Origin: Cephalotus follicularis
Taxonomy: Eukaryota; Streptophyta; Magnoliopsida; Oxalidales; Cephalotaceae
Assembly: GCA_001972305.1 (NCBI GenBank)
Contig: BDDD01000723.1
Span: 124,001-188,000, forward strand
Reading direction: 5' to 3'
DNA length: 64,000 nucleotides
How positions within the stretch are numbered: the first letter of the stretch is position 1; each line of letters starts with the position of its first letter. This document shows positions 1 to 64,000 of the stretch, piece after piece. Both the position numbers and the translations under genes were made by a program. The notes beneath the pieces were generated by a model. The model saw only the letters and a list, made by a program, of their open reading frames with translations, was not told the DNA's origin and made no database searches.

Positions 1-1860
1 AATAAGGCCTATTCTCAAAAAGACTCCATATGAATTATGGAGGGGGAGAAAGCCTAACATTGGTTACTTTCGTGCTTTCGAATGCAAGTGCTTCATCCAC
101 AACAACGGAAAGGATCATCTCGGTAAGTTCGACTCTAAAGTCGACGAAAGCATATTTCTTGGCTATTCTAATACAAGCAGAGCATATAGATGTTTCAATA
201 AAAGAACATTGCTTGTAGAAGAATCGATGCATGTAGTTTTTGATGAATCTAATTCTATGCATCCAAAAGAAGTAATTGATCATGATAGTATAGAACTTGT
301 TGAAAATAGGTTTAAAGATTTAAGGCTTGAAGATAGTCAAAATTAGGAACCAAAACAAGAAATAAAACCTCAAGATAGTTATAAAGAAGCTCTTTTTGAT
401 AAAACTTTTAAGGTTGTTAAAGGACATCCTCATGAGGCTATAATAGGTGACCCTAGACAAGGTATAGTTACTAGGTCATCGATTAATCATAATTATATTG
501 TTTTTCTTTCTCAAATAGAGCCTAAAAATATAAGATAGGCTGAGAAAGATGAAAATTGGATAGTTGCTATGCAAGAAGAGCTAAACCAGTTTGAACGAAA
601 TAAGGTTTGGAATCTAGTACCTAGACCTAGTGATCATAATATAATTGGAACTAAATGGGTTATTATGAATAAAATGGATGATCAAGGAATAGTTGTTTGA
701 AACAAAGCTAGGTTGGTAGCTAAAGGTTATTCCCAAGAAGAGGGAATTGATTTCGATGAATCTTACGCACTCGTAGCTCGATTAGAGTCTATTACAATTT
801 TGCTTGCATATGCATCATTTAAAGACTTCACACTTTATCAAATGGATGTAAAAAGTGCATTTTTAAATGGCGTGATAAAGGAGGAAGTGTATGTGAAACA
901 ACCTCCTGGTTTTGAAGATCCACATTTTCCAAACCATGTTTTTAAGCATTCAAAAGCTTTATATGGTTTAAAACAAGCTCCTATAGCTTGGTATGAAAAA
1001 CTTAGTGGATATTTACTCAAAAATGATTTTAAAAGAGGTTAAATAGATATAACTCTATATACAAAATCTCTTAATGAAGATATTTTAATGGTACAAATAT
1101 ATGTTGAGGATATTATATTTCGTTCAACTAATGAAAATTTGTGAAAGGATATTGCTAAGATTATGCAGGATGAGTTTGAAATGAGTATGATAGGAGAACC
1201 GAATTTCTTCCTCGGACTTCAAGTTAAACAACTTAAAGACGGCATATTCATCAACCAATCCAAATATGTCAAAGATCTACTCAAGAGATTTGGGATGGAT
1301 AATGCAAAGAAAAGAAAAACTCCAATGAGCATGACAACAAGGTTAGATAAAGATGAACAAGGTAAACTTATTGAACAAAAACTATATAGGAGTATGATTG
1401 GCTCTTTACTCTATCTAACTGCAAGTAGACCAGATATTCTGTTTAATGTATGTTTGTGTGCTTGTTTTCAAGCATGTCCCAAAGAATCACATCTACATGT
1501 TGTAATCTTTAAATATTTAGCATATACACCGACTTTCAGTTTATGGTATCCCGGAAATTCATCCTTTGACTTCATACATACTCAGATGCTGATTTTGGAG
1601 GTTATAAGGTAGATAGAAAAAGTACTAGTGGTACTTGTCAATTTTTAGGAAATATGCTCATTTCTTGGTTTAGCAAGAAACAAAATTAGGTAGCACTTTC
1701 CACTACCGAAGCTGAGTATATAGCAGCTGGAAGTTGTTGCGCACAAGTAATGTGGATGAAACAGCAACTTTTAAATTATGGTTTTAAATTTGAAAAAGTG
1801 CCTATAAAATGTGACAACACTAGCGCAATATGTTTAGGTGAAAATCCTATACATCATTCT
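1..1860 (+). pseudogene. pol: Sirevirus-like Copia pol: integrase tail, reverse transcriptase, first part of RNase H
   Basis: Reading from base 2, one frame gives integrase C-terminal sequence (KTPYELW, then GYSNTSRAYRCFNKRT), the Copia RT start ([26 protein letters not shown]), the core [11 protein letters not shown] and [10 protein letters not shown], the connection (SMIGSLLYLTASRPDI) and, after a frame change near 1570, RNase H (DADFGGYK, STTEAEYIAA, KCDNTSAICLG). At least five in-frame stops are present, for example before EPKQE, before NKARLVA and near 1141. The YVDD-box region reads VEDI, so a catalytic Asp is lost. The frame stops at 1860 in NPIHHS, where solo LTR A begins, and resumes at 40944. 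Copia is certain from domain order. The Sirevirus assignment rests on the downstream third ORF and the repeated GGGGGAG PPTs. The element's 5' end is outside the window. Confidence 0.93.
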
Positions 1861-1995
1861 TGTAATATCCCGATTCATTGCGTATGTGTTTATCTAATTG
1901 TGGTGTCTCTATGTTAAGAATTGTCATATGTTATGTGTTGTTTCATTGGACTATTTGATTTTCATTTTGATAACTCTTTCTTTTTTCTGGGTGTG

Positions 1996-2127
1996 AAGCG
2001 TCGACTCCTTAACGTAAGCTCCGACGCCTTAGCACATATGTCTTAAGCGTTGACACTTTTGTGTGAACGTCGACACTTTCTTTGTAAAGGGTTAAGCGCT
2101 GACGCTTATTCTTAACTGTCGACGCTT
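1996..2127 (+). repeat. Phased palindrome array in LTR A, left segment
   Basis: Six degenerate copies of AAGCGTCGACGCTT occur here. Core positions (first base of the TCGA-like tetramer) are about 2001, 2021, 2050, 2069, 2099 and 2118, so steps are close to 20, 29, 19, 30 and 19 bp: three doublets repeating every 49 bp. Core variants are TCGA, CCGA, TTGA and CTGA. Sequence between copies is not repeated. Confidence 0.85.
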
Positions 2128-3599
2128 TAAACCATTTTCCTATGGACGGTGCGGTCAGTGGCTTAGTTATGAATGTATGATTCTTGCCATAATCCGATTA
2201 TATGGTTTCCTTCCATGTTGGACGCGTTATCTGTCTATATGGTAAGCTTTAATCAACGCGTTTTGGATATTAAAAACCTACGTTTTCATCCTTTTAAAAC
2301 ACCACCACATGCATTGTTTTCAACTCAGCCATAGCCATTTTCTTTTCATCATTTTCGGCATATTTCATATCAACTAAAGGTATGTTCTGATAATGGTTTT
2401 GATTTCGTTTTATATTAATACTGTAACACCCCGCGCCCGCAGGGCGGACACGTGGCATTACTCTCAGTCCAAAACACAATACAATGGTCGGGACTAGCAA
2501 TATAAAAATGCGGAAAACTTAAAACTTTGCAATACATACCAGTTACGGAAGAAACAATACAAATCCATCCATACAGTACAATGCAAATCTTTTACAATAC
2601 AGTCTTTTACAATACATTATTAATCCTTCAATACAGTATTACAATACAGTACATTCCAAACTTCACTACAATCTCATAACCAGTCTTGCGGTACCCAAGC
2701 AGTCATGCAATCAAATCGAGTCTTGAATCTTTCTGTCCACTCCTACCTGCTGCCCTACCTATGCCGCACATAAAGGTACAACACAGGCCCACCCCGAAGG
2801 ATGGGGTTAGCCACACTAGTTAAGCAGAAACCCCATGCAGCATGTATGCATGTACAATGTGCAATATCGGTGACAATCTATACAATATCAATGTGCAGTG
2901 TACAATATCAATGCATGACATGGCAAATGTACATGTACAATTGGCGATCATACTATCCGTATGACAGTGGCCCCATAACAGAGCATACGGATAGGATCTA
3001 TAACAATCAATCAATGGCAGACACTCAATGGTGGTGTATGAAACACCCAATCAATCAATCAATATCCTATAGAGCATGCGACATGTCTTTGCTGCAGAAT
3101 CAAGGATAAAGCACTCAGATGAAAAAGACATCGACGTCTTTGGGCTAAGGGTCGATGTCTTTCTGGGGCAGAGTCGATTTTTAGGCAGAAAATGGGGCCA
3201 ATCTCAAGCCAAAATCCAATTAAAAGACATTCTTTGAAAACCAAAGTTTACAATCGATCATTTGAGGTTAGTAAGGCTACTTACAACCTTCCAAATTCAA
3301 TTTCAATCCTTTAATTAACAATTATGTCAAGGGTTAGCTATAAACCCTAAAAACCTCAATTCACTCAATTCAATCACTCAATCACTCAATCAATCATACA
3401 ATTCAGTCAATCAATCAATAAAGCGATAGACAATTCTATAAAGAAGTCCTACCTATCACTGACGCTTCAAAAGTTGAGCTTCCAATCACTCAATCGGTTG
3501 CTATGCCGTTCAATCACCAATCCACTCCTTGCAATTGCTGTTCTTGTCGATGGAGATGCAATCCGGGGCTATAATGGTGGAAGATGGAGGTGCCAGCAA

Positions 3600-3603
<4 letters not shown>

Positions 3604-3645
<42 letters not shown>
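3604..3645 (+). repeat. (GA)n microsatellite in B 3' LTR
   Basis: Uninterrupted GA dinucleotides, followed by shorter GA/TA-rich imperfect runs to about 3665. The partner LTR has a shorter run at 10899-10924, so repeat length changed after insertion. Apparent Arg-Glu ORFs here are translation of the repeat. Confidence 0.97.
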
Positions 3646-3657
<12 letters not shown>

Positions 3658-3709
3658 GAGAAAGAGTGAGAAAATGAGAAATATGAGAGTAAGGAGAGAA
3701 AGAATTGAC

Positions 3710-3717
3710 TTATATAG
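3710..3717 (-). promoter_or_regulatory. TATA-box candidate, B 3' LTR
   Basis: CTATATAA on the minus strand, about 170 bp inside the LTR start. It is conserved at 10986-10993 and in solo LTR G at 44587-44594, as expected for the element promoter. Confidence 0.55.
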
Positions 3718-3885
3718 TCAATTCGATCAACTCTCCGAAACTCGGCTCAAAATCCTGACTATACATGCATGCGATCAATACAATATCAATAGGTATAAGA
3801 ATACCTCAATTCAATACAATTCAATACGGTCCAATACGGTACGATGTATGCATGAACAGTACCAAAGGGAATTCGGGTCGTCACA

Positions 3886-3900
3886 TTCTCCCCTCAAAGG
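3886..3900 (-). other. Polypurine tract of element B
   Basis: The minus strand reads CCTTTGAGGGGAGAA directly before the LTR start TGTGACGACC. This is the position and composition of a plus-strand primer. Confidence 0.85.
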
Positions 3901-3949
3901 AATCTGGTCGCCAGATTCATCGGTCAAACGATCAATCAATCAAATAGGA

Positions 3950-4783
3950 AAGGATATGTCTCTCTCATATCGTCCTCGCGCTCCCAGGTGCGCTCCATAG
4001 AACCATGATACTGCCATAGAACACTGACCAAAGGGATGGTCTTGTTCCTCAATACTCTAATCTGTCGGTCAACAATCTGTATAGGAGTCTCTGTAAACGA
4101 TAAGTCAGGTTCCAACTAAATCTGACTATACTCAATGATGTGTGAAGGATCTCGAACATATCTCCTCAACTGAGAAACATGGAACACATCGTGCACTCCC
4201 GAAAATGCTGGAGGCAAGGCAAGCCTGTAAGCAAATCGGCCAATCCGATCCAATACCTCGAAATGTCCAATAAAATGAGGAGAAAGCTTTCCTTTCTTCC
4301 CGAATCTCATGACTCCTTTAGTAGGCGACACTTTGAGGAAAACATGGTCACAAACACTAAACTCCAAGCCTCTGCGATGAACATCAGCATAGCTTTTCGG
4401 TCTACTTTGTGCAACAATCAGTCGGTCTCTTATCAATTTCACTTTCTCTGCGGTAATCTGTACAATCTCCGGCCCCAAAATACTCTTTTCACCGACCTGA
4501 TCCCAACAAACTGGTGATCAGCACTTCCTACCATATAGGGCTTCATAGGGAGCATCTGTATGCTCTCGTGCTAACTGTTGTTATATGAGAGCTCAATCAA
4601 ATGCAAGTAGTCATCCCAACTACCTCTAAAGTCGAGTACACATGCTCGAAGCATGTCCTCCAATGTCTGAATGGTCCTTTCGGACAAACCATCTGTTTGG
4701 GGATGAAAAGCAGTGCTGAAACTCAATTCTGTATCCATAGCTACCTGTAACTTCCTCCAAAACCCGTAAGTGAAGCGAGAGTC
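3950..4783 (-). pseudogene. pol: Element B integrase C-terminal half and chromodomain-like tail
   Basis: From 4783 the minus strand continues the integrase in broken frames. The ORF 4478-4116 carries the GPY/F-type region (RFGKKGKLSPHFIGHFEVL, then RIGRFAYRLALP and VFHVSQLRRY). Past the stop at about 4114, sequence to about 3950 encodes a short chromodomain-like end (VDRQIRVLRNKTIPLV, TWEREDDM). In the family this tail targets integration to chromatin; here it is separated by a stop and not functional as one protein. The neighbouring elements D and E end in a very similar module, placing all three in one broad chromovirus group. Clade assignment (Tekay-like) is an inference. Confidence 0.85.
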
Positions 4784-5704
4784 TCAGTCCGAAACAATGC
4801 TAACAGGAGCTCCATGTGCTTTAACAATCTCTTTCATGAACAATCTGGACAACTTCTCTCTAGAATAAGTCATCCGAATCGGTAGAAAGTGGGCCGACTT
4901 CATGAGTCGATCGACCACAACCCATATACCATCATGTCTATCACGAGTCAGAGGCAACCCAGACACGAAATCCATGGTAATATGCTCCCATTTATACTCA
5001 GGAATGAGCAAAGGCTGAAGCAAGCCTGCTGGTCTCTGGTGCTCTGCCTTAACTTGCTGACAAGTGAGGCATCTCGATACAAACTCTGTAATTTCTCTCT
5101 TCATGCCAATCCACCAATAGCTAAGTTTTAGGTCACAATACATCTTCGTACTCCCTGGATGGACAGAGAGATGAGATTTATTAGCTTGAGAAAGAAACTC
5201 TTCCTTCAACTCGCTATCGGCTGGAATGAAAATTCTGTTCCTGTATCTCAATAACCCTTCTGTAGAGAGAGATAAATCGGGTTTCAATCCTTCATCAATA
5301 ATAGTAGTCACTTTCTGTAATTCAATATCCACTATCTGTGCATCTCTAATCCGGTCAAGCAATGCAGGTTGTACCTGAATATGGGAAAGAGTCATACAAA
5401 ATAGCTTGTGACTCAATGCATCTGCAACGACATTTGCTTTTCCAGGATGGTATTCAATGTCACAATCATAATCATTAAGAAGCTCAAACCACCTCCTCTG
5501 TCTCATGTTCAATTCCTTCTGTGAAAAGAGATATCTCAAACTCTTATGATCAGTAAAAACTGTGAACTTGGTCCCATAAAGGTAGTGGCACCATTTTCCA
5601 AGAGCAAAGACAATGGCCGCCAATTCCAAGTCATGCACTGGGTAGTTTTCTTCATGTGGTTTGATCTTTCTAGATGCATATGCAATCACTTTGCCGTATT
5701 GCAT
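4784..5704 (-). pseudogene. pol: Element B RNase H and integrase core
   Basis: The 306-residue open frame begins within RNase H ([46 protein letters not shown]). It continues through the integrase zinc-binding region ([23 protein letters not shown]) into the catalytic core ([26 protein letters not shown]), ending in VSIVSD at a stop. It is separated from the protease-RT frame at 5726 by a single stop, so both were one polyprotein. The HHCC spacing is recognisable. The third catalytic acidic residue lies beyond the stop. Not functional as it stands. Confidence 0.92.
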
Positions 5705-5725
5705 AAGAACACAACCAAGCCCCTT

Positions 5726-7270
5726 TCAAGAAGCATCGGTGTATACAACAAAGTCTTCGTTCCCGTCTGGCAAGGCTAGGACAGGAGCAGAAATCAATCT
5801 GTCTTTCAATTCTTGAAAACTTCTTTCAGAATCACTATCCCATACAAAGGCAACGTTCTTCTGTGTCAATCTGGTCAACGGTGTTGCAATACGGGAAAAT
5901 CCCTCAACAAACCGATGATAATACCATGCTAAGCCCAAGAACCTGCGAACTTCGGAAGCATTCCTCGGTCGTTTCCAATATTTCACTGCCTCTACTTTCG
6001 ATGGATCCACTGATAAACCATCACTAGAAACAATATGCCCTAGAAAAGCAACCTCCGATAGCCAAAACTCGCACTTGTGGAATTTGGCATACAATCGATG
6101 ATCCCTCAATGTTTGCAATACAATGTAGAGGTACTGGGCATGCTCCTCATCGGTCCTGGAATAGACCAAGAGGTCATCAATGAACACTACAATGAACTGA
6201 TCCAAATACTGTCTGAACACTCGGTTCATCAGGTCCATGAAAGCCGCAGGAGCATTAGTCACACCAAAAGGCATAACTAAGAACTCATAATGGCCATATC
6301 TCCATCTAAAAGCCGTCTTCGGAATATCCTCCGGTCTGACTTTCAACTGGTGGTAGCCCGATCTCAAGTCAAGCTTAGAAAACACTGTCGCTCCTCTAAG
6401 CTGGTCGAACAACTCGTCAATGTGTGGTAGATGGTACTTATTCTTCACTGTAACTTTATTGAGCTGTCGGTAGTCAATACACATACGGAGCGATCCATCT
6501 TTCTTCTTGACAAAAAGAATAGGTGCTCCCCAGGGTGAAGCACTAGGTCTTATAAAACCTTTGTCGAGAAGATTCTGTAACTGTATCTTTAACTCTTTCA
6601 ATTCTATCAGTGCCATTCGGTACGGTGCTCGAGAAATCGGTGTAGTTCCTGGTATCAGATCAATCACAAATTCTATCTCTCTGTCAGGCGGCAACGACGT
6701 CAAATCTCGAGGAAAAACATCTCCTAACTCGCAAACCACTGGAATATCTTCCAGTTCCGACCGCCATCTGTCAGTATCGAGCACATGTGCCAGAAATCCC
6801 TTGCATCCCTGTCGTAACAATCTGTCCACATGCAAAGCCGAAATCATCGGAACAAACAATGGCTCTAAGGTGCCAAGAAACCAAAAAGGTGGTCGTCCCG
6901 GAGGACTGAAAACCACTACTTTCCGATGAGAATCCACCTGAGCAAAGCTAGCAGACAACCAATCCATGCCAAGAATCACATCTAGGCAATCCATCGATAA
7001 AACAATAAGATCGGCCAACAAGCAACGATCATCAATCTCAACAATACAATCTCTACACACTCGATCGGTGGTCGCTGATTCACCGAGAGGTGTGGATACC
7101 TCCATTAAGAAAGGAAGGTACTCGGGTCTCAACCCAACATGGGAGACAAAATGCAATGCAATGAATGAATGGGATGAACCCGGATCAATAAGAACCCACG
7201 CTGGAAGCTGAAACAGTCGAATGGTACCTCCAATTACAACGTCTGACCCTGCTGCAGCACTCGGTTCCAT
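5726..7270 (-). pseudogene. pol: Element B aspartic protease and reverse transcriptase
   Basis: A 514-residue open frame. Residues 1-110 are a retropepsin-like protease with active-site DPGSSHSF and the downstream VILGMDWL motif. Residues about 190-430 are Ty3-type [46 protein letters not shown] and the catalytic FIDDLLVYS box. The RT connection follows ([16 protein letters not shown]) and RNase H starts at the end (YTDAS then stop). This is the longest intact coding stretch of B. A gag-side break separates it from the nucleocapsid part upstream. Confidence 0.95.
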
Positions 7271-7327
7271 AGCAAAAACTCTAGTCTGAACTGTCAGAGC
7301 ATAACTAATAGGCTGCTTCCCCCTAGA

Positions 7328-8596
7328 CTACGAAGTCCCACGGGAAGAAGACGGTACACTAGCTGTCGGTCCTGGTGGACGTGGTGCCCGCTGTGTCTGA
7401 TCAATTCCTCTAGGACGAGAACTCCAAGGACAATCTCTAGAAATGTGGTATGGACCACCACAAACCAAGCAATGGCCCAAGAACCATCTACAATTCTCAG
7501 AAGTATGGTTGGTCTTCTGACAATGCACACAAGGAACCGTAGCACTCTGATTACCACTCTCAGAAAGTCTGGAGGGTGTACCCTGACTAGGTGCTGAAGA
7601 TCGGCCTCCTCGACGTGCGTTCCTCGATCTGCCTCACCTCTGGGAACGAGACAGATTCCCGCTATCTTGATTGCTACCCTGAGAACCAGGTGAGGGGCTA
7701 CTATCAGTCCCCTGTGATTTAGCACTACCACTGTCACTACCACTCTGCCAAGAAGAAGGAGTAGGCCTGGTGCCGGCTGCATTCGTCATCAGTTTAGCCT
7801 CAGCTGCAATATCCTCAAGCTGCAAAGCTCGGGAAGAAATATCTGATATGGAGGTCAACCCCAAGGGAGTCAATTGCCTCCTCAAATCCAATCTCAGTCC
7901 CCGAAGGAACTTCTTTGCTCTATGCTCTTGGCCTTCCACTAAGTATGGGGCAGATCGGGCTAACTGCATGAACCTCGCCTCATACTCAGCAAATGTCATG
8001 CTTCATTGTACCAAGTTAGCAAATTCAATCTCTCTTCTATCTATCTCTACCTGAGGGTAGTACCTTGCATAGAATTCTCTTTTGAAGGCATCCCAAGAGC
8101 AGACTGTACCATTTCTTGTCCAGTCTGTGTTAACCATAGCCCACCAGTGCTCAGCTTCTCCTTGGAGCATATACACTGCCAATACCAATCTCTGTTCATC
8201 ATCACATCCCGTGACCTCAAAAATCTTTTCCAGATGGATTAGCCAAGACTCAGCAAGGGTAGGGTCAGGGAGTCTTACAAATGCTGGAGGCTGCAACTTT
8301 AAGAAACGACTCAACATGTCTTCCCTCCTTGGTCTACGTTCCACTCTAGCCTGTTGGCGTCCCATCAGAGTATGCATCTGTGCCATAGTGGCACACAACT
8401 GTCTCCAAACCTCATGGTTAGCACCCACTGGTGGAGCATTGGGATCATACTCTGGATGAGAATTACCAGGAGCCGGTTCATCATCAACAGGAGCAGGGAC
8501 AGGAGCAAGGGCAGGAGTATTCCTTCCACCCCGTCGGCCACGCCTTCCTCTGTTTTCATTTACTATAAGAGACAACAATGGGATGATCAGATGCAA
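7328..8596 (-). pseudogene. gag: Element B gag: capsid and zinc-knuckle region
   Basis: Three pieces make up gag. At 8596-8003 is the capsid N-terminal part (SWLIHLEKIFEVTGCDDEQR, GEAEHWWAMVN, YARYYPQVE). At 7999-7634 the retrotransposon gag family continues (TFAEYEARFMQLARSAPYL, KKFLRGLRLDLRRQL). At 7528-7328 two zinc-knuckle-like sequences occur (CQKTNHTSENC, CLVCGGPYHISRDC). A stop after LVQ and a frame change near 7634 break the ORF. The protein would coat the element RNA in the cytoplasmic particle. The N-terminal RGRRGRRGGR stretch is typical of basic gag starts. Confidence 0.9.
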
Positions 8597-8730
8597 TCAA
8601 TTTCAATTCCAATATCAATCTCTTTTCCAATAACAATAGCATGAATAAGCAAGAACACATATCATGCAAATCCATTTAGTCAATCTCAATCAACGCATTT
8701 ATATACTTAGCTAGCAGGCCGACCAATGTC

Positions 8731-8743
8731 TCTGATACCATAC
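8731..8743 (-). other. Primer binding site of element B
   Basis: The minus strand after the LTR end reads GTATGGTATCAGAGAC, containing TGGTATCAGA, complementary to the 3' end of plant initiator-Met tRNA. It lies three bases from the LTR end. Confidence 0.9.
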
Positions 8744-10898
8744 TGTAACACCCCGCGCCCGCAGGCAGACACGTGGCATTACTCTCAGTCCAAAACACAA
8801 TACAATGGTTGGGACTAGCAATATAAAAATGCAGAAAACTTAAAACTTTGCAATACATACCAGTTGCGGAAGAAACAATACAAATCCATCCATACAGTAC
8901 AATGCAAATCTTTTACAATACAATCTTTTACAATACATTATTAATCCTTCATTACAGTATTACAATACAGTACATTCCAAACTTCACTACAATCTCATAA
9001 CCAGTCTTGCGGTACCCAAGCAGTCATGCAATCAAATCGAGTCTTAAATCTTTCTGTCCACTGCTACCTGCTGCCTTACCTATGCCGCACATAAAGGTAC
9101 AACACAGCCCCACCCCGAACGATGGGGTTAGCCACACTGGCTAAGCAGAAACCCCATGCAACATGTATGCATGTACAATGTGCAATATCGGTGACAATCT
9201 ATACAATATCAATGTGCAGTGTACAATATCAATGCATGACATGGCAAATGTACATGTACAATTGGCGATCATACTATCCGTATGACAGTGGCCCATAACA
9301 GAGCATACCGATAGGATCTATATAATCAATCAATGGCAGACACTCAATGGTTATGTATGAAACACCCAATCAATCAATCAATATCCTATAGAGCATGCGA
9401 CCGAGTCAGTACAATGTTAATCGGTTAGCGGTGATCAATCCCACGGAAGGTAGTCCTTCGAAAAGGGTGGGAGATCTATCTACGATTTCCAGATTGATTA
9501 GGTCTGGGACTCATAGATCTTCCAACCTATGGCTGGGTCAATACAGTCTCTATGAGCTACAACCGAGGGAGCTACTGATACCGTTAGGGAGCTACAGCCT
9601 CAAGGGAGCATCAATTGACAATCAATCGGTACCGCTGATCAGCAGGTCAATACAATACAATACATGAAACGATCGGCAGAATAGGTGGACAGAGTCAACA
9701 ACCTAACATGCTGAATAAATCATGAGGTCACTCTATAGGATCCATACAATACAATCAATCAATCAATCGAGTCAATACAATATTAGGTAAAGTCAATAAG
9801 TGGTGGTGTCTAATGGAGAAATGGGAACGTGCGTCCATCGTACCGACTTAGGCTCGCAACAACACTCACGACTCAAGCAATCAATCAATGTATCAATACA
9901 ACATCGAAGCAAGGCCAATAATTTGTGGTGCCTAATGGAGGGATGGGAACGTGCATCCATTTTACCGACTTAGACTCGCAGCGACACTCATGACCTAGGC
10001 AATCAATCGGTCAGTGCAATCATTAAAACTGTTTTTAAACACTTGAACACCTCAAGTGAGGGTCCGGTCAAGTGGTGATGTGAAAAAAAGTGGAAAACTA
10101 GCTTTAAAACAGTTAAAAACTCCTTTCAGTACATTAGGCATCGATGTCTTTGGTAAAAGACATTGACTCCTCTTTAGAACGGAGGAAAGACGTCGACGTC
10201 TTTAGAAAGACGTCGATGTCGTTCCCTGTTTATACAGAGAACTGGCCAAAGGCGTTGACATCCTTGGAGAAAGGCGTCGACGCTTTTCAATAAAAACAGC
10301 CTGAGAATGCGCATCGATGTTCGGCATCGATGTCTTTCCAGGGGAGAGACATCTCGAGGCAAAGACGTCGATGTCTTTGAAAGTCGTCGATGTCTTTGCT
10401 GCATAATCAAGGATAAAGCACTCAGATGAAAAATACATCGACGTCTTTGGGCTAAGGGTCGATGTCTTTCCGGGGCAGAGTCGATTTTTAGGCAGAAAAT
10501 GGGGCCAATCTCAAGCCAAAATCCAATTAAAAAACATTCTTTGAAAACCAAAGTTTACAATCAATCATTTGAGGTTAGTAAGGCTAGTTACAACCTTCCA
10601 AATTCAATTTCAATCCTTTAATTAACAATTAGGTCAAGGGTTAGCTATAAACCCTAAAAACCTCAATTCACTCAATTGAATCACTCAATCAATCATACAA
10701 TTCAGTCAATCAATCAATAAAGCAATAGACAATTAGGTAAAGAAGTCCTACCTATCACTGAAGCTTCAAAAGTTGAGCTTCCAATCACTCAATCGGTTGC
10801 TATGCCGTTCAATCACCAATCCACTCCTTGCAATTGATGTTCTTGTCGATGGAGATGCAATCCGGGGCTACAATGGTGGAAGATGGTGGCTGCCAGCA

Positions 10899-10931
<33 letters not shown>

Positions 10932-11171
10932 CAGAGAGAGAATGAGAAAATAATAAATGTGAGAGTAAAGAGAGAAAGAATTGACTTATATAGTCGATTC
11001 GATCAACTCTCCGAAACTCGGCTCAAAATCCTGACTATACATGCATGCGATCAATACAATATAAATAGGTATAAGAATACCTCAATTCAATACAGTTCAG
11101 TACGGTCCAATACGGTACAATACGGTATGATGTATGCATGAACACTACCAAAGGGAATTCGGGTCGTCACA
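8744..11171 (-). repeat. 5' LTR of element B, full length
   Basis: 2428 bp, minus-oriented, TG..CA bounded. It contains a TATA candidate at 10986-10993, a (GA)n run at 10899-10924, and the palindrome array at 10141-10484. Many tandem-like CAATCAAT runs occur (for example around 9370 and 9750). Confidence 0.93.
10141..10484 (-). repeat. Phased palindrome array in B 5' LTR
   Basis: Fourteen TCGA/TTGA cores lie mostly within AAAGACGTCGACGTCTTT or GGCGTCGACGC-type palindromes. Core starts: 10141, 10163, 10193, 10213, 10255, 10277, 10314, 10327, 10354, 10368, 10387, 10438, 10459 and 10481. Most neighbours are 19-22 bp apart, with gaps of 30, 42 and 51 bp. The copies at 10314 and 10354 are off register. 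The array lies downstream of the TATA candidate in the direction of transcription. Confidence 0.85.
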
Positions 11172-11176
11172 ACTAC

Positions 11177-12725
11177 TTTCGTTGAATAGAAAGTATATAG
11201 ATTGTTCAAAACTTCATTGTTAATCCATGAAAAAACTATTCTAAATCATGAAACCATGATTTGTACAGTTCTATTGCTATTTTCAACCTATAAATCCCTA
11301 TGTCTTTGAGTTTGAAGTTTTATACTACTGTTTTATGACTTATATATAGAAAACGGAATTTTTTTGTTCATGTTGCAACTGATACATCGACGCATTTTCG
11401 TGTTTTCAACCCAAAACGTCGACGCCTATGTCGTATACGTCAATGCCTGTGCATAGGAAAACTATTTTTATCATCCTGCATGTGTTAAAGCGTCGGCTGT
11501 TTTTGTTTCCTGTCGACGCCTTCACCAAAAACGTCGACGCTTTGTTGTGAGTGTCGACGCTTTTGTCATAAATTGTTATGTTTTCCTCAACGCTTTTGCT
11601 GTGAACGTCAACGCTTCTGTCTTGAACATCAACGCTTTCTCCTAGAAAGTTGTAATCAGTGTCTGTTGGCTTGTAACACGGCTTGGTTTGTATGTTTAGG
11701 GTTCCAAAATTACTGTGGTGGAGATTAAGGTGATTCTGTGTGTGCTTTTGATTCATTCTTGGGATTGTTTAGGCTTGAACGACTAAGGTACGGTTGTTTC
11801 GTTCCTTGATACTCTCCTATTGATTTTATTAGAGTAAGAAGTTAGTTTTACTTTATGAATAATGTACAGATTCTTCATTTTTTTTTGGATTATCTTCCTT
11901 TGGTTTTATTGGAATAAATTTAGTTTTTACTTTTGATAAGGTACGAATTTTTTTGTTCTTGGATATCTCTTTCGGTTTTATTTGAATGATTTTAGTTTTA
12001 TATTTATAAATAAAACTATGAATATTTTGTTGTCATGTTCTTTAACTGTTTTGCAAGATAAATGATGTTTGATTTTGTTAAGAAAGTATGTTTTCCGAGC
12101 AAGTATGAAATTGCTATTTGATAAATTATTATCGTTTGATAAACGATTTTCAGAACAAGAAACTTTGGTTTATATATATGAAAATTGCATGTGTTTGAAA
12201 TGATTTTGAGAAAATCATTATTTTGAAATCATTGAATACTGAGAATATAACCACTTATGGGGGTACCATAGGTATGCTGTAGGCCTGGCACGGGAGCATG
12301 ACACCATCCGTAGCGGTGTGATCACTCTACGGCGTCTCTCTATGTATGATATCCTATGGAGAGGATTTGGATACCATTTATGATAGAGGCGTATGGGTCG
12401 GCCCTAGGATATAGATATGTTATGGGAATTGACTGTGTAGTGCCGTACACGTCATTCCATTAGGCAAGTGGTTCCCCGGGTATCCCTTGCATATGTATAT
12501 GTTAGTAATATATGTGCATTTCTCAGTATGAAACATTGGTTTGGAAAGGTATGGAATTTGATATGAAAACGTATATCTACCTTATGAAGTTTGTGAATCT
12601 ATATGTATATGTTTAACATTGACAGCTTTTTAAATCACACATTTTAGTTTTGCTAATTGCAATGTTTTCATAAAGTGTCCGTATTACTTTTGTGCGTAAA
12701 ATGTTTTGCTATTCTATATCCGTAC
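11177..12725 (+). repeat. LTR A middle segment, with second palindrome array
   Basis: This continues solo LTR A after insertion B. Cores at 11387, 11419, 11440, 11493, 11513, 11534, 11554, 11587, 11608 and 11629 sit in copies of AACGTCGACGCTTT and relatives. Steps are 32, 21, 53, 20, 21, 20, 33, 21 and 21 bp, close to whole multiples of the helical repeat. Variants are TCAA and TCGG. The rest of the segment (about 11650-12725) is AT-rich with no ORF of note. Confidence 0.85.
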
Positions 12726-13741
12726 TGACAGGACCAGTTCCCGCTTCCTCTTTCGAAGATGGGCACTGCCCGAGGAAGGCCTTCTGCCAACAACCCTGCT
12801 CTGCTAACTGCACTTAAACAACTAAGGTTAATCCTCTCTTCAACTACAAAACGGCCAGACAAGAAAGGCCCGTGCTGGGCGCGTAACTGTTATGAAATAA
12901 TCGAGCAGAGGACTCAAAGGGGTAGAGGATCCAAACTTCCCTCCTCCTTGTGTCCTCAACATTGCTTAACCAAAACTCCAAAATGCGCCGCATCACTAAA
13001 CGCCCGAGGAGAACACCCATGTGCTTTTCACATGATCACTTAAACCTCATGTCTACAAAACTCCCAAGGACACACTTCCTCCATGGGCTTTTCTCCTCAA
13101 CTCTTCCCTAAAGTGATCTCCTCAACATAACGCTTAACCTTAACATCAAAACGCTTAGTTTAACTTAACTTAAAACACAGTAGCGTCAAAAACTTCATGT
13201 CTTCCTCGGACCTCTGTCTTTCTTGTCTCCTCTGACCAGGTATCCGAGGACTCCTCAACAAGTCTTACACAACACAAGAGGCCAAACAACCTCTTCCGAG
13301 GACTACCTGTCTCCTCGGGTTAAACCGCTTACTCAAAAACATCAACCCTTGCCATCCTCTGCTAAGATATCCGAGGACTCCCTAGCACCTCGGATAAACC
13401 TAAAAACATAAAAACTCATAGCATCAAACATTCATTATATCACAAGACAAAACTAGTCCACAGACTAGAAACATCAAATAATTTCTTGAAAGTATTATTA
13501 CATAACAAGTTGGTCCTCTGACTAAAAACGTATAATACCTGTTCTGCTCAGCAAAAGAAAACAACAAAAGCTTTCCTTCTATACAAAAGATATACTCTTG
13601 ACTACTCTACAAAAAAAAGAAGGTAGAGGAACCCAAAAGAATGCCCAATGTTATGCAATGCTAGACGTCTGAGCCACGTCATCCGAGATGCCGAGGACAA
13701 AAAGCTACCTTCCTTAGCTCTCTACTACTAGTCTAGAGGAT

Positions 13742-13773
13742 CTCCTCCTCCTCCTCCTCCTCCTCCTCCTCCT
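13742..13773 (+). repeat. (CTC)n microsatellite in C 3' LTR
   Basis: About ten CTC units. The same site in the other LTR (around 28055-28070) has only four or five units, so the tract changed length after insertion. Confidence 0.95.
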
Positions 13774-14400
13774 GCTCGCTTGTCTGCAAAGAAATATGTG
13801 AGGGGATTAGTCCAACTGATTAAGTGAATGAGAACAAAACATCCTATGATACTTTCCTTAAAATGAATGTGCTGAAAGAAAATAGGCCATGAACAAGATT
13901 AAGGATCCCAACTGGGGAAATAATCTATACAAACATAAATGTCATGGCTCACGTCTGAAGAAATGCTCAAAGTACATGAAAGAAAAGCTTACTCTTTCCT
14001 CTGCTTCACTGATGCTCTAAGATACTTACAAAAGCTTAAAGAAACTTAAGATAAAACGAAGATTAACTCAAGTACTCTGAAAAAGGATCCGACTTGGCCT
14101 AAAGTACCGAGAAGGATAAGACTCACTCTTAGAATAGAACAAGAACTTGCTTCTCGGAACTTACTTCTTTTGCTTGCTTTACATAATATAGTTGCCAGCT
14201 TATAGTGGCCTGAGCTGAGCTGAACTTCGACCTTAGCCATAAACTGGGCAGCTTGCCGGCCGATAACCCTTGTGGTTCTCCTCTGAACTTGCTTAACTTT
14301 GCGTACTTTCTTCGAATAGATTATCCGAGGACTAGCTCCTCCTCTGAAAACTTACTGATAGGCTCTAATCTCTGATCTCGGGTAACTTAGCTCTGCAGTG

Positions 14401-14650
14401 CTCAAACCCTAAACAACATCATAGACAATTGTGTAAGGGAGATCCAGCTATGGTACCCGAGGACAGTCTCACTCAACAACCCATCATAGACAATAGGTAG
14501 GTTGAGGAGGTTGGAGCTATGTACATAGTGTTCGGCTGCGCTCAAACCCTAAACATCATCATAGACAATAGTGTAAAGGAGATCCAGGTATGGAACCCAG
14601 GGGAAGACTCGCTCGACTTCCCATCATAGACAATAGTAGGCAGAGGAGGG
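14401..14650 (+). repeat. 140-bp tandem duplication in C LTR
   Basis: CTCAAACCCTAAACA starts at 14401 and again at 14541. Each unit also holds two copies of a CATCATAGACAATAG word about 75 bp apart. The other LTR carries the same arrangement split by E (28697 to 39880). Confidence 0.8.
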
Positions 14651-15120
14651 GGTTGAACACGTACTGTTACCTCTCTAGAAAGTGACTGATCACTTAGAAG
14701 AAACTTGAGCTCTGGTGCTCGAAAACTCTCTCCTCTGACAAGGGAGACTTACAAAGGACGCCAGGGAAACAAATTCCCGCTAGAAAGCTCTCACGGTACT
14801 AAAGCTGAAAACTGAAAGATTATCAAGAAACATCATGAAATCAATGAATCAATAGAAAGGATGTCCCACTCACAGTTCTCAGCTATGTTCTCTGATGGCT
14901 TACTTTTTCCTTTGCTTCTTCGTTCTGCTGTGCTCGGACGCTACTGTAACACCCGGTGTTTTCCTTATTCTAATATTTCGTTTTAAGATATAATCTTATG
15001 CTTGAATTAATGAAAATATTTGAGATTTCGGCATCAAGGATCTTTCCAAACCCTAAATATTGTATTGGGGAAAGAAATGTGTATGTTAAACAAAAACGGT
15101 GCGGTTTTGGGACAATCGCA

Positions 15121-15262
15121 TCGATGTCTTCGGAAAGACGTCGACACCTATGGTAACCGAGATACACGTGAATACAGGGACATGCATGTCGATGTAGGGT
15201 GAAGACATCGACACCTTCTTCTGAAAGAGGAAAAGACATCAATGACTAAGGAAAGACGTCGA
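15121..15262 (+). repeat. Palindrome doublets, D 5' LTR cluster 1
   Basis: Cores at 15121/15141, 15189/15208 and 15239/15259 form three doublets spaced 20, 19 and 20 bp. Full copies read GACGTCGACGTCTTT or ATCGATGTCTT. The 3' LTR keeps the pairs, for example 22534/22554 and 22652/22672. Confidence 0.88.
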
Positions 15263-16030
15263 CGTCTTTGAAAAGAATATCAGTCATGTTATGAACTGAC
15301 AGAGTAACGTGCAAGAGGGAAGGAATTAGTATCCTTGCAGGTACCTTGAGGCACAGGAAGGAGACGTGTTGATCATGCATAATGGCCTCCTGACCTGCAT
15401 GACTGAAGAAGGAGGAATAACATGACAAGTGTGGGTGTGCATGCAACCTGCAGAAAACATGAGATGGAAACAAAATGAAATTCACTGGGAAAGAGGGAGA
15501 GAACACGAGAGTGTTCATTGAATGCAGGGAGAAAGAGGGAGAGGGAGCCATCTGCATATGAACAACCCCCTCCCCACCTCTGTCTCTCGTTTAAAACACC
15601 AAAGGAAAGGAAGAGGAGGGAACCAGTGAGTGGGAGAAAGAGAGAGCCACCATTGTTGAGCTTGATTGGAGCTAGAGACTTGGAGCTTGTGGATTGCAGC
15701 TACTGAGCAGAACTCGGAGCTGCTGTGGCTGGAATCTTGGAACACAAAGAGGTGGACTTACAAGGTTTCTAACTTGAAATTAGAGGTAGGGGAAAGTGAT
15801 GATTCTTATACGTGCATTTTGAGTTTTAAAGATAATGAATGCCATTGGTGAATTGCATGTGAATGGATGAATTGAAGTCTTTGGACTTGTTGTGATGACC
15901 ACTGTGATGTACGGAGTGAACATGCATGTGCAAATTACATGAATATTTGAACTGGTTTACGTAATGGATGATTTGAGTAATGACCTGGTGTGTTAAGACT
16001 ATGGAAATGACGTTATGGACTGAATAGACG

Positions 16031-16448
16031 TCGATGTCTACCTAAAGACATCGATGTCTTCGCGTGTGAATGAAAAAGACATCGATGTTTGTTTAAAAGC
16101 ATCGACGCCTTTTTTGGGTATTCATAGAACAGTAGTGTTTACTGCAGATGGTGAATTGGCCACTTGTGGTTACGTGTTTATTTACGGATTGATGTTCTTG
16201 TTACATATCCTGATAACCAGTAGCATGTATTACGCCTTGAGAGGGTGAGTTTTGCTTACACGAGGGTTTAGGGGCCAGATTCTTCCCCCTAGAATCAAGA
16301 TTTGCGAACTGATACCTCCTGGTATCATAAAGACATCGATGTCTTTTGAAAAGCATCGATGTCTTTGGTCGAAAAATCCCTGGGAATAACTGTACGAGGG
16401 GTTGACTCCTTAGGGTAAAGACGTCGACGCCCTAGGAATAAGCATCGA
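16031..16448 (+). repeat. Palindrome doublets, D 5' LTR clusters 2 and 3
   Basis: Cores at 16031/16051 and 16082/16102 (20 bp each, 31 bp between pairs), then 16336/16356 (20 bp) and 16402/16424/16445 (22 and 21 bp). The motif is mostly AAAGACATCGATGTCTTT, with some AAGCATCGACGCTT. Both the geometry and the motif are retained in the 3' LTR. Confidence 0.88.
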
Positions 16449-17650
16449 CGCTTATCCTCCTGTTTGAAGAAATTTCGCTCGAATGGGACCCGCTAGACCC
16501 GAAACGACTCTAGAAACGATCCTAGATGCAATCTGAGCATATGTTTGCATTATTACTGTGACTTGCATTATGATTGATTTCTAAAAAGTGTTAACCATTT
16601 TGAAAAGCTTGTATGATTATTATAATCATTATTGTACGAAAATGTATATTTGTCAACATATGAATATATATATTTTCGAAATGACTGGGGAAAGTATTTT
16701 CCAAAGACGGAGAAATGTTTTAAAGGATTGGTTACACAATTCAAAATGTATTGTTTTAAGTTTTATAACTTATCACAACCTGAGAACGGAGTAATATATT
16801 TTAAACAAAAATATTTGATCAAGTGATTTATATTTTATTGCTTGACTTGTACTGTACGATGTGTGTGCTTGTTGATTATTAGCCGCTGTGCTAATAACCT
16901 TTTGATTGTTTGGCCGTCGTGCTAAGCAACCTGTACGGAGGACTTACTCGAAACCGTTCACAAACAGGGATGGGGTAAGAGTGCATGACGTTGGGGCCAG
17001 GAGGTGGCGACGGTCATGATGATTGGTTTCTCTGGTTCCTTTTGGGACATACTTACTGCTTGTGTTGATGTAGCCTTACGAGGTTATACCTGTACTGTGA
17101 ACATGCATATACTTTATACATGTATACACTATGATATATATACTGCAATATATATATACTATACTGCATCGTAATGCATTCATTCATGATACTCATTATC
17201 ATATACCTCGTACTGTATTTATGAGTTTATGCACTTAGCCGAGTGAGGACAAAGGCTAACGCCTACTGTAACAGATTGACATAGTGGATATGATATGGAG
17301 AATGCAAGGAGACTTAAGGAGAAGACTGAATTGTTTCTCTTATTTTTTTGTACTGAATTAATGAACATTGGTTATGTTAATCGGATTATTGTAACGTGGT
17401 TTACTTCATCTTGTACTGTTTTATCACACTCCGTTGTGGGCGATCAACTATGATGTTGAGCTTTATACAAACTTGTTGGGTATCACGTAGTATGGGATGC
17501 GTGATACATATTTAAATTCAGCTTTTCATGTTATTGCTTCCGCTATTGAAGATTTTGTTTATACGTTTTATTGCATAAGCTGAATTATGTTGTGTTGATT
17601 GCCTTACCGCTTTAATGATGTCCTCTAGGGAAAACGGGGTGTGACAGAGT

Positions 17651-17662
17651 GGTATCAGAGCA
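17651..17662 (+). other. Primer binding site of element D
   Basis: TGGTATCAGAGC, three bases after the LTR end, complementary to the plant initiator-Met tRNA 3' end. It is the best preserved PBS in the window. Confidence 0.96.
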
Positions 17663-17757
17663 TATTCCATAGATGCTTAGCTAGGATACTTTCCTTGGCA
17701 ATCAATAAATTGTTTTCCCAAAGTCGTGACTAACCGTCATCCTTCTTATAGGAAGAA

Positions 17758-18747
17758 ATGGATCGAAGGAGAACACGTGCTAGGGCTAGAGCTGTTGGAG
17801 CCAATGCCCCTGAGGAAGCGAATATGCCGCAAGGAATGAATATCCCCCAAGATGATAGGGACCCGATGACCCGGATTGCGGATTACTTCCAGCAACAGAT
17901 GGCCGTTAATATGGCTAATGCGGAGGAGATGCCCCAGTACTACGCGCAAGCTCGACCGCAACGTAGAGCTCCCGATCACTACCCGGGAGAGGATAGTAAT
18001 CAGTTTGAAAGGGACATTGAAAGGTTTATGAGATAGAATCCACCCAGTTTCTGGGGAGAACTTAATGCTACTGTGGCTGAGGGATGGCTGCAGCACTTGG
18101 AGAAAATCTTCGAAGTAATGGACTGTACCGATACTCAAAAACTGAAGTTTGCTGTATACCGTCTATGGGGCGAGGCCACGCATTGGTGGGAGATGGTCAA
18201 GGCGAAATGGGAATCTCAGAGGCTTGTCAGTACATGGGAGAGATTCCAGATAGAATTCTTGGAGACATATGTTCCACGGATTGAACAGGAGCGCCGGGAG
18301 ACGAAGCTCTTGGAGTTACGACATGGAGAAATGACGGTGACCGAGTATCAAGCAAGGTTCATAGAGCTAGCCAGACATTCCCCTTATCTGGTAGCCGATG
18401 AAGTGAAGAAGACACAGAGATTTCTGAGGGGTCTGCGACCGGATCTTTGGTCAAGGATCAGAGCTATGGAGTTGGGAACTTTTGTGGAGGTTGCTCAGAA
18501 AGCGAGATTGCTGGAGAGCATATCCAACGAGGACCGAGCAGAGAGGTCTCGAGCACAACAAAATAAACAGAGCCCGATGAGACCAGCTTCTTCAAAATGG
18601 CAGGGCTATGGTTCTCCGACGAAATCATCGTAGAACAGATCTGGGCAAACTGCCACACAGGGTACTCCTAGTTAGGGGAGTAATGCGGGAACTGGAGCTT
18701 GTTATCACTATGGTCATAAGGGCCACTTACAGAAGGATTGCTGGAGG
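17758..18747 (+). pseudogene. gag: Element D gag: capsid
   Basis: From the ATG at 17758 the basic N-terminus (MDRRRTRARARAVGANAP) leads into the gag capsid family. Visible motifs are WLQHLEKIFEVMDC, GEATHWWEMVKAKWES, MTVTEYQARFIELARHSPYL and RFLRGLRPDL. In-frame TAG codons occur at 18034-18036, 18631-18633 and 18673-18675. The first sits where relatives have Gln, which fits CAG to TAG. The frame otherwise continues without a shift into the zinc knuckles and pol, so the parent encoded a single gag-pol frame. The start is supported by its position about 95 bp after the PBS. Confidence 0.93.
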
Positions 18748-20985
18748 ATGAACGGACTCTGTTTGAGGTGTGGGGCATCTGGCCATTCTGTGAGAGATTG
18801 CCCGAAGTGTCAGACTACAGCACCTACTGGACCAGCTAGTAGCAGCGGGGCCGCAGCGGGGCCTTCACAGCTAAGGGACACCGGCAAGGGCATTGCGAAA
18901 GGTAGAGTTTTTACCCTTTCACAGACAGAGGTTCCGGAGTCTACCTCGGTCGTTGGAGGTACACTGTATATTTATGGTTTTTCTGCTAGAGTATTGATGG
19001 ACCCTGGGGCTTCACATTCTTTTATTTCATCACATTTTGCATCATGTTTAAATGTAACACCAGACTGTATGCCATATACCTTGGATGTGAGCACACCTGC
19101 TGGAGTTTCCTCGTATACAGATACCGTATATAGGGGTTGTGAGATGTCTATGGCAGACATTTCCTTGTATGCAGATTTGATAGTATTGCCTATACGCGAC
19201 TTCGATGTTATTTTGGGGATGGATTGGCTGTCAGCACATCATGCTTACATGGACTGCTACAGCAAGATGGTTGACTTTCGTTTACCCGATGGTATCGTTT
19301 TCCAGTTTAAGGGAGACAAGGGGTTTTCTACACCGATTATATCCTTCATCCGTCCATCGAAGTATCTCGAGAAAGGATGTGAAGGATATCTTGCTCATGT
19401 AATTGATCGGAGGAAAGAGAAGGGTTTGAGCCTGAAAGAGATCCCAGTGGTGTGTGAATTTCCAGATGTATTTCCTGATGACTTGGGGTCTTTGCCACCG
19501 AAGAGGAATATGGAGTTTGTTATCGATCTTATACCGGGTACAGCTCCTATTTCTAAAGCACCATATAGAATGGCTCTTGCAGAATTGAGGGAACTGAAAT
19601 TGCAGTCACAGGATCTAATAGATAAGGGTTTTATTCGACCCAGTGTTTCGGCGTGGGGTGCACCTGTACTGTTTGTCAAAAAGAAGGATGGGTCGATGAG
19701 GCTCTGCATCGACTACAGAATGTTGAACAAGGCAACTATCAAGAACAAGTATCCTTTACCCCACATCGAGGATTTGTTTGACCAGTTGCAAGAAGTGAGA
19801 GTGTTCTCGAAACTTGATTTGAGGTCAGGTTATCACCGGTTGAGAGTGAGGGAGGGAGATATTGAGAAGACTGCTTTCCGGATAAGATACGGTCACTACG
19901 AGTTCCTTGTGATGCCTTTTGGTGTTACCAATGCACCGGCTGCGTTCATGTCATTGATGAACGATGTGTTTCGACCGTACCTGGACCAGTTTGTCGTTGT
20001 GTTTATTGACGACGTACCAGTATACTCGAAGAGTGAGGAAGAGCATGCTTGCCATCTGAGGTTGGTTTTGCAGATTCTCCGAGAGCAGCAACTGTATGCC
20101 AAATTCAGTAAGTGTGAGTTTTGGCTTGACCGTGTGATCTTTCTTGGTCACATTATATCTGGAGAAGGTTTGGCGGTGGACCCGTCAATGACAGAGGTGG
20201 TACGAGATTGGCCACAGCCAAAGAATGTGACGGAGGTACGCAGTTTTCTTGGCTTGGCGGGTTATTATAGAAGGTTTATCCAGAACTTTTCAAGGATAGC
20301 CGAGCCCTTGACTAGACTGACCCAGAAGAAGACCTTGTTTGTCTGGGATGAAGATTGTGAAGCTAGTTTTCGTGAACTGAAGGATCGGTTGGTTTCCGCT
20401 TCTATCTTGGAATTACCTAATGGTAATGAGGGCTTTGCAGTCTATAGTGATGTATCAGGTAAGGGCTTGGGCTGCGTGCTGATGCAGCGAGGTGGGGTGA
20501 TTGCTTATGCTTCTAGGAAGCTGAAGCTGTATGAAGAAAACTATCCGACTCATGACCTTGAACTTGCAGCCATTATATTCTCCCTTCAGAAGTGGAGACA
20601 CTATCTTTATGGGGCGCAGTTTGAGATCTTTACCGATCATAAGAGTTTGAGGTACCTGTTTTGTCAGGACACACTGAACATGAGACAACGCAGGTGGGTA
20701 GAGTTCTTTAATGATTATGACTGCAGTATCCAGTACCACCCGGGGAAAGCGAATGTAGTCGCTGATGCGTTGAGCCGCAAGGCTATGGTTGCCAGTACGA
20801 TGGTGTCGCAATGGAAGATGTTAGAAGACTTCCAAGAGTGGTCTCCGTTCAATCAGTCACCGGGGATTTTTGTGGCTGACATGCTGGTCCAGCCAGTGTT
20901 ACTGGATCACATCAGGGATGCACAATCACACGATCCGGAGTTGCAACGAATTCGGGAGAACCTGGACTTGGACTCTGATTTTTGA
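18748..20985 (+). pseudogene. pol: Element D zinc knuckle, protease, RT and RNase H
   Basis: A 745-residue open stretch in the same frame as gag. It has a CCHC knuckle ([14 protein letters not shown]), protease ([17 protein letters not shown]), and Ty3-type RT ([40 protein letters not shown], and FIDDVPVYS at the catalytic box). RNase H follows ([46 protein letters not shown]). The catalytic box keeps both Asp, but the usual Leu after them is Pro. It ends at a TGA (20983-20985) that is a likely CGA change, and the frame shifts soon after. Confidence 0.95.
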
Positions 20986-21052
20986 GTACATGCTGATGGT
21001 ATTCTGAGATATCGGGGACGTGTGTGTCTTCCGAATGAACCAGGATTGAAGA

Positions 21053-22312
21053 ATGCGTGGGGCTCGTAAATCTCTATACAGTATTCATCCTGGTAGCACC
21101 AAGATGTACCAAGATATGGAGAAGACTTATTGGTGGCCCGGCATGAAGCGCGAAATTGCTGAATATGTCGCAAAGTGTTTGACTTGCCAGAGGGTCAAGG
21201 CCGAACACCAGAGGCCGGTAGGGCTATTGCAATCATTACCAGTGGCGGAACAGAAGTGGGAACACATTACGATTGACTTTGTTTCTGGATTTCCACTGAC
21301 TAGGCACCATCATAATGCCGTATGGGTTATTGTTGATAGACTCACCAAATCAGCACACTTTTTGCCTACACACGTCACTGATTCTGCGAGCAAGTTGGCT
21401 CGATTATATGTGAAGGAGATTGTGAGACTGTACAGTGTTCCGGTGAGCATCGTTTGCGACAGGGATTCGATCTTCACTCCAAACTTCTGGAAGAGATTCT
21501 AGACAGCCTTCGGAACAAGATTGAATCTCAGTACTGCTTTCCACCCTCAGACAGGCGGACAGTCAGAGCGTACCATTCAAACCTTGGAGGACATGCTTCG
21601 GGCTTGTGTGATCGATTTTTTTGGAACCTGGGAAGACCATATCCCTCTGATAGAGTTTTCTTATAATAACAGCTATCACGCGAGTATTGGTATGGCTCCA
21701 TACGAGGCACTGTATGGGAGAAAGTGCAGGTCACCCGTCTGTTGGGACGAAGTTGGTGAACGACCATTGCTTGGGTTGGATTTGGTGGAGGAGACTTCGG
21801 AGAAAGTCAAGTTCATCAGAGAGAAGTTGCTAGCAGCACATAGTCGGCAGAAGAGCTATGCCGACAGTGTGAAGAGGAGCCCTTTAACCTTCAATGTTGG
21901 GGATTACGTGTTTTTGAAGGTATCTCCGTGGAAGGGGGTGCAAAGATTCGCGAAGAAGGGCAAGCTAGCGCCACGCTATATTGGTCCTTTTAAGATTCTG
22001 GAGAGGGTTGGGGAGGTAGCTTATCAGCTAGCCTTGCCTCCTACCTTGTCAGGTATACATGATGTCTTCCATGTATCGATGCTACGAGGTTATATCCGAG
22101 ATGCATCACATGTCCTGGATTATGACTCGGTTACGGTGAGGGATGATCTTTCCTATGAGGAGTCACCCGTGAGAATCTTGGATTGGAAGACAGAAGTATT
22201 AAGTAACCGGACCATTCCGATGGTAAAGGTTCAGTGGCAATTTCATCGGCCGGATGAAGCGACTTGGGAACGTGAGGATGACATCCGAGAACGTTACCCG
22301 TATTTGTTTTAG
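21053..22312 (+). pseudogene. pol: Element D integrase with chromodomain-like tail
   Basis: Frame +2 relative to the upstream +1 frame, so a small indel lies between 20986 and 21060. It shows the zinc-binding region ([22 protein letters not shown]), catalytic core (WEHITIDFVSGFP, VDRLTKSAHFLP), a TAG at 21500-21502, then STAFHPQTGGQSERTIQTLE, the GPY/F-type module (KLAPRYIGPFKILE, VFHVSMLRGY) and a chromodomain-like end (RILDWKTEVLSNRTIPMV, ATWEREDDIRERYP). The stop lies 45 bp before the 3' LTR. Chromovirus membership follows from this tail. Inactive because of the shift and stop. Confidence 0.94.
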
Positions 22313-22343
22313 TGTTGTGTTAATTTCGAGGATGAAATTTCTT

Positions 22344-22357
22344 GAAGGAGGGGTGGA
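22344..22357 (+). other. Polypurine tract of element D
   Basis: GAAGGAGGGGTGGA immediately before the 3' LTR start at 22358. Confidence 0.9.
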
Positions 22358-25059
22358 TGTAACACCCGGTGTTTTCCTTATTGTAATATTTCGTTTTAAG
22401 ATGTAATCTTATGCTTGAATTAATGAAAATGTTTGATATTTCAGCCTGAAGGACGTTTCCAAACCCTAAATATTGTATTGGGGAAAGAAATGTGTATGTT
22501 AAACAAAAACGGCACGGTTTTGGGACAATCGCGTCGATGTCTTCGGAAAGACGTCGACGCCTAAGGGAACCAAGATACACGTGAATGCATGGACATGCAC
22601 GTCGATGTAGGGTGAAGACATCGACACCTTCTTATGAAAGAGGAAAAGACATCGACGACTAAGGAAAGACGTCGACGTCTTTGAAAAGAATATCAGTCAC
22701 GTTATGAACTGACAGAGTAACGTGCAAGAGGGAAGGAATAAGGATCCTTCCAGGCCCCTTGAGGCACGGGAAGGAGACGTGTTGATCATGCATAATGGCC
22801 TCCTGACCTGCATGACTGAAGAAGGAGGAAGAACATGCAAGTGTGGGTGTGCATGCAACCTGCAGAAAACATGAGATGGAAACAAAATGAAATTCACTTG
22901 GAAAGAGGGAGAGAACACGAGAGTGTTTATTGAATACGGGGAGAAAGAGGGAGAGGGAGCCATCTGCATAAGAACAACCCCCTCCCCACCTCTCGCTCTC
23001 GTTTAAAACACCAAAGGAAAGGAAGAGGAGGGAACCAGTGAGTGGGAGAATGAGAGAGCCACCATTGTTGAGCTTGATTGGATCTAGAGACTTGGAGCTC
23101 GTAGATTGCAGCTGCTGAGCGGAACTCGGAGCTGCTGTGGCCGGAATCTTGGAACACAAAGAGGTGGACTTACAAGGTTTCTAACTTGAAACTAGAGGTA
23201 GGGGAAAGTGATGATTCTTATACATGCATTTTGAGTTTTAAAGATAATGAATGCCATTGGTGAATTACATGTTAATGGATGAATTGTAGTCTTTGGACTT
23301 GTTATGATGACCACTGTGATGTACGGAGTGAACATGCATGTGCAACTTACATGAATATTTGAACTGGTTTATGTAATGGATGATTGGAGTAATGATCTGG
23401 TGTGTTAAAACTATGGAAATGACGTTCTGGACTGAATAGACGTCGTTGTCTACCTAAAGACATCGATGTCTTCGCGTGTGAATGAAAAAGACATCGATGT
23501 TTGGTTAAAAGCATCGACGCCTTTTTCTGGGTATTCATAGAACAGTAGTGTTTACTGCAGATGGTGAATTGGCCACTTGTGGTTACGTGTTTATTTACGG
23601 ATTGATGTTCTGGTTACATATCCTGATAACCAGTAGCATGTATTATGCCTTGAGAGGGTGAGTATTGCTTACACGAGGGTTTAGGGGCTGGATTCTTCCC
23701 CCTAGAATCAAGATTTGCGAACTGATACCTCCTGGTATCATAAAGACATCGATGTCTTTGGAAAAGCATCGACGTCTTTGGTCCAAAAATGCCTGGGAAT
23801 AACTGTACGAGGGGTTGACGCCATAGGGTAAAGACGTCGACGCCCTAGGAATAAGCATTGACGCTTATCCTCATTTTTGAAGAAATTTCGCTCGAATGGG
23901 ACCCGCTAGACCCGAAACGACTCTAGAAACGATCCTAGATGCAATATGAGCATATGTTTACATTATTACTGTGAATTGCATTATGGTTGATTTTTAAAAA
24001 GTATTAACCATTTTGAAAAGATTGTATGATTATTATAATCATTATTGTACGAAAATGTATATTTGTCAACATATGAATATATATATTTTCGAAATGACTA
24101 GGGAAAGTATTTTCCAAAGACGGAGAAATATTTTAAAGGATTGGTTACACAATTCAAAATGTATTGTTTTAAGTTTTATAACTTATCACAACCTGAGAAC
24201 GGAGTAATATATTTTAAACAAATATATTTGATCAAGTGATTTATATTTTATTGCTTGACTTGTACTGTACGATGTGTGTGCTTGTTGATTATTAGCCGTT
24301 TTGGTAATAACCTGTTGATTGTTTGGCCGTCGTGCTAAGCAACCTGTACGGAGGACTTACTCGAAACCGTTCACAAACAGGGATGGGGTAAGAGTGCACG
24401 ACGTTGGGGCCAGGAGGTGGCGACGTTCATGACGACTGGTTTGTCTGGTTCCTTTTGGGACATACTTACTGCTTGTGTTGATGTAGCCTTATGAAGTTAT
24501 ACCTGTACTGTGAACATGCATATACTTTATACATGTATACATTGCGATATATATACTGCAATATATATATACTGTACTGCATCATAATGAATTCATTCAT
24601 GATACTCATTATCATATACCTCGAACTGTATTTATGAGTTTATTCACTTAGCCGAGTGATGACAAAGGCTAACCCCTACTGTAACAGATTGACAGAGTGG
24701 ATATGATATGGAGCATGCAAGGAGACTTAAGGAGAAGACTGAATTGTTTCTCTTATTTTTTTGTACTGAATTAATGAACATCGGTTATGTTAATCGGACT
24801 ATTGTAACGTGGTTTATTTCATCTTGTACTGTTTTATCACGCTCCGTTGTGGGCGATCGACCATGATGTTGAGCTTTATACAAACTTGTTGGGTATCACG
24901 TAGTATGGGATGCATGACACATATTTAAATTCAGCTTTTCATGTTATTGCTTTAGCTATGGAAGATTTTGTTTATACGTTTTATTGCATAAGCTGAATTA
25001 TGTTGTGTTGATTACCTTACCGCTTTAATGATGTCCTCTGGGAAAAAAGGGGTGTGACA
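22358..25059 (+). repeat. 3' LTR of element D
   Basis: 2702 bp, colinear with the 5' LTR and carrying the same three palindrome clusters with point changes (for example TCGT at 23443 where the 5' copy has TCGA). Confidence 0.97.
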
Positions 25060-25391
25060 GCTACAATTGCTACTGGTTCAAGCGCTAAAAGAACGGGGAA
25101 GAAGAAGAAGAGAATAGAGCTCTCTCTCTAATCTATGAAGACTGAAAACGCCAACTACAAGACTTATCATGCTAGACTCAACAAAAGCCATCATTTCCCT
25201 TGGAAAACGGAAACTTCCTAAGGAAGCTTTGCACTTAAACCCTTTATAAACTACTAATCACACTTTAACCTTGAGCTTAACAACAAAATCCAACTTAAAC
25301 TTTTCTTTAAACTCAACTAAGCCCAAAGACCAAAAATTGTACACAATAGAATTTATCTCTTAAACTCCTTAAAATGTTACGGGGCGTTACA

Positions 25392-25404
25392 TCCTCCCCA
25401 CCTT
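25392..25404 (-). other. Polypurine tract of element C
   Basis: The minus strand reads AAGGTGGGGAGGA directly before TGTAACGCCCCG. Confidence 0.88.
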
Positions 25405-25497
25405 AAGAAATTATGTTCTCAAAATTCCTCATCTCAGACCTCAGGGCAACTATTCTCACATCTCCTGAACTCTCTAAGGCACTGCTCTGCTAAACAC

Positions 25498-26940
25498 TTA
25501 TACTATAACATAACATACAAGAGAGAACACACACACAAGGTCAAACTCACTTGAAGCATCCTCGGGAGCCGTCATGTCCTGTCCTCTAGCCATAGAGTAA
25601 ACTATAGCAATGCCTCCTGGTTGGTTCGATGGTCTGCTACCACCAGCTCTGGCTGTACTGGTCTGGGGTGCTGCATAACTCATTCTCGACGCTCCTGACT
25701 GCTGACCTGGTCGAATTACACCACAGCCCGTGGTCTGCTTCTCCACTGGCGCTGCCACTGGCATCATCGCTTCACTAAGAGATTGCTGGGGACAATCTCT
25801 CTTTCTGTGCCCTTCCTCGCCACACCTATAGCATCCAGCAGTTCCTCTCTTGCATTCTCTAGAATGCAACTTACCACAAACTCCGCACTGAGGTGGCCTG
25901 TTACTCAGATAAGAACTCTCTTGCACATCACTGGTAACTGGAGCAGTCTGCGTCTGCTGAGATGCTCCCCCTCTGACGTTGCCGGAGGACTGAGGTCCCC
26001 ACTGCTTCTGAACTTTGGAAGGGTTCTCCGATTGCTCAGATTGGTGTGCGGATCTCTTTTGACCTTGCTCTTGACGCATCCTCTGGTTTGCCAAGCTCTA
26101 CTATACTCTCTTGGTGGCTTCTACCAAGTCACCAAACATCGACCACTGAGAAACGAATACCATGTGTATGATCTCGAGTCTAAGGTCCTCAAGAAACTTT
26201 TGGCACCTCTCTTCTTGATTTGCTACCAAGACTGGAGCAAAATGGGACAACTCCATGAACCTATACTCGTACTGGGACACGGACCCATTACCTTGCCGCA
26301 AATGAAGAAACTCTCTTCTCTTCTCTTGGATGAAAGTGGGTGGGAAGAAGTACTATCTAAAATCCTTCTTAAACTTCCCCCACGTGATCTCTATCAAGCC
26401 CTTGTGCCGAGCTACAAGAGCATCCCACCATCTTCGTGCACCTCTTGCAAGAAAGAAGGACGTATTTCCCACCCTTGAGTCCTCCGCTATCTCCAACTGA
26501 GTGAAGATCTCTTCAAGGTGGTTCAACCACGCCTCTGCATCCATGGGGTCTCCTGTTCCCTCAAAATATGTAGCTCTTAACCGTTTCATATGTTCCACAG
26601 GAGGAGGTTGAGGTCTGACCAAACCGATGGTCTGGACCCAAGTCATCATTGCCTACATCATCTCTGTAGGTCCACCAGCAGGTACTAGAGGAGGCGTACG
26701 TGCATCTGACTACGCTGCTGGGACATGCTCCCCTGGTACCCGCTGCGCTTCCTGTCCCTCAACTATCACATGTGCTTGTTCCTCTGGTACTTCCATAGGA
26801 ACCTCTTGCTCCATGATTTGTCGAGGAATTTCTTTTCCTCTTCCTCTGCCACAACCTCTGCCGTGCACGACCTTCACTAAGAGTCCGAGGTGGAATCTCC
26901 TTCTACAAAAACATGCTAACGTATCATGAAAATGTTGCAA
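25498..26940 (-). pseudogene. gag: Element C gag, the only coding remnant
   Basis: Four minus-strand pieces occur in order. At 26940-26710 is a basic N-terminal region (VVHGRGCGRGRGKEIP). At 26649-26353 is capsid (AEAWLNHLEEIFTQLE, ARRWWDALVA). At 26301-26101 capsid continues (SVSQYEYRFMELSHFAPVL, QKFLEDLRLEI). At 26094-25498 are two zinc knuckles (CGVCGKLHSREC, CYRCGEEGHRKRDC) and a linker. The ORF ends at 25498, about where protease should start, and is followed within 100 bp by the PPT. No pol motif exists between the LTRs. It resembles gag of the other Gypsy elements but is clearly a distinct family. Confidence 0.9.
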
Positions 26941-27024
26941 CTATATGCAATGAAAGAATGCAACCCAACATGATACCACCACTAACTAGCTTAAATAAAA
27001 CGCAAGGAAAACTCAAACCTATCT

Positions 27025-27036
27025 CTCTGATACCAT
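27025..27036 (-). other. Primer binding site of element C
   Basis: The minus strand reads ATGGTATCAGAG just inside the LTR end GGTCCTGTCA, matching initiator-Met tRNA. Confidence 0.9.
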
Positions 27037-28991
27037 AACTGACAGGACCCGTTCCCGCTTCCTCTTTCGAAGACGGGCCTTGTTCGGGGAAGGACTTATG
27101 CCAACAACCCTGCTCTGCTAACTGCACTTGAACAACTAAGGTTGATCCTCTCTTCTGCTATAAAAGGGCCAGACAAGAAAGGTCTGGTCTGGGATCATAA
27201 CTGTTACGAGATAACAGGGGCAGAGGACTCAAAGGGGCAGCGGATCCAAACTTCCCTCCTACTTGTGTCCTCAGCACTAGTTAAACAAAACTCTAAAACG
27301 TGTCGCATCACTAAACTCCCAAGGAGAACACCCACACGCTTCTCACATGATCACTTAAACCACAGGTCTGCAAAACGCCCAAGGGCACACTTCCTCCATG
27401 GGATTTTCACCTCAGCTCTTCCCTAAAGAGCTCTCCTTAGCATAGAGCTTAACCTTAACATCAAATTGCACAGTTTAACTTAACTTAAAACACAGTAGAG
27501 TCAAAAACTTCAAGTCGTCCTTGGACCTCTGTCGTTCTTGTCTCCTCTGACCAGGTATCCGAGGACTCCTCAACAAGTCTAACACAACACAAAAGGCCAA
27601 ACAACCTCTTCTGAGGACTACCTATCTCCTCGGGTTAAACCTCTTACTCAAAAACATCAACCCTTGCCGTCCTCTGCTAAGCTATTCGAGGACTCCCTAG
27701 CACCTCGGATAAACCTAAAAACATAAAAACTCATAACATCAAACATTCATTATATCATAAGGCAAAACTAGTCCACGGACTAGAAACATCAAATACGTTC
27801 TTGAAAGTATTATTACATAACAAGTTGGTCCTCTAACTGAAAATGTATACTAGCTCCTATGCTCAGCAAAAGAAAACAACAAAAAATTTCCTTCTATACA
27901 AAAGATATACTCTTGGCTACTCTACAAAAAAAGAAGGTAGAGGAACCCAAAAGAATGCCCAATGCTATGCAATGCTAGACGTCTGAGCCGCGTCATCCAA
28001 GATGTTGAGGACAAAAAGCAACCTTCCTTAGCTCTCTACTACTAGTCTGGAGGATCTCCTCCTCCTCCTCTTGCTCGCTTGTCTGTAAAGAAATCTGTGA
28101 GGGGATTAGTCCAACTGACTAAGTGAATGAGAACGAAACATCCTCTGATACATTCCTTAAAATGAATGTATTGAAAGAAACTAGGCCATGAACATGATTA
28201 AGGATCCCAACTGGGGAAATAAACTATAGAAACATAAATGTCATGGCTGACGTTTGAAGAAATGAGCAAAGGACATGAAAGAAAAGATTACTCTTTCCTC
28301 TACTTAACTGATGCTCTAAGATACTTACAAAAGCTTAAAGAAACTGAAGATAAACCAAGATTAACTCAAGTACTCTGAAAATGGATCCGACTTGGCCTGA
28401 AGTGCCGAGAAGGAGAAGACTTACTCTTAGAATAGAACAAGAACTTGCTTCTTGGAACTTAGTTCTTTTTCTTACTTTACATAATATAGTTGCTAGCTTA
28501 TAGTGGCCTGAGCTGAGCTGAACTTCGGCCTTAGCCGTAAACTGGGCAGCCTGCCTGCCGAGATCCCTTGTGGTTCTCCTCTGAACTTGCTTAACTTTGC
28601 TTACTTTCTTTGAACAGATTATCCGAGTACTACCCCTCCTCTAAAGACTTACTGATAGGCTCTAATATCTGATCTCGGGTAACTTAGCTCTTCCGTGCTC
28701 AAACCCTAAACACCATCATAGACAATGGTGTAAAGGAGATCCAGGTATGGAACCCGGGGACAGTGTCACTCAACAACGCATCATAGACAGTAGGTGTAAT
28801 AACCGTAAATTTCAATTAATGTATATTGTAACCATAATAAATAAAATTTGCATTTAATATAGATTTACTATCCAAGTGTTGTGTTTTATGGTTGTTGGTT
28901 GGTTTTGTTCGGTTTAATGCAAGGCTTGAGTTGAAAGTGTGTTATGGTATGAATAGTAGGGAACAAAACAGGCGACAGTTTGTATAAATAG

Positions 28992-29139
28992 CCGACTGGT
29001 TGTTTTGTATAGAACACAGCAGACTGTCACAGGGGAACAGTCGACTGGTTAGTTTGTACAGGCTCCAACCGACTGTCACAGGGGAACAGTCGACTGGAAG
29101 GTAAGCAGTGACAGCCGACTGCAATTTAAAAACAATCGA
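28992..29139 (+). repeat. CAGNCGACTG doublet array, E 5' LTR
   Basis: Cores at 28992, then 29020/29041, 29069/29090 and 29115/29136: three doublets of exactly 21 bp, with 28 and 25 bp between doublets. The motif is CAGTCGACTG, often CAGCCGACTG. Confidence 0.9.
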
Positions 29140-29881
29140 CTGGCGAAGTCTTGACATTAAGGCTACGTGTTTTATGAAAACATAGTATGGTGTGTTACTT
29201 TGTGGACAGGTGTGAGACGATGGATTTCATAAGGTTAAGTGGCATGGACCTGTCACAGACTGAGTATACTGATGCATTGGTGTCTATGAGCCTCTGGAAC
29301 CTACAAGGAACCAAAATCAGTAAGTAATGAGAGAGAGAAAGAAAATGGTGAAAACTTGAGTTAGAAGATTTAAATGGATTGCTGATACGAATTCCTTTAT
29401 ATCAGCTATTCATAGATGATTTTGAGTGTTTGAAACGTTGAAAGGAGAGAAGTTATCTTCTGTGTGTGTGCATGAGGAATCGAAGCAAGTGGAGTTAACT
29501 TGGAATAGAAGCTGGGAATTCCATTTTTGGTAAGCTTCTGTTGTTGAATTCTAGGTACTGTTATGGTTGTTCAGTAGTATATATGTACTGAATTTGTATA
29601 TATATATATATATACCTACTGTTTAATGCACACATAGACTGCTATTGGTTGTTGAAGTTGTGGAAAGTGAAGTTTTGGAACTTAAAGAGAAGAATCATTT
29701 CAACTAATTCTGGGATAGCGTTTGAGGTAGGTAGAAGCAATTTATGGCATGATTCTGATATATATGGCATGCTTTTCTTGCTATGATAGCCTATATGTGT
29801 TTGCATGTTGATTGAAATTGAATTGGAGGTTGTTTTTATGCATACTCTATTTCTGCTGAAAACAAACTTGGGCTTGGATAG

Positions 29882-30029
29882 CCGACTGTCTCGAGTGACA
29901 GTCGACCGCTTAATTTAAACAGCCGACTGTTTGGAACAAATAGTCGACTGCTTAAAGCATCCAGCCGGCTATTCAAATAGAACAGTCGACTGTGTAAGGC
30001 AACAGCCGACTGTGAAGGAAAACAACCGA
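29882..30029 (+). repeat. Eight-copy phased CAGYCGACTG array, E 5' LTR
   Basis: Cores at 29882, 29902, 29923, 29944, 29965, 29986, 30006 and 30026. Steps are 20, 21, 21, 21, 21, 20 and 20 bp, mean about 20.6. The 10-bp palindromes are conserved while the 10-11 bp between them are mostly unrelated, so this is not a simple tandem repeat. TCGA and CCGA cores tend to alternate; one copy reads CCGG. Confidence 0.95.
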
Positions 30030-31330
30030 CTGTTCAGAGACAATTTTGCCTCTAATGCCTACTGTTTAATCTGAATTGAATGAAATTTGAATTGGGTTCA
30101 TAAGGGATGATTCTAATAATCAACCTCTGATAATTGTAATTGTTTTACAGCAAGTGAACAACTTAAATAGATCCTTGTAGATTGCATGAAATGTTGTTGA
30201 GTTACTATTTTGTACAATCCTTGAAATGTTAGGCAATCTTACCTATTGCTAGTGCTACTGTTATTGATGTTTTGTTTTCTTAAAATGATTAAAACATGTT
30301 TATTTCAAGGGTTACTAATATTGAACACAATATGCATAGTTATGTTTTAACCACTAAATGATATATGCATATTTCGAAAGTTTTCCACTTATTTCGAAAC
30401 AAAACCTAATGTTATTGAATTGAGTTCTCTAAGTGAGGACTAATGAGTGTTTATAGTTTTCTTAAACAAAAACTCAACGAACTGTAATGTTTTCTCAAAA
30501 GAGATTTTATCGAAGTGTTACATTACATTACTTATATGTGATATCAGTGATTGATTGTGATTGAGTGATGCTGATGGTTTAGTGATCGGAGTGAGTCACT
30601 AACTACAGCGGGTGAGAGGATGTGCCAGGAGTTGGCTCGAGCTTATTCACCCCACCTATCTGCCTTGTAGTTCGTGAGTGTTAACTGCCCGCCAAGTGCC
30701 AGCAGTAGTGTTTGCCTTTTGTATCATCATCGGAGTGTATGGTGGTAGTTAGGCAGTGCATCGGTTGGCTAGGAGGTAGCACGAGATGACACCCAATAGT
30801 GGTCTTCGGACAAATGATTGAATTGATTGTACCCTTGTGCGGTATTCTTGTTGATTGATCGTTGTAGCCACTTGGCATGTTTTCTTATATATATTGACAT
30901 ATATGACTGGTTTCAAAATTATAAACTGTCATACATGTTTTGCATCATATATTTTTTTGTCATGCATATCTTCCTTCTTAGCCAAGTGAGGACAACGGCT
31001 AATACCTACTCTACATATTTGTCGAAGTGAAGTGGAGTTAGTTGCTGAAGCCGTACGTGGAGGCTTCTGCTTATCTTAAGGTTGTTATGTGTAATGGTTA
31101 TGATGTTTGTAATGAATAAAGTTACACTCTGTTGTTGTGTTTACATTTCCATATGTAATATATAATATGTACTTTTGAGCTTCAGCACGTAGTATGGGCT
31201 GCGTGTGCATGCTACCCTTTTAATCCAGTATGTTGTGCTTCCGCAAAAGTTTTAAGTTTTATGTGTTTTTGGATAATACTGGATTTATGTTGATATCATA
31301 TATGTTTGTTAAAACAGGGTGTGACAAACA

Positions 31331-31342
31331 TGGTATCATAGC
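31331..31342 (+). other. Primer binding site of element E, mutated
   Basis: TGGTATCATAGC, four bases after the LTR end; one mismatch from the initiator-Met tRNA complement. Confidence 0.85.
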
Positions 31343-31434
31343 ATATTCCTTATATGCTCAAGCTGGGATAGGTTTCTTAGAAAATTCTGTGATTTGTTTC
31401 CTGACGGTTAATATCATTCCTTATAGGGAACAGA

Positions 31435-32236
31435 ATGGATCTCAGCAGAGGAAGGAGGAGAAGGCCTAGGGCCGAGGATGGAGCGAATGCACCACAAGCA
31501 CATGGTGATTTTCCACAAGCGAACGAAGGAGAGAAAGCTCCACAGATGAATGTGGAAGGTAATATGCCACAAATGCCTGATGGGAGGACTAACTTTGACC
31601 GCATGGCTGATCTCTTCGAACAACAAATTCAGGCTAATGCAGCGAACATAGAGCAGTTGTGACAGATGTATGAAGTGAATCAAGCATACCAACGAGCTCC
31701 TGAGGTGTACCAGGCTCACAGATTTGGGAGAGACTTGGAGCGATTCATGCGACAGAATCCTCCGTTGTTCAAAGGGGAGTTGGATGCTACAGTGGCAGAA
31801 CAGTGGATGAAGGAAATGGAGAAGATCCTTGCTGCTTTAGAATGTTGTGATGCTCAGAAGTGAAATTTTGTTGTGTACCGCTTATGGGGAGAAGCTACCC
31901 ATTGGTGGGAGATGGTTGAAGCGAAGTGGGAATCCCTGCATCTTGACCGAACTTGTGACATATTTTAGTCCGAGTTCAATGACGCTTATGTTACACAGAT
32001 GGAGCGGGATAGGAGGGAAACAGATTTGCTTAAGCTGCATCAAGGAGACATGACAGTGGCTTAATACCAGACACGGTTCATTGAATTGGCCCGACACACC
32101 CCCTATCTAGTGGAGGGAGAGTTGAGGAAGATGCGAAGGTTTTTGAAAGGGTTGAGACTGGACATCTGATCCAGAGTGGTAGCTTTACAGTTGCCTTCTT
32201 TTGTTGACATGACAGAAAATGCAAGAATTCTAGAAA
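31435..32236 (+). pseudogene. gag: Element E gag: capsid
   Basis: Starts at the ATG 31435 (MDLSRGRRRRPRAED). The same frame passes stops at 31660 and 31861 and reads the capsid motifs WMKEMEKILAALECCDAQK, RLWGEATHWWEMVEAKWES, RFIELARHTPYLVEG and RFLKGLRLDI. Further stops lie near 31966, 32062 and 32167. Several sit where close relatives in this window have Gln or Arg, fitting CAG to TAG or CGA to TGA. The frame changes near 32390 before the zinc knuckle. Confidence 0.9.
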
Positions 32237-33076
32237 TTGATGCTAATTAAAGAAGGATGGAGAGATCTCATGGATCTCAATCGAAGCCTGCTACTTCAAA
32301 CCGGCAAGGAAGTAATGATCCTGCGGGGTTCTTCAAGGTCCAGAAACAAGGGACGAAGGAACGCTTCTCATTCCAAAACACCAAATCGAAGTGATCAACA
32401 TAGTTTTGGAGGGTGTAATTTATGCAGTCTTCCCAGTCATGATGAAAATAAATGCTGGAAGAAAGCAGGAAAGTGTCTGAAGTGTGGTTCTCAAGAGCAT
32501 CGTGTGAAGGATTGTCCTATTGTGAGGGCTCAGCAAGGAGGTGCTGGACCTAGTCATCGTAGCGCGGTTGTTCAACCGCGAAGAGATTCGGGAAAAGCTG
32601 TTATGAAAGGTAGAGTCTATACCTTGTCTAAGGATGACGTACCAGAGACTACTTCTGTTATAGGAGGTACCATCTTTATATCTGGTGTTTCGGCTAGAGT
32701 TCTGATTGACCCTGGTGCTACACATTCGTTTATTGCATCATGTTTTCCGTCTGATTTGCATTGTGTTACTACTTGCTTGGCTTATGTTCTGGAGGTGAAT
32801 ACTCCAACTGGAAATAGTCTGTTATCTGATACCATGGTACGTGATTGTGGGATCATGATAGTTGGGGTTCAGTTATCTGCTGATCTAATTGTGTTGTCTA
32901 TCCAAGATTTTGATGTTATCTTGGGGATGGACTGGCTTTATGCTCATCATGCGAGTGTTGACTGCTACAACAAGATAATGATTTTCTATATGCCTGATGG
33001 GAATGAGTGTAGGTTTGTCAGAGAGAAGAAGGTTTGTCTCCTATCATTTCTTACACTCGAGCGCAGAAGTATCTAA
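32237..33076 (+). pseudogene. pol: Element E zinc knuckle and protease
   Basis: The open frame contains CNLCSLPSHDENKC and CLKCGSQEHRVKDC knuckles, then GRVYTLSKDDVPETTSV, the protease active site DPGATHSF and [19 protein letters not shown]. Its first 50 codons are out of frame with gag and are probably not native. It ends in a frameshift after FVREKKV. Confidence 0.9.
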
Positions 33077-34673
33077 AGCATGGATGTGAAGGTTACTTAG
33101 TGTATGTCATTGATCATACGAAAGGTATGCCTAGTTTGGATCAGATACCTGTTGTCTGTCACTTTCCTGATGTTTTTCTAGATGATCTTGTCTCTTTGCC
33201 ACTGAAATGAGATGTTGAGTTCAGTATTGAGCTGTTACCTGGAACGACTCCGATATCTAAAGCTCCGTACAGAATGGCTCCTGTTGAATTAAAGGAGTTG
33301 AAAACTCAATTGCAAGACTATCTTGATAAGGGTTTTATCAAACCAAGTGTGTCACCGTGGGGAGCACCGGTCTTGTTTGTGAGGAAGAAAGATGGATCGA
33401 TGAGGTTATTCATCGATTAAAGATTGTTGAACCAAGTGATAGTAAAGAACAAGTATCCTTTACCTCACATCACGGAATTGTTCGATCAGTTGCAAGGCTC
33501 CACTGTATTCTCCAAGCTTGACCTGAGGATAGGTTACCATCAGTTGAGGATTCGTGAAGGGGATGTGGAAAATACTGCTTTCCGAACCAGATGTGGGCAC
33601 TCTGAGTTTCTGATTTTGCCTTTTGGTTTGACTAATGCTCCTGCAGCTTTTATGTGCTTGATGAACGGGGTATTCCAACCCTACCTTGATCAGTTCATCG
33701 TTATTTCTTAGACGACATTCTGATTTATTCCAGGAGTGTGGAGGAGCATATGAGACATCTCCGGATTGTGTTGAAAACCTTGCGAAAGGACCAGTTGTAC
33801 GCAAAGTTCAGCAAGTGTGATTTTTAGCTGGACCATGTGACTTTTCTCGGTCATATTGTGTCAAGTGAAGGCTTGTCAGCGGATCCTTCGAAGATAGCAA
33901 GTATTGTGGATTGGCCCCAACCGAGGAACGTTACAGAAGTTCGTAGCTTCTTGGGTTTAGCTGGCTACTATAGAAGGTTTATCGAAAGGTTTTTGAAGCT
34001 TGCGAGTCCTTTGACTCGGTTAACTCAAAAGACAACAAGTTGGGAGTGGGATGATGCTTGTGAGGCAAGTTTCCAAGATTTTAAGAGTCGGCTAGTTTCG
34101 GCTCCAGTGTTGGCATTACCTGAGGGTAATGAGGGGTTTTCTGTTTATAGTGATGCTTCTGGGAAAGGAATGGGGTGTGTCCTTATGCAGCGTGGTCACG
34201 TAATAGCTTATGCATCGAGAAACTTGAAGTCGTATGAGGAGAACTATCCCGTACATGATCTTGAGTTGGCAGCCATAGTATTTGCATTACAAAAGTGGAG
34301 ACACTATCTCTATGGTGCTCAGTTTGAGATCTTTACCGACCAAAAGAGTTTAAAATATATGTTTTCCCAGAAGGAGCTAAATATGAGACAGCGAAGGTGG
34401 GTAGAGTTTTTCAATGACTATAATTGTAACATCCAATACCACCCGGGCAAAGCTAATGTTGTAGCGGATGCTTTGAGTCGCAATGCAATGATTACCGGTG
34501 CGATGGTTTCCCAGTGGAAGCTTTTGGAGGATTTTCAGAGATGGAATCCGTTCATGGTTTCCCGAGGAGTGATAGTGGCGAGTCTTAGAGCTCAACCAGA
34601 ACTGCTTGACCGTATTCTTAATGCTCAGTACAGTCACCGAGTTGTGAAATGTTCGGGAGAGTTTGGGTTCTGA
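33077..34673 (+). pseudogene. pol: Element E RT and RNase H
   Basis: Ty3-type [28 protein letters not shown] (stop at 33418), [43 protein letters not shown] one-base loss near 33708 puts the catalytic DD box out of frame. From 33837 an open frame gives the connection ([15 protein letters not shown]) and RNase H ([60 protein letters not shown]). In FTDQKS the usual His is Gln. Not functional. Confidence 0.92.
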
Positions 34674-36030
34674 ACCTGACTCTGAATTCGCCGTGCATGT
34701 AGATGGCATCTTGAGGTTCCAAGGAAGGGTTTGTGTTCCGGAGGATGATGGCATAAGGACTGAGCTACTACAGTAAGCTCATAAATCGCATTATAGTGTT
34801 CATCCAGGAAGCTCTAAAATGTGGCATGACCTGAAGAGGAACTACTGGTGGAGCGGAATGAAGAGTGACATTGCCGGGTATGTAGCGAGATGTCTGACTT
34901 GTTAGAGAGTGAAGGCTGAACAGCAAAAGCCTGTCGGTATTTTACAACCATTACCAGTGGCTGAGTGTAAGTGGAAGCATGTGACCATGGATTTTGTATC
35001 TGGCTTGTCGCGGTCACAGAATGGAAAGGAAGCAGTATCGGTTGTAGTGGACAGACTGGCTAAGTCTGCGCACTTTCTTCCGATGAACATGACATATTCG
35101 ATCGAAAAGTTGGCTCGATTATATATCCGGGAGATTGTTAGACTACATGGTGTGCCAGTCAGCATTGTGTGTGATCGTGATGCGAGATTTACTTCAAGGT
35201 TCTGGAAGAAGTTCCAAGCAGCATTGGGAACAACCTTGAGCTTCAGCACTGCGTTTGACCCCCAAATCGATGGACAGCCGGAGCGCACTATATAGACTCT
35301 TGAGGATATGCTCCGTGCTTGTCTCATTGATTTCGCTGGGAGTTGGGAGGATCACATACCACTCATAGAATTCTCCTACAACAACAACTACCATACCAGC
35401 ATTGGGATGGCTCCGTACGAAGCTTTGTACGGAGGAAAGTATAGATCGCCAGTATGTTGGGATGAGTTGGGGGAAGGACAAGTGTTGGGACCTGATATCG
35501 TCCAGGAGACTACTGATAAAGTGGAGATAATCAGGAAGAGATGACTCGCTGCACAGGATCGGTAGAAGTGTTATGCCGACAGGAGGAGGAGGAATCTGGA
35601 GTTCGAGAAGGGAGAACATGTGTTCTTGAGAGTCTCGCCTTCAAAGGGCATACACAGATTCGGCGTGAAAGGGAAGTTAGATCCAAGGTATGTTGGACCA
35701 TATGAAATACTGGACCGAATTGGGGAAGTTGCTGATCACATAGTAGTACCACCCAATCTATCGAATGTGCACAACATATTTCATGTTTCCATGTTAAGGA
35801 AATACGTTCCTGATCCATCTCATATCTTGAGCTATGATCCTAGGTTTCTCAGTAATAAGTTGCCATATGAGGAATGAACGATGCGGATTCTGGATAGACA
35901 AGAAAATGTGTTGCGGAATAAGACAATTCCAATGGTAAAAGTACTGTGGCAGTTCCATGGGGCTGATGAAGCGGCCTGGGAACGTGAAGCGGACATGGTT
36001 GAAACTTTTCCTCACCTGTTTGATATGTAA
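34674..36030 (+). pseudogene. pol: Element E integrase and chromodomain-like tail
   Basis: Broken pieces read the zinc-binding region (about 34790-34920), catalytic core ([47 protein letters not shown]), LIEFSYNNNYHTSIGMAPYE, the GPY/F-type module (KLDPRYVGPYEILD, NIFHVSMLRKYVPD) and a tail (RILDRQENVLRNKTIPMV, WEREADMVETFP) ending in TAA at about 36030, roughly 40 bp before the 3' LTR. At least four stops interrupt it. Confidence 0.9.
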
Positions 36031-36057
36031 AATGAAATTCGAGGACGAATTTTTATA

Positions 36058-36069
36058 AGGAGGGGGGAA
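36058..36069 (+). other. Polypurine tract of element E
   Basis: AAGGAGGGGGGAA directly before the LTR start at 36070. Confidence 0.9.
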
Positions 36070-37084
36070 TGTAATAACCGTAAATTTCAATTAATGTATA
36101 TTGTAACCATGATAAATAAAATATGCATTTAATTGAGATTTAATGTCCAAGTATTATGTTTTATGGTTCTTGGTTGGTTTTGTTGGGTTTAATACAAGGC
36201 TTGAGATGAAAGTGTGTTGTGGTGTGAATAGTGGGGAACAAACAGACGACTGTTTGTATAAACAGCCGACTGTCATAGGGGAACAGTCGACTTGTTGGTT
36301 CGTACAGGCTCCAGCCAACTGTCACAGGGGGACAATAGACTGGAAGGTAAGCGGTGACAGCTGACTACCATTTAAAAATAGTCAACTGGCGAAGTCTGGA
36401 CTGGAAGGCTATGTGTTCCATGAAAACATAGTGTGGCGTGTTGCTTTGTGGACAGGTGTGAGACGACGGATTTCACAAGGTTAAGTGGGATGGATGTGTC
36501 ACAGACTGAGTATACTGATGCATTGGTGTCTCTGACCCTCTGCAACCTACAAGGATCCAAAATCAGTAAGTAATGAGAGAGAGAAAGAAAATGGTAAAAC
36601 TTGAGTTAGAAGAATCATATGGATTGCAAATACGAATTCCTTTATATCAGCTGTTCATGGATGATTTTGAGTGGTGGAAACGTTGAAAGGAGAGAAGTTA
36701 TCTTCTGTGTGTGTGCATGAGGAATTAAAGCAAGTGGAGTTAACTTGGAATAGAAGCTGGGAATTCCATTTTCAGTAAGCTTCTGTCGTCGAATTGCAGT
36801 CACTGTTATGGTTGTTTAGTAGTATATATGTACTAATTACGTATATATATACCTACTGTTTAATGCACCCATAGACTGCTATTGGTTGTTGAAGTTGTGG
36901 AAAGTGAAGTTTTGGAACTTAAAGAGAAGAATCATTTCAACTAATTCTGGGATAGCATTTGAGGTAGGTAGAAGGAATTTATGACATGATTATGATATAT
37001 ATAGCATGCTTTTCATGCTATGATAGCCGATATGTGTTTTCATGTTGATTGAAATTGAATTGGAGGTTGTTTTTATGCATACTA

Positions 37085-38300
37085 TGTAACACCCCCGATT
37101 CGGAACCGGGATCACTCCCGATTCGGGATCGGTGTGTCACACAAAACAGAGTTAAAAACATATCAATATCTGAATCTTAATCATCATCATCACGTGGTGG
37201 TTCTAAAAATCTGAAAACATGTATCATCATGAAACATAAACTGAATCTAAAACATAATCTGAAAACTTTGTCATAAATCAAAAATCACAATACTAGGTCT
37301 ATACACGACCATAACACCACTAAAAACATAACCAGATCAAACTCCTAGATGATCCTCTGAAATAGGGTAACTCTCTCATCACACTTGCCCATGCTGTCCC
37401 TGTAAACCTGCCGCATGGAAAACAAAAACGCGGCTGAGCAAACCTCAGTACGGATATAGAATCATAAAACAGTTTACGAACAGTTTATGAAACAAAACAG
37501 TTACGAAACAACATAGTTACGAATCAAAACAGATACGAATCGAAACAGAACAGATACGAATCAAACAGATCAGTTACGAATCACAACAGAACGAAACCAA
37601 AACTGTATCCAAAATAAAACAGTTTACGAAAACGAAACAATATCAGAAATGAAACAATATCATGCTCAATACAGTATCTGAAACAAGCACGATACGATAC
37701 AAAACATCTTACGAAACGAAACACTTTACAAAACATAGTAGAACATTTTGCGAAATAAAAGGAAACAGTTTCTGAACATTACGAAACAAACAGATTTCGG
37801 AACAAAACAAAGTAAACAGTAAACGATAACGATAACGATAAAAGCGGTAAGATTTCAAAGTTAACTCAAAACAGAAATCTTAAGCAATAAATCAGTTTAA
37901 ACTTACTTTGCAATTGCCCTCGGCAAAATATATAAAACAAGTCCATAACTTGAAACCGTAAAGTGTACCTTTTCAAAACAACGGATCATAACTTTCAAAA
38001 CATACACGAAAACTTTCAAAACATAAGTTCCATACTTCGAAAACATAAAGCATATCTTTCCCAAAACATAGGTTCCATAAACCCATAACATATAACCAAG
38101 TTCATAGTTTTGAAAACATAAAGCATACCTTTCCAAAACATAGGTTCCATAACTCATAACATATAACCAAGTTCATAGTTTTGAAAACATAAAGCATACC
38201 TTTCCAAAACATAGGTTCCATAACTGAGCACATAACATATCAGAAACACATAGTAGCAAGGGAATAGCTAGTTCCACATGCCAAATAGAATTGCAGTGTA
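37085..38300. mobile_element. LTR-like fragment F inside E's 3' LTR
   Basis: Starts TGTAACACCCCCGATTCGG at 37085. On the minus strand this resembles an LTR 3' end like those of A and H. The right edge is inferred only by where the E LTR resumes (TTTCTGCTGAAAA, about 38305). No clear TSD or CA end is visible, so F may be truncated. It is rich in TACGAATC/ACGAAAC direct words (37475-37770) and carries a 71-73 bp tandem repeat. No coding region. Confidence 0.65.
38039..38255 (+). repeat. 71-73 bp tandem repeat in F
   Basis: GAAAACATAAAGCATA starts at 38039, 38112 and 38183, giving about three units. The second and third are nearly identical and the first is diverged. Confidence 0.9.
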
Positions 38301-38336
38301 CGGGTTTCTGCTGAAAAGGAACCTGGGCTTGGACAG

Positions 38337-38464
38337 CCGACTATCTCGAGTGACAGTCGACTGCTTAATTTAAACAGCCGACCGTTTGGAACATTCAGTC
38401 GACTGCTTAATGTATCCAGCTGGCTATTCATATAGAATAGCCGACTGTGTAAGGCAACAATCGA
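38337..38464 (+). repeat. Phased CAGYCGACTG array, E 3' LTR
   Basis: Cores at 38337, 38357, 38378, 38399, 38420, 38441 and 38461 (steps 20, 21, 21, 21, 21, 20). One ~20-bp unit present in the 5' LTR (around 30006) is missing, with the register preserved. One core reads CTGG. Confidence 0.93.
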
Positions 38465-40568
38465 CTGTTCAGAGACAATTTTGCCTCTAATGCCTACTGT
38501 TTAATCTAAATGGAATGAAATTAGAATTGGGTTCATAAGGGATGATTCTAATAATCAACCTCTGATAATTGTAATTGTTTTACAGCAAGTGAACAACTTA
38601 TATAGATCCTTGTAGATTGCATGTAATGTTGTTGAGCGACTATTTTGTGCAATCCTTGAAATGTTAGGCAATCTTACCTATTGCTAGTGCTACTGTTATT
38701 GATGTTCTGTTTTCTTAAAATGATTACAACATCTTTGTTTCAAGGGTTACTAATATTGAACACTATATGCATAGTTATGTTTTAACCACTAAATGATATA
38801 TTCATATTTTGAAGGTTTTCCACTTAATTTGAAAGAAAACCTAATGTTATTGAATTGAGTTCTCTAAGTGAGGACTAGTGAGTGTTTATAGTTTTCGTAA
38901 ACGAAAACTCCATGAAATGTAATGTTTTCTCAAAAGAGATTTTATCAAAGTGTTATATTGCATTACTTATATGTGATATCAGTGATTGATTGTGATTGAG
39001 TGATGCTGTCAGTTTAGTGATCGGAGTGAGTCACTAACTACAGCGGATGTGCCAAGAGTTGGCTCAAGCTTATTCACCCCCCTATCTGCCTTGCAGATCG
39101 TGAGTGTTAACTGCCCGCGAAGTGTCGGCAGTAGTGTTTGCCATTTCTATCATCATCGGAGTGTATGGTGGTATTTAGGCGGTGCATTGGTTGGGCTAGG
39201 AGGTAGCACGAGATGACACCCAATAGTGGTCTTCGAACAAATGATTGAATTGATTGTAGCCTTGTGCGGTATTCTTGTTGATTGATCATTGTAGCCACTT
39301 GGCATGATTTCTTATATACAGTGACATATATAACTGGTTTCAAAATGATAAACTATCATACATGTTTTGCATAATATATTTCTTTGTCATGCATATCTTC
39401 CTGCTTAGCCAAGTGAGGACAACGGCTAATACCTACCTTACAGATTTGCCGAAGTGAAGTGGAGTTAACTACCGAAGCCGTACATGGAGGCTTCTGCTTA
39501 TCTTAAGGTTGTTATGTGTAACGATTATGATGTTTGTAATGAATAAAGTTGCACTCCATTGTTGTATTTACATTTCCATATGTAATATATAACATGTACT
39601 TTTGAGCTTCAGCACGTAGTATGGGCTGCGTGTGCATGCTACCCTTTTAATCCAGTATGTTGTGCTTCCGCAAAAGTTTTAAGTTTTATGTGTTTTTGGA
39701 TAATACTGGATTTATGTTGATATCATATATGTTTGTCAAAACGGGGTGTGACAATACGTACGCTGAGGACGTTGGAGTTATGTACATAGTGTTCGGCTGC
39801 GCTCAAACCCTAAACACCATCATAGGCAATAGTGTAAAGGAGATCCAGGTATGGAACTCAGGGGCAGACTCGCTCGACTTCGCATCATAGACAATAATAG
39901 GCCGAGGATGGGGTTGAACAGGTACTGTTACCTCTCTAGAAAGTGACTGATCACTTAGAAGAAACTTGAGCTCTGGTGCTCAGAAACTCTCTCCTCCGAC
40001 AAGGAATATTTACAAAGGACGCTAGGGAAAAAAATTCCCTCTAGAAAGCTCTCATAGTACTGAAGCTGAAAACTGAAAGATTATCAAGAAACATCATGAA
40101 ATCAATGCATCAATCGAAAGAATGTCCCACTCACAGTTCTCGGCTACGTTCTCTGCTGGCTTACTTTTTCCCTTGCTTGCTACTTCCTCTTCTTTCTCCT
40201 CGCCTGCTTCTTCGTTCTGCTGTGCTCGAACGCTACAACTGCTACTGGTTCAAGCGCTAAAAGAATGGGGAATAAGAAGAAGAAACTAGAGCTCTCTCTC
40301 CAATCTATGAAGACTGAAAACGCCAATTACAAGACTTATCTTGCTAAACTCAACAAAAGCCATCATTTGCCTTGGAAAAAGGAAACTTCCTAAGGAAGCT
40401 TTGCACCTAAGCCTTTTATAAACTACTAATCACACTTTAACCTTGAGCTTAACAACAAAATCCAACTTAAACTTTTCTTTAAACTCAACTAAGCCCAAAG
40501 CCCAAAAAGTGTACACCATAGAATTTATCTCTTAAACTGCTTAAAAGGTTACGGGGCGTTACACGTAC

Positions 40569-40938
40569 TGAGGTTTTCTCATCCGCGTTTTTGTTTTCCT
40601 TGCAATAGGTTTTCAGGGGCATTGGGGGCAAGTGTGAAGAGTGTTTCCTACCGAATGTCAGAGTTTAGATAACAATTAAGCATTACTATTTTAATTGGAT
40701 ATTGTGGTCATGTGTGGACCTTCAGGGATTTTTTTTTGAGACCTTGAGCTTAGTTTTGAATCTGAATATTAATTATGGTTTTTAGTTTATCGTAATGTTT
40801 CAGATTTATGGTTTTGATGATCTTATTAAAGGATAGTTTATCTCATTTTGATATTTTGGAATAAAGGTTTATCCATTGTTGATATGATTCTGTAAGTCAG
40901 TTTAGTGTGACATCCCGATCCCAAATCGGGGCGTTACA
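40569..40938 (+). repeat. LTR A right end
   Basis: The last 370 bp of solo LTR A. Close to the end, CCCGAT (40914-40919) and ATCGGG (40925-40930) can form a short hairpin nine bases before the terminal TTACA. Confidence 0.85.
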
Positions 40939-40943
40939 ATTCT

Positions 40944-41120
40944 CGGACTAAACATATAATTATTCGATATCATTTTATTAAGGATCACATAGAAAGAGAG
41001 GGTATTGAACTTATTTTTGTGCCTACTAAGGACGAAATAGCGGACATTTCCACCAAATCACTCGATGAGCAAACTTTTTCAAAATTTATAATGGAATTAG
41101 GTCTATGTGAAATTGAGTAA
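40944..41120 (+). pseudogene. pol: Sirevirus RNase H C-terminus and pol stop
   Basis: This resumes exactly where the frame broke at 1860: RTKHIIIRYHFIKDHIERE, IELIFVPTKDEIADISTK, ending in ELGLCEIE and TAA at 41118-41120. The tail is the typical end of Copia pol. Its fit to the left piece across 39 kb fixes the insertion boundaries of A. Confidence 0.95.
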
Positions 41121-41478
41121 ATGATGTTATTTGATTGATATATGTTGATTAATTTTATCATTCATGCATCATACCATATTAAATTTTTTTTAAACATTAA
41201 ATTTTTTAGCATTATTAAATTTTTTTTTGCAGAAAACGCTTAAAGCGCCGACGCTTTTAATATAAGCGTCAGCGGTTATGCGCTAAGCGTCGATGCCTTT
41301 AAGTTAAGCGTTGACGGTTAAGACAAAATTATAAATTAATAGCGCCGTCTATTTTAAACGACTCACGAACCGTAAATTTTCTAAAGCTTCTCAGGCACTT
41401 TTTTGAAGTATCCTCACGCCGAAAATTCTTCTAATCCCTCATAAATACTTGCAATTTCATCAAAATCATCATTTCATC
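41121..41478 (+). other. Sirevirus pol to ORF3 spacer with palindrome array
   Basis: AT-rich and non-coding. Four AAGCGNCGACGCTT-type palindromes have cores at 41248, 41269, 41290 and 41311, exactly 21 bp apart each time. This is the only array found outside an LTR. Confidence 0.85.
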
Positions 41479-42436
41479 ATGCTAAGAACCAAAAAGCCTA
41501 ATATTGTATAAGGAGAAAGTTCAAGGGGTAGGAGAAGGGCTGCTAGACAAAGTGTTGAATCCGTTGAGCCTCAATAGATGTTTCCACAACAAGGTGTAAG
41601 GTATCCTCAAGCCTACTATGATAGAAAAATTCTTGCTGGAAAAATATTAGATTTAGATTTCTGCATTTCGGAAAATTTTCCTATGGTGGGTTGGCTTAAT
41701 GGATTGAATTTAGAACCACTATTCGCTATTAATCTACCTTATTACGCAGACTTGATGAAGGAATTCTATGCTAATTTTTGTTTTAGTACTTCAGTTAGTT
41801 TGTCTAAAAGTCTTAATGGCAAGCATATCATGATGAACTATACAACTCTTGCATCTATTTTGGATATTCCGTGTGACGGTTCTAAATCATGGTCTAATAG
41901 AGATTGGGTTGAAGAAAGTGGTTTTAGTAGAGAGGAGTGTGTGCACTTACTGTTTGGAGAACGTGCACAAGTTATTGATAAAATGTATTCTCGAAATCTC
42001 AGTTTGGATTATAGATTTTTGCATAGAGCTATGGTCACACATATTCTACCTAAGTCTTGTGGCTTTGATGAAGTCACACATATGGAAGCATTTACTATGT
42101 TTCATATTATTATTGGTAGGAGAATTAATATACCTTTGTTGATCTTTAATCATATGAAGGCTATGCACTCTCGTGAAAATGCAAGACTAGCTTATGGTAA
42201 TATAATTACCAAAATCCTTATACATTTTGGTATTGATCTTGATGAGGAAGTGCATCATACACTTCAAAGTGATGATAAACTGGGAAAGGGAACCCTTGGT
42301 AGAATGGGGTTTAAAAAGCATATGAGACTTGGAACTTGGATTCCAAGAGATGAAGACTCTAATAGAATTAGTGGGGAAGAAGAAGGAGAAGCGCAAGAAG
42401 TTCAAGATGAAGAAGAGATAGCTCCACAGCTTGTGC
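41479..42436 (+). pseudogene. Sirevirus third ORF (env-like position), first part
   Basis: A candidate ATG at 41479 opens a basic start, broken by stops near 41507 and 41575. A 287-codon open frame then runs from 41578 to the insertion (DLDFCISENFPMVGWLNG, LPYYADLMKEFYANFCFS, TTLASILDIPCDGSKSW, THILPKSCGFDEVTHMEAF, LGTWIPRDEDSNRISGEE). The last two residues and TAA of that frame come from LTR G. Its place between pol and the PPT/3' LTR is where Sireviruses of the SIRE1 type carry an env-like gene. I do not see a convincing signal peptide or membrane segment in this part. Similar plant proteins are sometimes annotated only as putative transposon proteins. Function unknown; envelope activity is not implied. 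Confidence 0.75.
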
Positions 42437-44794
42437 TGTAACACCCCGCGCTCTGAGGATGGACACGTGGCACTACTCTCAATCCAATACACAATACAAT
42501 GACCGGGACTAGCAATATAAAAATACGAAAAAACTAAAAACTTTACAATACATCTCAATGTGCTGAAGATACAATAATCCTTCCATATGATACAAGCTAT
42601 CAATCTTTTCAAAACAGTTTACAATACAACCTCTGCCAAAACAAAACGGTAATGCGGTCAAATGAATCTTCAATTCTTCTGTCCGTTGTAACTTGCTGCC
42701 ATACCTGTGCCACACAAGAATGCACACACAGCCCCACCCCGTAGGATGGGGTTAGAGACAAGGCTAGCAGAACCCCCATGCAATATTTATGCATGTACAA
42801 TGTGCAATATCTGTGGCAGATTATACAATATCAATGTGCTGTGTATAGTATCAATGCATGATATGGCAAATACATGCATACAATCGGTGATCTAACCATC
42901 CATATGACACTGGCCCATAACAGAGCATATGGATAGAATCTATAACAATCAATCAATAGCAGACACTCAGTGGTGGTGCATAAAACACCCAATCAATCAA
43001 TCATATCCTATAGAGCATGCGACCTCAGGTGAAGACAATGTCAGGTAGTAACAATGATCAATCCCACGGAAGGTAGTCCTTCGAAAAGGGTGGGAGATCT
43101 ATCTACTTATCTCAGACTGATCAGGTATGGGTCTCATAGATCTTCCAGCCCACAACTGAGTTAATACAGTATAGATGAGCATCAACCATGGAGGAGCTAC
43201 TACCTTCGGGGAGCTACGGCCCTCTGGGTGCATCAATCGCCAGTCGCTAATAGTACTGCTCGTCAGTAGGTCAATACAATAAATGACACGATCGACGAAA
43301 TAGGTGGACAAAGTCGACAGCCTAACATGCCGATGCGGGTCATAAGGTCGCTCTATAGGATCCATACAATACAATCAATATGTCAATACAATGCCAATAA
43401 GTGGTGATATCTAATGGAGAAAATGGAATGTGCGTCCAACGTTTCGAACTTAGATTCACAGCACCTATGGCTCAATAAATCAATCAATCGATAGCTAATA
43501 GATGGTGACAATCAAATTAACGAGATAGGAAAGAACATCTATCTGGTCAAAGAGAGTCACTGGGTCATCATCTATGGCCTAATCATGTCACTTTATCAAT
43601 TCAATCATTGAAAACCATGGAAAACTGTGTTTCAAATGCTTGAATACCTCAAGTGAGGCTCCAGTCAAGCGACAATGTAAAAAGAAGTTGAAAACTAGCT
43701 TTAAAACATCAATTTTCCAAAATAGGGCGTTGGGTGTTGACGCTCAACATTGACTTTCAATAGTAGATTGATGGGCGTCAACGCCCTTGGTAGAAGGCGT
43801 CGACGTGCATCGTGTCTCTAAAAACCAGTAGGTTTAGGCCTTAACGTCCTCGGTTCAAGGCGTTGACGCATAAACTGAAAATGTTGACACTGAGATGGCT
43901 CATATGATTTACGTTGACCTCTTACCTGGGAGAAAGAAATCCCAAGTCGTACGTGTCGATGCCAAAGATACACGTTGATGCTAACTTCAAATAAAACCTC
44001 AGTAAAACAATCCAGGAGATCAAGGCGTTGAGGCCAATGGGCTAGGCATCAACTTCTATGCTGGGAAAACCATTTTTCAGCAGAAAAAGTAGCTGATCTC
44101 AGGTCAAAATCCACTTTAAAGTCATTCTTTGAAAACCAAGGGTTAAAACCACTCCTTCAAGGTTAGTAAAACTTGTTACAACCTTCAATTTACAGTTCCA
44201 ATCTTCCTAGATCAGTTAGATCAAGGATTCAATTTAAAAACCCTTATTCCACAATTCTATGCAATACAATCACTCAATCATTCAATTCAATCAATCAATC
44301 AGTCAAACAATAGACAGTTCAAGTAGAGAATCCTACCTATAATTGGAGCTTCAACAGTTAAGCTAACAATCAATCAATCAGCTGGAAGCACTTGAAAACC
44401 CAGATGCTATCTTGCTCAAGCCAAAGAGAAGTGAGACTTCAATTGTTATTTGCTGATGGAGGAGCCAATCCGGAGCTGCTGGGAAGAAGAGAAGGCTACT
44501 CAGCTAGGGAGAGAAGGAGAATGATAGAGAGAGAAGGAGAGGAATGGAGAAATGAGGAGATTTAGGGAAAAAGGTTAAGGATTGACTTATATAGTCAATC
44601 CAGGCAACTTTTTCGAAACTCAGCCCAAAATACCCCAACTATGCATGCATATGATCAATACGATAAGTAATAGGTATAAGAATACCTCAATTCAATCATC
44701 TCTCAATGTCCAATAAAATCCAATACAGTTCAATACGGTACAATGTATGCATGAACAGTGCTTAATAGTACAAAAGGGGATTCGGGTCGTTACA
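42437..44794 (-). mobile_element. Solo LTR G (B family) inside ORF3
   Basis: 2358 bp, minus-oriented, starting TGTAACGACCCGAATCCCC and ending GCGGGGTGTTACA, colinear with the B LTRs. Flanking 5-mers TGTGC (42432-42436) and TGTTC (44795-44799) match at 4 of 5. Removing it rejoins the ORF3 frame. A TATA candidate is at 44587-44594 (minus). It contains cores in GGCGTTGACGCC-type palindromes (43737-44052). Confidence 0.93.
43737..44052 (-). repeat. Palindrome doublets in LTR G
   Basis: Cores at about 43737, 43750, 43778/43800, 43841/43863/43884, 43914, 43956/43975 and 44028/44049. Within-group steps are 22, 22, 21, 19 and 21 bp. Arms are mostly GGCG..CGCC rather than the GACGT..ACGTC of relative B, and cores are mostly TTGA/TCAA. 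Confidence 0.8.
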
Positions 44795-44799
44795 TGTTC

Positions 44800-45077
44800 C
44801 CAGTCCTACGTTTTCTATTAGTCAGTTTGAACAGATTATGGAAGCTATACATGGTATTGAAAGCAGTCAAAGAAGTATAGATAACAAACAAAGGTGTATT
44901 GAAAGAATACAAAGAAGACTTAAAAGAAAATTAATTGAGAAAGGACTTATTGGAAACGAGGGCATCACACCTTCCTCGAGTCAAGAAAATGAAACAACGA
45001 ATCAAAACACCGATATTGAGGATCTTGGAGATGGAGCTGATGATAGAATGGATGATTTATCATTAGTTTATGCTTGA
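44800..45077 (+). pseudogene. Sirevirus third ORF, C-terminal part
   Basis: This resumes in frame after LTR G: FSISQFEQIMEAIHGIESSQ, then a heptad-like charged stretch (RSIDNKQRCIERIQRRLKRK) that looks like a short coiled coil, and an acidic tail (DIEDLGDGADDRMDDLS) ending in TGA at 45075-45077. A coiled coil near the C-terminus has been described for SIRE1-type env-like proteins; here it is only a pattern seen by eye. Confidence 0.75.
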
Positions 45078-45411
45078 ATTTGTAATATTTCTATTTTCGA
45101 TGCTTAAGTTTACTGTTTAATGCTTAAGTTTCATGTTTAAAGTTTTTCTAGTCCACTTTTTGATGTTTACAAAAAAGGGGGAGAAATGCAATGCAAAGAA
45201 ACAAGGGGAGAATTGCATAAGTTGAGGGGAAGCAATGCAAAAATTAAGGGGGAGTATTCCTTAATGTTTTATTTGTGCAGGGGATGCAGGTGGTTAACTT
45301 ATACAGATGCTTGGGAAGTATTTCATACATACTATTTATGTTTTACTCATACTTTTATGCTTAACTTATGATTTTATGGCAAATTTTTGTCATCATCAAA
45401 AAGGGGGAGAT
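45078..45411 (+). other. Sirevirus 3' untranslated region with repeated PPTs
   Basis: GGGGGAG-type purine tracts recur: AAAAAAGGGGGAGAAA near 45171, AAGGGGAGAA near 45210, AAGGGGGAG near 45246, and the LTR-proximal AAAAAGGGGGAGAT at 45398-45411. Multiple PPT-like tracts before the 3' LTR are a Sirevirus hallmark. Confidence 0.88.
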
Positions 45412-45523
45412 TGTTGACATTTTTGTCTCAATCCTAATTTTGATGATAACATATTTGCAACTAATGATTTCGGTATATGTGCAAGATAAGACAGATGATG
45501 TAAAAAAGAATTGAGCTAAAGCG

Positions 45524-45731
45524 TCAACAGTTATTATTAAAGTGTCAGTGCTTATGGCATTAAGCGTCGAAGGCATCATTCTAATGGGAATTAAAGCGTC
45601 AGTGCTTATGGCAGTAAGTGTCAAAGGGCATAACTCTAAGTGTCAGGAGTTGAGCACAAAAGCGGTAACGCTTAAAAGAAAGCACCAACGGTTTAAGTAC
45701 AAAGTGCCAGAAGTTAAGTTCAAAGCGCCAG
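45524..45731 (+). repeat. Phased AAGCG..CGCTT array in the Sirevirus LTR
   Basis: Core starts 45524, 45545, 45567, 45599, 45621, 45643, 45665, 45685, 45707 and 45728; steps 21, 22, 32, 22, 22, 22, 20, 22 and 21 bp. Cores vary (TCAA, TCAG, TCGA, GTAA, CCAA, CCAG), so many palindromes are now imperfect but the spacing is kept. Further AAGCGGTAACAG direct repeats follow at about 45816-45880 (24-bp period). Confidence 0.85.
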
Positions 45732-46042
45732 CGGTTGACAATATGGCCTAAACAAATGTGAACAAAGCGACAACGCTTGGTAACGCTTTACTTGTGACCG
45801 TTAGCGCTTAAAACTTAAAGCGGAAACAGTTTTATTCAAAGCGGTAACAGTTTTATTCAAAGCGGTAACAGTTTACGCGAAGTGAAGGAAAACAAAGCGT
45901 AACGGTAACATTTAAGCGTCGACACTTTGGTTTGCGATTGCAATCTGATCATGCCTTATCAACGCTTAATTCAAGGCCAATATTTCCTAAATGGTTACAA
46001 CGAATAGGTGACAAATTCCAATTGCTCTTTTAGCAAGACCAC

Positions 46043-46050
46043 TATAAATA
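46043..46050 (+). promoter_or_regulatory. TATA box of the Sirevirus LTR
   Basis: TATAAATA in an ACTATAAATAGAGG context typical of plant promoters, about 630 bp into the LTR. Confidence 0.7.
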
Positions 46051-47711
46051 GAGGCTCAATTCACAACAACAAAGAATCAACGAATACTACAATCTCTCAT
46101 AACTCAAATTCAATAGCCTTTATTGTTTTTAGCATTATTTTGAGTTGTTCTTGTCTTATTTTTGAGCTATTACTGTGAGCAAAGTTAGTCAATATCTAAC
46201 CTTTGAGAGGTTACACAAAAGTATAATCATCTTTGTATTTGTTCAAATTTTTAGAGGGGAGTGAACCCTTGTATGTAGTGATCGTGCTTAATCCCAATTA
46301 TTGTAGAGGTGCACCGAATAGTTGCTGGAAAGATATTCGGAGTTTGTATTCGAGGTCGAATACTAGTGGAAAGATAAGGAGATCATTGGGCAAAGTGGAT
46401 GTAGGCAAGAGTTTAGCCGAACCACTATAAAACCGTGTTTGCACTCTCTTTCCTTATATCTTTATTTACTTTGTTAATAATAATTGTGATATTGATATAT
46501 TGAATTACTTGTTGGGTTAATCTCGAAAATGTTCATATTTTTTATGTAACGCCCCCCATCCGAGTCCACTTTATGCTCAAAGCGAACATCGGGGAGTCGG
46601 TGCGTTACGTGGGGGTGAAACCTTTAATCCTTTAGCAATCTTACCAATTGCAATTATTTATCCAATTTCTCATATATATAACTTACAACTTGTCATACTA
46701 CACTTTAAATATTATACTCTCATTGCACTCATCATATTCATAGTCAACATCTTTTATCTACACAGGATCTATCATAAATCATTACACAGCGGAAAACATT
46801 AATTGATAATGTCATAAACTGTTATACAAAAAGAATGTTATTTCATCACATAATTTCTCTTCGAAATATCACTTATGAACTCCTGCTAAAGCTCGACTTT
46901 CCTAGTTCAATCTCGTCCTGGAAAATTTTAGTTGAAAACAAAAACATTGAAAGAAGTGAGCACCAAAATAGCTCAGTAAGAATCATAATCATAAAAGTTA
47001 TCGAAATCCATTATTTTTGATAATTTTCATAACATCAAAACATTTCTAAAATCATACATTTTCTGGTATATAGTCCAGCCACACTTGGAAACATAACCTC
47101 TTTGAAAAACCATTGTCTTGTATTATTTTATAAAGCCAAAACATTTCACATTCATTTCCTTTTCTGTTCATGTCTCATGAAATAGAACATTTTATTTCTT
47201 TTTCTGACCCTGTCTCATGGATCAGAATAATTCATAAATACTGAGGGGTTGTACAAACGTAAATAACCCTGTTGAACCTTCGCTTCACCGGGGCATTGTG
47301 CACTCCCTGATTACTATCATTACTAAGCATGCATGCCCGAGACCACTCTCCGCTCCTTAACATTAATCTTTTACTAGATTAATCCACCCTGGATCGCAAT
47401 CCAGTCGTTGTTCATCTCAGATTGTTGCCTTTTCTCATTTCGTAAAAATAATCATTTCTTGATACGTTGAGTGATCAACTCAAAGCATTCATAAATAATT
47501 TTGTACAACATTTTCTAGAATCTATATTTCAAACGGAAATATTTTAAAATAGTAATATAGAATTACGTTAAGAAATTGGCAGCAATTCAACATAGAATTT
47601 AAGAATTTACATAAATTTAATATAGACATTTACCACGAATATTGGCAGAAATTTAAAACATAGGAACGTAACAATTATAAAAGATATATAAAAATAAGTT
47701 ATTTAAATATT

Positions 47712-47960
47712 GAGCATAAAAATTGCTTAATTGAAATATTGAATTAAAATTAACTTCCTCCACTCTGTCAGACGGATATACCGATCATGTTGATGGGAAA
47801 GTTAAATTAAACTGAGTTGATAAAATAAACGGTTGCAACGAGCATAAAATTACTTAATTGAAATAATAATTGAAAAATTAACTTCCTCCACTCTGTCAGA
47901 CGGATATACCGATCATGTCGATGGGAAAGTTAAATTAAATTGAGTTGTAAAAATATCAAC
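47712..47960 (+). repeat. 128-bp tandem duplication in LTR H
   Basis: GAGCATAAAA..TTAATTG starts at about 47712 and 47840. Both units contain CTCTGTCAGACGGATATACC and are nearly identical after it. Confidence 0.9.
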
Positions 47961-48308
47961 ATAAAATATTTTAGGAAGGTAGGTAAAATACTTTTGAATG
48001 AAAGAATAGAGTTTCCTTAGATTGCTTTATTCTCCTTCCTTCTTTCTCTACGTTGAAGAAATTTCTACACCGAAATCTCCACAAAATTTCCCTTCCCTTC
48101 TCTTCTCTCTTTCTCTTTCTCTCCTTCTCCTTTCTCTCTTTCTCTCCCTCTCTTCCGCTTTCTCTCCCTTTCTTCCTCTCTTCTGCCGAATGCACATAGC
48201 AAAGGAGCAGTATTTATAGGGAGTCTTCAGCCGCCTTAAATTTGTCATTTTCCTCTAACCATTCGTAGCGCGACACGTGGTATTGAAAACATTAAAAACG
48301 TTAAAGCG

Positions 48309-48569
48309 TCGAAGGTTAATAACTAATGTCACTGCATAAGCCCCAAAGTGTTGCAGCTTCGCCTTCTAAGCGCTGCTAGTTGACGCGTACAAAGGAAAAA
48401 TAACGCTCGAAAGCGTCGCCGCTTTCACCATTACACTATAACAACTATCGACGCTTTAAGTCACAAATTCGGTACCCACAAAAGAAGCCAAAATGTCGAT
48501 GCCTTAAAATAACTGTCAACAATTTATGGCATTTCACCAAACTGTCGACGCTTTAAAATAGGCAGTCGA
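48309..48569 (-). repeat. Palindrome array in LTR H
   Basis: Clear cores at 48309/48329 and 48497/48517, 48545/48566 (steps 20, 20, 28, 21 bp) in CTGTCGACGCTTT-type contexts, with weaker copies at 48351-48470. The array lies 90-350 bp upstream of the TATA candidate. Confidence 0.75.
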
Positions 48570-48977
48570 CTCTTTCAACATCCCAAGACGCGCAAACATG
48601 CTTACGGCATACAGTACAACCTTTAAAATAATCGTATATCTACCGTATATTCATAAATGATGACTTCAAAATGTTCCAGTCCAAAACAAATATCCAAATT
48701 AAATTTTCTTCTGGGGGCGCTGCCGCCGAGCCCCTACTCGTTGTCCGGGCAGCGGGACCCCCCGTCCGCTCAGAGGGGAGCGGAACCCCGGAACCCCCCC
48801 GAGGGTAGGGTCATACTACAGGTCCCTTGAAATATTTCCAATTACACAGTAGCAATCGTCTTTCCATAATTAATAAATTTAATGGAAATTCGGGTCATTA
48901 CATTTTAAATACTACAATACATCCCCCCCACCCCCACCGCTCTTGTAGTTTTTTAGCCGGATTCTTGTAGCCCTACA

Positions 48978-50299
48978 TTTAGTGGGAGTTGCATCTTTGT
49001 TGGTCACACTAATGAAATCGACGAACCATTGAACGCAAAATTGATTCATGTTAATTCAATTATATATCGGTTATATTTTTGAATTTCTTATGCATGCTGG
49101 TAGGCTTGGGACTCGACCTAACTTTGTGTTTTCTTTGTGTGGATAATTTAATTGCTTTATTACATTTACGAAATTCAATCAGTCTGTAATAAGGCCGTCT
49201 GCGCACGCCGTATTTTTTCTTGTTCTTATTTTCTTAGAGTAGAATTCTCTTCTCCCTCAATTGTATTTCTTTTTTCTTTAATTGTGTGCATATGGTTGTA
49301 AGTTGAAGAATGGAGATCAATGGAGATTGAAGAGGAGATCAAGAAGATTACAAGACCAGTTAAAGGCCATGTGTGCATGGTAACAATTGTAATAGAGTTC
49401 AATTAAAATAGTACACCTAGGAGAACAAGTGATCACGTTTGCTCACGTGATTACTAATAGCTTAAGTCCCAAGTTAGGCCACTTTTTTGGTGAATGAGAT
49501 GGATGGTTTTTACTTTTACAAACAATCCAAACACGTCCAAGCATGCTAAGCTGTCCGAAGGGATTGGAAGATTAAAATTAATCTTAAAACGAATACGGTA
49601 ATTTAATAAAACTGATGAGGTCAAATCCCTCCAAAGTGCAAATAATAAGTCTATAAGCGTTGGGGCATATGGCTGTCCTGTCGTTGGCCTTCCACAAACA
49701 TCGTTGAATGGTGTGGACATATTGGAGACAACACAGTGACAGCTGAGGTCCCCCACATGACCATTTATGTTCAATTTCAGTATAGGGGTTGTATTGGAAA
49801 GAAATGACCATGTTTTGACATCATGACACAGACATGTGTGGGTGCCTTCAAAACAAGTTAATTTCTTTGATGATTATGGTTTTGACTTGGACCGAGATCA
49901 TATGGTTTGTACAGCGACGGTTGGAACCATATGGGCCAGGCGGTCGAATATAGCATCGAATCTTACATCTAGGGTGAGAGGTCCTAATGTAAATTGGTAT
50001 TCATACCCACCTATTCAGTTATTATTGTTTACACGGCAAGAGTCGCGACCCTAGTATTCTGGATAGATTCCGATCCCCACTAGGAAGCGAGAGGCATCCC
50101 GAATTCCACATGGAGGTGTGGGATACGATTAGAATAGTGGGGGGAGCCATAATTACAAAATACCAAGAATTATGGTAATAACTTTAATGGAATGATTTGC
50201 TAATTAAACTCCCTTTTGTTTCCTCTTTTATAGGTTGCTATATCACCATATTCTGCTAAAATGTCAGTTGGCACAGCACTATCATGAGTTCTGGAAACA
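48978..50299. other. Unassigned spacer between the two Copia elements
   Basis: AT-rich at first (to about 49290), then mixed composition. No ORF resembles a known family. The 5' LTR, PBS and leader of the next Copia element would be expected here but are not recognisable, so this may be decayed leader plus old host or repeat sequence. A polypyrimidine-rich stretch lies at 49207-49280. Confidence 0.6.
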
Positions 50300-51053
50300 A
50301 ACAAGCTAACGTGTCCGAATTTCATGGATTGGCAGTGCAATATGCTCTTAGCACTCAAGAGCATGAAATTATATCATGTCATAACTGAGAGCCCCCCTAA
50401 ATTGGAAGCCAACGCGACAGAAGAGCAAAAGGCCAAGAGGACCAAATGGTTTGATGAGGACGAGCAAGGTCGTTGCCTAGCGATTTGCAGTATGGTCCTG
50501 GAATTGCAACGACAACACGAGAAAATTGATACCCTAGCAGACATACTTCTCCGTCTTCACGAGTTGTATGGATCCTGGTCGAGGACCGAGTGGTTTAACT
50601 TGTCCCGTCAGCTCTTCTGTACGAAGATGGCCGAGGGAAATTCAGTCCATGCTCATGGATTGAAGATGATTGATCTTATTGAGTAGTTGGCTCAACTAGA
50701 TCTTACCATGGACAATGATTTCTACATTGACCTGGTACTTTCATCTATTCCACGATCATTCTCCCAATTCATCACTAATTTCCACATGAACATGGTGGAT
50801 ACTAATCTACCCGAACTTGTGGAAATGCTTTGTACAGCCAAAGCAGACATGGACCATGGAAGGTCCAAGTCAAATGCGATGCTTCTTCCTTCTACATCTT
50901 CTTGGACAACTCCTAGCAGGGGCGGATCGAGAGGATCCACGTCAAAGGGTAAGGCGCCCATGAAACCAAAAGGGAAGAAGAAGAAAGAGAGAAAACCAGC
51001 TGTGTTGGCAGGGCCAGTTGTTGGGGGAGCCATCCTAGATACGATCCGACAGG
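50300..51053 (+). pseudogene. gag: Second Copia element gag
   Basis: Copia gag (UBN2-like) pattern: FMDWQCNMLLALKSMKLYHV, an EEQKAKRTKWFDEDEQGRC linker, ADILLRLHELYG, LFCTKMAEGNSV, then past a TAG at 50684-50686 LTMDNDFYIDLVLSSIPRSF, VEMLCTAKADM and a lysine-rich end (KPKGKKKKERKPA). The CCHC knuckle expected after this is absent: the frame runs within about 40 codons into integrase sequence, showing an internal deletion of the knuckle, protease and integrase N-terminus. Confidence 0.88.
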
Positions 51054-51903
51054 TACAGGATGGCCTTTTCGACATCGAGGACGTGGAGTCCTTTCCTATG
51101 TGTGAGCCATGTTTAATTGGCAAGATGACCGAATCTCCCTTCTCTAGGGTAGGAGAAAGGGCAGTGGACATACTGGGACTTGTCCACACCGACATCTACG
51201 GACCATAGGTCAATGCTATTGGACATTTTCCCTACTTCATTACCTTCACCGATGACTTGTCATGGTATGGGTATGTGTTTTTGATGAAACACAAGTCTGA
51301 ATCCTTTGAGAGGTTCAAGGAATTCAAACTAGAAGTAGAAAAGCAAATAGGTAAACCCATTAAGATCCTTCAGTCGGATCTAGGTGGAGAATACATATCT
51401 GCTGAATTCCAGGGTTATCTTACGGATTACGGCATTCTCTTTCAATTGACACCTCCTGGAACACCAAAGCATAATGGTGTGTTCGAACGGAGGAATCGAA
51501 CCTTGATGGATATTATCCGATCCATTAATGAGATTATGCATTGCATACAGCGGTGTACATCCTAAATCGAATTCCTTCTAAATCTGTCCACTCCACTCCT
51601 TACGAGGTATCCAAAGGGAGGAAACTCAGCCTAAACCATTTGAGGGTTTGGGGCTGTCCATGTTATGTTAGGAGGGAGGAGCCTTCTAAGCTGGAGGCAC
51701 GAGCGGATTGTTGTCGATTAGTGGGATATCCTAAGGAGAGCTTAGGATATTACTTTTACCATCTCAGTGAACAAAAGAATTTTGTTTTGCAAACTACTAA
51801 ATTCCTAGAGAAGGAATACCTGCTTGTAGGAAGCAGTGGGAGCAAGGTGGAACTGAGAGAGTTATCACCTGGTGAAAGCCCACAGGATGAGGAGGAATTA
51901 TAG
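51054..51903 (+). pseudogene. pol: Second Copia element integrase
   Basis: CEPCLIGKMTESPFSR and DILGLVHTDIYGP (then a TAG) mark the entry to the core. It continues FPYFITFTDDLSWYGYVFLM, LQSDLGGEYISAEFQGYL, GTPKHNGVFERRNRTLMD, with a frame change near 51530, then ILNRIPSKSVHSTPYE, HLRVWGCPCYV and FLEKEYLLVGSSGSKV. The DDE-type catalytic acids are represented, but the protein is broken and truncated at its N-terminus by the gag-integrase deletion. Confidence 0.9.
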
Positions 51904-52059
51904 GTACAACCCTCTATAGACATAGTTGAGGAAGGTTCCTAACCTGAGAGTGGATCTTAGTTAGGCGCTCCTCATGGGAGGAGATCAAAAAGAGTTTCGA
52001 TAGCCCGTGAGAGGTATGGTTTTCTCGTTGATGGCACTGACGAACTCAACGACATCGAT

Positions 52060-52458
52060 GATGACAAGCCTGTCAGCTACGAGGAAGCAATGAAGAGCAC
52101 TGAATCTGGGGCATGGCTAAAGGCCATGAAATCAGATATGGACTCCATGGACACCAACCAAGATGGAACTTGGTCGATGCACCAGAGGGTATTAACCCTA
52201 TTGGTTGCAAATGGATCTTGAAGAGGAAGATTGGCGCTGATTGTAAGATAGAGACTTACAAAGCGAGATTGGTCACGAAAGGGTGTAGGCAAAGACATGG
52301 CGTCGACTATACCAAAACTTTCTCACTAGCCGCTATGCTTAAGACCATCCGGATATTGCTTGCTATTGCCGCTCATTATGATTATGAGATATGGCAAATG
52401 GACGTCAAGACAGTCTTCTTGAACGGTTTTCTTGAAGAGGATATTTATATGTCCCAAC
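52060..52458 (+). pseudogene. pol: Second Copia element RT, N-terminal part
   Basis: A frame change near 52130 leads to EGINPIGCKWILKRKIGAD, YKARLVTKGCRQRHGVDYTK, QMDVKTVFLNGFLEEDIYMS. The Copia RT start is cut within the codons after MSQ, exactly at the TSD CCAAC of solo LTR J. Confidence 0.92.
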
Positions 52459-54938
52459 TGTCGGGAACGCATGGCCCATGCTCAGCGGAAAACTTATCAA
52501 TACGGACATTAGGGTTTAGGGCTGATTAACTTTAATTTTTACCAATAGATTAATCCCCAAGCAATGGGATGCCCTAATCTAAGTCCGAATTGTCTCAATA
52601 AATGCCAGGGAACTCTAATCAACATTCAAACAAACTGAAACCAAAACAAAGCATAAGGAAATCAGGATTCGAATAGGGTTGCTCTAAACCCTAACAAATG
52701 GGTACACACATAGACTCGCAAGGTGAACACACAATACCCTAGCCTAATGCCCAAGAAACCTAATTCCAAACATCCTTCACCCTAAGGGATGAGAAAGAAG
52801 CACCAACAAAAACCCATGGAGGTTCACCTAGGGTTTTCCAAAACCCTAACCAACACCCACTGCCATGGCACCACGGGGGAGAAGAAGAAAAGGTTCTTAC
52901 CAGAGGTGAAGACTCCTTCCTTCAAGATAAGCTCCCTCTACTCTTTATCCCAAGAACTCCAAGCTCCTCGAAGCAAATCCTCAAACCACGAATGATGAAG
53001 ATGAAGGCCAAGTGTTTAACCTAGTGTAAATCACTCTAGGTAAAGATAAAAAGCAGTGTGCAAGTTATATCCACCGTTAATGAACTTTGAGTGGGGAAAG
53101 GAGGCTTGAAAATGGCTGTAATTTTGCACCATGCGACGTAGGCGTCAACGTGTTAGTGATAGGCATCTACGCGTACACGAGCAGGAAGAAGAGAACGCAC
53201 GGCAAGGAAGAGAGAGAAAGAGAAAGAGTCCACATGTTTTGAAGAAGCTTCTCTCAAGCTTTTATAGTCAGACTTTCTCTCTCCTACTGTAGCCACGCAT
53301 CTGCCTGTCAAGGCGTTAACACCATGCGTCTCATATTATCTAGGCGTCAACGCCATGGATGAGATGAAACAGGAGCCTAGTCTCATTTAACTTTGCGTCG
53401 ATGCCTGAAACCCATACAGTCAACACGTAAACTTTCTGGTTTATAAATCGTCAACGCCATGCTCTCCATAGTGTTAACGCCCAGCGGCTTTTCTAGTTAT
53501 GGCATCGACGCATGCTCTCCATGGCGTCGACATTTAAAGCTACTGGTTTTTTCCGTGTCAACGTAAGCCATTCTCGTCAATGCCCAGCAACTCAACTAGA
53601 CATGGCGTCGACGCATGCTCTTCATGGCATTAACGCCTAAGATAAAGATGAGGCAATCTCTTCTCATTTCAAACCCTTCGCATGGAATATTTCATCGTAG
53701 CATTGCATGGACCTAAATCCATCAAATGAAATACTCACTAGAAAAACAACATCTTCCTTGATGTTGTCCTTTCAGTAAATGATATGTGTCCCACCACATA
53801 TCAACCAGTTCAAAGTCAGGTAGGACCCGAAAGCCTGTCGTTCTCTGGTATGATGATAAATTCCCAAAACATCCCGTCATCTGGTACGACCACTCAAACA
53901 GTACACTGACTATCAGATCAGCCTTGGTATGAGCGCCAGTCACCCCCGGATCAGTGTATTACCACGTCTATAAATCAAAGTCCGAATATCTAGACGCTTT
54001 ATCCAATCATCGGCATATGTGTCATGCTTCCCTCGTCATACTTGGCTCTGATCACAGCCTAGGGTTTGGATGAATGTCACCCCCAGTATTGCTGTGATAG
54101 CTATGAATCTATGATCACACTAAGACTATAGGTAGACCTCCCACGGGAACCTCTCGTTCCCAGTCCACCTATGCATGATCAGGACTTTTAAGTCTAAAAC
54201 ATACATAGATAAATAGAGCCGGTCACTCTCAGCCCAGGTGTGACGATCCCCTATTGCGCACTCGCCCATACATCTCAATGTAGCTCCCACAAGAAATAAA
54301 GACAGCCCTTTTGCTAACACCTGGCTAGTGATGGGGAAGGAAAAAATCAAAGTCAAGCAGTCACCACACAATGCATGCTAGCCGCTCAGGTCAAAGTAGA
54401 CAACGCAGGCTATAGACCTACTAGTCACCATAGACTACACACTACGGAGACCATAGGAATCCTATTGACATTGGGTATTGACTATCCAAATAGGTTACCT
54501 ATTAGTGGGTCTGTTCAGTGTCCTACTCTCTAGCACACACCTCACATTCAATTTTAGGGATAAACCCAATTGTCTACAAGATAACCAACCTCCACTGCTA
54601 ACCCGAGAGCAAGCTTAACGTGACAAGTCTTCACGGTTCATCAATGGCCCAAAGAAAGTGAACCTATGACTTGGAACATTTCTCACAGGGAGTAAGGATC
54701 TCATTCTCATAGCCTTCTCGGCACGAGATCCAACCCTTTGAATGTGATAGGGTGCTATATGGCATACAGTTAATTACGTATAATTATTTTGTTCCTTTTG
54801 GTTGGGATGAGCCACATAGCCTTGCCAATATATAAATATGTACATAGAATATAAAAGGAATTCAAAATTGCATAAATCAAGAGTGTTTATATACGAACGA
54901 GCCATATCATTGCATACAGGGACACCCCTAACCTAACA
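52459..54938 (-). mobile_element. Solo LTR J, same Copia family, inside its sibling's RT
   Basis: 2480 bp with perfect TSD CCAAC (52454-52458 and 54939-54943). On the minus strand it starts TGTTAGGTTAGGGGTGTCC and ends GCGTTCCCGACA, colinear with the 3' LTR at 56135-57739. Excision rejoins the RT frame. A TATA candidate CTATAAAAG (minus) lies at 53259-53267, just downstream of the main palindrome array. Confidence 0.95.
53398..53633 (-). repeat. Phased GGCGTCGACGCC doublet array in LTR J
   Basis: Cores at 53398, 53420, 53451, 53473, 53505, 53527, 53558, 53577, 53608 and 53630; steps 22, 31, 22, 32, 22, 31, 19, 31 and 22 bp: five doublets with a ~53-bp period. Cores alternate among TCGA, TCAA and TTAA. 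A CATGCTCTCCATG word fills several spacers. Weaker copies occur at 53145/53166 and 53316-53347. Confidence 0.92.
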
Positions 54939-54943
54939 CCAAC

Positions 54944-55650
54944 CCGGGGGGTTTACATATGAGGAGCATCCACAAAGAGTGCGTAAGCTCCAATGGTCTA
55001 TCTACGGCCTTAAGCAAGCATCCCGTGGCTGGAACATCCGTTTTGATGAGACCGTCAAGACTTTCGGTTTCATAAAAAACGTAGATGAGCCTTGTGTCTA
55101 CCGAAAACAAGATGGCTCAAACATCACTTTCTTGGTACTATACGTGGATGACATACTAATCATAGGGAATGATGTGGGTATGTTGCAGTCCGTAAAAGTA
55201 TGGTTATCAAGGAACTTCTCCATGAAGGATTTGGAAGAGGCTTCATATATATTGGGTATAAAGATCTACAGAGATAGATTTAATAGGTTGCGGGGACTCT
55301 CCCAAAGCCAGTACATCAGCAAGGTGCTGAAACCATATGACCCTGAGAATTCCAAGCATGGCCTTCTACCGATTGGCCAGGGAATTCATCTCTCCAAGAG
55401 GATGTCTCCACAGACAAATAAGGAGAGGGCTCACATGAGTAGGAAGCCATATGCTTCGGCTGTTGGCTCCATCATGTACGCAATGCTATGTACCAAGCCT
55501 GATGTCACCTATACCTTGGGTATGGCTAGTCGATTTCAGTCCGATCCCGGTGAGAAACACTGGGAAGTGGTCAAGGGGTTTCTTAAATACCTGAGAGGAC
55601 TCAGGATACCTTCTTTGTCTATGGAGGGGATAGTTAGTTTAGATTAGAGG
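54944..55650 (+). pseudogene. pol: Second Copia element RT, C-terminal part
   Basis: This resumes after J with FTYEEHPQRVRKLQWSIYGL and KQASRGWNIRFDETV. The catalytic box is intact (LVLYVDDILIIGN). It continues FSMKDLEEASYILGIKIYRD, LSQSQYISKVLK, AVGSIMYAMLCTKPDV. An in-frame TAG lies near 55645. This is the best preserved RT catalytic region of any Copia element in the window. Confidence 0.95.
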
Positions 55651-56100
55651 GCTATACAGACTCTAATTTCAACAGTGATCTGGATGATCACAAGTCCTTA
55701 TCAGGATATGTTTTCATCCTGAACGGAGGTGCTATGAGCTGGAGGACTTCAAATCAGGAAACTACTGCGGACTCCACAACGGAAGCAGAATATATTGCAG
55801 CCTCAGATGTCGCTAAAGAAGACGTTTGGATGCGAAAGTTTATTGCTGAACTTGATGTGGTTCCAACCATTGCACGTCCATTTGTGGTGTACTGTGACAA
55901 CAATGGGGCTGTTGCACAAGCCAAAGAACCGTGGTCTCATCTTCGCTCCAAACATATACAGCGACGGTATCACCTAATTAGAGAGATCATAGACATTAGA
56001 CTTGAGAGAGTTGCTACGGAGGCAAATTTAGCAGACCCACTGACCAAGGCTTTGAGCAGCACTATTCTGGAGAGATATAGAAGTGCCATGGGCTTATGCT
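55651..56100 (+). pseudogene. pol: Second Copia element RNase H
   Basis: After a frame change near 55650: YTDSNFNSDLDDHKSLSGYV-like sequence, SWRTSNQETTADSTTEAEYI, YCDNNGAVAQAKEP, SKHIQRRYHLIREII, NLADPLTKALSSTILERY. The 187-codon frame runs on past the pol end into the PPT and LTR, so its last 60 codons are not native. Confidence 0.9.
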
Positions 56101-56121
56101 ATAGGTCATGTGGCTACAGGG

Positions 56122-56134
56122 CCAAGTGGGAGAT
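56122..56134 (+). other. Polypurine tract of second Copia element
   Basis: CCAAGTGGGAGAT directly before the LTR start TGTTAGG; the same tract (GGGCCAAGTGGGAGAT) precedes the minus-strand relative's LTR at 60956-60971. Confidence 0.88.
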
Positions 56135-57739
56135 TGTTAGGTTAGGGGTGTCCTTGTATGCCACGATATGGCTCGTTCTTTGTATATATACACTCTTGAT
56201 TTATACAATTCTGAATTCCATTCATGTTTTATGTGCATATTTGTTATATTGGCAAGACTATATGGCTCATATCAACCAACGAAAAGGAACAGAATAATTA
56301 ATTATAATTAAATGTATGCCATATAGCACCCTGTCACATCTAAGGGTTGGATCTCGTGCCAAGGAGGCTATGAGAATGAGATCTTTACTCCTTATGACAA
56401 AATGTTCTAAGTCATAGGTTCACTTTATTCGGGCAATTGATGAACTGTGAAGACTTGTCACATTATGCTTGCTCTCGAGTTAGCAGTGGAGGATGGTTAT
56501 CTCATTGCCATTTGGGTGGATCCCTAAAGCTAATGTGAGGTGCGTGCTGAGAGCATGACACTGAGCTGACCCACCAATAGGAAACCTATTCGGATAGTCA
56601 ATACCCAATGTCAATAGGATTCCTATGGTCTTTGTAGTGTATAGTCTATGGTGACTAGTAGGTCTATAGCTTGTGTTGTCTCCTTTGACCTAAGTGTCTC
56701 ATCTTATCATACGCGTCGATGCCATAAAGAGCATTGCGTTGACGTCATGATAGGAGGAGACATCGCGTTGACACCATGAAGAGCATGCGTTGACGCTATG
56801 AAAGGAAGAGACAAAATGCCTATTTCATCTTATCGTTGGCATTGAAGCCATGATAGGAAAAGACACCAGGCATTGACCTTGAGAATTAAATGAGAGGGGA
56901 AAAAAGGAATAAAAGAATGATGGCTTAAACGACATAAAGACAAGAGGTCTTACACATGTCATAACACACTTTTCATTTTCATCTCTCTCTCTTCTCTCTC
57001 TTCCAAGCCGTGTTCTCGTTCCTCTCTTCCTGTCTCATCTTACGCTAGGCGTCGACGCCAATAACGCCTGGTTTGAAGAGACGCCATTTTCAACCTTCCT
57101 TTCACCACTCAAAGGTCATTATAGGTGGAGATAACTTTTATACTACATCTTATCTTAACCAAGAGTGATTTAGCATAGGTTTAACTCTTGGCCTCCAACA
57201 AATCATCTTCCTTATCCGTGGCTTAAGGAGGAGCTTGGAGATCCTTGGAGTTCCTGGGATTAGAGAGTAACGGGAGCTTGACTTGTAGGAAGGAGGCATC
57301 ACCTCTTGGTAATCATCTCTTTCTTCTTGCTTTATGGTACATGGCAGAAGGTTGTAGGTAGGGTTGGTGAACCCTAGACGAACCCCCATGTCTCTTTGGT
57401 GGGAACCCTAGAAAACCCTTAGGGTTAGGGAAGCTAGGGTTCGGGTTTCTTGGGTTATAGGCTACGATTTGTGTATTGTCCTTGTGATCTATTTTTTAGT
57501 GCCCATTATTAGGGTTTATGGGAACCCTAGGTTGAGCCCGATCTTCCCCTGTGCTTGGAGTTGATTTTGTGCTTGATTGAATGTTAATTAGGGATCCTTG
57601 GCATTTATATTGGAACAATTTGGACTTAGATTAGGGCATCCCATTGCTTGGGGATTAATCAATTGGATGAAATTTAAAATTAATCAGCCCTAAACCCTAA
57701 AATCCGAATTGCAAATTACACATTGAGCCGTTCCCGTCA
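56135..57739 (+). repeat. 3' LTR of second Copia element, shortened
   Basis: 1605 bp, starting TGTTAGGTTAGGGG and ending TTCCCGTCA. Relative to J (2480 bp) it lacks about 0.9 kb after position 56700. Four palindrome cores remain: 56716/56739 and 56768/56790 (23 and 22 bp, 29 bp between). Confidence 0.9.
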
Positions 57740-58429
57740 AGGGGGGAGCCGAACCTTGCCTTATACAAGCCTAGGGTTCGACCCAAAATGAGTTTGGGGC
57801 ATCCCAAGGCTTAGCCGCCCCAAAGCTCTCTCTCTAATTTGATTACTTGTTAAACACTCAACCCTTTAACTAGAATATTTTATTATGGTGATGTGTGGAC
57901 TCACCTCAAGGAGGTGACATGTGTCTAGCAAATAAAATATTCTCTTGCAAAGTAGCATATCCCTGACGCTAACCTGTCACTAAATGACACGTGTCCCCCA
58001 CATGCCAACCACTTCAAAAATCAGGGTGGACCTGAAAGTCCGGTTGGAATCCGGTACAATGATAAATTTTTATGAACATCCAGGGTTCTGGTACGACCAT
58101 CCTAATAGTCCTCGACTATCAAAATGGCCCCAATATGATCCCAATCATCCCTTGAATCCGTGAAATTTACTACCATGTCTATCAATCGATATCCGGTTAA
58201 TCGGTACTTTATCCTATCATCGGTTTGTGTGCAATGTATCCTTATTCATCCTTGGTTTCAACCGCGACCTAGAGTTCGGATAACTGTCAATCGTAGGTAA
58301 AGCCGCGATAACTATAAATCTATGAACACATTGCGACTACCGGCAGACCTCCCCAGAAACCCCATTTCCAGTCTGTCGGCACCTGGGCGGGTTTTTGCAA
58401 GTTTGCCATGGACACATATTGTTGGAACC
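57740..58429 (-). repeat. Truncated LTR fragment of a related Copia family
   Basis: From about 57890 to 58400 it is colinear with the J region 53740-54180 and with 59690-60120 (ACACGTGTCCC, GGACCTGAAAG, CCAGTCTG). It breaks at 58429 where the next LTR begins. 57740-57890 has no clear match. Confidence 0.7.
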
Positions 58430-60955
58430 CGGGAGGGGTCCCGGTCGATTTTGGGTCTAGGATGCAAGTGTGTATAATTTAAATTTTTCAAAAACCACCA
58501 AGACATGAAGCCAAGGTCACACTTACATCTTACTACCAAAATCTATGCGCGTAGGATCTCCATTAAATATTCAATCGAACAAAACAAAAGGTCAAGCATG
58601 CATCCACTTAACCGAAACCAATTCGGTAAACAAGTAAAACATAAGATTAGGAACCATACCAATGTTGGCGGCTCCGTCACTTTGCCTCTACGCGCTTGCC
58701 GAAGCAACTGTCGGTTTCAGACCAGTCCACGAAAACTTCAACCAAGACACCAACGGAGTCCAAAAAATCTGCTCAACTCGTTTCTGGAGGAGACCCTCCG
58801 GGAAACGCTTCAGAAGGCGGCGAACAGCGTCGGCGACACACTGAGTTTGGACTCAGTGCGACTCGGTCAATGCGTCATTGATCGGCCGTGACATATATGG
58901 ACGTCAAACACCCGATAAAGCCATTGGTGGCCGAGACTCGGCGAGACTCGGCCTGGAACGTGCCTAACAGACAGCGGCGAGTCAACCCGCCTGGCAAAAA
59001 CAGGATCACCGTGACACCGCACCGCCATAACCAGCACCTACAAAGCATGGCCAACACAACCAACCGCAATACTCGTCGTGAATCGGCGCGGAACGCCGAG
59101 CCACGGCGCAAAACGCACTGAGTAGCCAGGGTCGACTCTGTGTGCACAAACCCGGCCAAACAACGCCGGTCAAACCTAGTCTAACGCCAAAATAGGCAAA
59201 GCCAAGCATGGATCCGCCTACCAAGACCACCGGCGGTGGAAGAGAAGGCCGACAGTGGGAGACTCGCTAAACGCGCCGTGCAAAACAGAGAGAGAGAGAA
59301 GAGAAAACAGGGGGAGAGAGAATAGGAGAGTACCGTGGATGAAGGTGCACCTCTTCCCCGGCCACCGACAACACCACGCGTCGTCTTCTCAGGCCAGAAC
59401 GCGTCGCCAGACGCACAACGCTTCTCTCTCGCCATTTGCGTGTACCAGGCGCGCAGAAAGGGTACACGGGACGCTAAACATAAAATGCCAAAGTACAAAT
59501 TGCCATGTGTTTTTTCTCTTTTTAATATTACATTAAGAAATGTTTCTCTCTTGTTTTAAATATGTGCCCCGCACATCGTATGTTAAACATACTCCCACTG
59601 TGGTTTCTCTTAATATATCAATTTGACAATACGGTGGTAAATTTAAATTCATAAATAACCCACTAAGGCCAAATTAATAAACACCAGTTAAAACTAGATT
59701 TCCCGCCAAGCTAGCATGTGTGTAGCATGCATTGCTTTTCCAATAATCAGGTGGGGCCCGAATGCCCAGTTTGAATCCCGTACAACTATAAATTTCTCAG
59801 AACATCCCATGAGTTTTGGTACAACTATCCCAATAGTCCCCGACTATTAAAACAGCCCCAGTGTGAATCCCATCATCCCCTGGATCCGTAGAATTAACTA
59901 CGTCTATAAGTCGACATCCGATTAAACCAGTACTTTATCCAGTCAACGACATATGTGTCATGTATCCTACATAATACTTAGCTCCGACCGCGACATAGGG
60001 TTCAGAATAATGTCACCCCTAGGTAAAGTCACGATAACTATAAATTTATGTACGCATTGAGAGTTTCGGCAAACCTCCCCAGAAACCCGTTTCCAGTCTG
60101 CCTATACCTGATCAGGGTTTGATGAGTCTCAACGGACATAAATAATATAGAGCCAATCACCCTTCATACGGGTGTGACGATCCCTTATTGCGAACTCACC
60201 CATACATCTCAATGAAGCTCCCACAAGGCCCAAAGACAACCCTTTTGCCAACACGTGGCTAGTGCTGGAGAAGGCGGAAATCAAAGCCAAGCAGTCACAA
60301 CCCAAAGCATGCCAGCTGCTCAGGTCTAACGATACAACATAGCTCCACGAATGGTCTACTTGTCACCATCGACTATACACTACCGAGACTATAGGAATCC
60401 TATTGACATAGGTATGACTTTCCAAATAGGTTTCCTATGGTGGGTCTGTTCAGTCTCATGCTCCTTAGCATGAACCCCACATTATGCTTTAGGATATATC
60501 CAAATGGTAATGAGATGATCCATCCTCCACATAACACGGGAGCAAGCATAATATGGCAAGTCATTACGGTTCAACAATTGCCCGAAGAAAGTGAACCTAT
60601 GACTTGGAACGTTCTGGCAGAAGGGAGTAAAGATCTCATTCTCATAACCTCTCAGGCATGAGATCCAACCCCTCGTACGACAGGGCACTATATGTGTACT
60701 CGGATGACATGGTGATCACCCGATCCATTTAAGATGGTTTGGGATATACATATAGCGGTTTGCCATTGTTGATTGAATATGCACTACAAAACACAAAAAA
60801 GAATTCAGATTGTATAAATAGAGAGTGTAATATACACACATGTAGCTGCCCCGCGACTTAAAGATATATCTCCTGTTAAGGAGTGCATCTCATACATACA
60901 TATATATTTATGCAGAGCCACCTCGTGGTATGCAGGGACAACCCTACTCTAACAA
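58430..60955 (-). repeat. 3' LTR of the minus-strand Copia relative
   Basis: About 2526 bp. Minus start TGTTAGAGTAGGGTTGTCC at 60955, end CCCGGGTTCCAACA at 58430. Its 59690-60955 part matches J and 57890-58400. Its 58430-59560 part is GC-rich and unlike J, with recurring GAGACTCGGC words, a GA-rich run at 59287-59325 and a hairpin CACTGAGT/ACTCAGTG at 58838-58857. ORFs there on both strands lack family features. Confidence 0.8.
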
Positions 60956-63826
60956 TCTCCCACTTGGCCCTCAACCCATGAAGACCTTTAGTCTAAGCCA
61001 ATCGCACTTCCGATGTCGCTTAAGTACTACTAATACTCACGGCATTGGTCAGTGGGTTTGCCAAAATTTACTATCATCGCAAATCTCTCTAGGATAATGT
61101 TCCCTCTATATACGATCTCATGAATCATATAATATAATGATACCGTTGCTTAAGTTTAGAGCGGTAATGAGACCTGGGTTCCATAGCCTGTGCAAAGGCC
61201 CCCCATCGTCATCACTCTACACAACTGGATGAACGATAGATGGAACTACATAAAGTTCCACAGTGAACTTCCGCTACCAAACAACAACTTTTCGGTATCA
61301 TTGGTGATAACATACTCTTATTGCATGGTTGAGTCAACAGTATCCCACTGTTGTAGACTCTTCCAACTCACACAGCACCTTCGTTCAGGGCAATCACTTA
61401 TCCTGATACGATGTCGTGATCATGTAGATCATTGATGAAATCAGAGTCGACATTACTCTTATTCAATTCACTATCTTCTCCAGATGTCAATAAGAAATCC
61501 TGAGTCACTCTCAGATCTCTTTGACAATTCCCAGTGCCTCTCACAGGGATTGGAAGAATAATCGACTAGCCAGATCTTTATGCTTGTACAATGTCAAGCG
61601 TAGTACAAAGTATGATACAACATGATGTAACCTATAGCCAAAGCTTAAGGTAACTGGCTCATACAATACTTTCCTCTGATGTCTCTTTCAACATCCTCTT
61701 GGAAAGATGAATTCCTTGGCTAATTGGCAGTGAGCCAAACGTGGAATTCAGAAGTCCATACTATATCAGCACCCTGCTGATATACTGGCTTTGGGAATGT
61801 CCGAACAACCTACGTGATCTACTCTTAAGATCTTCATTCTCAAAACGTAGGAAGACTCTCCCATATACTTTTGGAGAAGTTCTTGGTTAATTGTACTATA
61901 ACATGCCTGCAGCATTACCAATGTGTAGAATGTTATCTATGTATGTTACCAAGAAAGTGATATATGGGATATCCTATTTCCGGTAGACTTAAGGCATAGC
62001 ATCATTTTTTTGATAAAATAAAAAACAGATGTTTCAGCTACGGGATGCTTGTATAAGGTTATACACAAACCTTAGGAGTTAGCACACACACTGTGATAAT
62101 GTTCCTTGGATGTAAACCCCTCTGGTTTGGGACATTAAGATGTCCTCCGCAAGATAGACCTTTTTCAAGGTTATCTTGACATCCTTATGCCATTTGTTAT
62201 ATCCATAACGAGTGCCAATTGCAAGCATTATCCGAATGGACTTAATCATTACGATTTAAAGGTTTTAACCTTTTCCATTAATGCCTATGTTCCTCTTGGA
62301 GATATATATATATGCAACCATTGGGTAACCTACCTATGGGAGCATTAACCAAGTTCCATACTCGGTTGACATATATGGCGTCCATTTTGGATTTCATGAC
62401 TCCCAGCCATGCCTAGAAAATAGTGCTCTTCACTGTTTCCTTTGTAGATGATAGGCTCGCCATCATCGATGACTTTAGATTTATCAGTGCCTTTTATGAG
62501 AAAACCATATTTCTCAGACGCTGTTAAAATCTTGCCTGATCTCCTCTCACGAGGAGTGCCTTACTGAGATCCCTTCTTAGGTTGGGATCCTTTCCCAAAT
62601 CTTGTCTTTAGAGGGTTCCACCTCTAATTCCTCATCGTCCTGTGGGCTTCCACCTGGTAGTAACTCACTTAGTTACACCTTACTCCCACTACTTCCTGTA
62701 AACATGTATTCCCCTTTCGAAGAATTTTGCAGTACGCGAAACAAATACCATTTGTTCTCTAGGATGGTTGAAATGAAATCCTAAGCACTTCTTAGGATAT
62801 CCCACAAACCGACAATGATCAGCTCGCGCCTCCAGCTTAGAAGGTTTCAGCCTTCTTATGTAAGCTGGACAACCATTAACCCTCTTTGTTTAGGCTGGGT
62901 TTCCTCCTACTTAATATCTTGAAAGATATGGAGGGGACGAATTTCATAGGAATCCAGATTAGGATCTACGCTACCACTGCAACGCATAATCCCAGAAGGA
63001 GATAAGAAGATGAATAAAAGACATAATAGATTTGACATATTCACGAATGTCAATTTCCTCCGTTTGGAAACATCATCACAGTATGGTGTTCCAAGAAGGA
63101 TTCATTTGAGAGAGAATTCCGTTATCTCTCAGATAACCCAAGAATTCTGCAGACATGTATTCACTTCCCCATCAGAGCGTAATGCTTCAATGGGTTTACC
63201 CGTTTGCATTTATACTTTATATCTAATTCTCTTAACTCATCGAAAAGATTCAGATTTGTGTTTCACCCGAAAAACTTACCGAAACTGTGGCGAATCACAG
63301 GTGAAGGTAATGAAGTAGTGAAAACCTTCACTTGCATTGTCTGACATTATACCACAAATGTCAGTGTGAATATATTACAATATGTCCACTACCTTCTCTC
63401 CATACTTGGACAAAAGAGATTTGGTCATTACACCAATCAAACATGATGTACACGTTGGAAGGGACTCCTAGTCTTGGTTGTCCAAAAGTCCATCCTTAAC
63501 CAAGCGTGTTTATCTAGCCTCGCTAGAATGACCTAATCAACAATGCAAAAGGTTATGAAGGATTTATATCAAATTTCTCTCGTAGTCTTTTGTTATTAAC
63601 TCCTTGCTCAATAGCTGGTGCTATTGTTTGATTAGTATTTAAGACTTAAAACCCATTATCTAGTTAATCAGTGCCGACTGATACACAACCAGAAAATAAT
63701 AGCCAATATCCATTTGTAATAAACAGAAAGCTCTCAGCTTTACAAAATATACATTGGATATGCTAATCAAAGTTTAGAACAAAATTTCTTTATAATGTTT
63801 ACAAGAGTTTAGTCTATATACAAAAG
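60956..63826 (-). pseudogene. pol: Degraded minus-strand Copia pol
   Basis: The minus strand carries a PPT at 60956-60971, the RNase H end (NPLTN region near 61040, matching ADPLTK of the element at 56030), RT start near 62390-62430, and the integrase C-terminal part at 62640-62960 (nucleotides colinear with 51590-51900). No long frame survives, and the apparent ORFs on either strand are shadows. The element lacks a recognisable 5' LTR: it stops at or before 63826 where a new LTR starts. Confidence 0.8.
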
Positions 63827-64000
63827 TGTAATACCCTGCTCGTTCGTAAATATATTTTACGGATTTTATGTGTTTTCGGGCTTTTAATTTTGTTTAATTT
63901 TAAAAGTCCGGTTGCCCTATGATTTGGGTTTATGTGAATTGAGCTGACTGTTACCAGTCTGAAATTTTGGGTATGTTATGCTATGTTGGGTATGGGTTTT
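63827..64000 (+). mobile_element. Start of a further Gypsy-type LTR, cut by the window end
   Basis: TGTAATACCCTGCTCGTTCG at 63827 has the TGTAAYACCC start shared by the Gypsy LTRs here and follows degraded Copia sequence. Only 174 bp are visible, so this is tentative. Confidence 0.6.

Follow-up and report, generated by a model that had tools for sequence, protein, structure and literature searches.

Palindrome arrays with a TCGA-like core and a preferred spacing of about 20 bp in Gypsy and Copia LTR retrotransposons of Cephalotus follicularis

Arrays of short palindromes that share a TCGA-like core and a preferred centre-to-centre spacing of about 20 bp occur in both Gypsy and Copia retrotransposons of Cephalotus follicularis, in the 64-kb stretch of DNA analysed here (the window) and elsewhere in the genome. 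With about even confidence, the arrays are best read as cis-acting platforms bound by a homodimeric host factor; on the best reading they also extend the palindromes known from Sireviruses to further element families.

LTR retrotransposons nested in one another make up the window. The Gypsy elements A/H, BG, and E each look chromovirus-like, and the superfamily contrast is one between these and two Copia elements, S and J. BG has a weak chromodomain match (E 5.9e-4, 20.1 bits, below the curated cut-off of 25.1). Element S encodes a Copia-type reverse transcriptase (RVT_2 at 701-1039 and 1145-1609) and shows the repeated polypurine tract and AT/TG attachment site of Sireviruses, with two further copies of AGGGGGAG at 45176 and 45247; another Sirevirus hallmark, the primer-binding site TATCAGAGC, follows the 5' LTR, which in S falls outside the window, and the 9-mer recorded here belongs to BG. 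Sites were counted as matches to the word of an array within 3 mismatches, and the core-blind test ranked all 4096 12-bp palindromes against 30 shuffles per region. The features are as follows.

1997..2126, plus strand: linker array of S (Copia, Sirevirus-like); word AGCGTCGACGCT; distances 20, 29, 20, 29, 20 bp
10137..10466, minus strand: A array, in the 5' LTR of Gypsy A (8744-11171); 12 sites of GACRTCGAYGTC with at most 3 mismatches; distances 22, 30, 20, 42, 22, 37, 13, 41, 19, 51, 21 bp
11415..11636, plus strand: continuation of the S linker array past the inserted element A
12726..14944, continuing at 25060-25391, minus strand: LTR of element D, without an array; a natural negative control
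15117..15266, plus strand: BG array 1, in the 5' LTR of Gypsy BG (LTR pair 14945-17646 and 22358-25059); 3' LTR copy near 22534-22672
16027..16109, plus strand: BG array 2; distances 20, 31, 20 bp; copy near 23443-23514
16332..16451, plus strand: BG array 3; sites at 16336, 16356, 16424, and 16445; copy near 23749-23837
28968..29143, plus strand: E array 1, in the 5' LTR of Gypsy E (28795-31326); word ACAGYCGRCTGT; distances 20, 28, 21, 28, 21, 25, 21 bp
29878..30065, plus strand: E array 2; distances 20, 21, 21, 21, 21, 20, 20, 32 bp
41578..42438, plus strand: PF20167 open reading frame of S, at the position where Sireviruses hold an env-like gene; 3' end cut by LTR H
43733..44056, minus strand: H array, in LTR H (42437-44801); GGC..GCC arms; core-blind p 0.06
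45402..45409, plus strand: terminal polypurine tract AGGGGGAG of S, followed by AT and then by the TG that starts the S 3' LTR at 45412
45520..45926, plus strand: weak array in the S 3' LTR; 6 sites against 0.22 expected; no clear core-blind excess over shuffles
48305..48552, minus strand: weak 48-kb array; word as in the S LTR array; probably a second, inverted Sirevirus LTR
53141..53637, minus strand: J1 array, in an inverted LTR-like copy within Copia J; word GGCGTYRACGCC; 12 sites
56712..57068, plus strand: J2 array, in the 3' LTR of Copia J (from 56135); 8 sites; no clear core-blind excess over shuffles

The window holds 18 perfect TCGA-core palindromes of at least 10 bp, compared with a mean of 2.4 in ten dinucleotide shuffles, and 7 of at least 16 bp, compared with 0.0, both LTRs of an element being included in these counts. 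Taken LTR by LTR, 14-mers centred on TCGA with at least four of five arm pairs exceeded shuffles in the 5' LTRs of A (4 vs 0.13), BG (6 vs 0.11), and E (3 vs 0.05; p 0.002-0.004), and numbered one each in the 3' LTRs of E (0.09 expected, p 0.09) and A (0.07 expected, p 0.07); none was found in H, in either D LTR, or in three internal regions. Additional palindromes lie in the E 3' LTR at 38357, 38399, and 38461. In the core-blind test, the top palindromes of A and BG (GACATCGATGTC), E (ACAGTCGACTGT), and the S linker (AGCGTCGACGCT) all have a TCGA core and stood above all 30 shuffles, as did GGCGTTAACGCC and GGCGTCGACGCC, first and second in J1, where the first is a TTAA relative. Related words were among the top five in H, the S LTR, the 47.6-50 kb region, and J2 without clearly beating the shuffles (p ~0.06-0.23), and nothing rose above shuffles in D, the three internal regions, or 60.5-63 kb. 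Six degenerate control palindromes gave no cluster in five cases and two in one; together with the dinucleotide shuffles, these controls rule out chance or base composition as the cause. The original prediction had placed TCGA palindromes in all of its named LTRs, which is borne out for A, BG, E, and, through a TTAA relative, J1, but weakly for H, J2, and the S LTR; the S linker carries them as well, and the LTR pair named D here has no array.

That prediction gave its LTR letters without coordinates, and they were mapped here by motif. Its proposal that the palindrome arms are family-specific holds only in part: arms do differ between homologous arrays that lie in register with each other (A vs H, with GGC..GCC in H, and BG vs L002, a homologous array outside the window), most of these differences being transitions that cytosine deamination could also yield. 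However, the arms that it assigned to different families, GACGT and GACAT (probably those of G too), occupy the single LTR family BG, and AAGCG..CGCTT, proposed for A, resembles one site (10277) in an array that mostly has GAC..GTC.

The arrays follow a spacing grammar and not a clean period. In the window, 34 of 71 consecutive centre distances fall at 19-23 bp, compared with a mean of 8.9 and a maximum of 22 over 5000 null runs, and 13 at 28-33 bp (null 7.3, p 0.027); seven more lie at 40-43 bp and six at 49-54 bp. The best period is 10.35 bp in the window, or 11.25 bp for gaps above 23 bp alone, and 10.6 bp in a sample of 24 other loci, or 11.1 bp without the 19-23 bp class. Longer gaps do not fall cleanly on multiples of the helical repeat: those of 46-50 and 66-69 bp are a bad fit, and the commonest pair of CATCGATG is spaced at 13 bp (28 of the first 50 places listed). 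Exact multiples of one helical period are therefore only partly true, the long-gap periods being 11.1-11.25 and not 10.5 bp.

The layout shared by Copia and Gypsy elements in the window, seen in core-blind words and in spacing, is repeated outside it. Forty-two arrays were found in 24 other 10-kb loci, where core-blind and shuffle enrichment recurred and 86 of 165 consecutive distances measured 19-23 bp, with none at 9-18 bp. A genome-wide count gave 22,495 pairs of CGTCGACG at spacings of 9-39 bp, compared with 64 for the control, with 8,788 pairs at 21 bp, 223 at 25 bp, and 7 at 16 bp; these counts cover three single spacings and two ranges and carry no copy-number correction. Single linkage of masked 700-bp flanks from the outside sample gave seven components, one of which, loosely linked, held 33 of the 37 clusters together with BG, E, J1, and J2, so that family independence is not established in this sample; the flanks probably include neighbouring elements. 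Viral contigs searched for the arrays in other species gave no match.

Within arrays, sites are 64-73% identical, whereas spacers, at 25-36%, are near background. Two of three comparisons between homologous arrays also show sites to be better conserved than the spacers (A vs H, 66% and 50%; BG vs L002, 69% and 56%, p 0.011), the comparison with L004 showing no significant difference (86% and 81%, p 0.26). The outermost arm pair covaries, with an odds ratio of 7.7 over 124 sites that are not independent within one array, and the inner pairs showed no covariation in the same test. Between BG and L002, 9 of 11 doubly changed pairs remain complementary; compensatory change was dropped as a proof, since double transitions keep complementarity automatically. 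Element E contains a recognisable duplication of 49 bp, but the near-background identity of spacers and the 41 distinct sequences among 50 listed 21-bp spacers argue against tandem duplication alone. Integration into palindromes was likewise rejected: the preference for them described in PMC6911290 is slight, and none of the array sites falls at an edge of A, D, BG, E, or H. Exchange of LTR modules, one of two origins suggested by the original prediction, found no support in the window LTRs: with palindromes masked, no Copia-Gypsy pair had a match better than E 0.39. Among the Gypsy elements, A and BG then share just one 14-bp match (E 0.4), and a match of 37 bp persists between BG and E (E 1.7e-6), in keeping with a distant relationship. 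Exchange of single 12-18 bp sites between families is possible.

The other suggested origin, convergence of the families on a common host factor, is plausible and is the reading preferred here. We infer binding by a protein, its host origin, its dimeric state, and a role in activation. The binder would be a homodimeric host protein, or a small family of them, recognising palindromes of 12-18 bp centred on a TCGA-like core in non-coding parts of the elements. Its dimers would be paired two helical turns apart (20-21 bp), with the next pair about 30, or roughly 41 or 50 bp on, and this spacing would put them on one face of the helix and allow cooperative binding. The most likely role would be activation of LTR transcription and, in the Sirevirus, of the env-like gene too. 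Arrays may expand as units with one or two sites are duplicated in tandem, with spacers decaying afterwards, and the shared core could arise as families using one factor converge. More tentatively, a single dimeric factor may serve as a common currency, for which Copia and Gypsy elements independently built and maintain tens of thousands of site pairs phased on the helix; where its read-out drifts, all arms of an array would drift together while the 20/30-bp grammar stays, and a host or one-transposon protein would steer much of the mobile DNA. Given 22,495 exact pairs of one word, such a factor could influence how a large part of it is expressed or silenced. The question addressed is why plant LTRs evolve fast yet remain readable by the host, and a grammar that survives change of spacer, arm, and family predicts a dimeric factor and a cooperative geometry. 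A CBF/DREB-like reader of GTCGAC/GCCGAC was considered and set aside, since the ATCGAT variants speak against it; in the papers that one literature search listed, GTCGAC does not occur as a separate word.

Alternatively, the arrays could act at the RNA level, their transcripts forming hairpins that feed small-RNA silencing or packaging, roles reportedly proposed for the LTR palindromes of maize Sireviruses. Transcripts of 11 arrays, taken from either strand, outscore their shuffles in folding (sense z -1.9 to -7.3, antisense z -1.9 to -12.2; +0.9 to -2.7 in five control stretches), but any palindrome array folds, so that these scores are no test, and hairpins need no fixed 20-21 bp spacing. 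On the sense strand, moreover, broken pairs favour A-C over G-U (78 to 40 in eight array sets, with J1 and J2 alone reversed), contrary to what wobble-tolerant selection on sense RNA would give; antisense RNA would escape this objection, and the explanation as a whole seems rather unlikely. We regard as similarly improbable that the arrays are neutral products of a palindrome-prone duplication process without selection. The duplication in E would fit this, as would the faster divergence of the whole A-H array region than of the remaining LTR, but neutrality leaves unexplained why spacers and not sites have decayed to near background, why sites outdo spacers in most homologous comparisons, and why one core recurs in unalignable LTRs.

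A dimeric host factor also has to be weighed against a protein made by the transposons themselves, which would bind the arrays and counter silencing as VANC does for VANDAL transposons; the first candidate would be the PF20167 protein encoded by the Sirevirus. VANC targets are non-coding stretches of transposon DNA in which short motifs form fast-changing arrays (PMC5735166, PMC10398659), and the PF20167 frame has many relatives within C. follicularis. However, no extra gene is visible in A, BG, or E, where the open reading frames of the window include none of at least 200 aa besides pol, so that their binder would come from elsewhere, and sharing across superfamilies is a misfit for family-specific anti-silencing; we consider this quite improbable. 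Very unlikely indeed is that the arrays are targets of host methylation or CpG-island-like switches, their symmetric CpGs needing no specific binder. The A, S linker, S LTR, J1, J2, and H arrays have observed/expected CpG ratios of 0.99-1.67, compared with 0.51-1.06 around them, but the BG, E, and 48-kb arrays have no CpG excess, and fixed spacing and arms would go unexplained.

Among known systems, the closest are the repeated motifs (RM) of Sireviruses (Bousios et al. 2010, PMC2829016), described in the available part of that source as having raised CpG and a TATA box shortly after; env-carrying Sireviruses hold the RM word in the LTR and ahead of env. Element S is alike, with one word in the linker ahead of the env-like frame and, weakly, in the LTR. 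Where RM are defined by at least 8 palindromic copies in the LTR and before env, S has 12 linker and 6 LTR sites with at most 3 mismatches, the LTR part alone not exceeding shuffles in the core-blind test. In contrast to the CGG-CCG signature of published RM words, S has AGCGTCGACGCT as its top word; Tnd-1 is the published exception, and two of 13 published words are TCGA-centred (Vitis CGGTCGACCG and Tnd-1 ACAATCGATTGT; PMC2829016). Among the Ty1/copia elements compared there, RM were reported from Sireviruses only, whereas here Gypsy elements A, BG, and E and a second Copia element carry the TCGA core at fixed spacing; if this holds, palindromic LTR motifs extend to Gypsy. The words 'helical' and 'spacing' occur in PMC2829016 in the reference list only, and a literature search (titles and abstract openings, few subscription journals) found no description of phased palindrome arrays in Gypsy LTRs. 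VANDAL elements resemble the present case in their dense, quickly diverging arrays of short motifs in non-coding DNA (PMC5735166, PMC10398659), but are DNA transposons with an element-encoded binder, and palindromicity is not described in the part of PMC5735166 available, where 'palindrom' has no match. The stress-factor boxes of Tnt1, ONSEN, and EVADE are likewise LTR motifs read by host transcription factors, and Tnt1 box I has symmetry (as cited in PMC2829016); unlike the arrays, they belong to single Copia families with no core common to superfamilies in the sources as available (PMC2829016, PMC12786077).

The promoter context differs among the arrays: TATA boxes placed after sites fit a role in activating transcription, and the other arrangements described here count against it. 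No clear single promoter was found in BG or E, and in A and H the sole TATA-like word precedes the array by about 500 bp instead of following it. A TATA box follows the last site by 122 bp in the S LTR and by 93 bp in the 48-kb array; in J1 the interval is 52 bp, and two sites fall downstream of the TATA box.

Self-comparison, element edges, ORFs and Pfam resolved the window, part of an assembly of 1.577 Gb, into a nested stack of LTR retrotransposons. The element letters of the original prediction, which came without coordinates, were assigned via motif as follows.

Within 1-1609: pol fragments of S, the Sirevirus-like Copia element
2422-3885 and 8744-11171, minus strand: LTRs of A, a Gypsy element inside S
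12726-40563: D, inside S, flanks CGTAC
14945-25059: BG, a Gypsy element inside one D LTR, flanks GCTAC
28795-39753: E, a Gypsy element inside the other D LTR
41578-42438: PF20167 ORF of S, after the linker
42437-44801: H, an LTR inside S, kin of A
From 45412: 3' LTR of S (element S also has three AGGGGGAG tracts)
About 50-58 kb: J, the second Copia element

The J pol region contains J1 (52458-54936), which is LTR-like, inverted and a copy belonging to the J family, and about 1 kb of the A 5' LTR (8744-11171), including most of the array of palindromic sites, is missing from the 3' LTR (2422-3885). D, whose LTRs span about 2.5 kb, looks like a non-autonomous element: its internal DNA is only about 1.65 kb long and has no Pfam-recognised ORF. 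D is also the sole LTR pair in the window without an array. The PF20167 ORF of S has 126 database relatives, and all 120 of these among the matches listed belong to Cephalotus follicularis. A large expansion specific to the lineage is the likely cause.

Perfect TCGA-core palindromes of at least 16 bp numbered 7 in the window versus 0.0 in 10 shuffles, and AAGACRTCGAYGTCTT had 9 exact matches and 44 at up to four mismatches (LTR pairs counting twice), versus about 7 per first-order Markov sequence. A core-blind search of the 4096 12-bp palindromes, restricted to words containing at least four G or C, placed GACATCGATGTC at the top in A and BG, ACAGTCGACTGT in E, AGCGTCGACGCT in the S linker region and GGCGTTAACGCC in J1, each exceeding 30 of 30 shuffles, in support of a layout shared by Copia and Gypsy elements. 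Enrichment in H, the S LTR, the 47.6-50 kb region (probably a second, inverted Sirevirus LTR) and J2, the array set in the 3' LTR of J, is suggestive only; no palindrome beat the shuffles in D, three internal regions or 60.5-63 kb. With family words picked after this search and up to three mismatches allowed, observed (expected) sites were 12 (1.9) in A, 13 (2.1) in BG, 18 (2.0) in E, 12 (0.25) in the S linker, 6 (0.22) in the S LTR, 5 (0.23) in the 48-kb region, 12 (1.2) in J1, 8 (0.53) in J2 and 8 (0.78) in H, with none in D (0.83).

Spacing was measured over 71 consecutive distances from 12 arrays of at least three sites in eight array sets, leaving out the 48-kb region and including A/H and J1/J2 as related pairs. 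Both predicted distance classes lay above random placement, with 34 distances at 19-23 bp (8.9 at random, with a maximum of 22 over 5000 runs) and 13 at 28-33 bp (7.3 at random, p 0.027); a further 7 fell at 40-43 bp and 6 at 49-54 bp. The first S linker array runs 20,29,20,29,20, the second BG array 20,31,20, and the second E array 20,21,21,21,21,20,20,32. The LTRs of BG and E, which elsewhere hardly align, have first arrays starting at LTR positions 178 and 179 (window 15123 and 28974) and later arrays at 1088 and 1089 (window 16033 and 29884), either by coincidence or through an old shared architecture.

Outside the window, 20 loci of 10 kb were taken at arbitrary places on eight contigs, the window's own and seven containing a 16-bp CGTCGACG pair match (10,402 of 200,000 bases were N). 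TCGA near-palindromes numbered 53 versus 9.6 in five shuffles. Of the 16 cores, TATA (80 versus 21.2), ATAT (64 versus 21.6) and CCGG (12 versus 4.0) came next in excess; close pairs numbered 14 for TCGA (0.2 expected), 23 for TATA and 10 for ATAT, with 0-3 in each of the remaining cores. Clusters of at least three sites, which may not represent independent families, amounted to 37 versus 0 in 10 shuffles (both kinds), 25 of them with RRCRTYRAYGYY in 10 loci and 12 with ACAGYCGRCTGT in 6 loci. Arrays were also present in three of four additional loci on contigs picked without any pattern. The claimed geometry recurs beyond the window: across the 24 loci, 42 clusters gave 165 consecutive distances, 86 at 19-23 bp, 24 at 28-33, 11 at 40-44 and 17 at 46-53, with 0 at 9-18, 4 at 24-27 and 2 at 34-39. 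In a core-blind search the top palindrome exceeded 6 of 6 shuffles in 19 of the 24 loci, its core being TCGA in 13 and TTAA in one (scores 14-29) and another in five (scores 10-15). Because only 4 of the 42 clusters sit in a direct repeat with a partner inside the same 10 kb, we infer their LTR setting for the most part.

Genome-wide pair counts were set against the reversed pattern, a control that keeps base composition and not dinucleotides. These counts take in the many copies of abundant families, and the events counted are not independent. CGTCGACG pairs at 9-39 bp occurred at 22,495 places versus 64, and the first 50 included 38 at 19-22 bp and 9 at 29-33 bp. Pairs at exactly 21 bp numbered 8,788 versus 15 (distinct spacers in 41 of 50 among the matches listed), at exactly 25 bp 223 versus 1 (look-alike spacers in many among the matches listed), and at exactly 16 bp 7 versus 0. 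CATCGATG pairs numbered 8,248 versus 17, the first 50 including 28 at 13 bp and 16 at 19-22 bp. The 13-bp pair CATCGATGTTCGGCATCGATG (window 10314-10327) is very common genome-wide and departs from the 20-bp rule; such pairs probably mark one high-copy A-like family.

Masking the palindromes removed all resemblance of the A LTR to the BG LTR apart from one 14-bp match (E 0.4). Under the same mask no Copia-Gypsy LTR pair had a match better than E 0.39, and BG and E retained 37 bp at 86%. Within families, identity was 64-73% in sites and 25-36% in spacers, versus a background of 25-26%. The arrays of A and H are in register, with identities of 66% in sites, 50% in spacers and 75% in the remaining LTR. 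BG and its outside relative L002 are likewise in register at nearly equal spacings with different arms (69% identity in sites versus 56% in spacers, p 0.011; remainder 61%), and in L004, a nearer relative, sites and spacers did not differ significantly (86% versus 81%, p 0.26). Among 124 clustered sites the outermost arm pair covaries (odds ratio 7.7), with no covariation at the three inner purine-pyrimidine pairs. Most arm shifts are transitions, and decay of methylated cytosines is therefore a real alternative to changed specificity.

A cooperative dimeric binder would explain the symmetry, the spacing, the free spacers and the sharing across families: a putative dimeric DNA-binding protein would read the palindrome, and its dimers would bind cooperatively at two-turn spacing. 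Since no extra gene is visible in A, BG or E and the arrays cross superfamilies, this binder would presumably be a host protein. TATA boxes lie downstream of the sites by 122 bp in S, 93 bp in the 48-kb region and 52 bp in J1, and the S linker array precedes an env-like ORF, which suggests that the arrays may activate; A and H argue against a uniform upstream array position. Alternatively, the arrays could act as RNA hairpins, which their RNAs are predicted to form; however, where arm pairs are broken, the sense strand shows A-C in 78 cases versus G-U in 40.

The VANC target arrays (PMC5735166, PMC10398659) are the closest working analogue, in a different kind of transposon. S matches the Sirevirus plan of PMC2829016, save for the CGG-CCG core. 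In the titles and abstract openings searched, neither a like core and spacing in Gypsy and in a second Copia element nor any mention of the spacing was found. A later maize study reportedly describes palindromes as small-RNA hotspots.

A conserved, nearly palindromic TATA-like word (TTGACTATATAAGTCAA in H) stands about 500 bp before the A and H arrays, at LTR positions 179 and 208, respectively, in element orientation. The imperfect palindromes are directional, sense-strand A-C exceeding G-U in six of eight array sets and the order reversing in J1 and J2.
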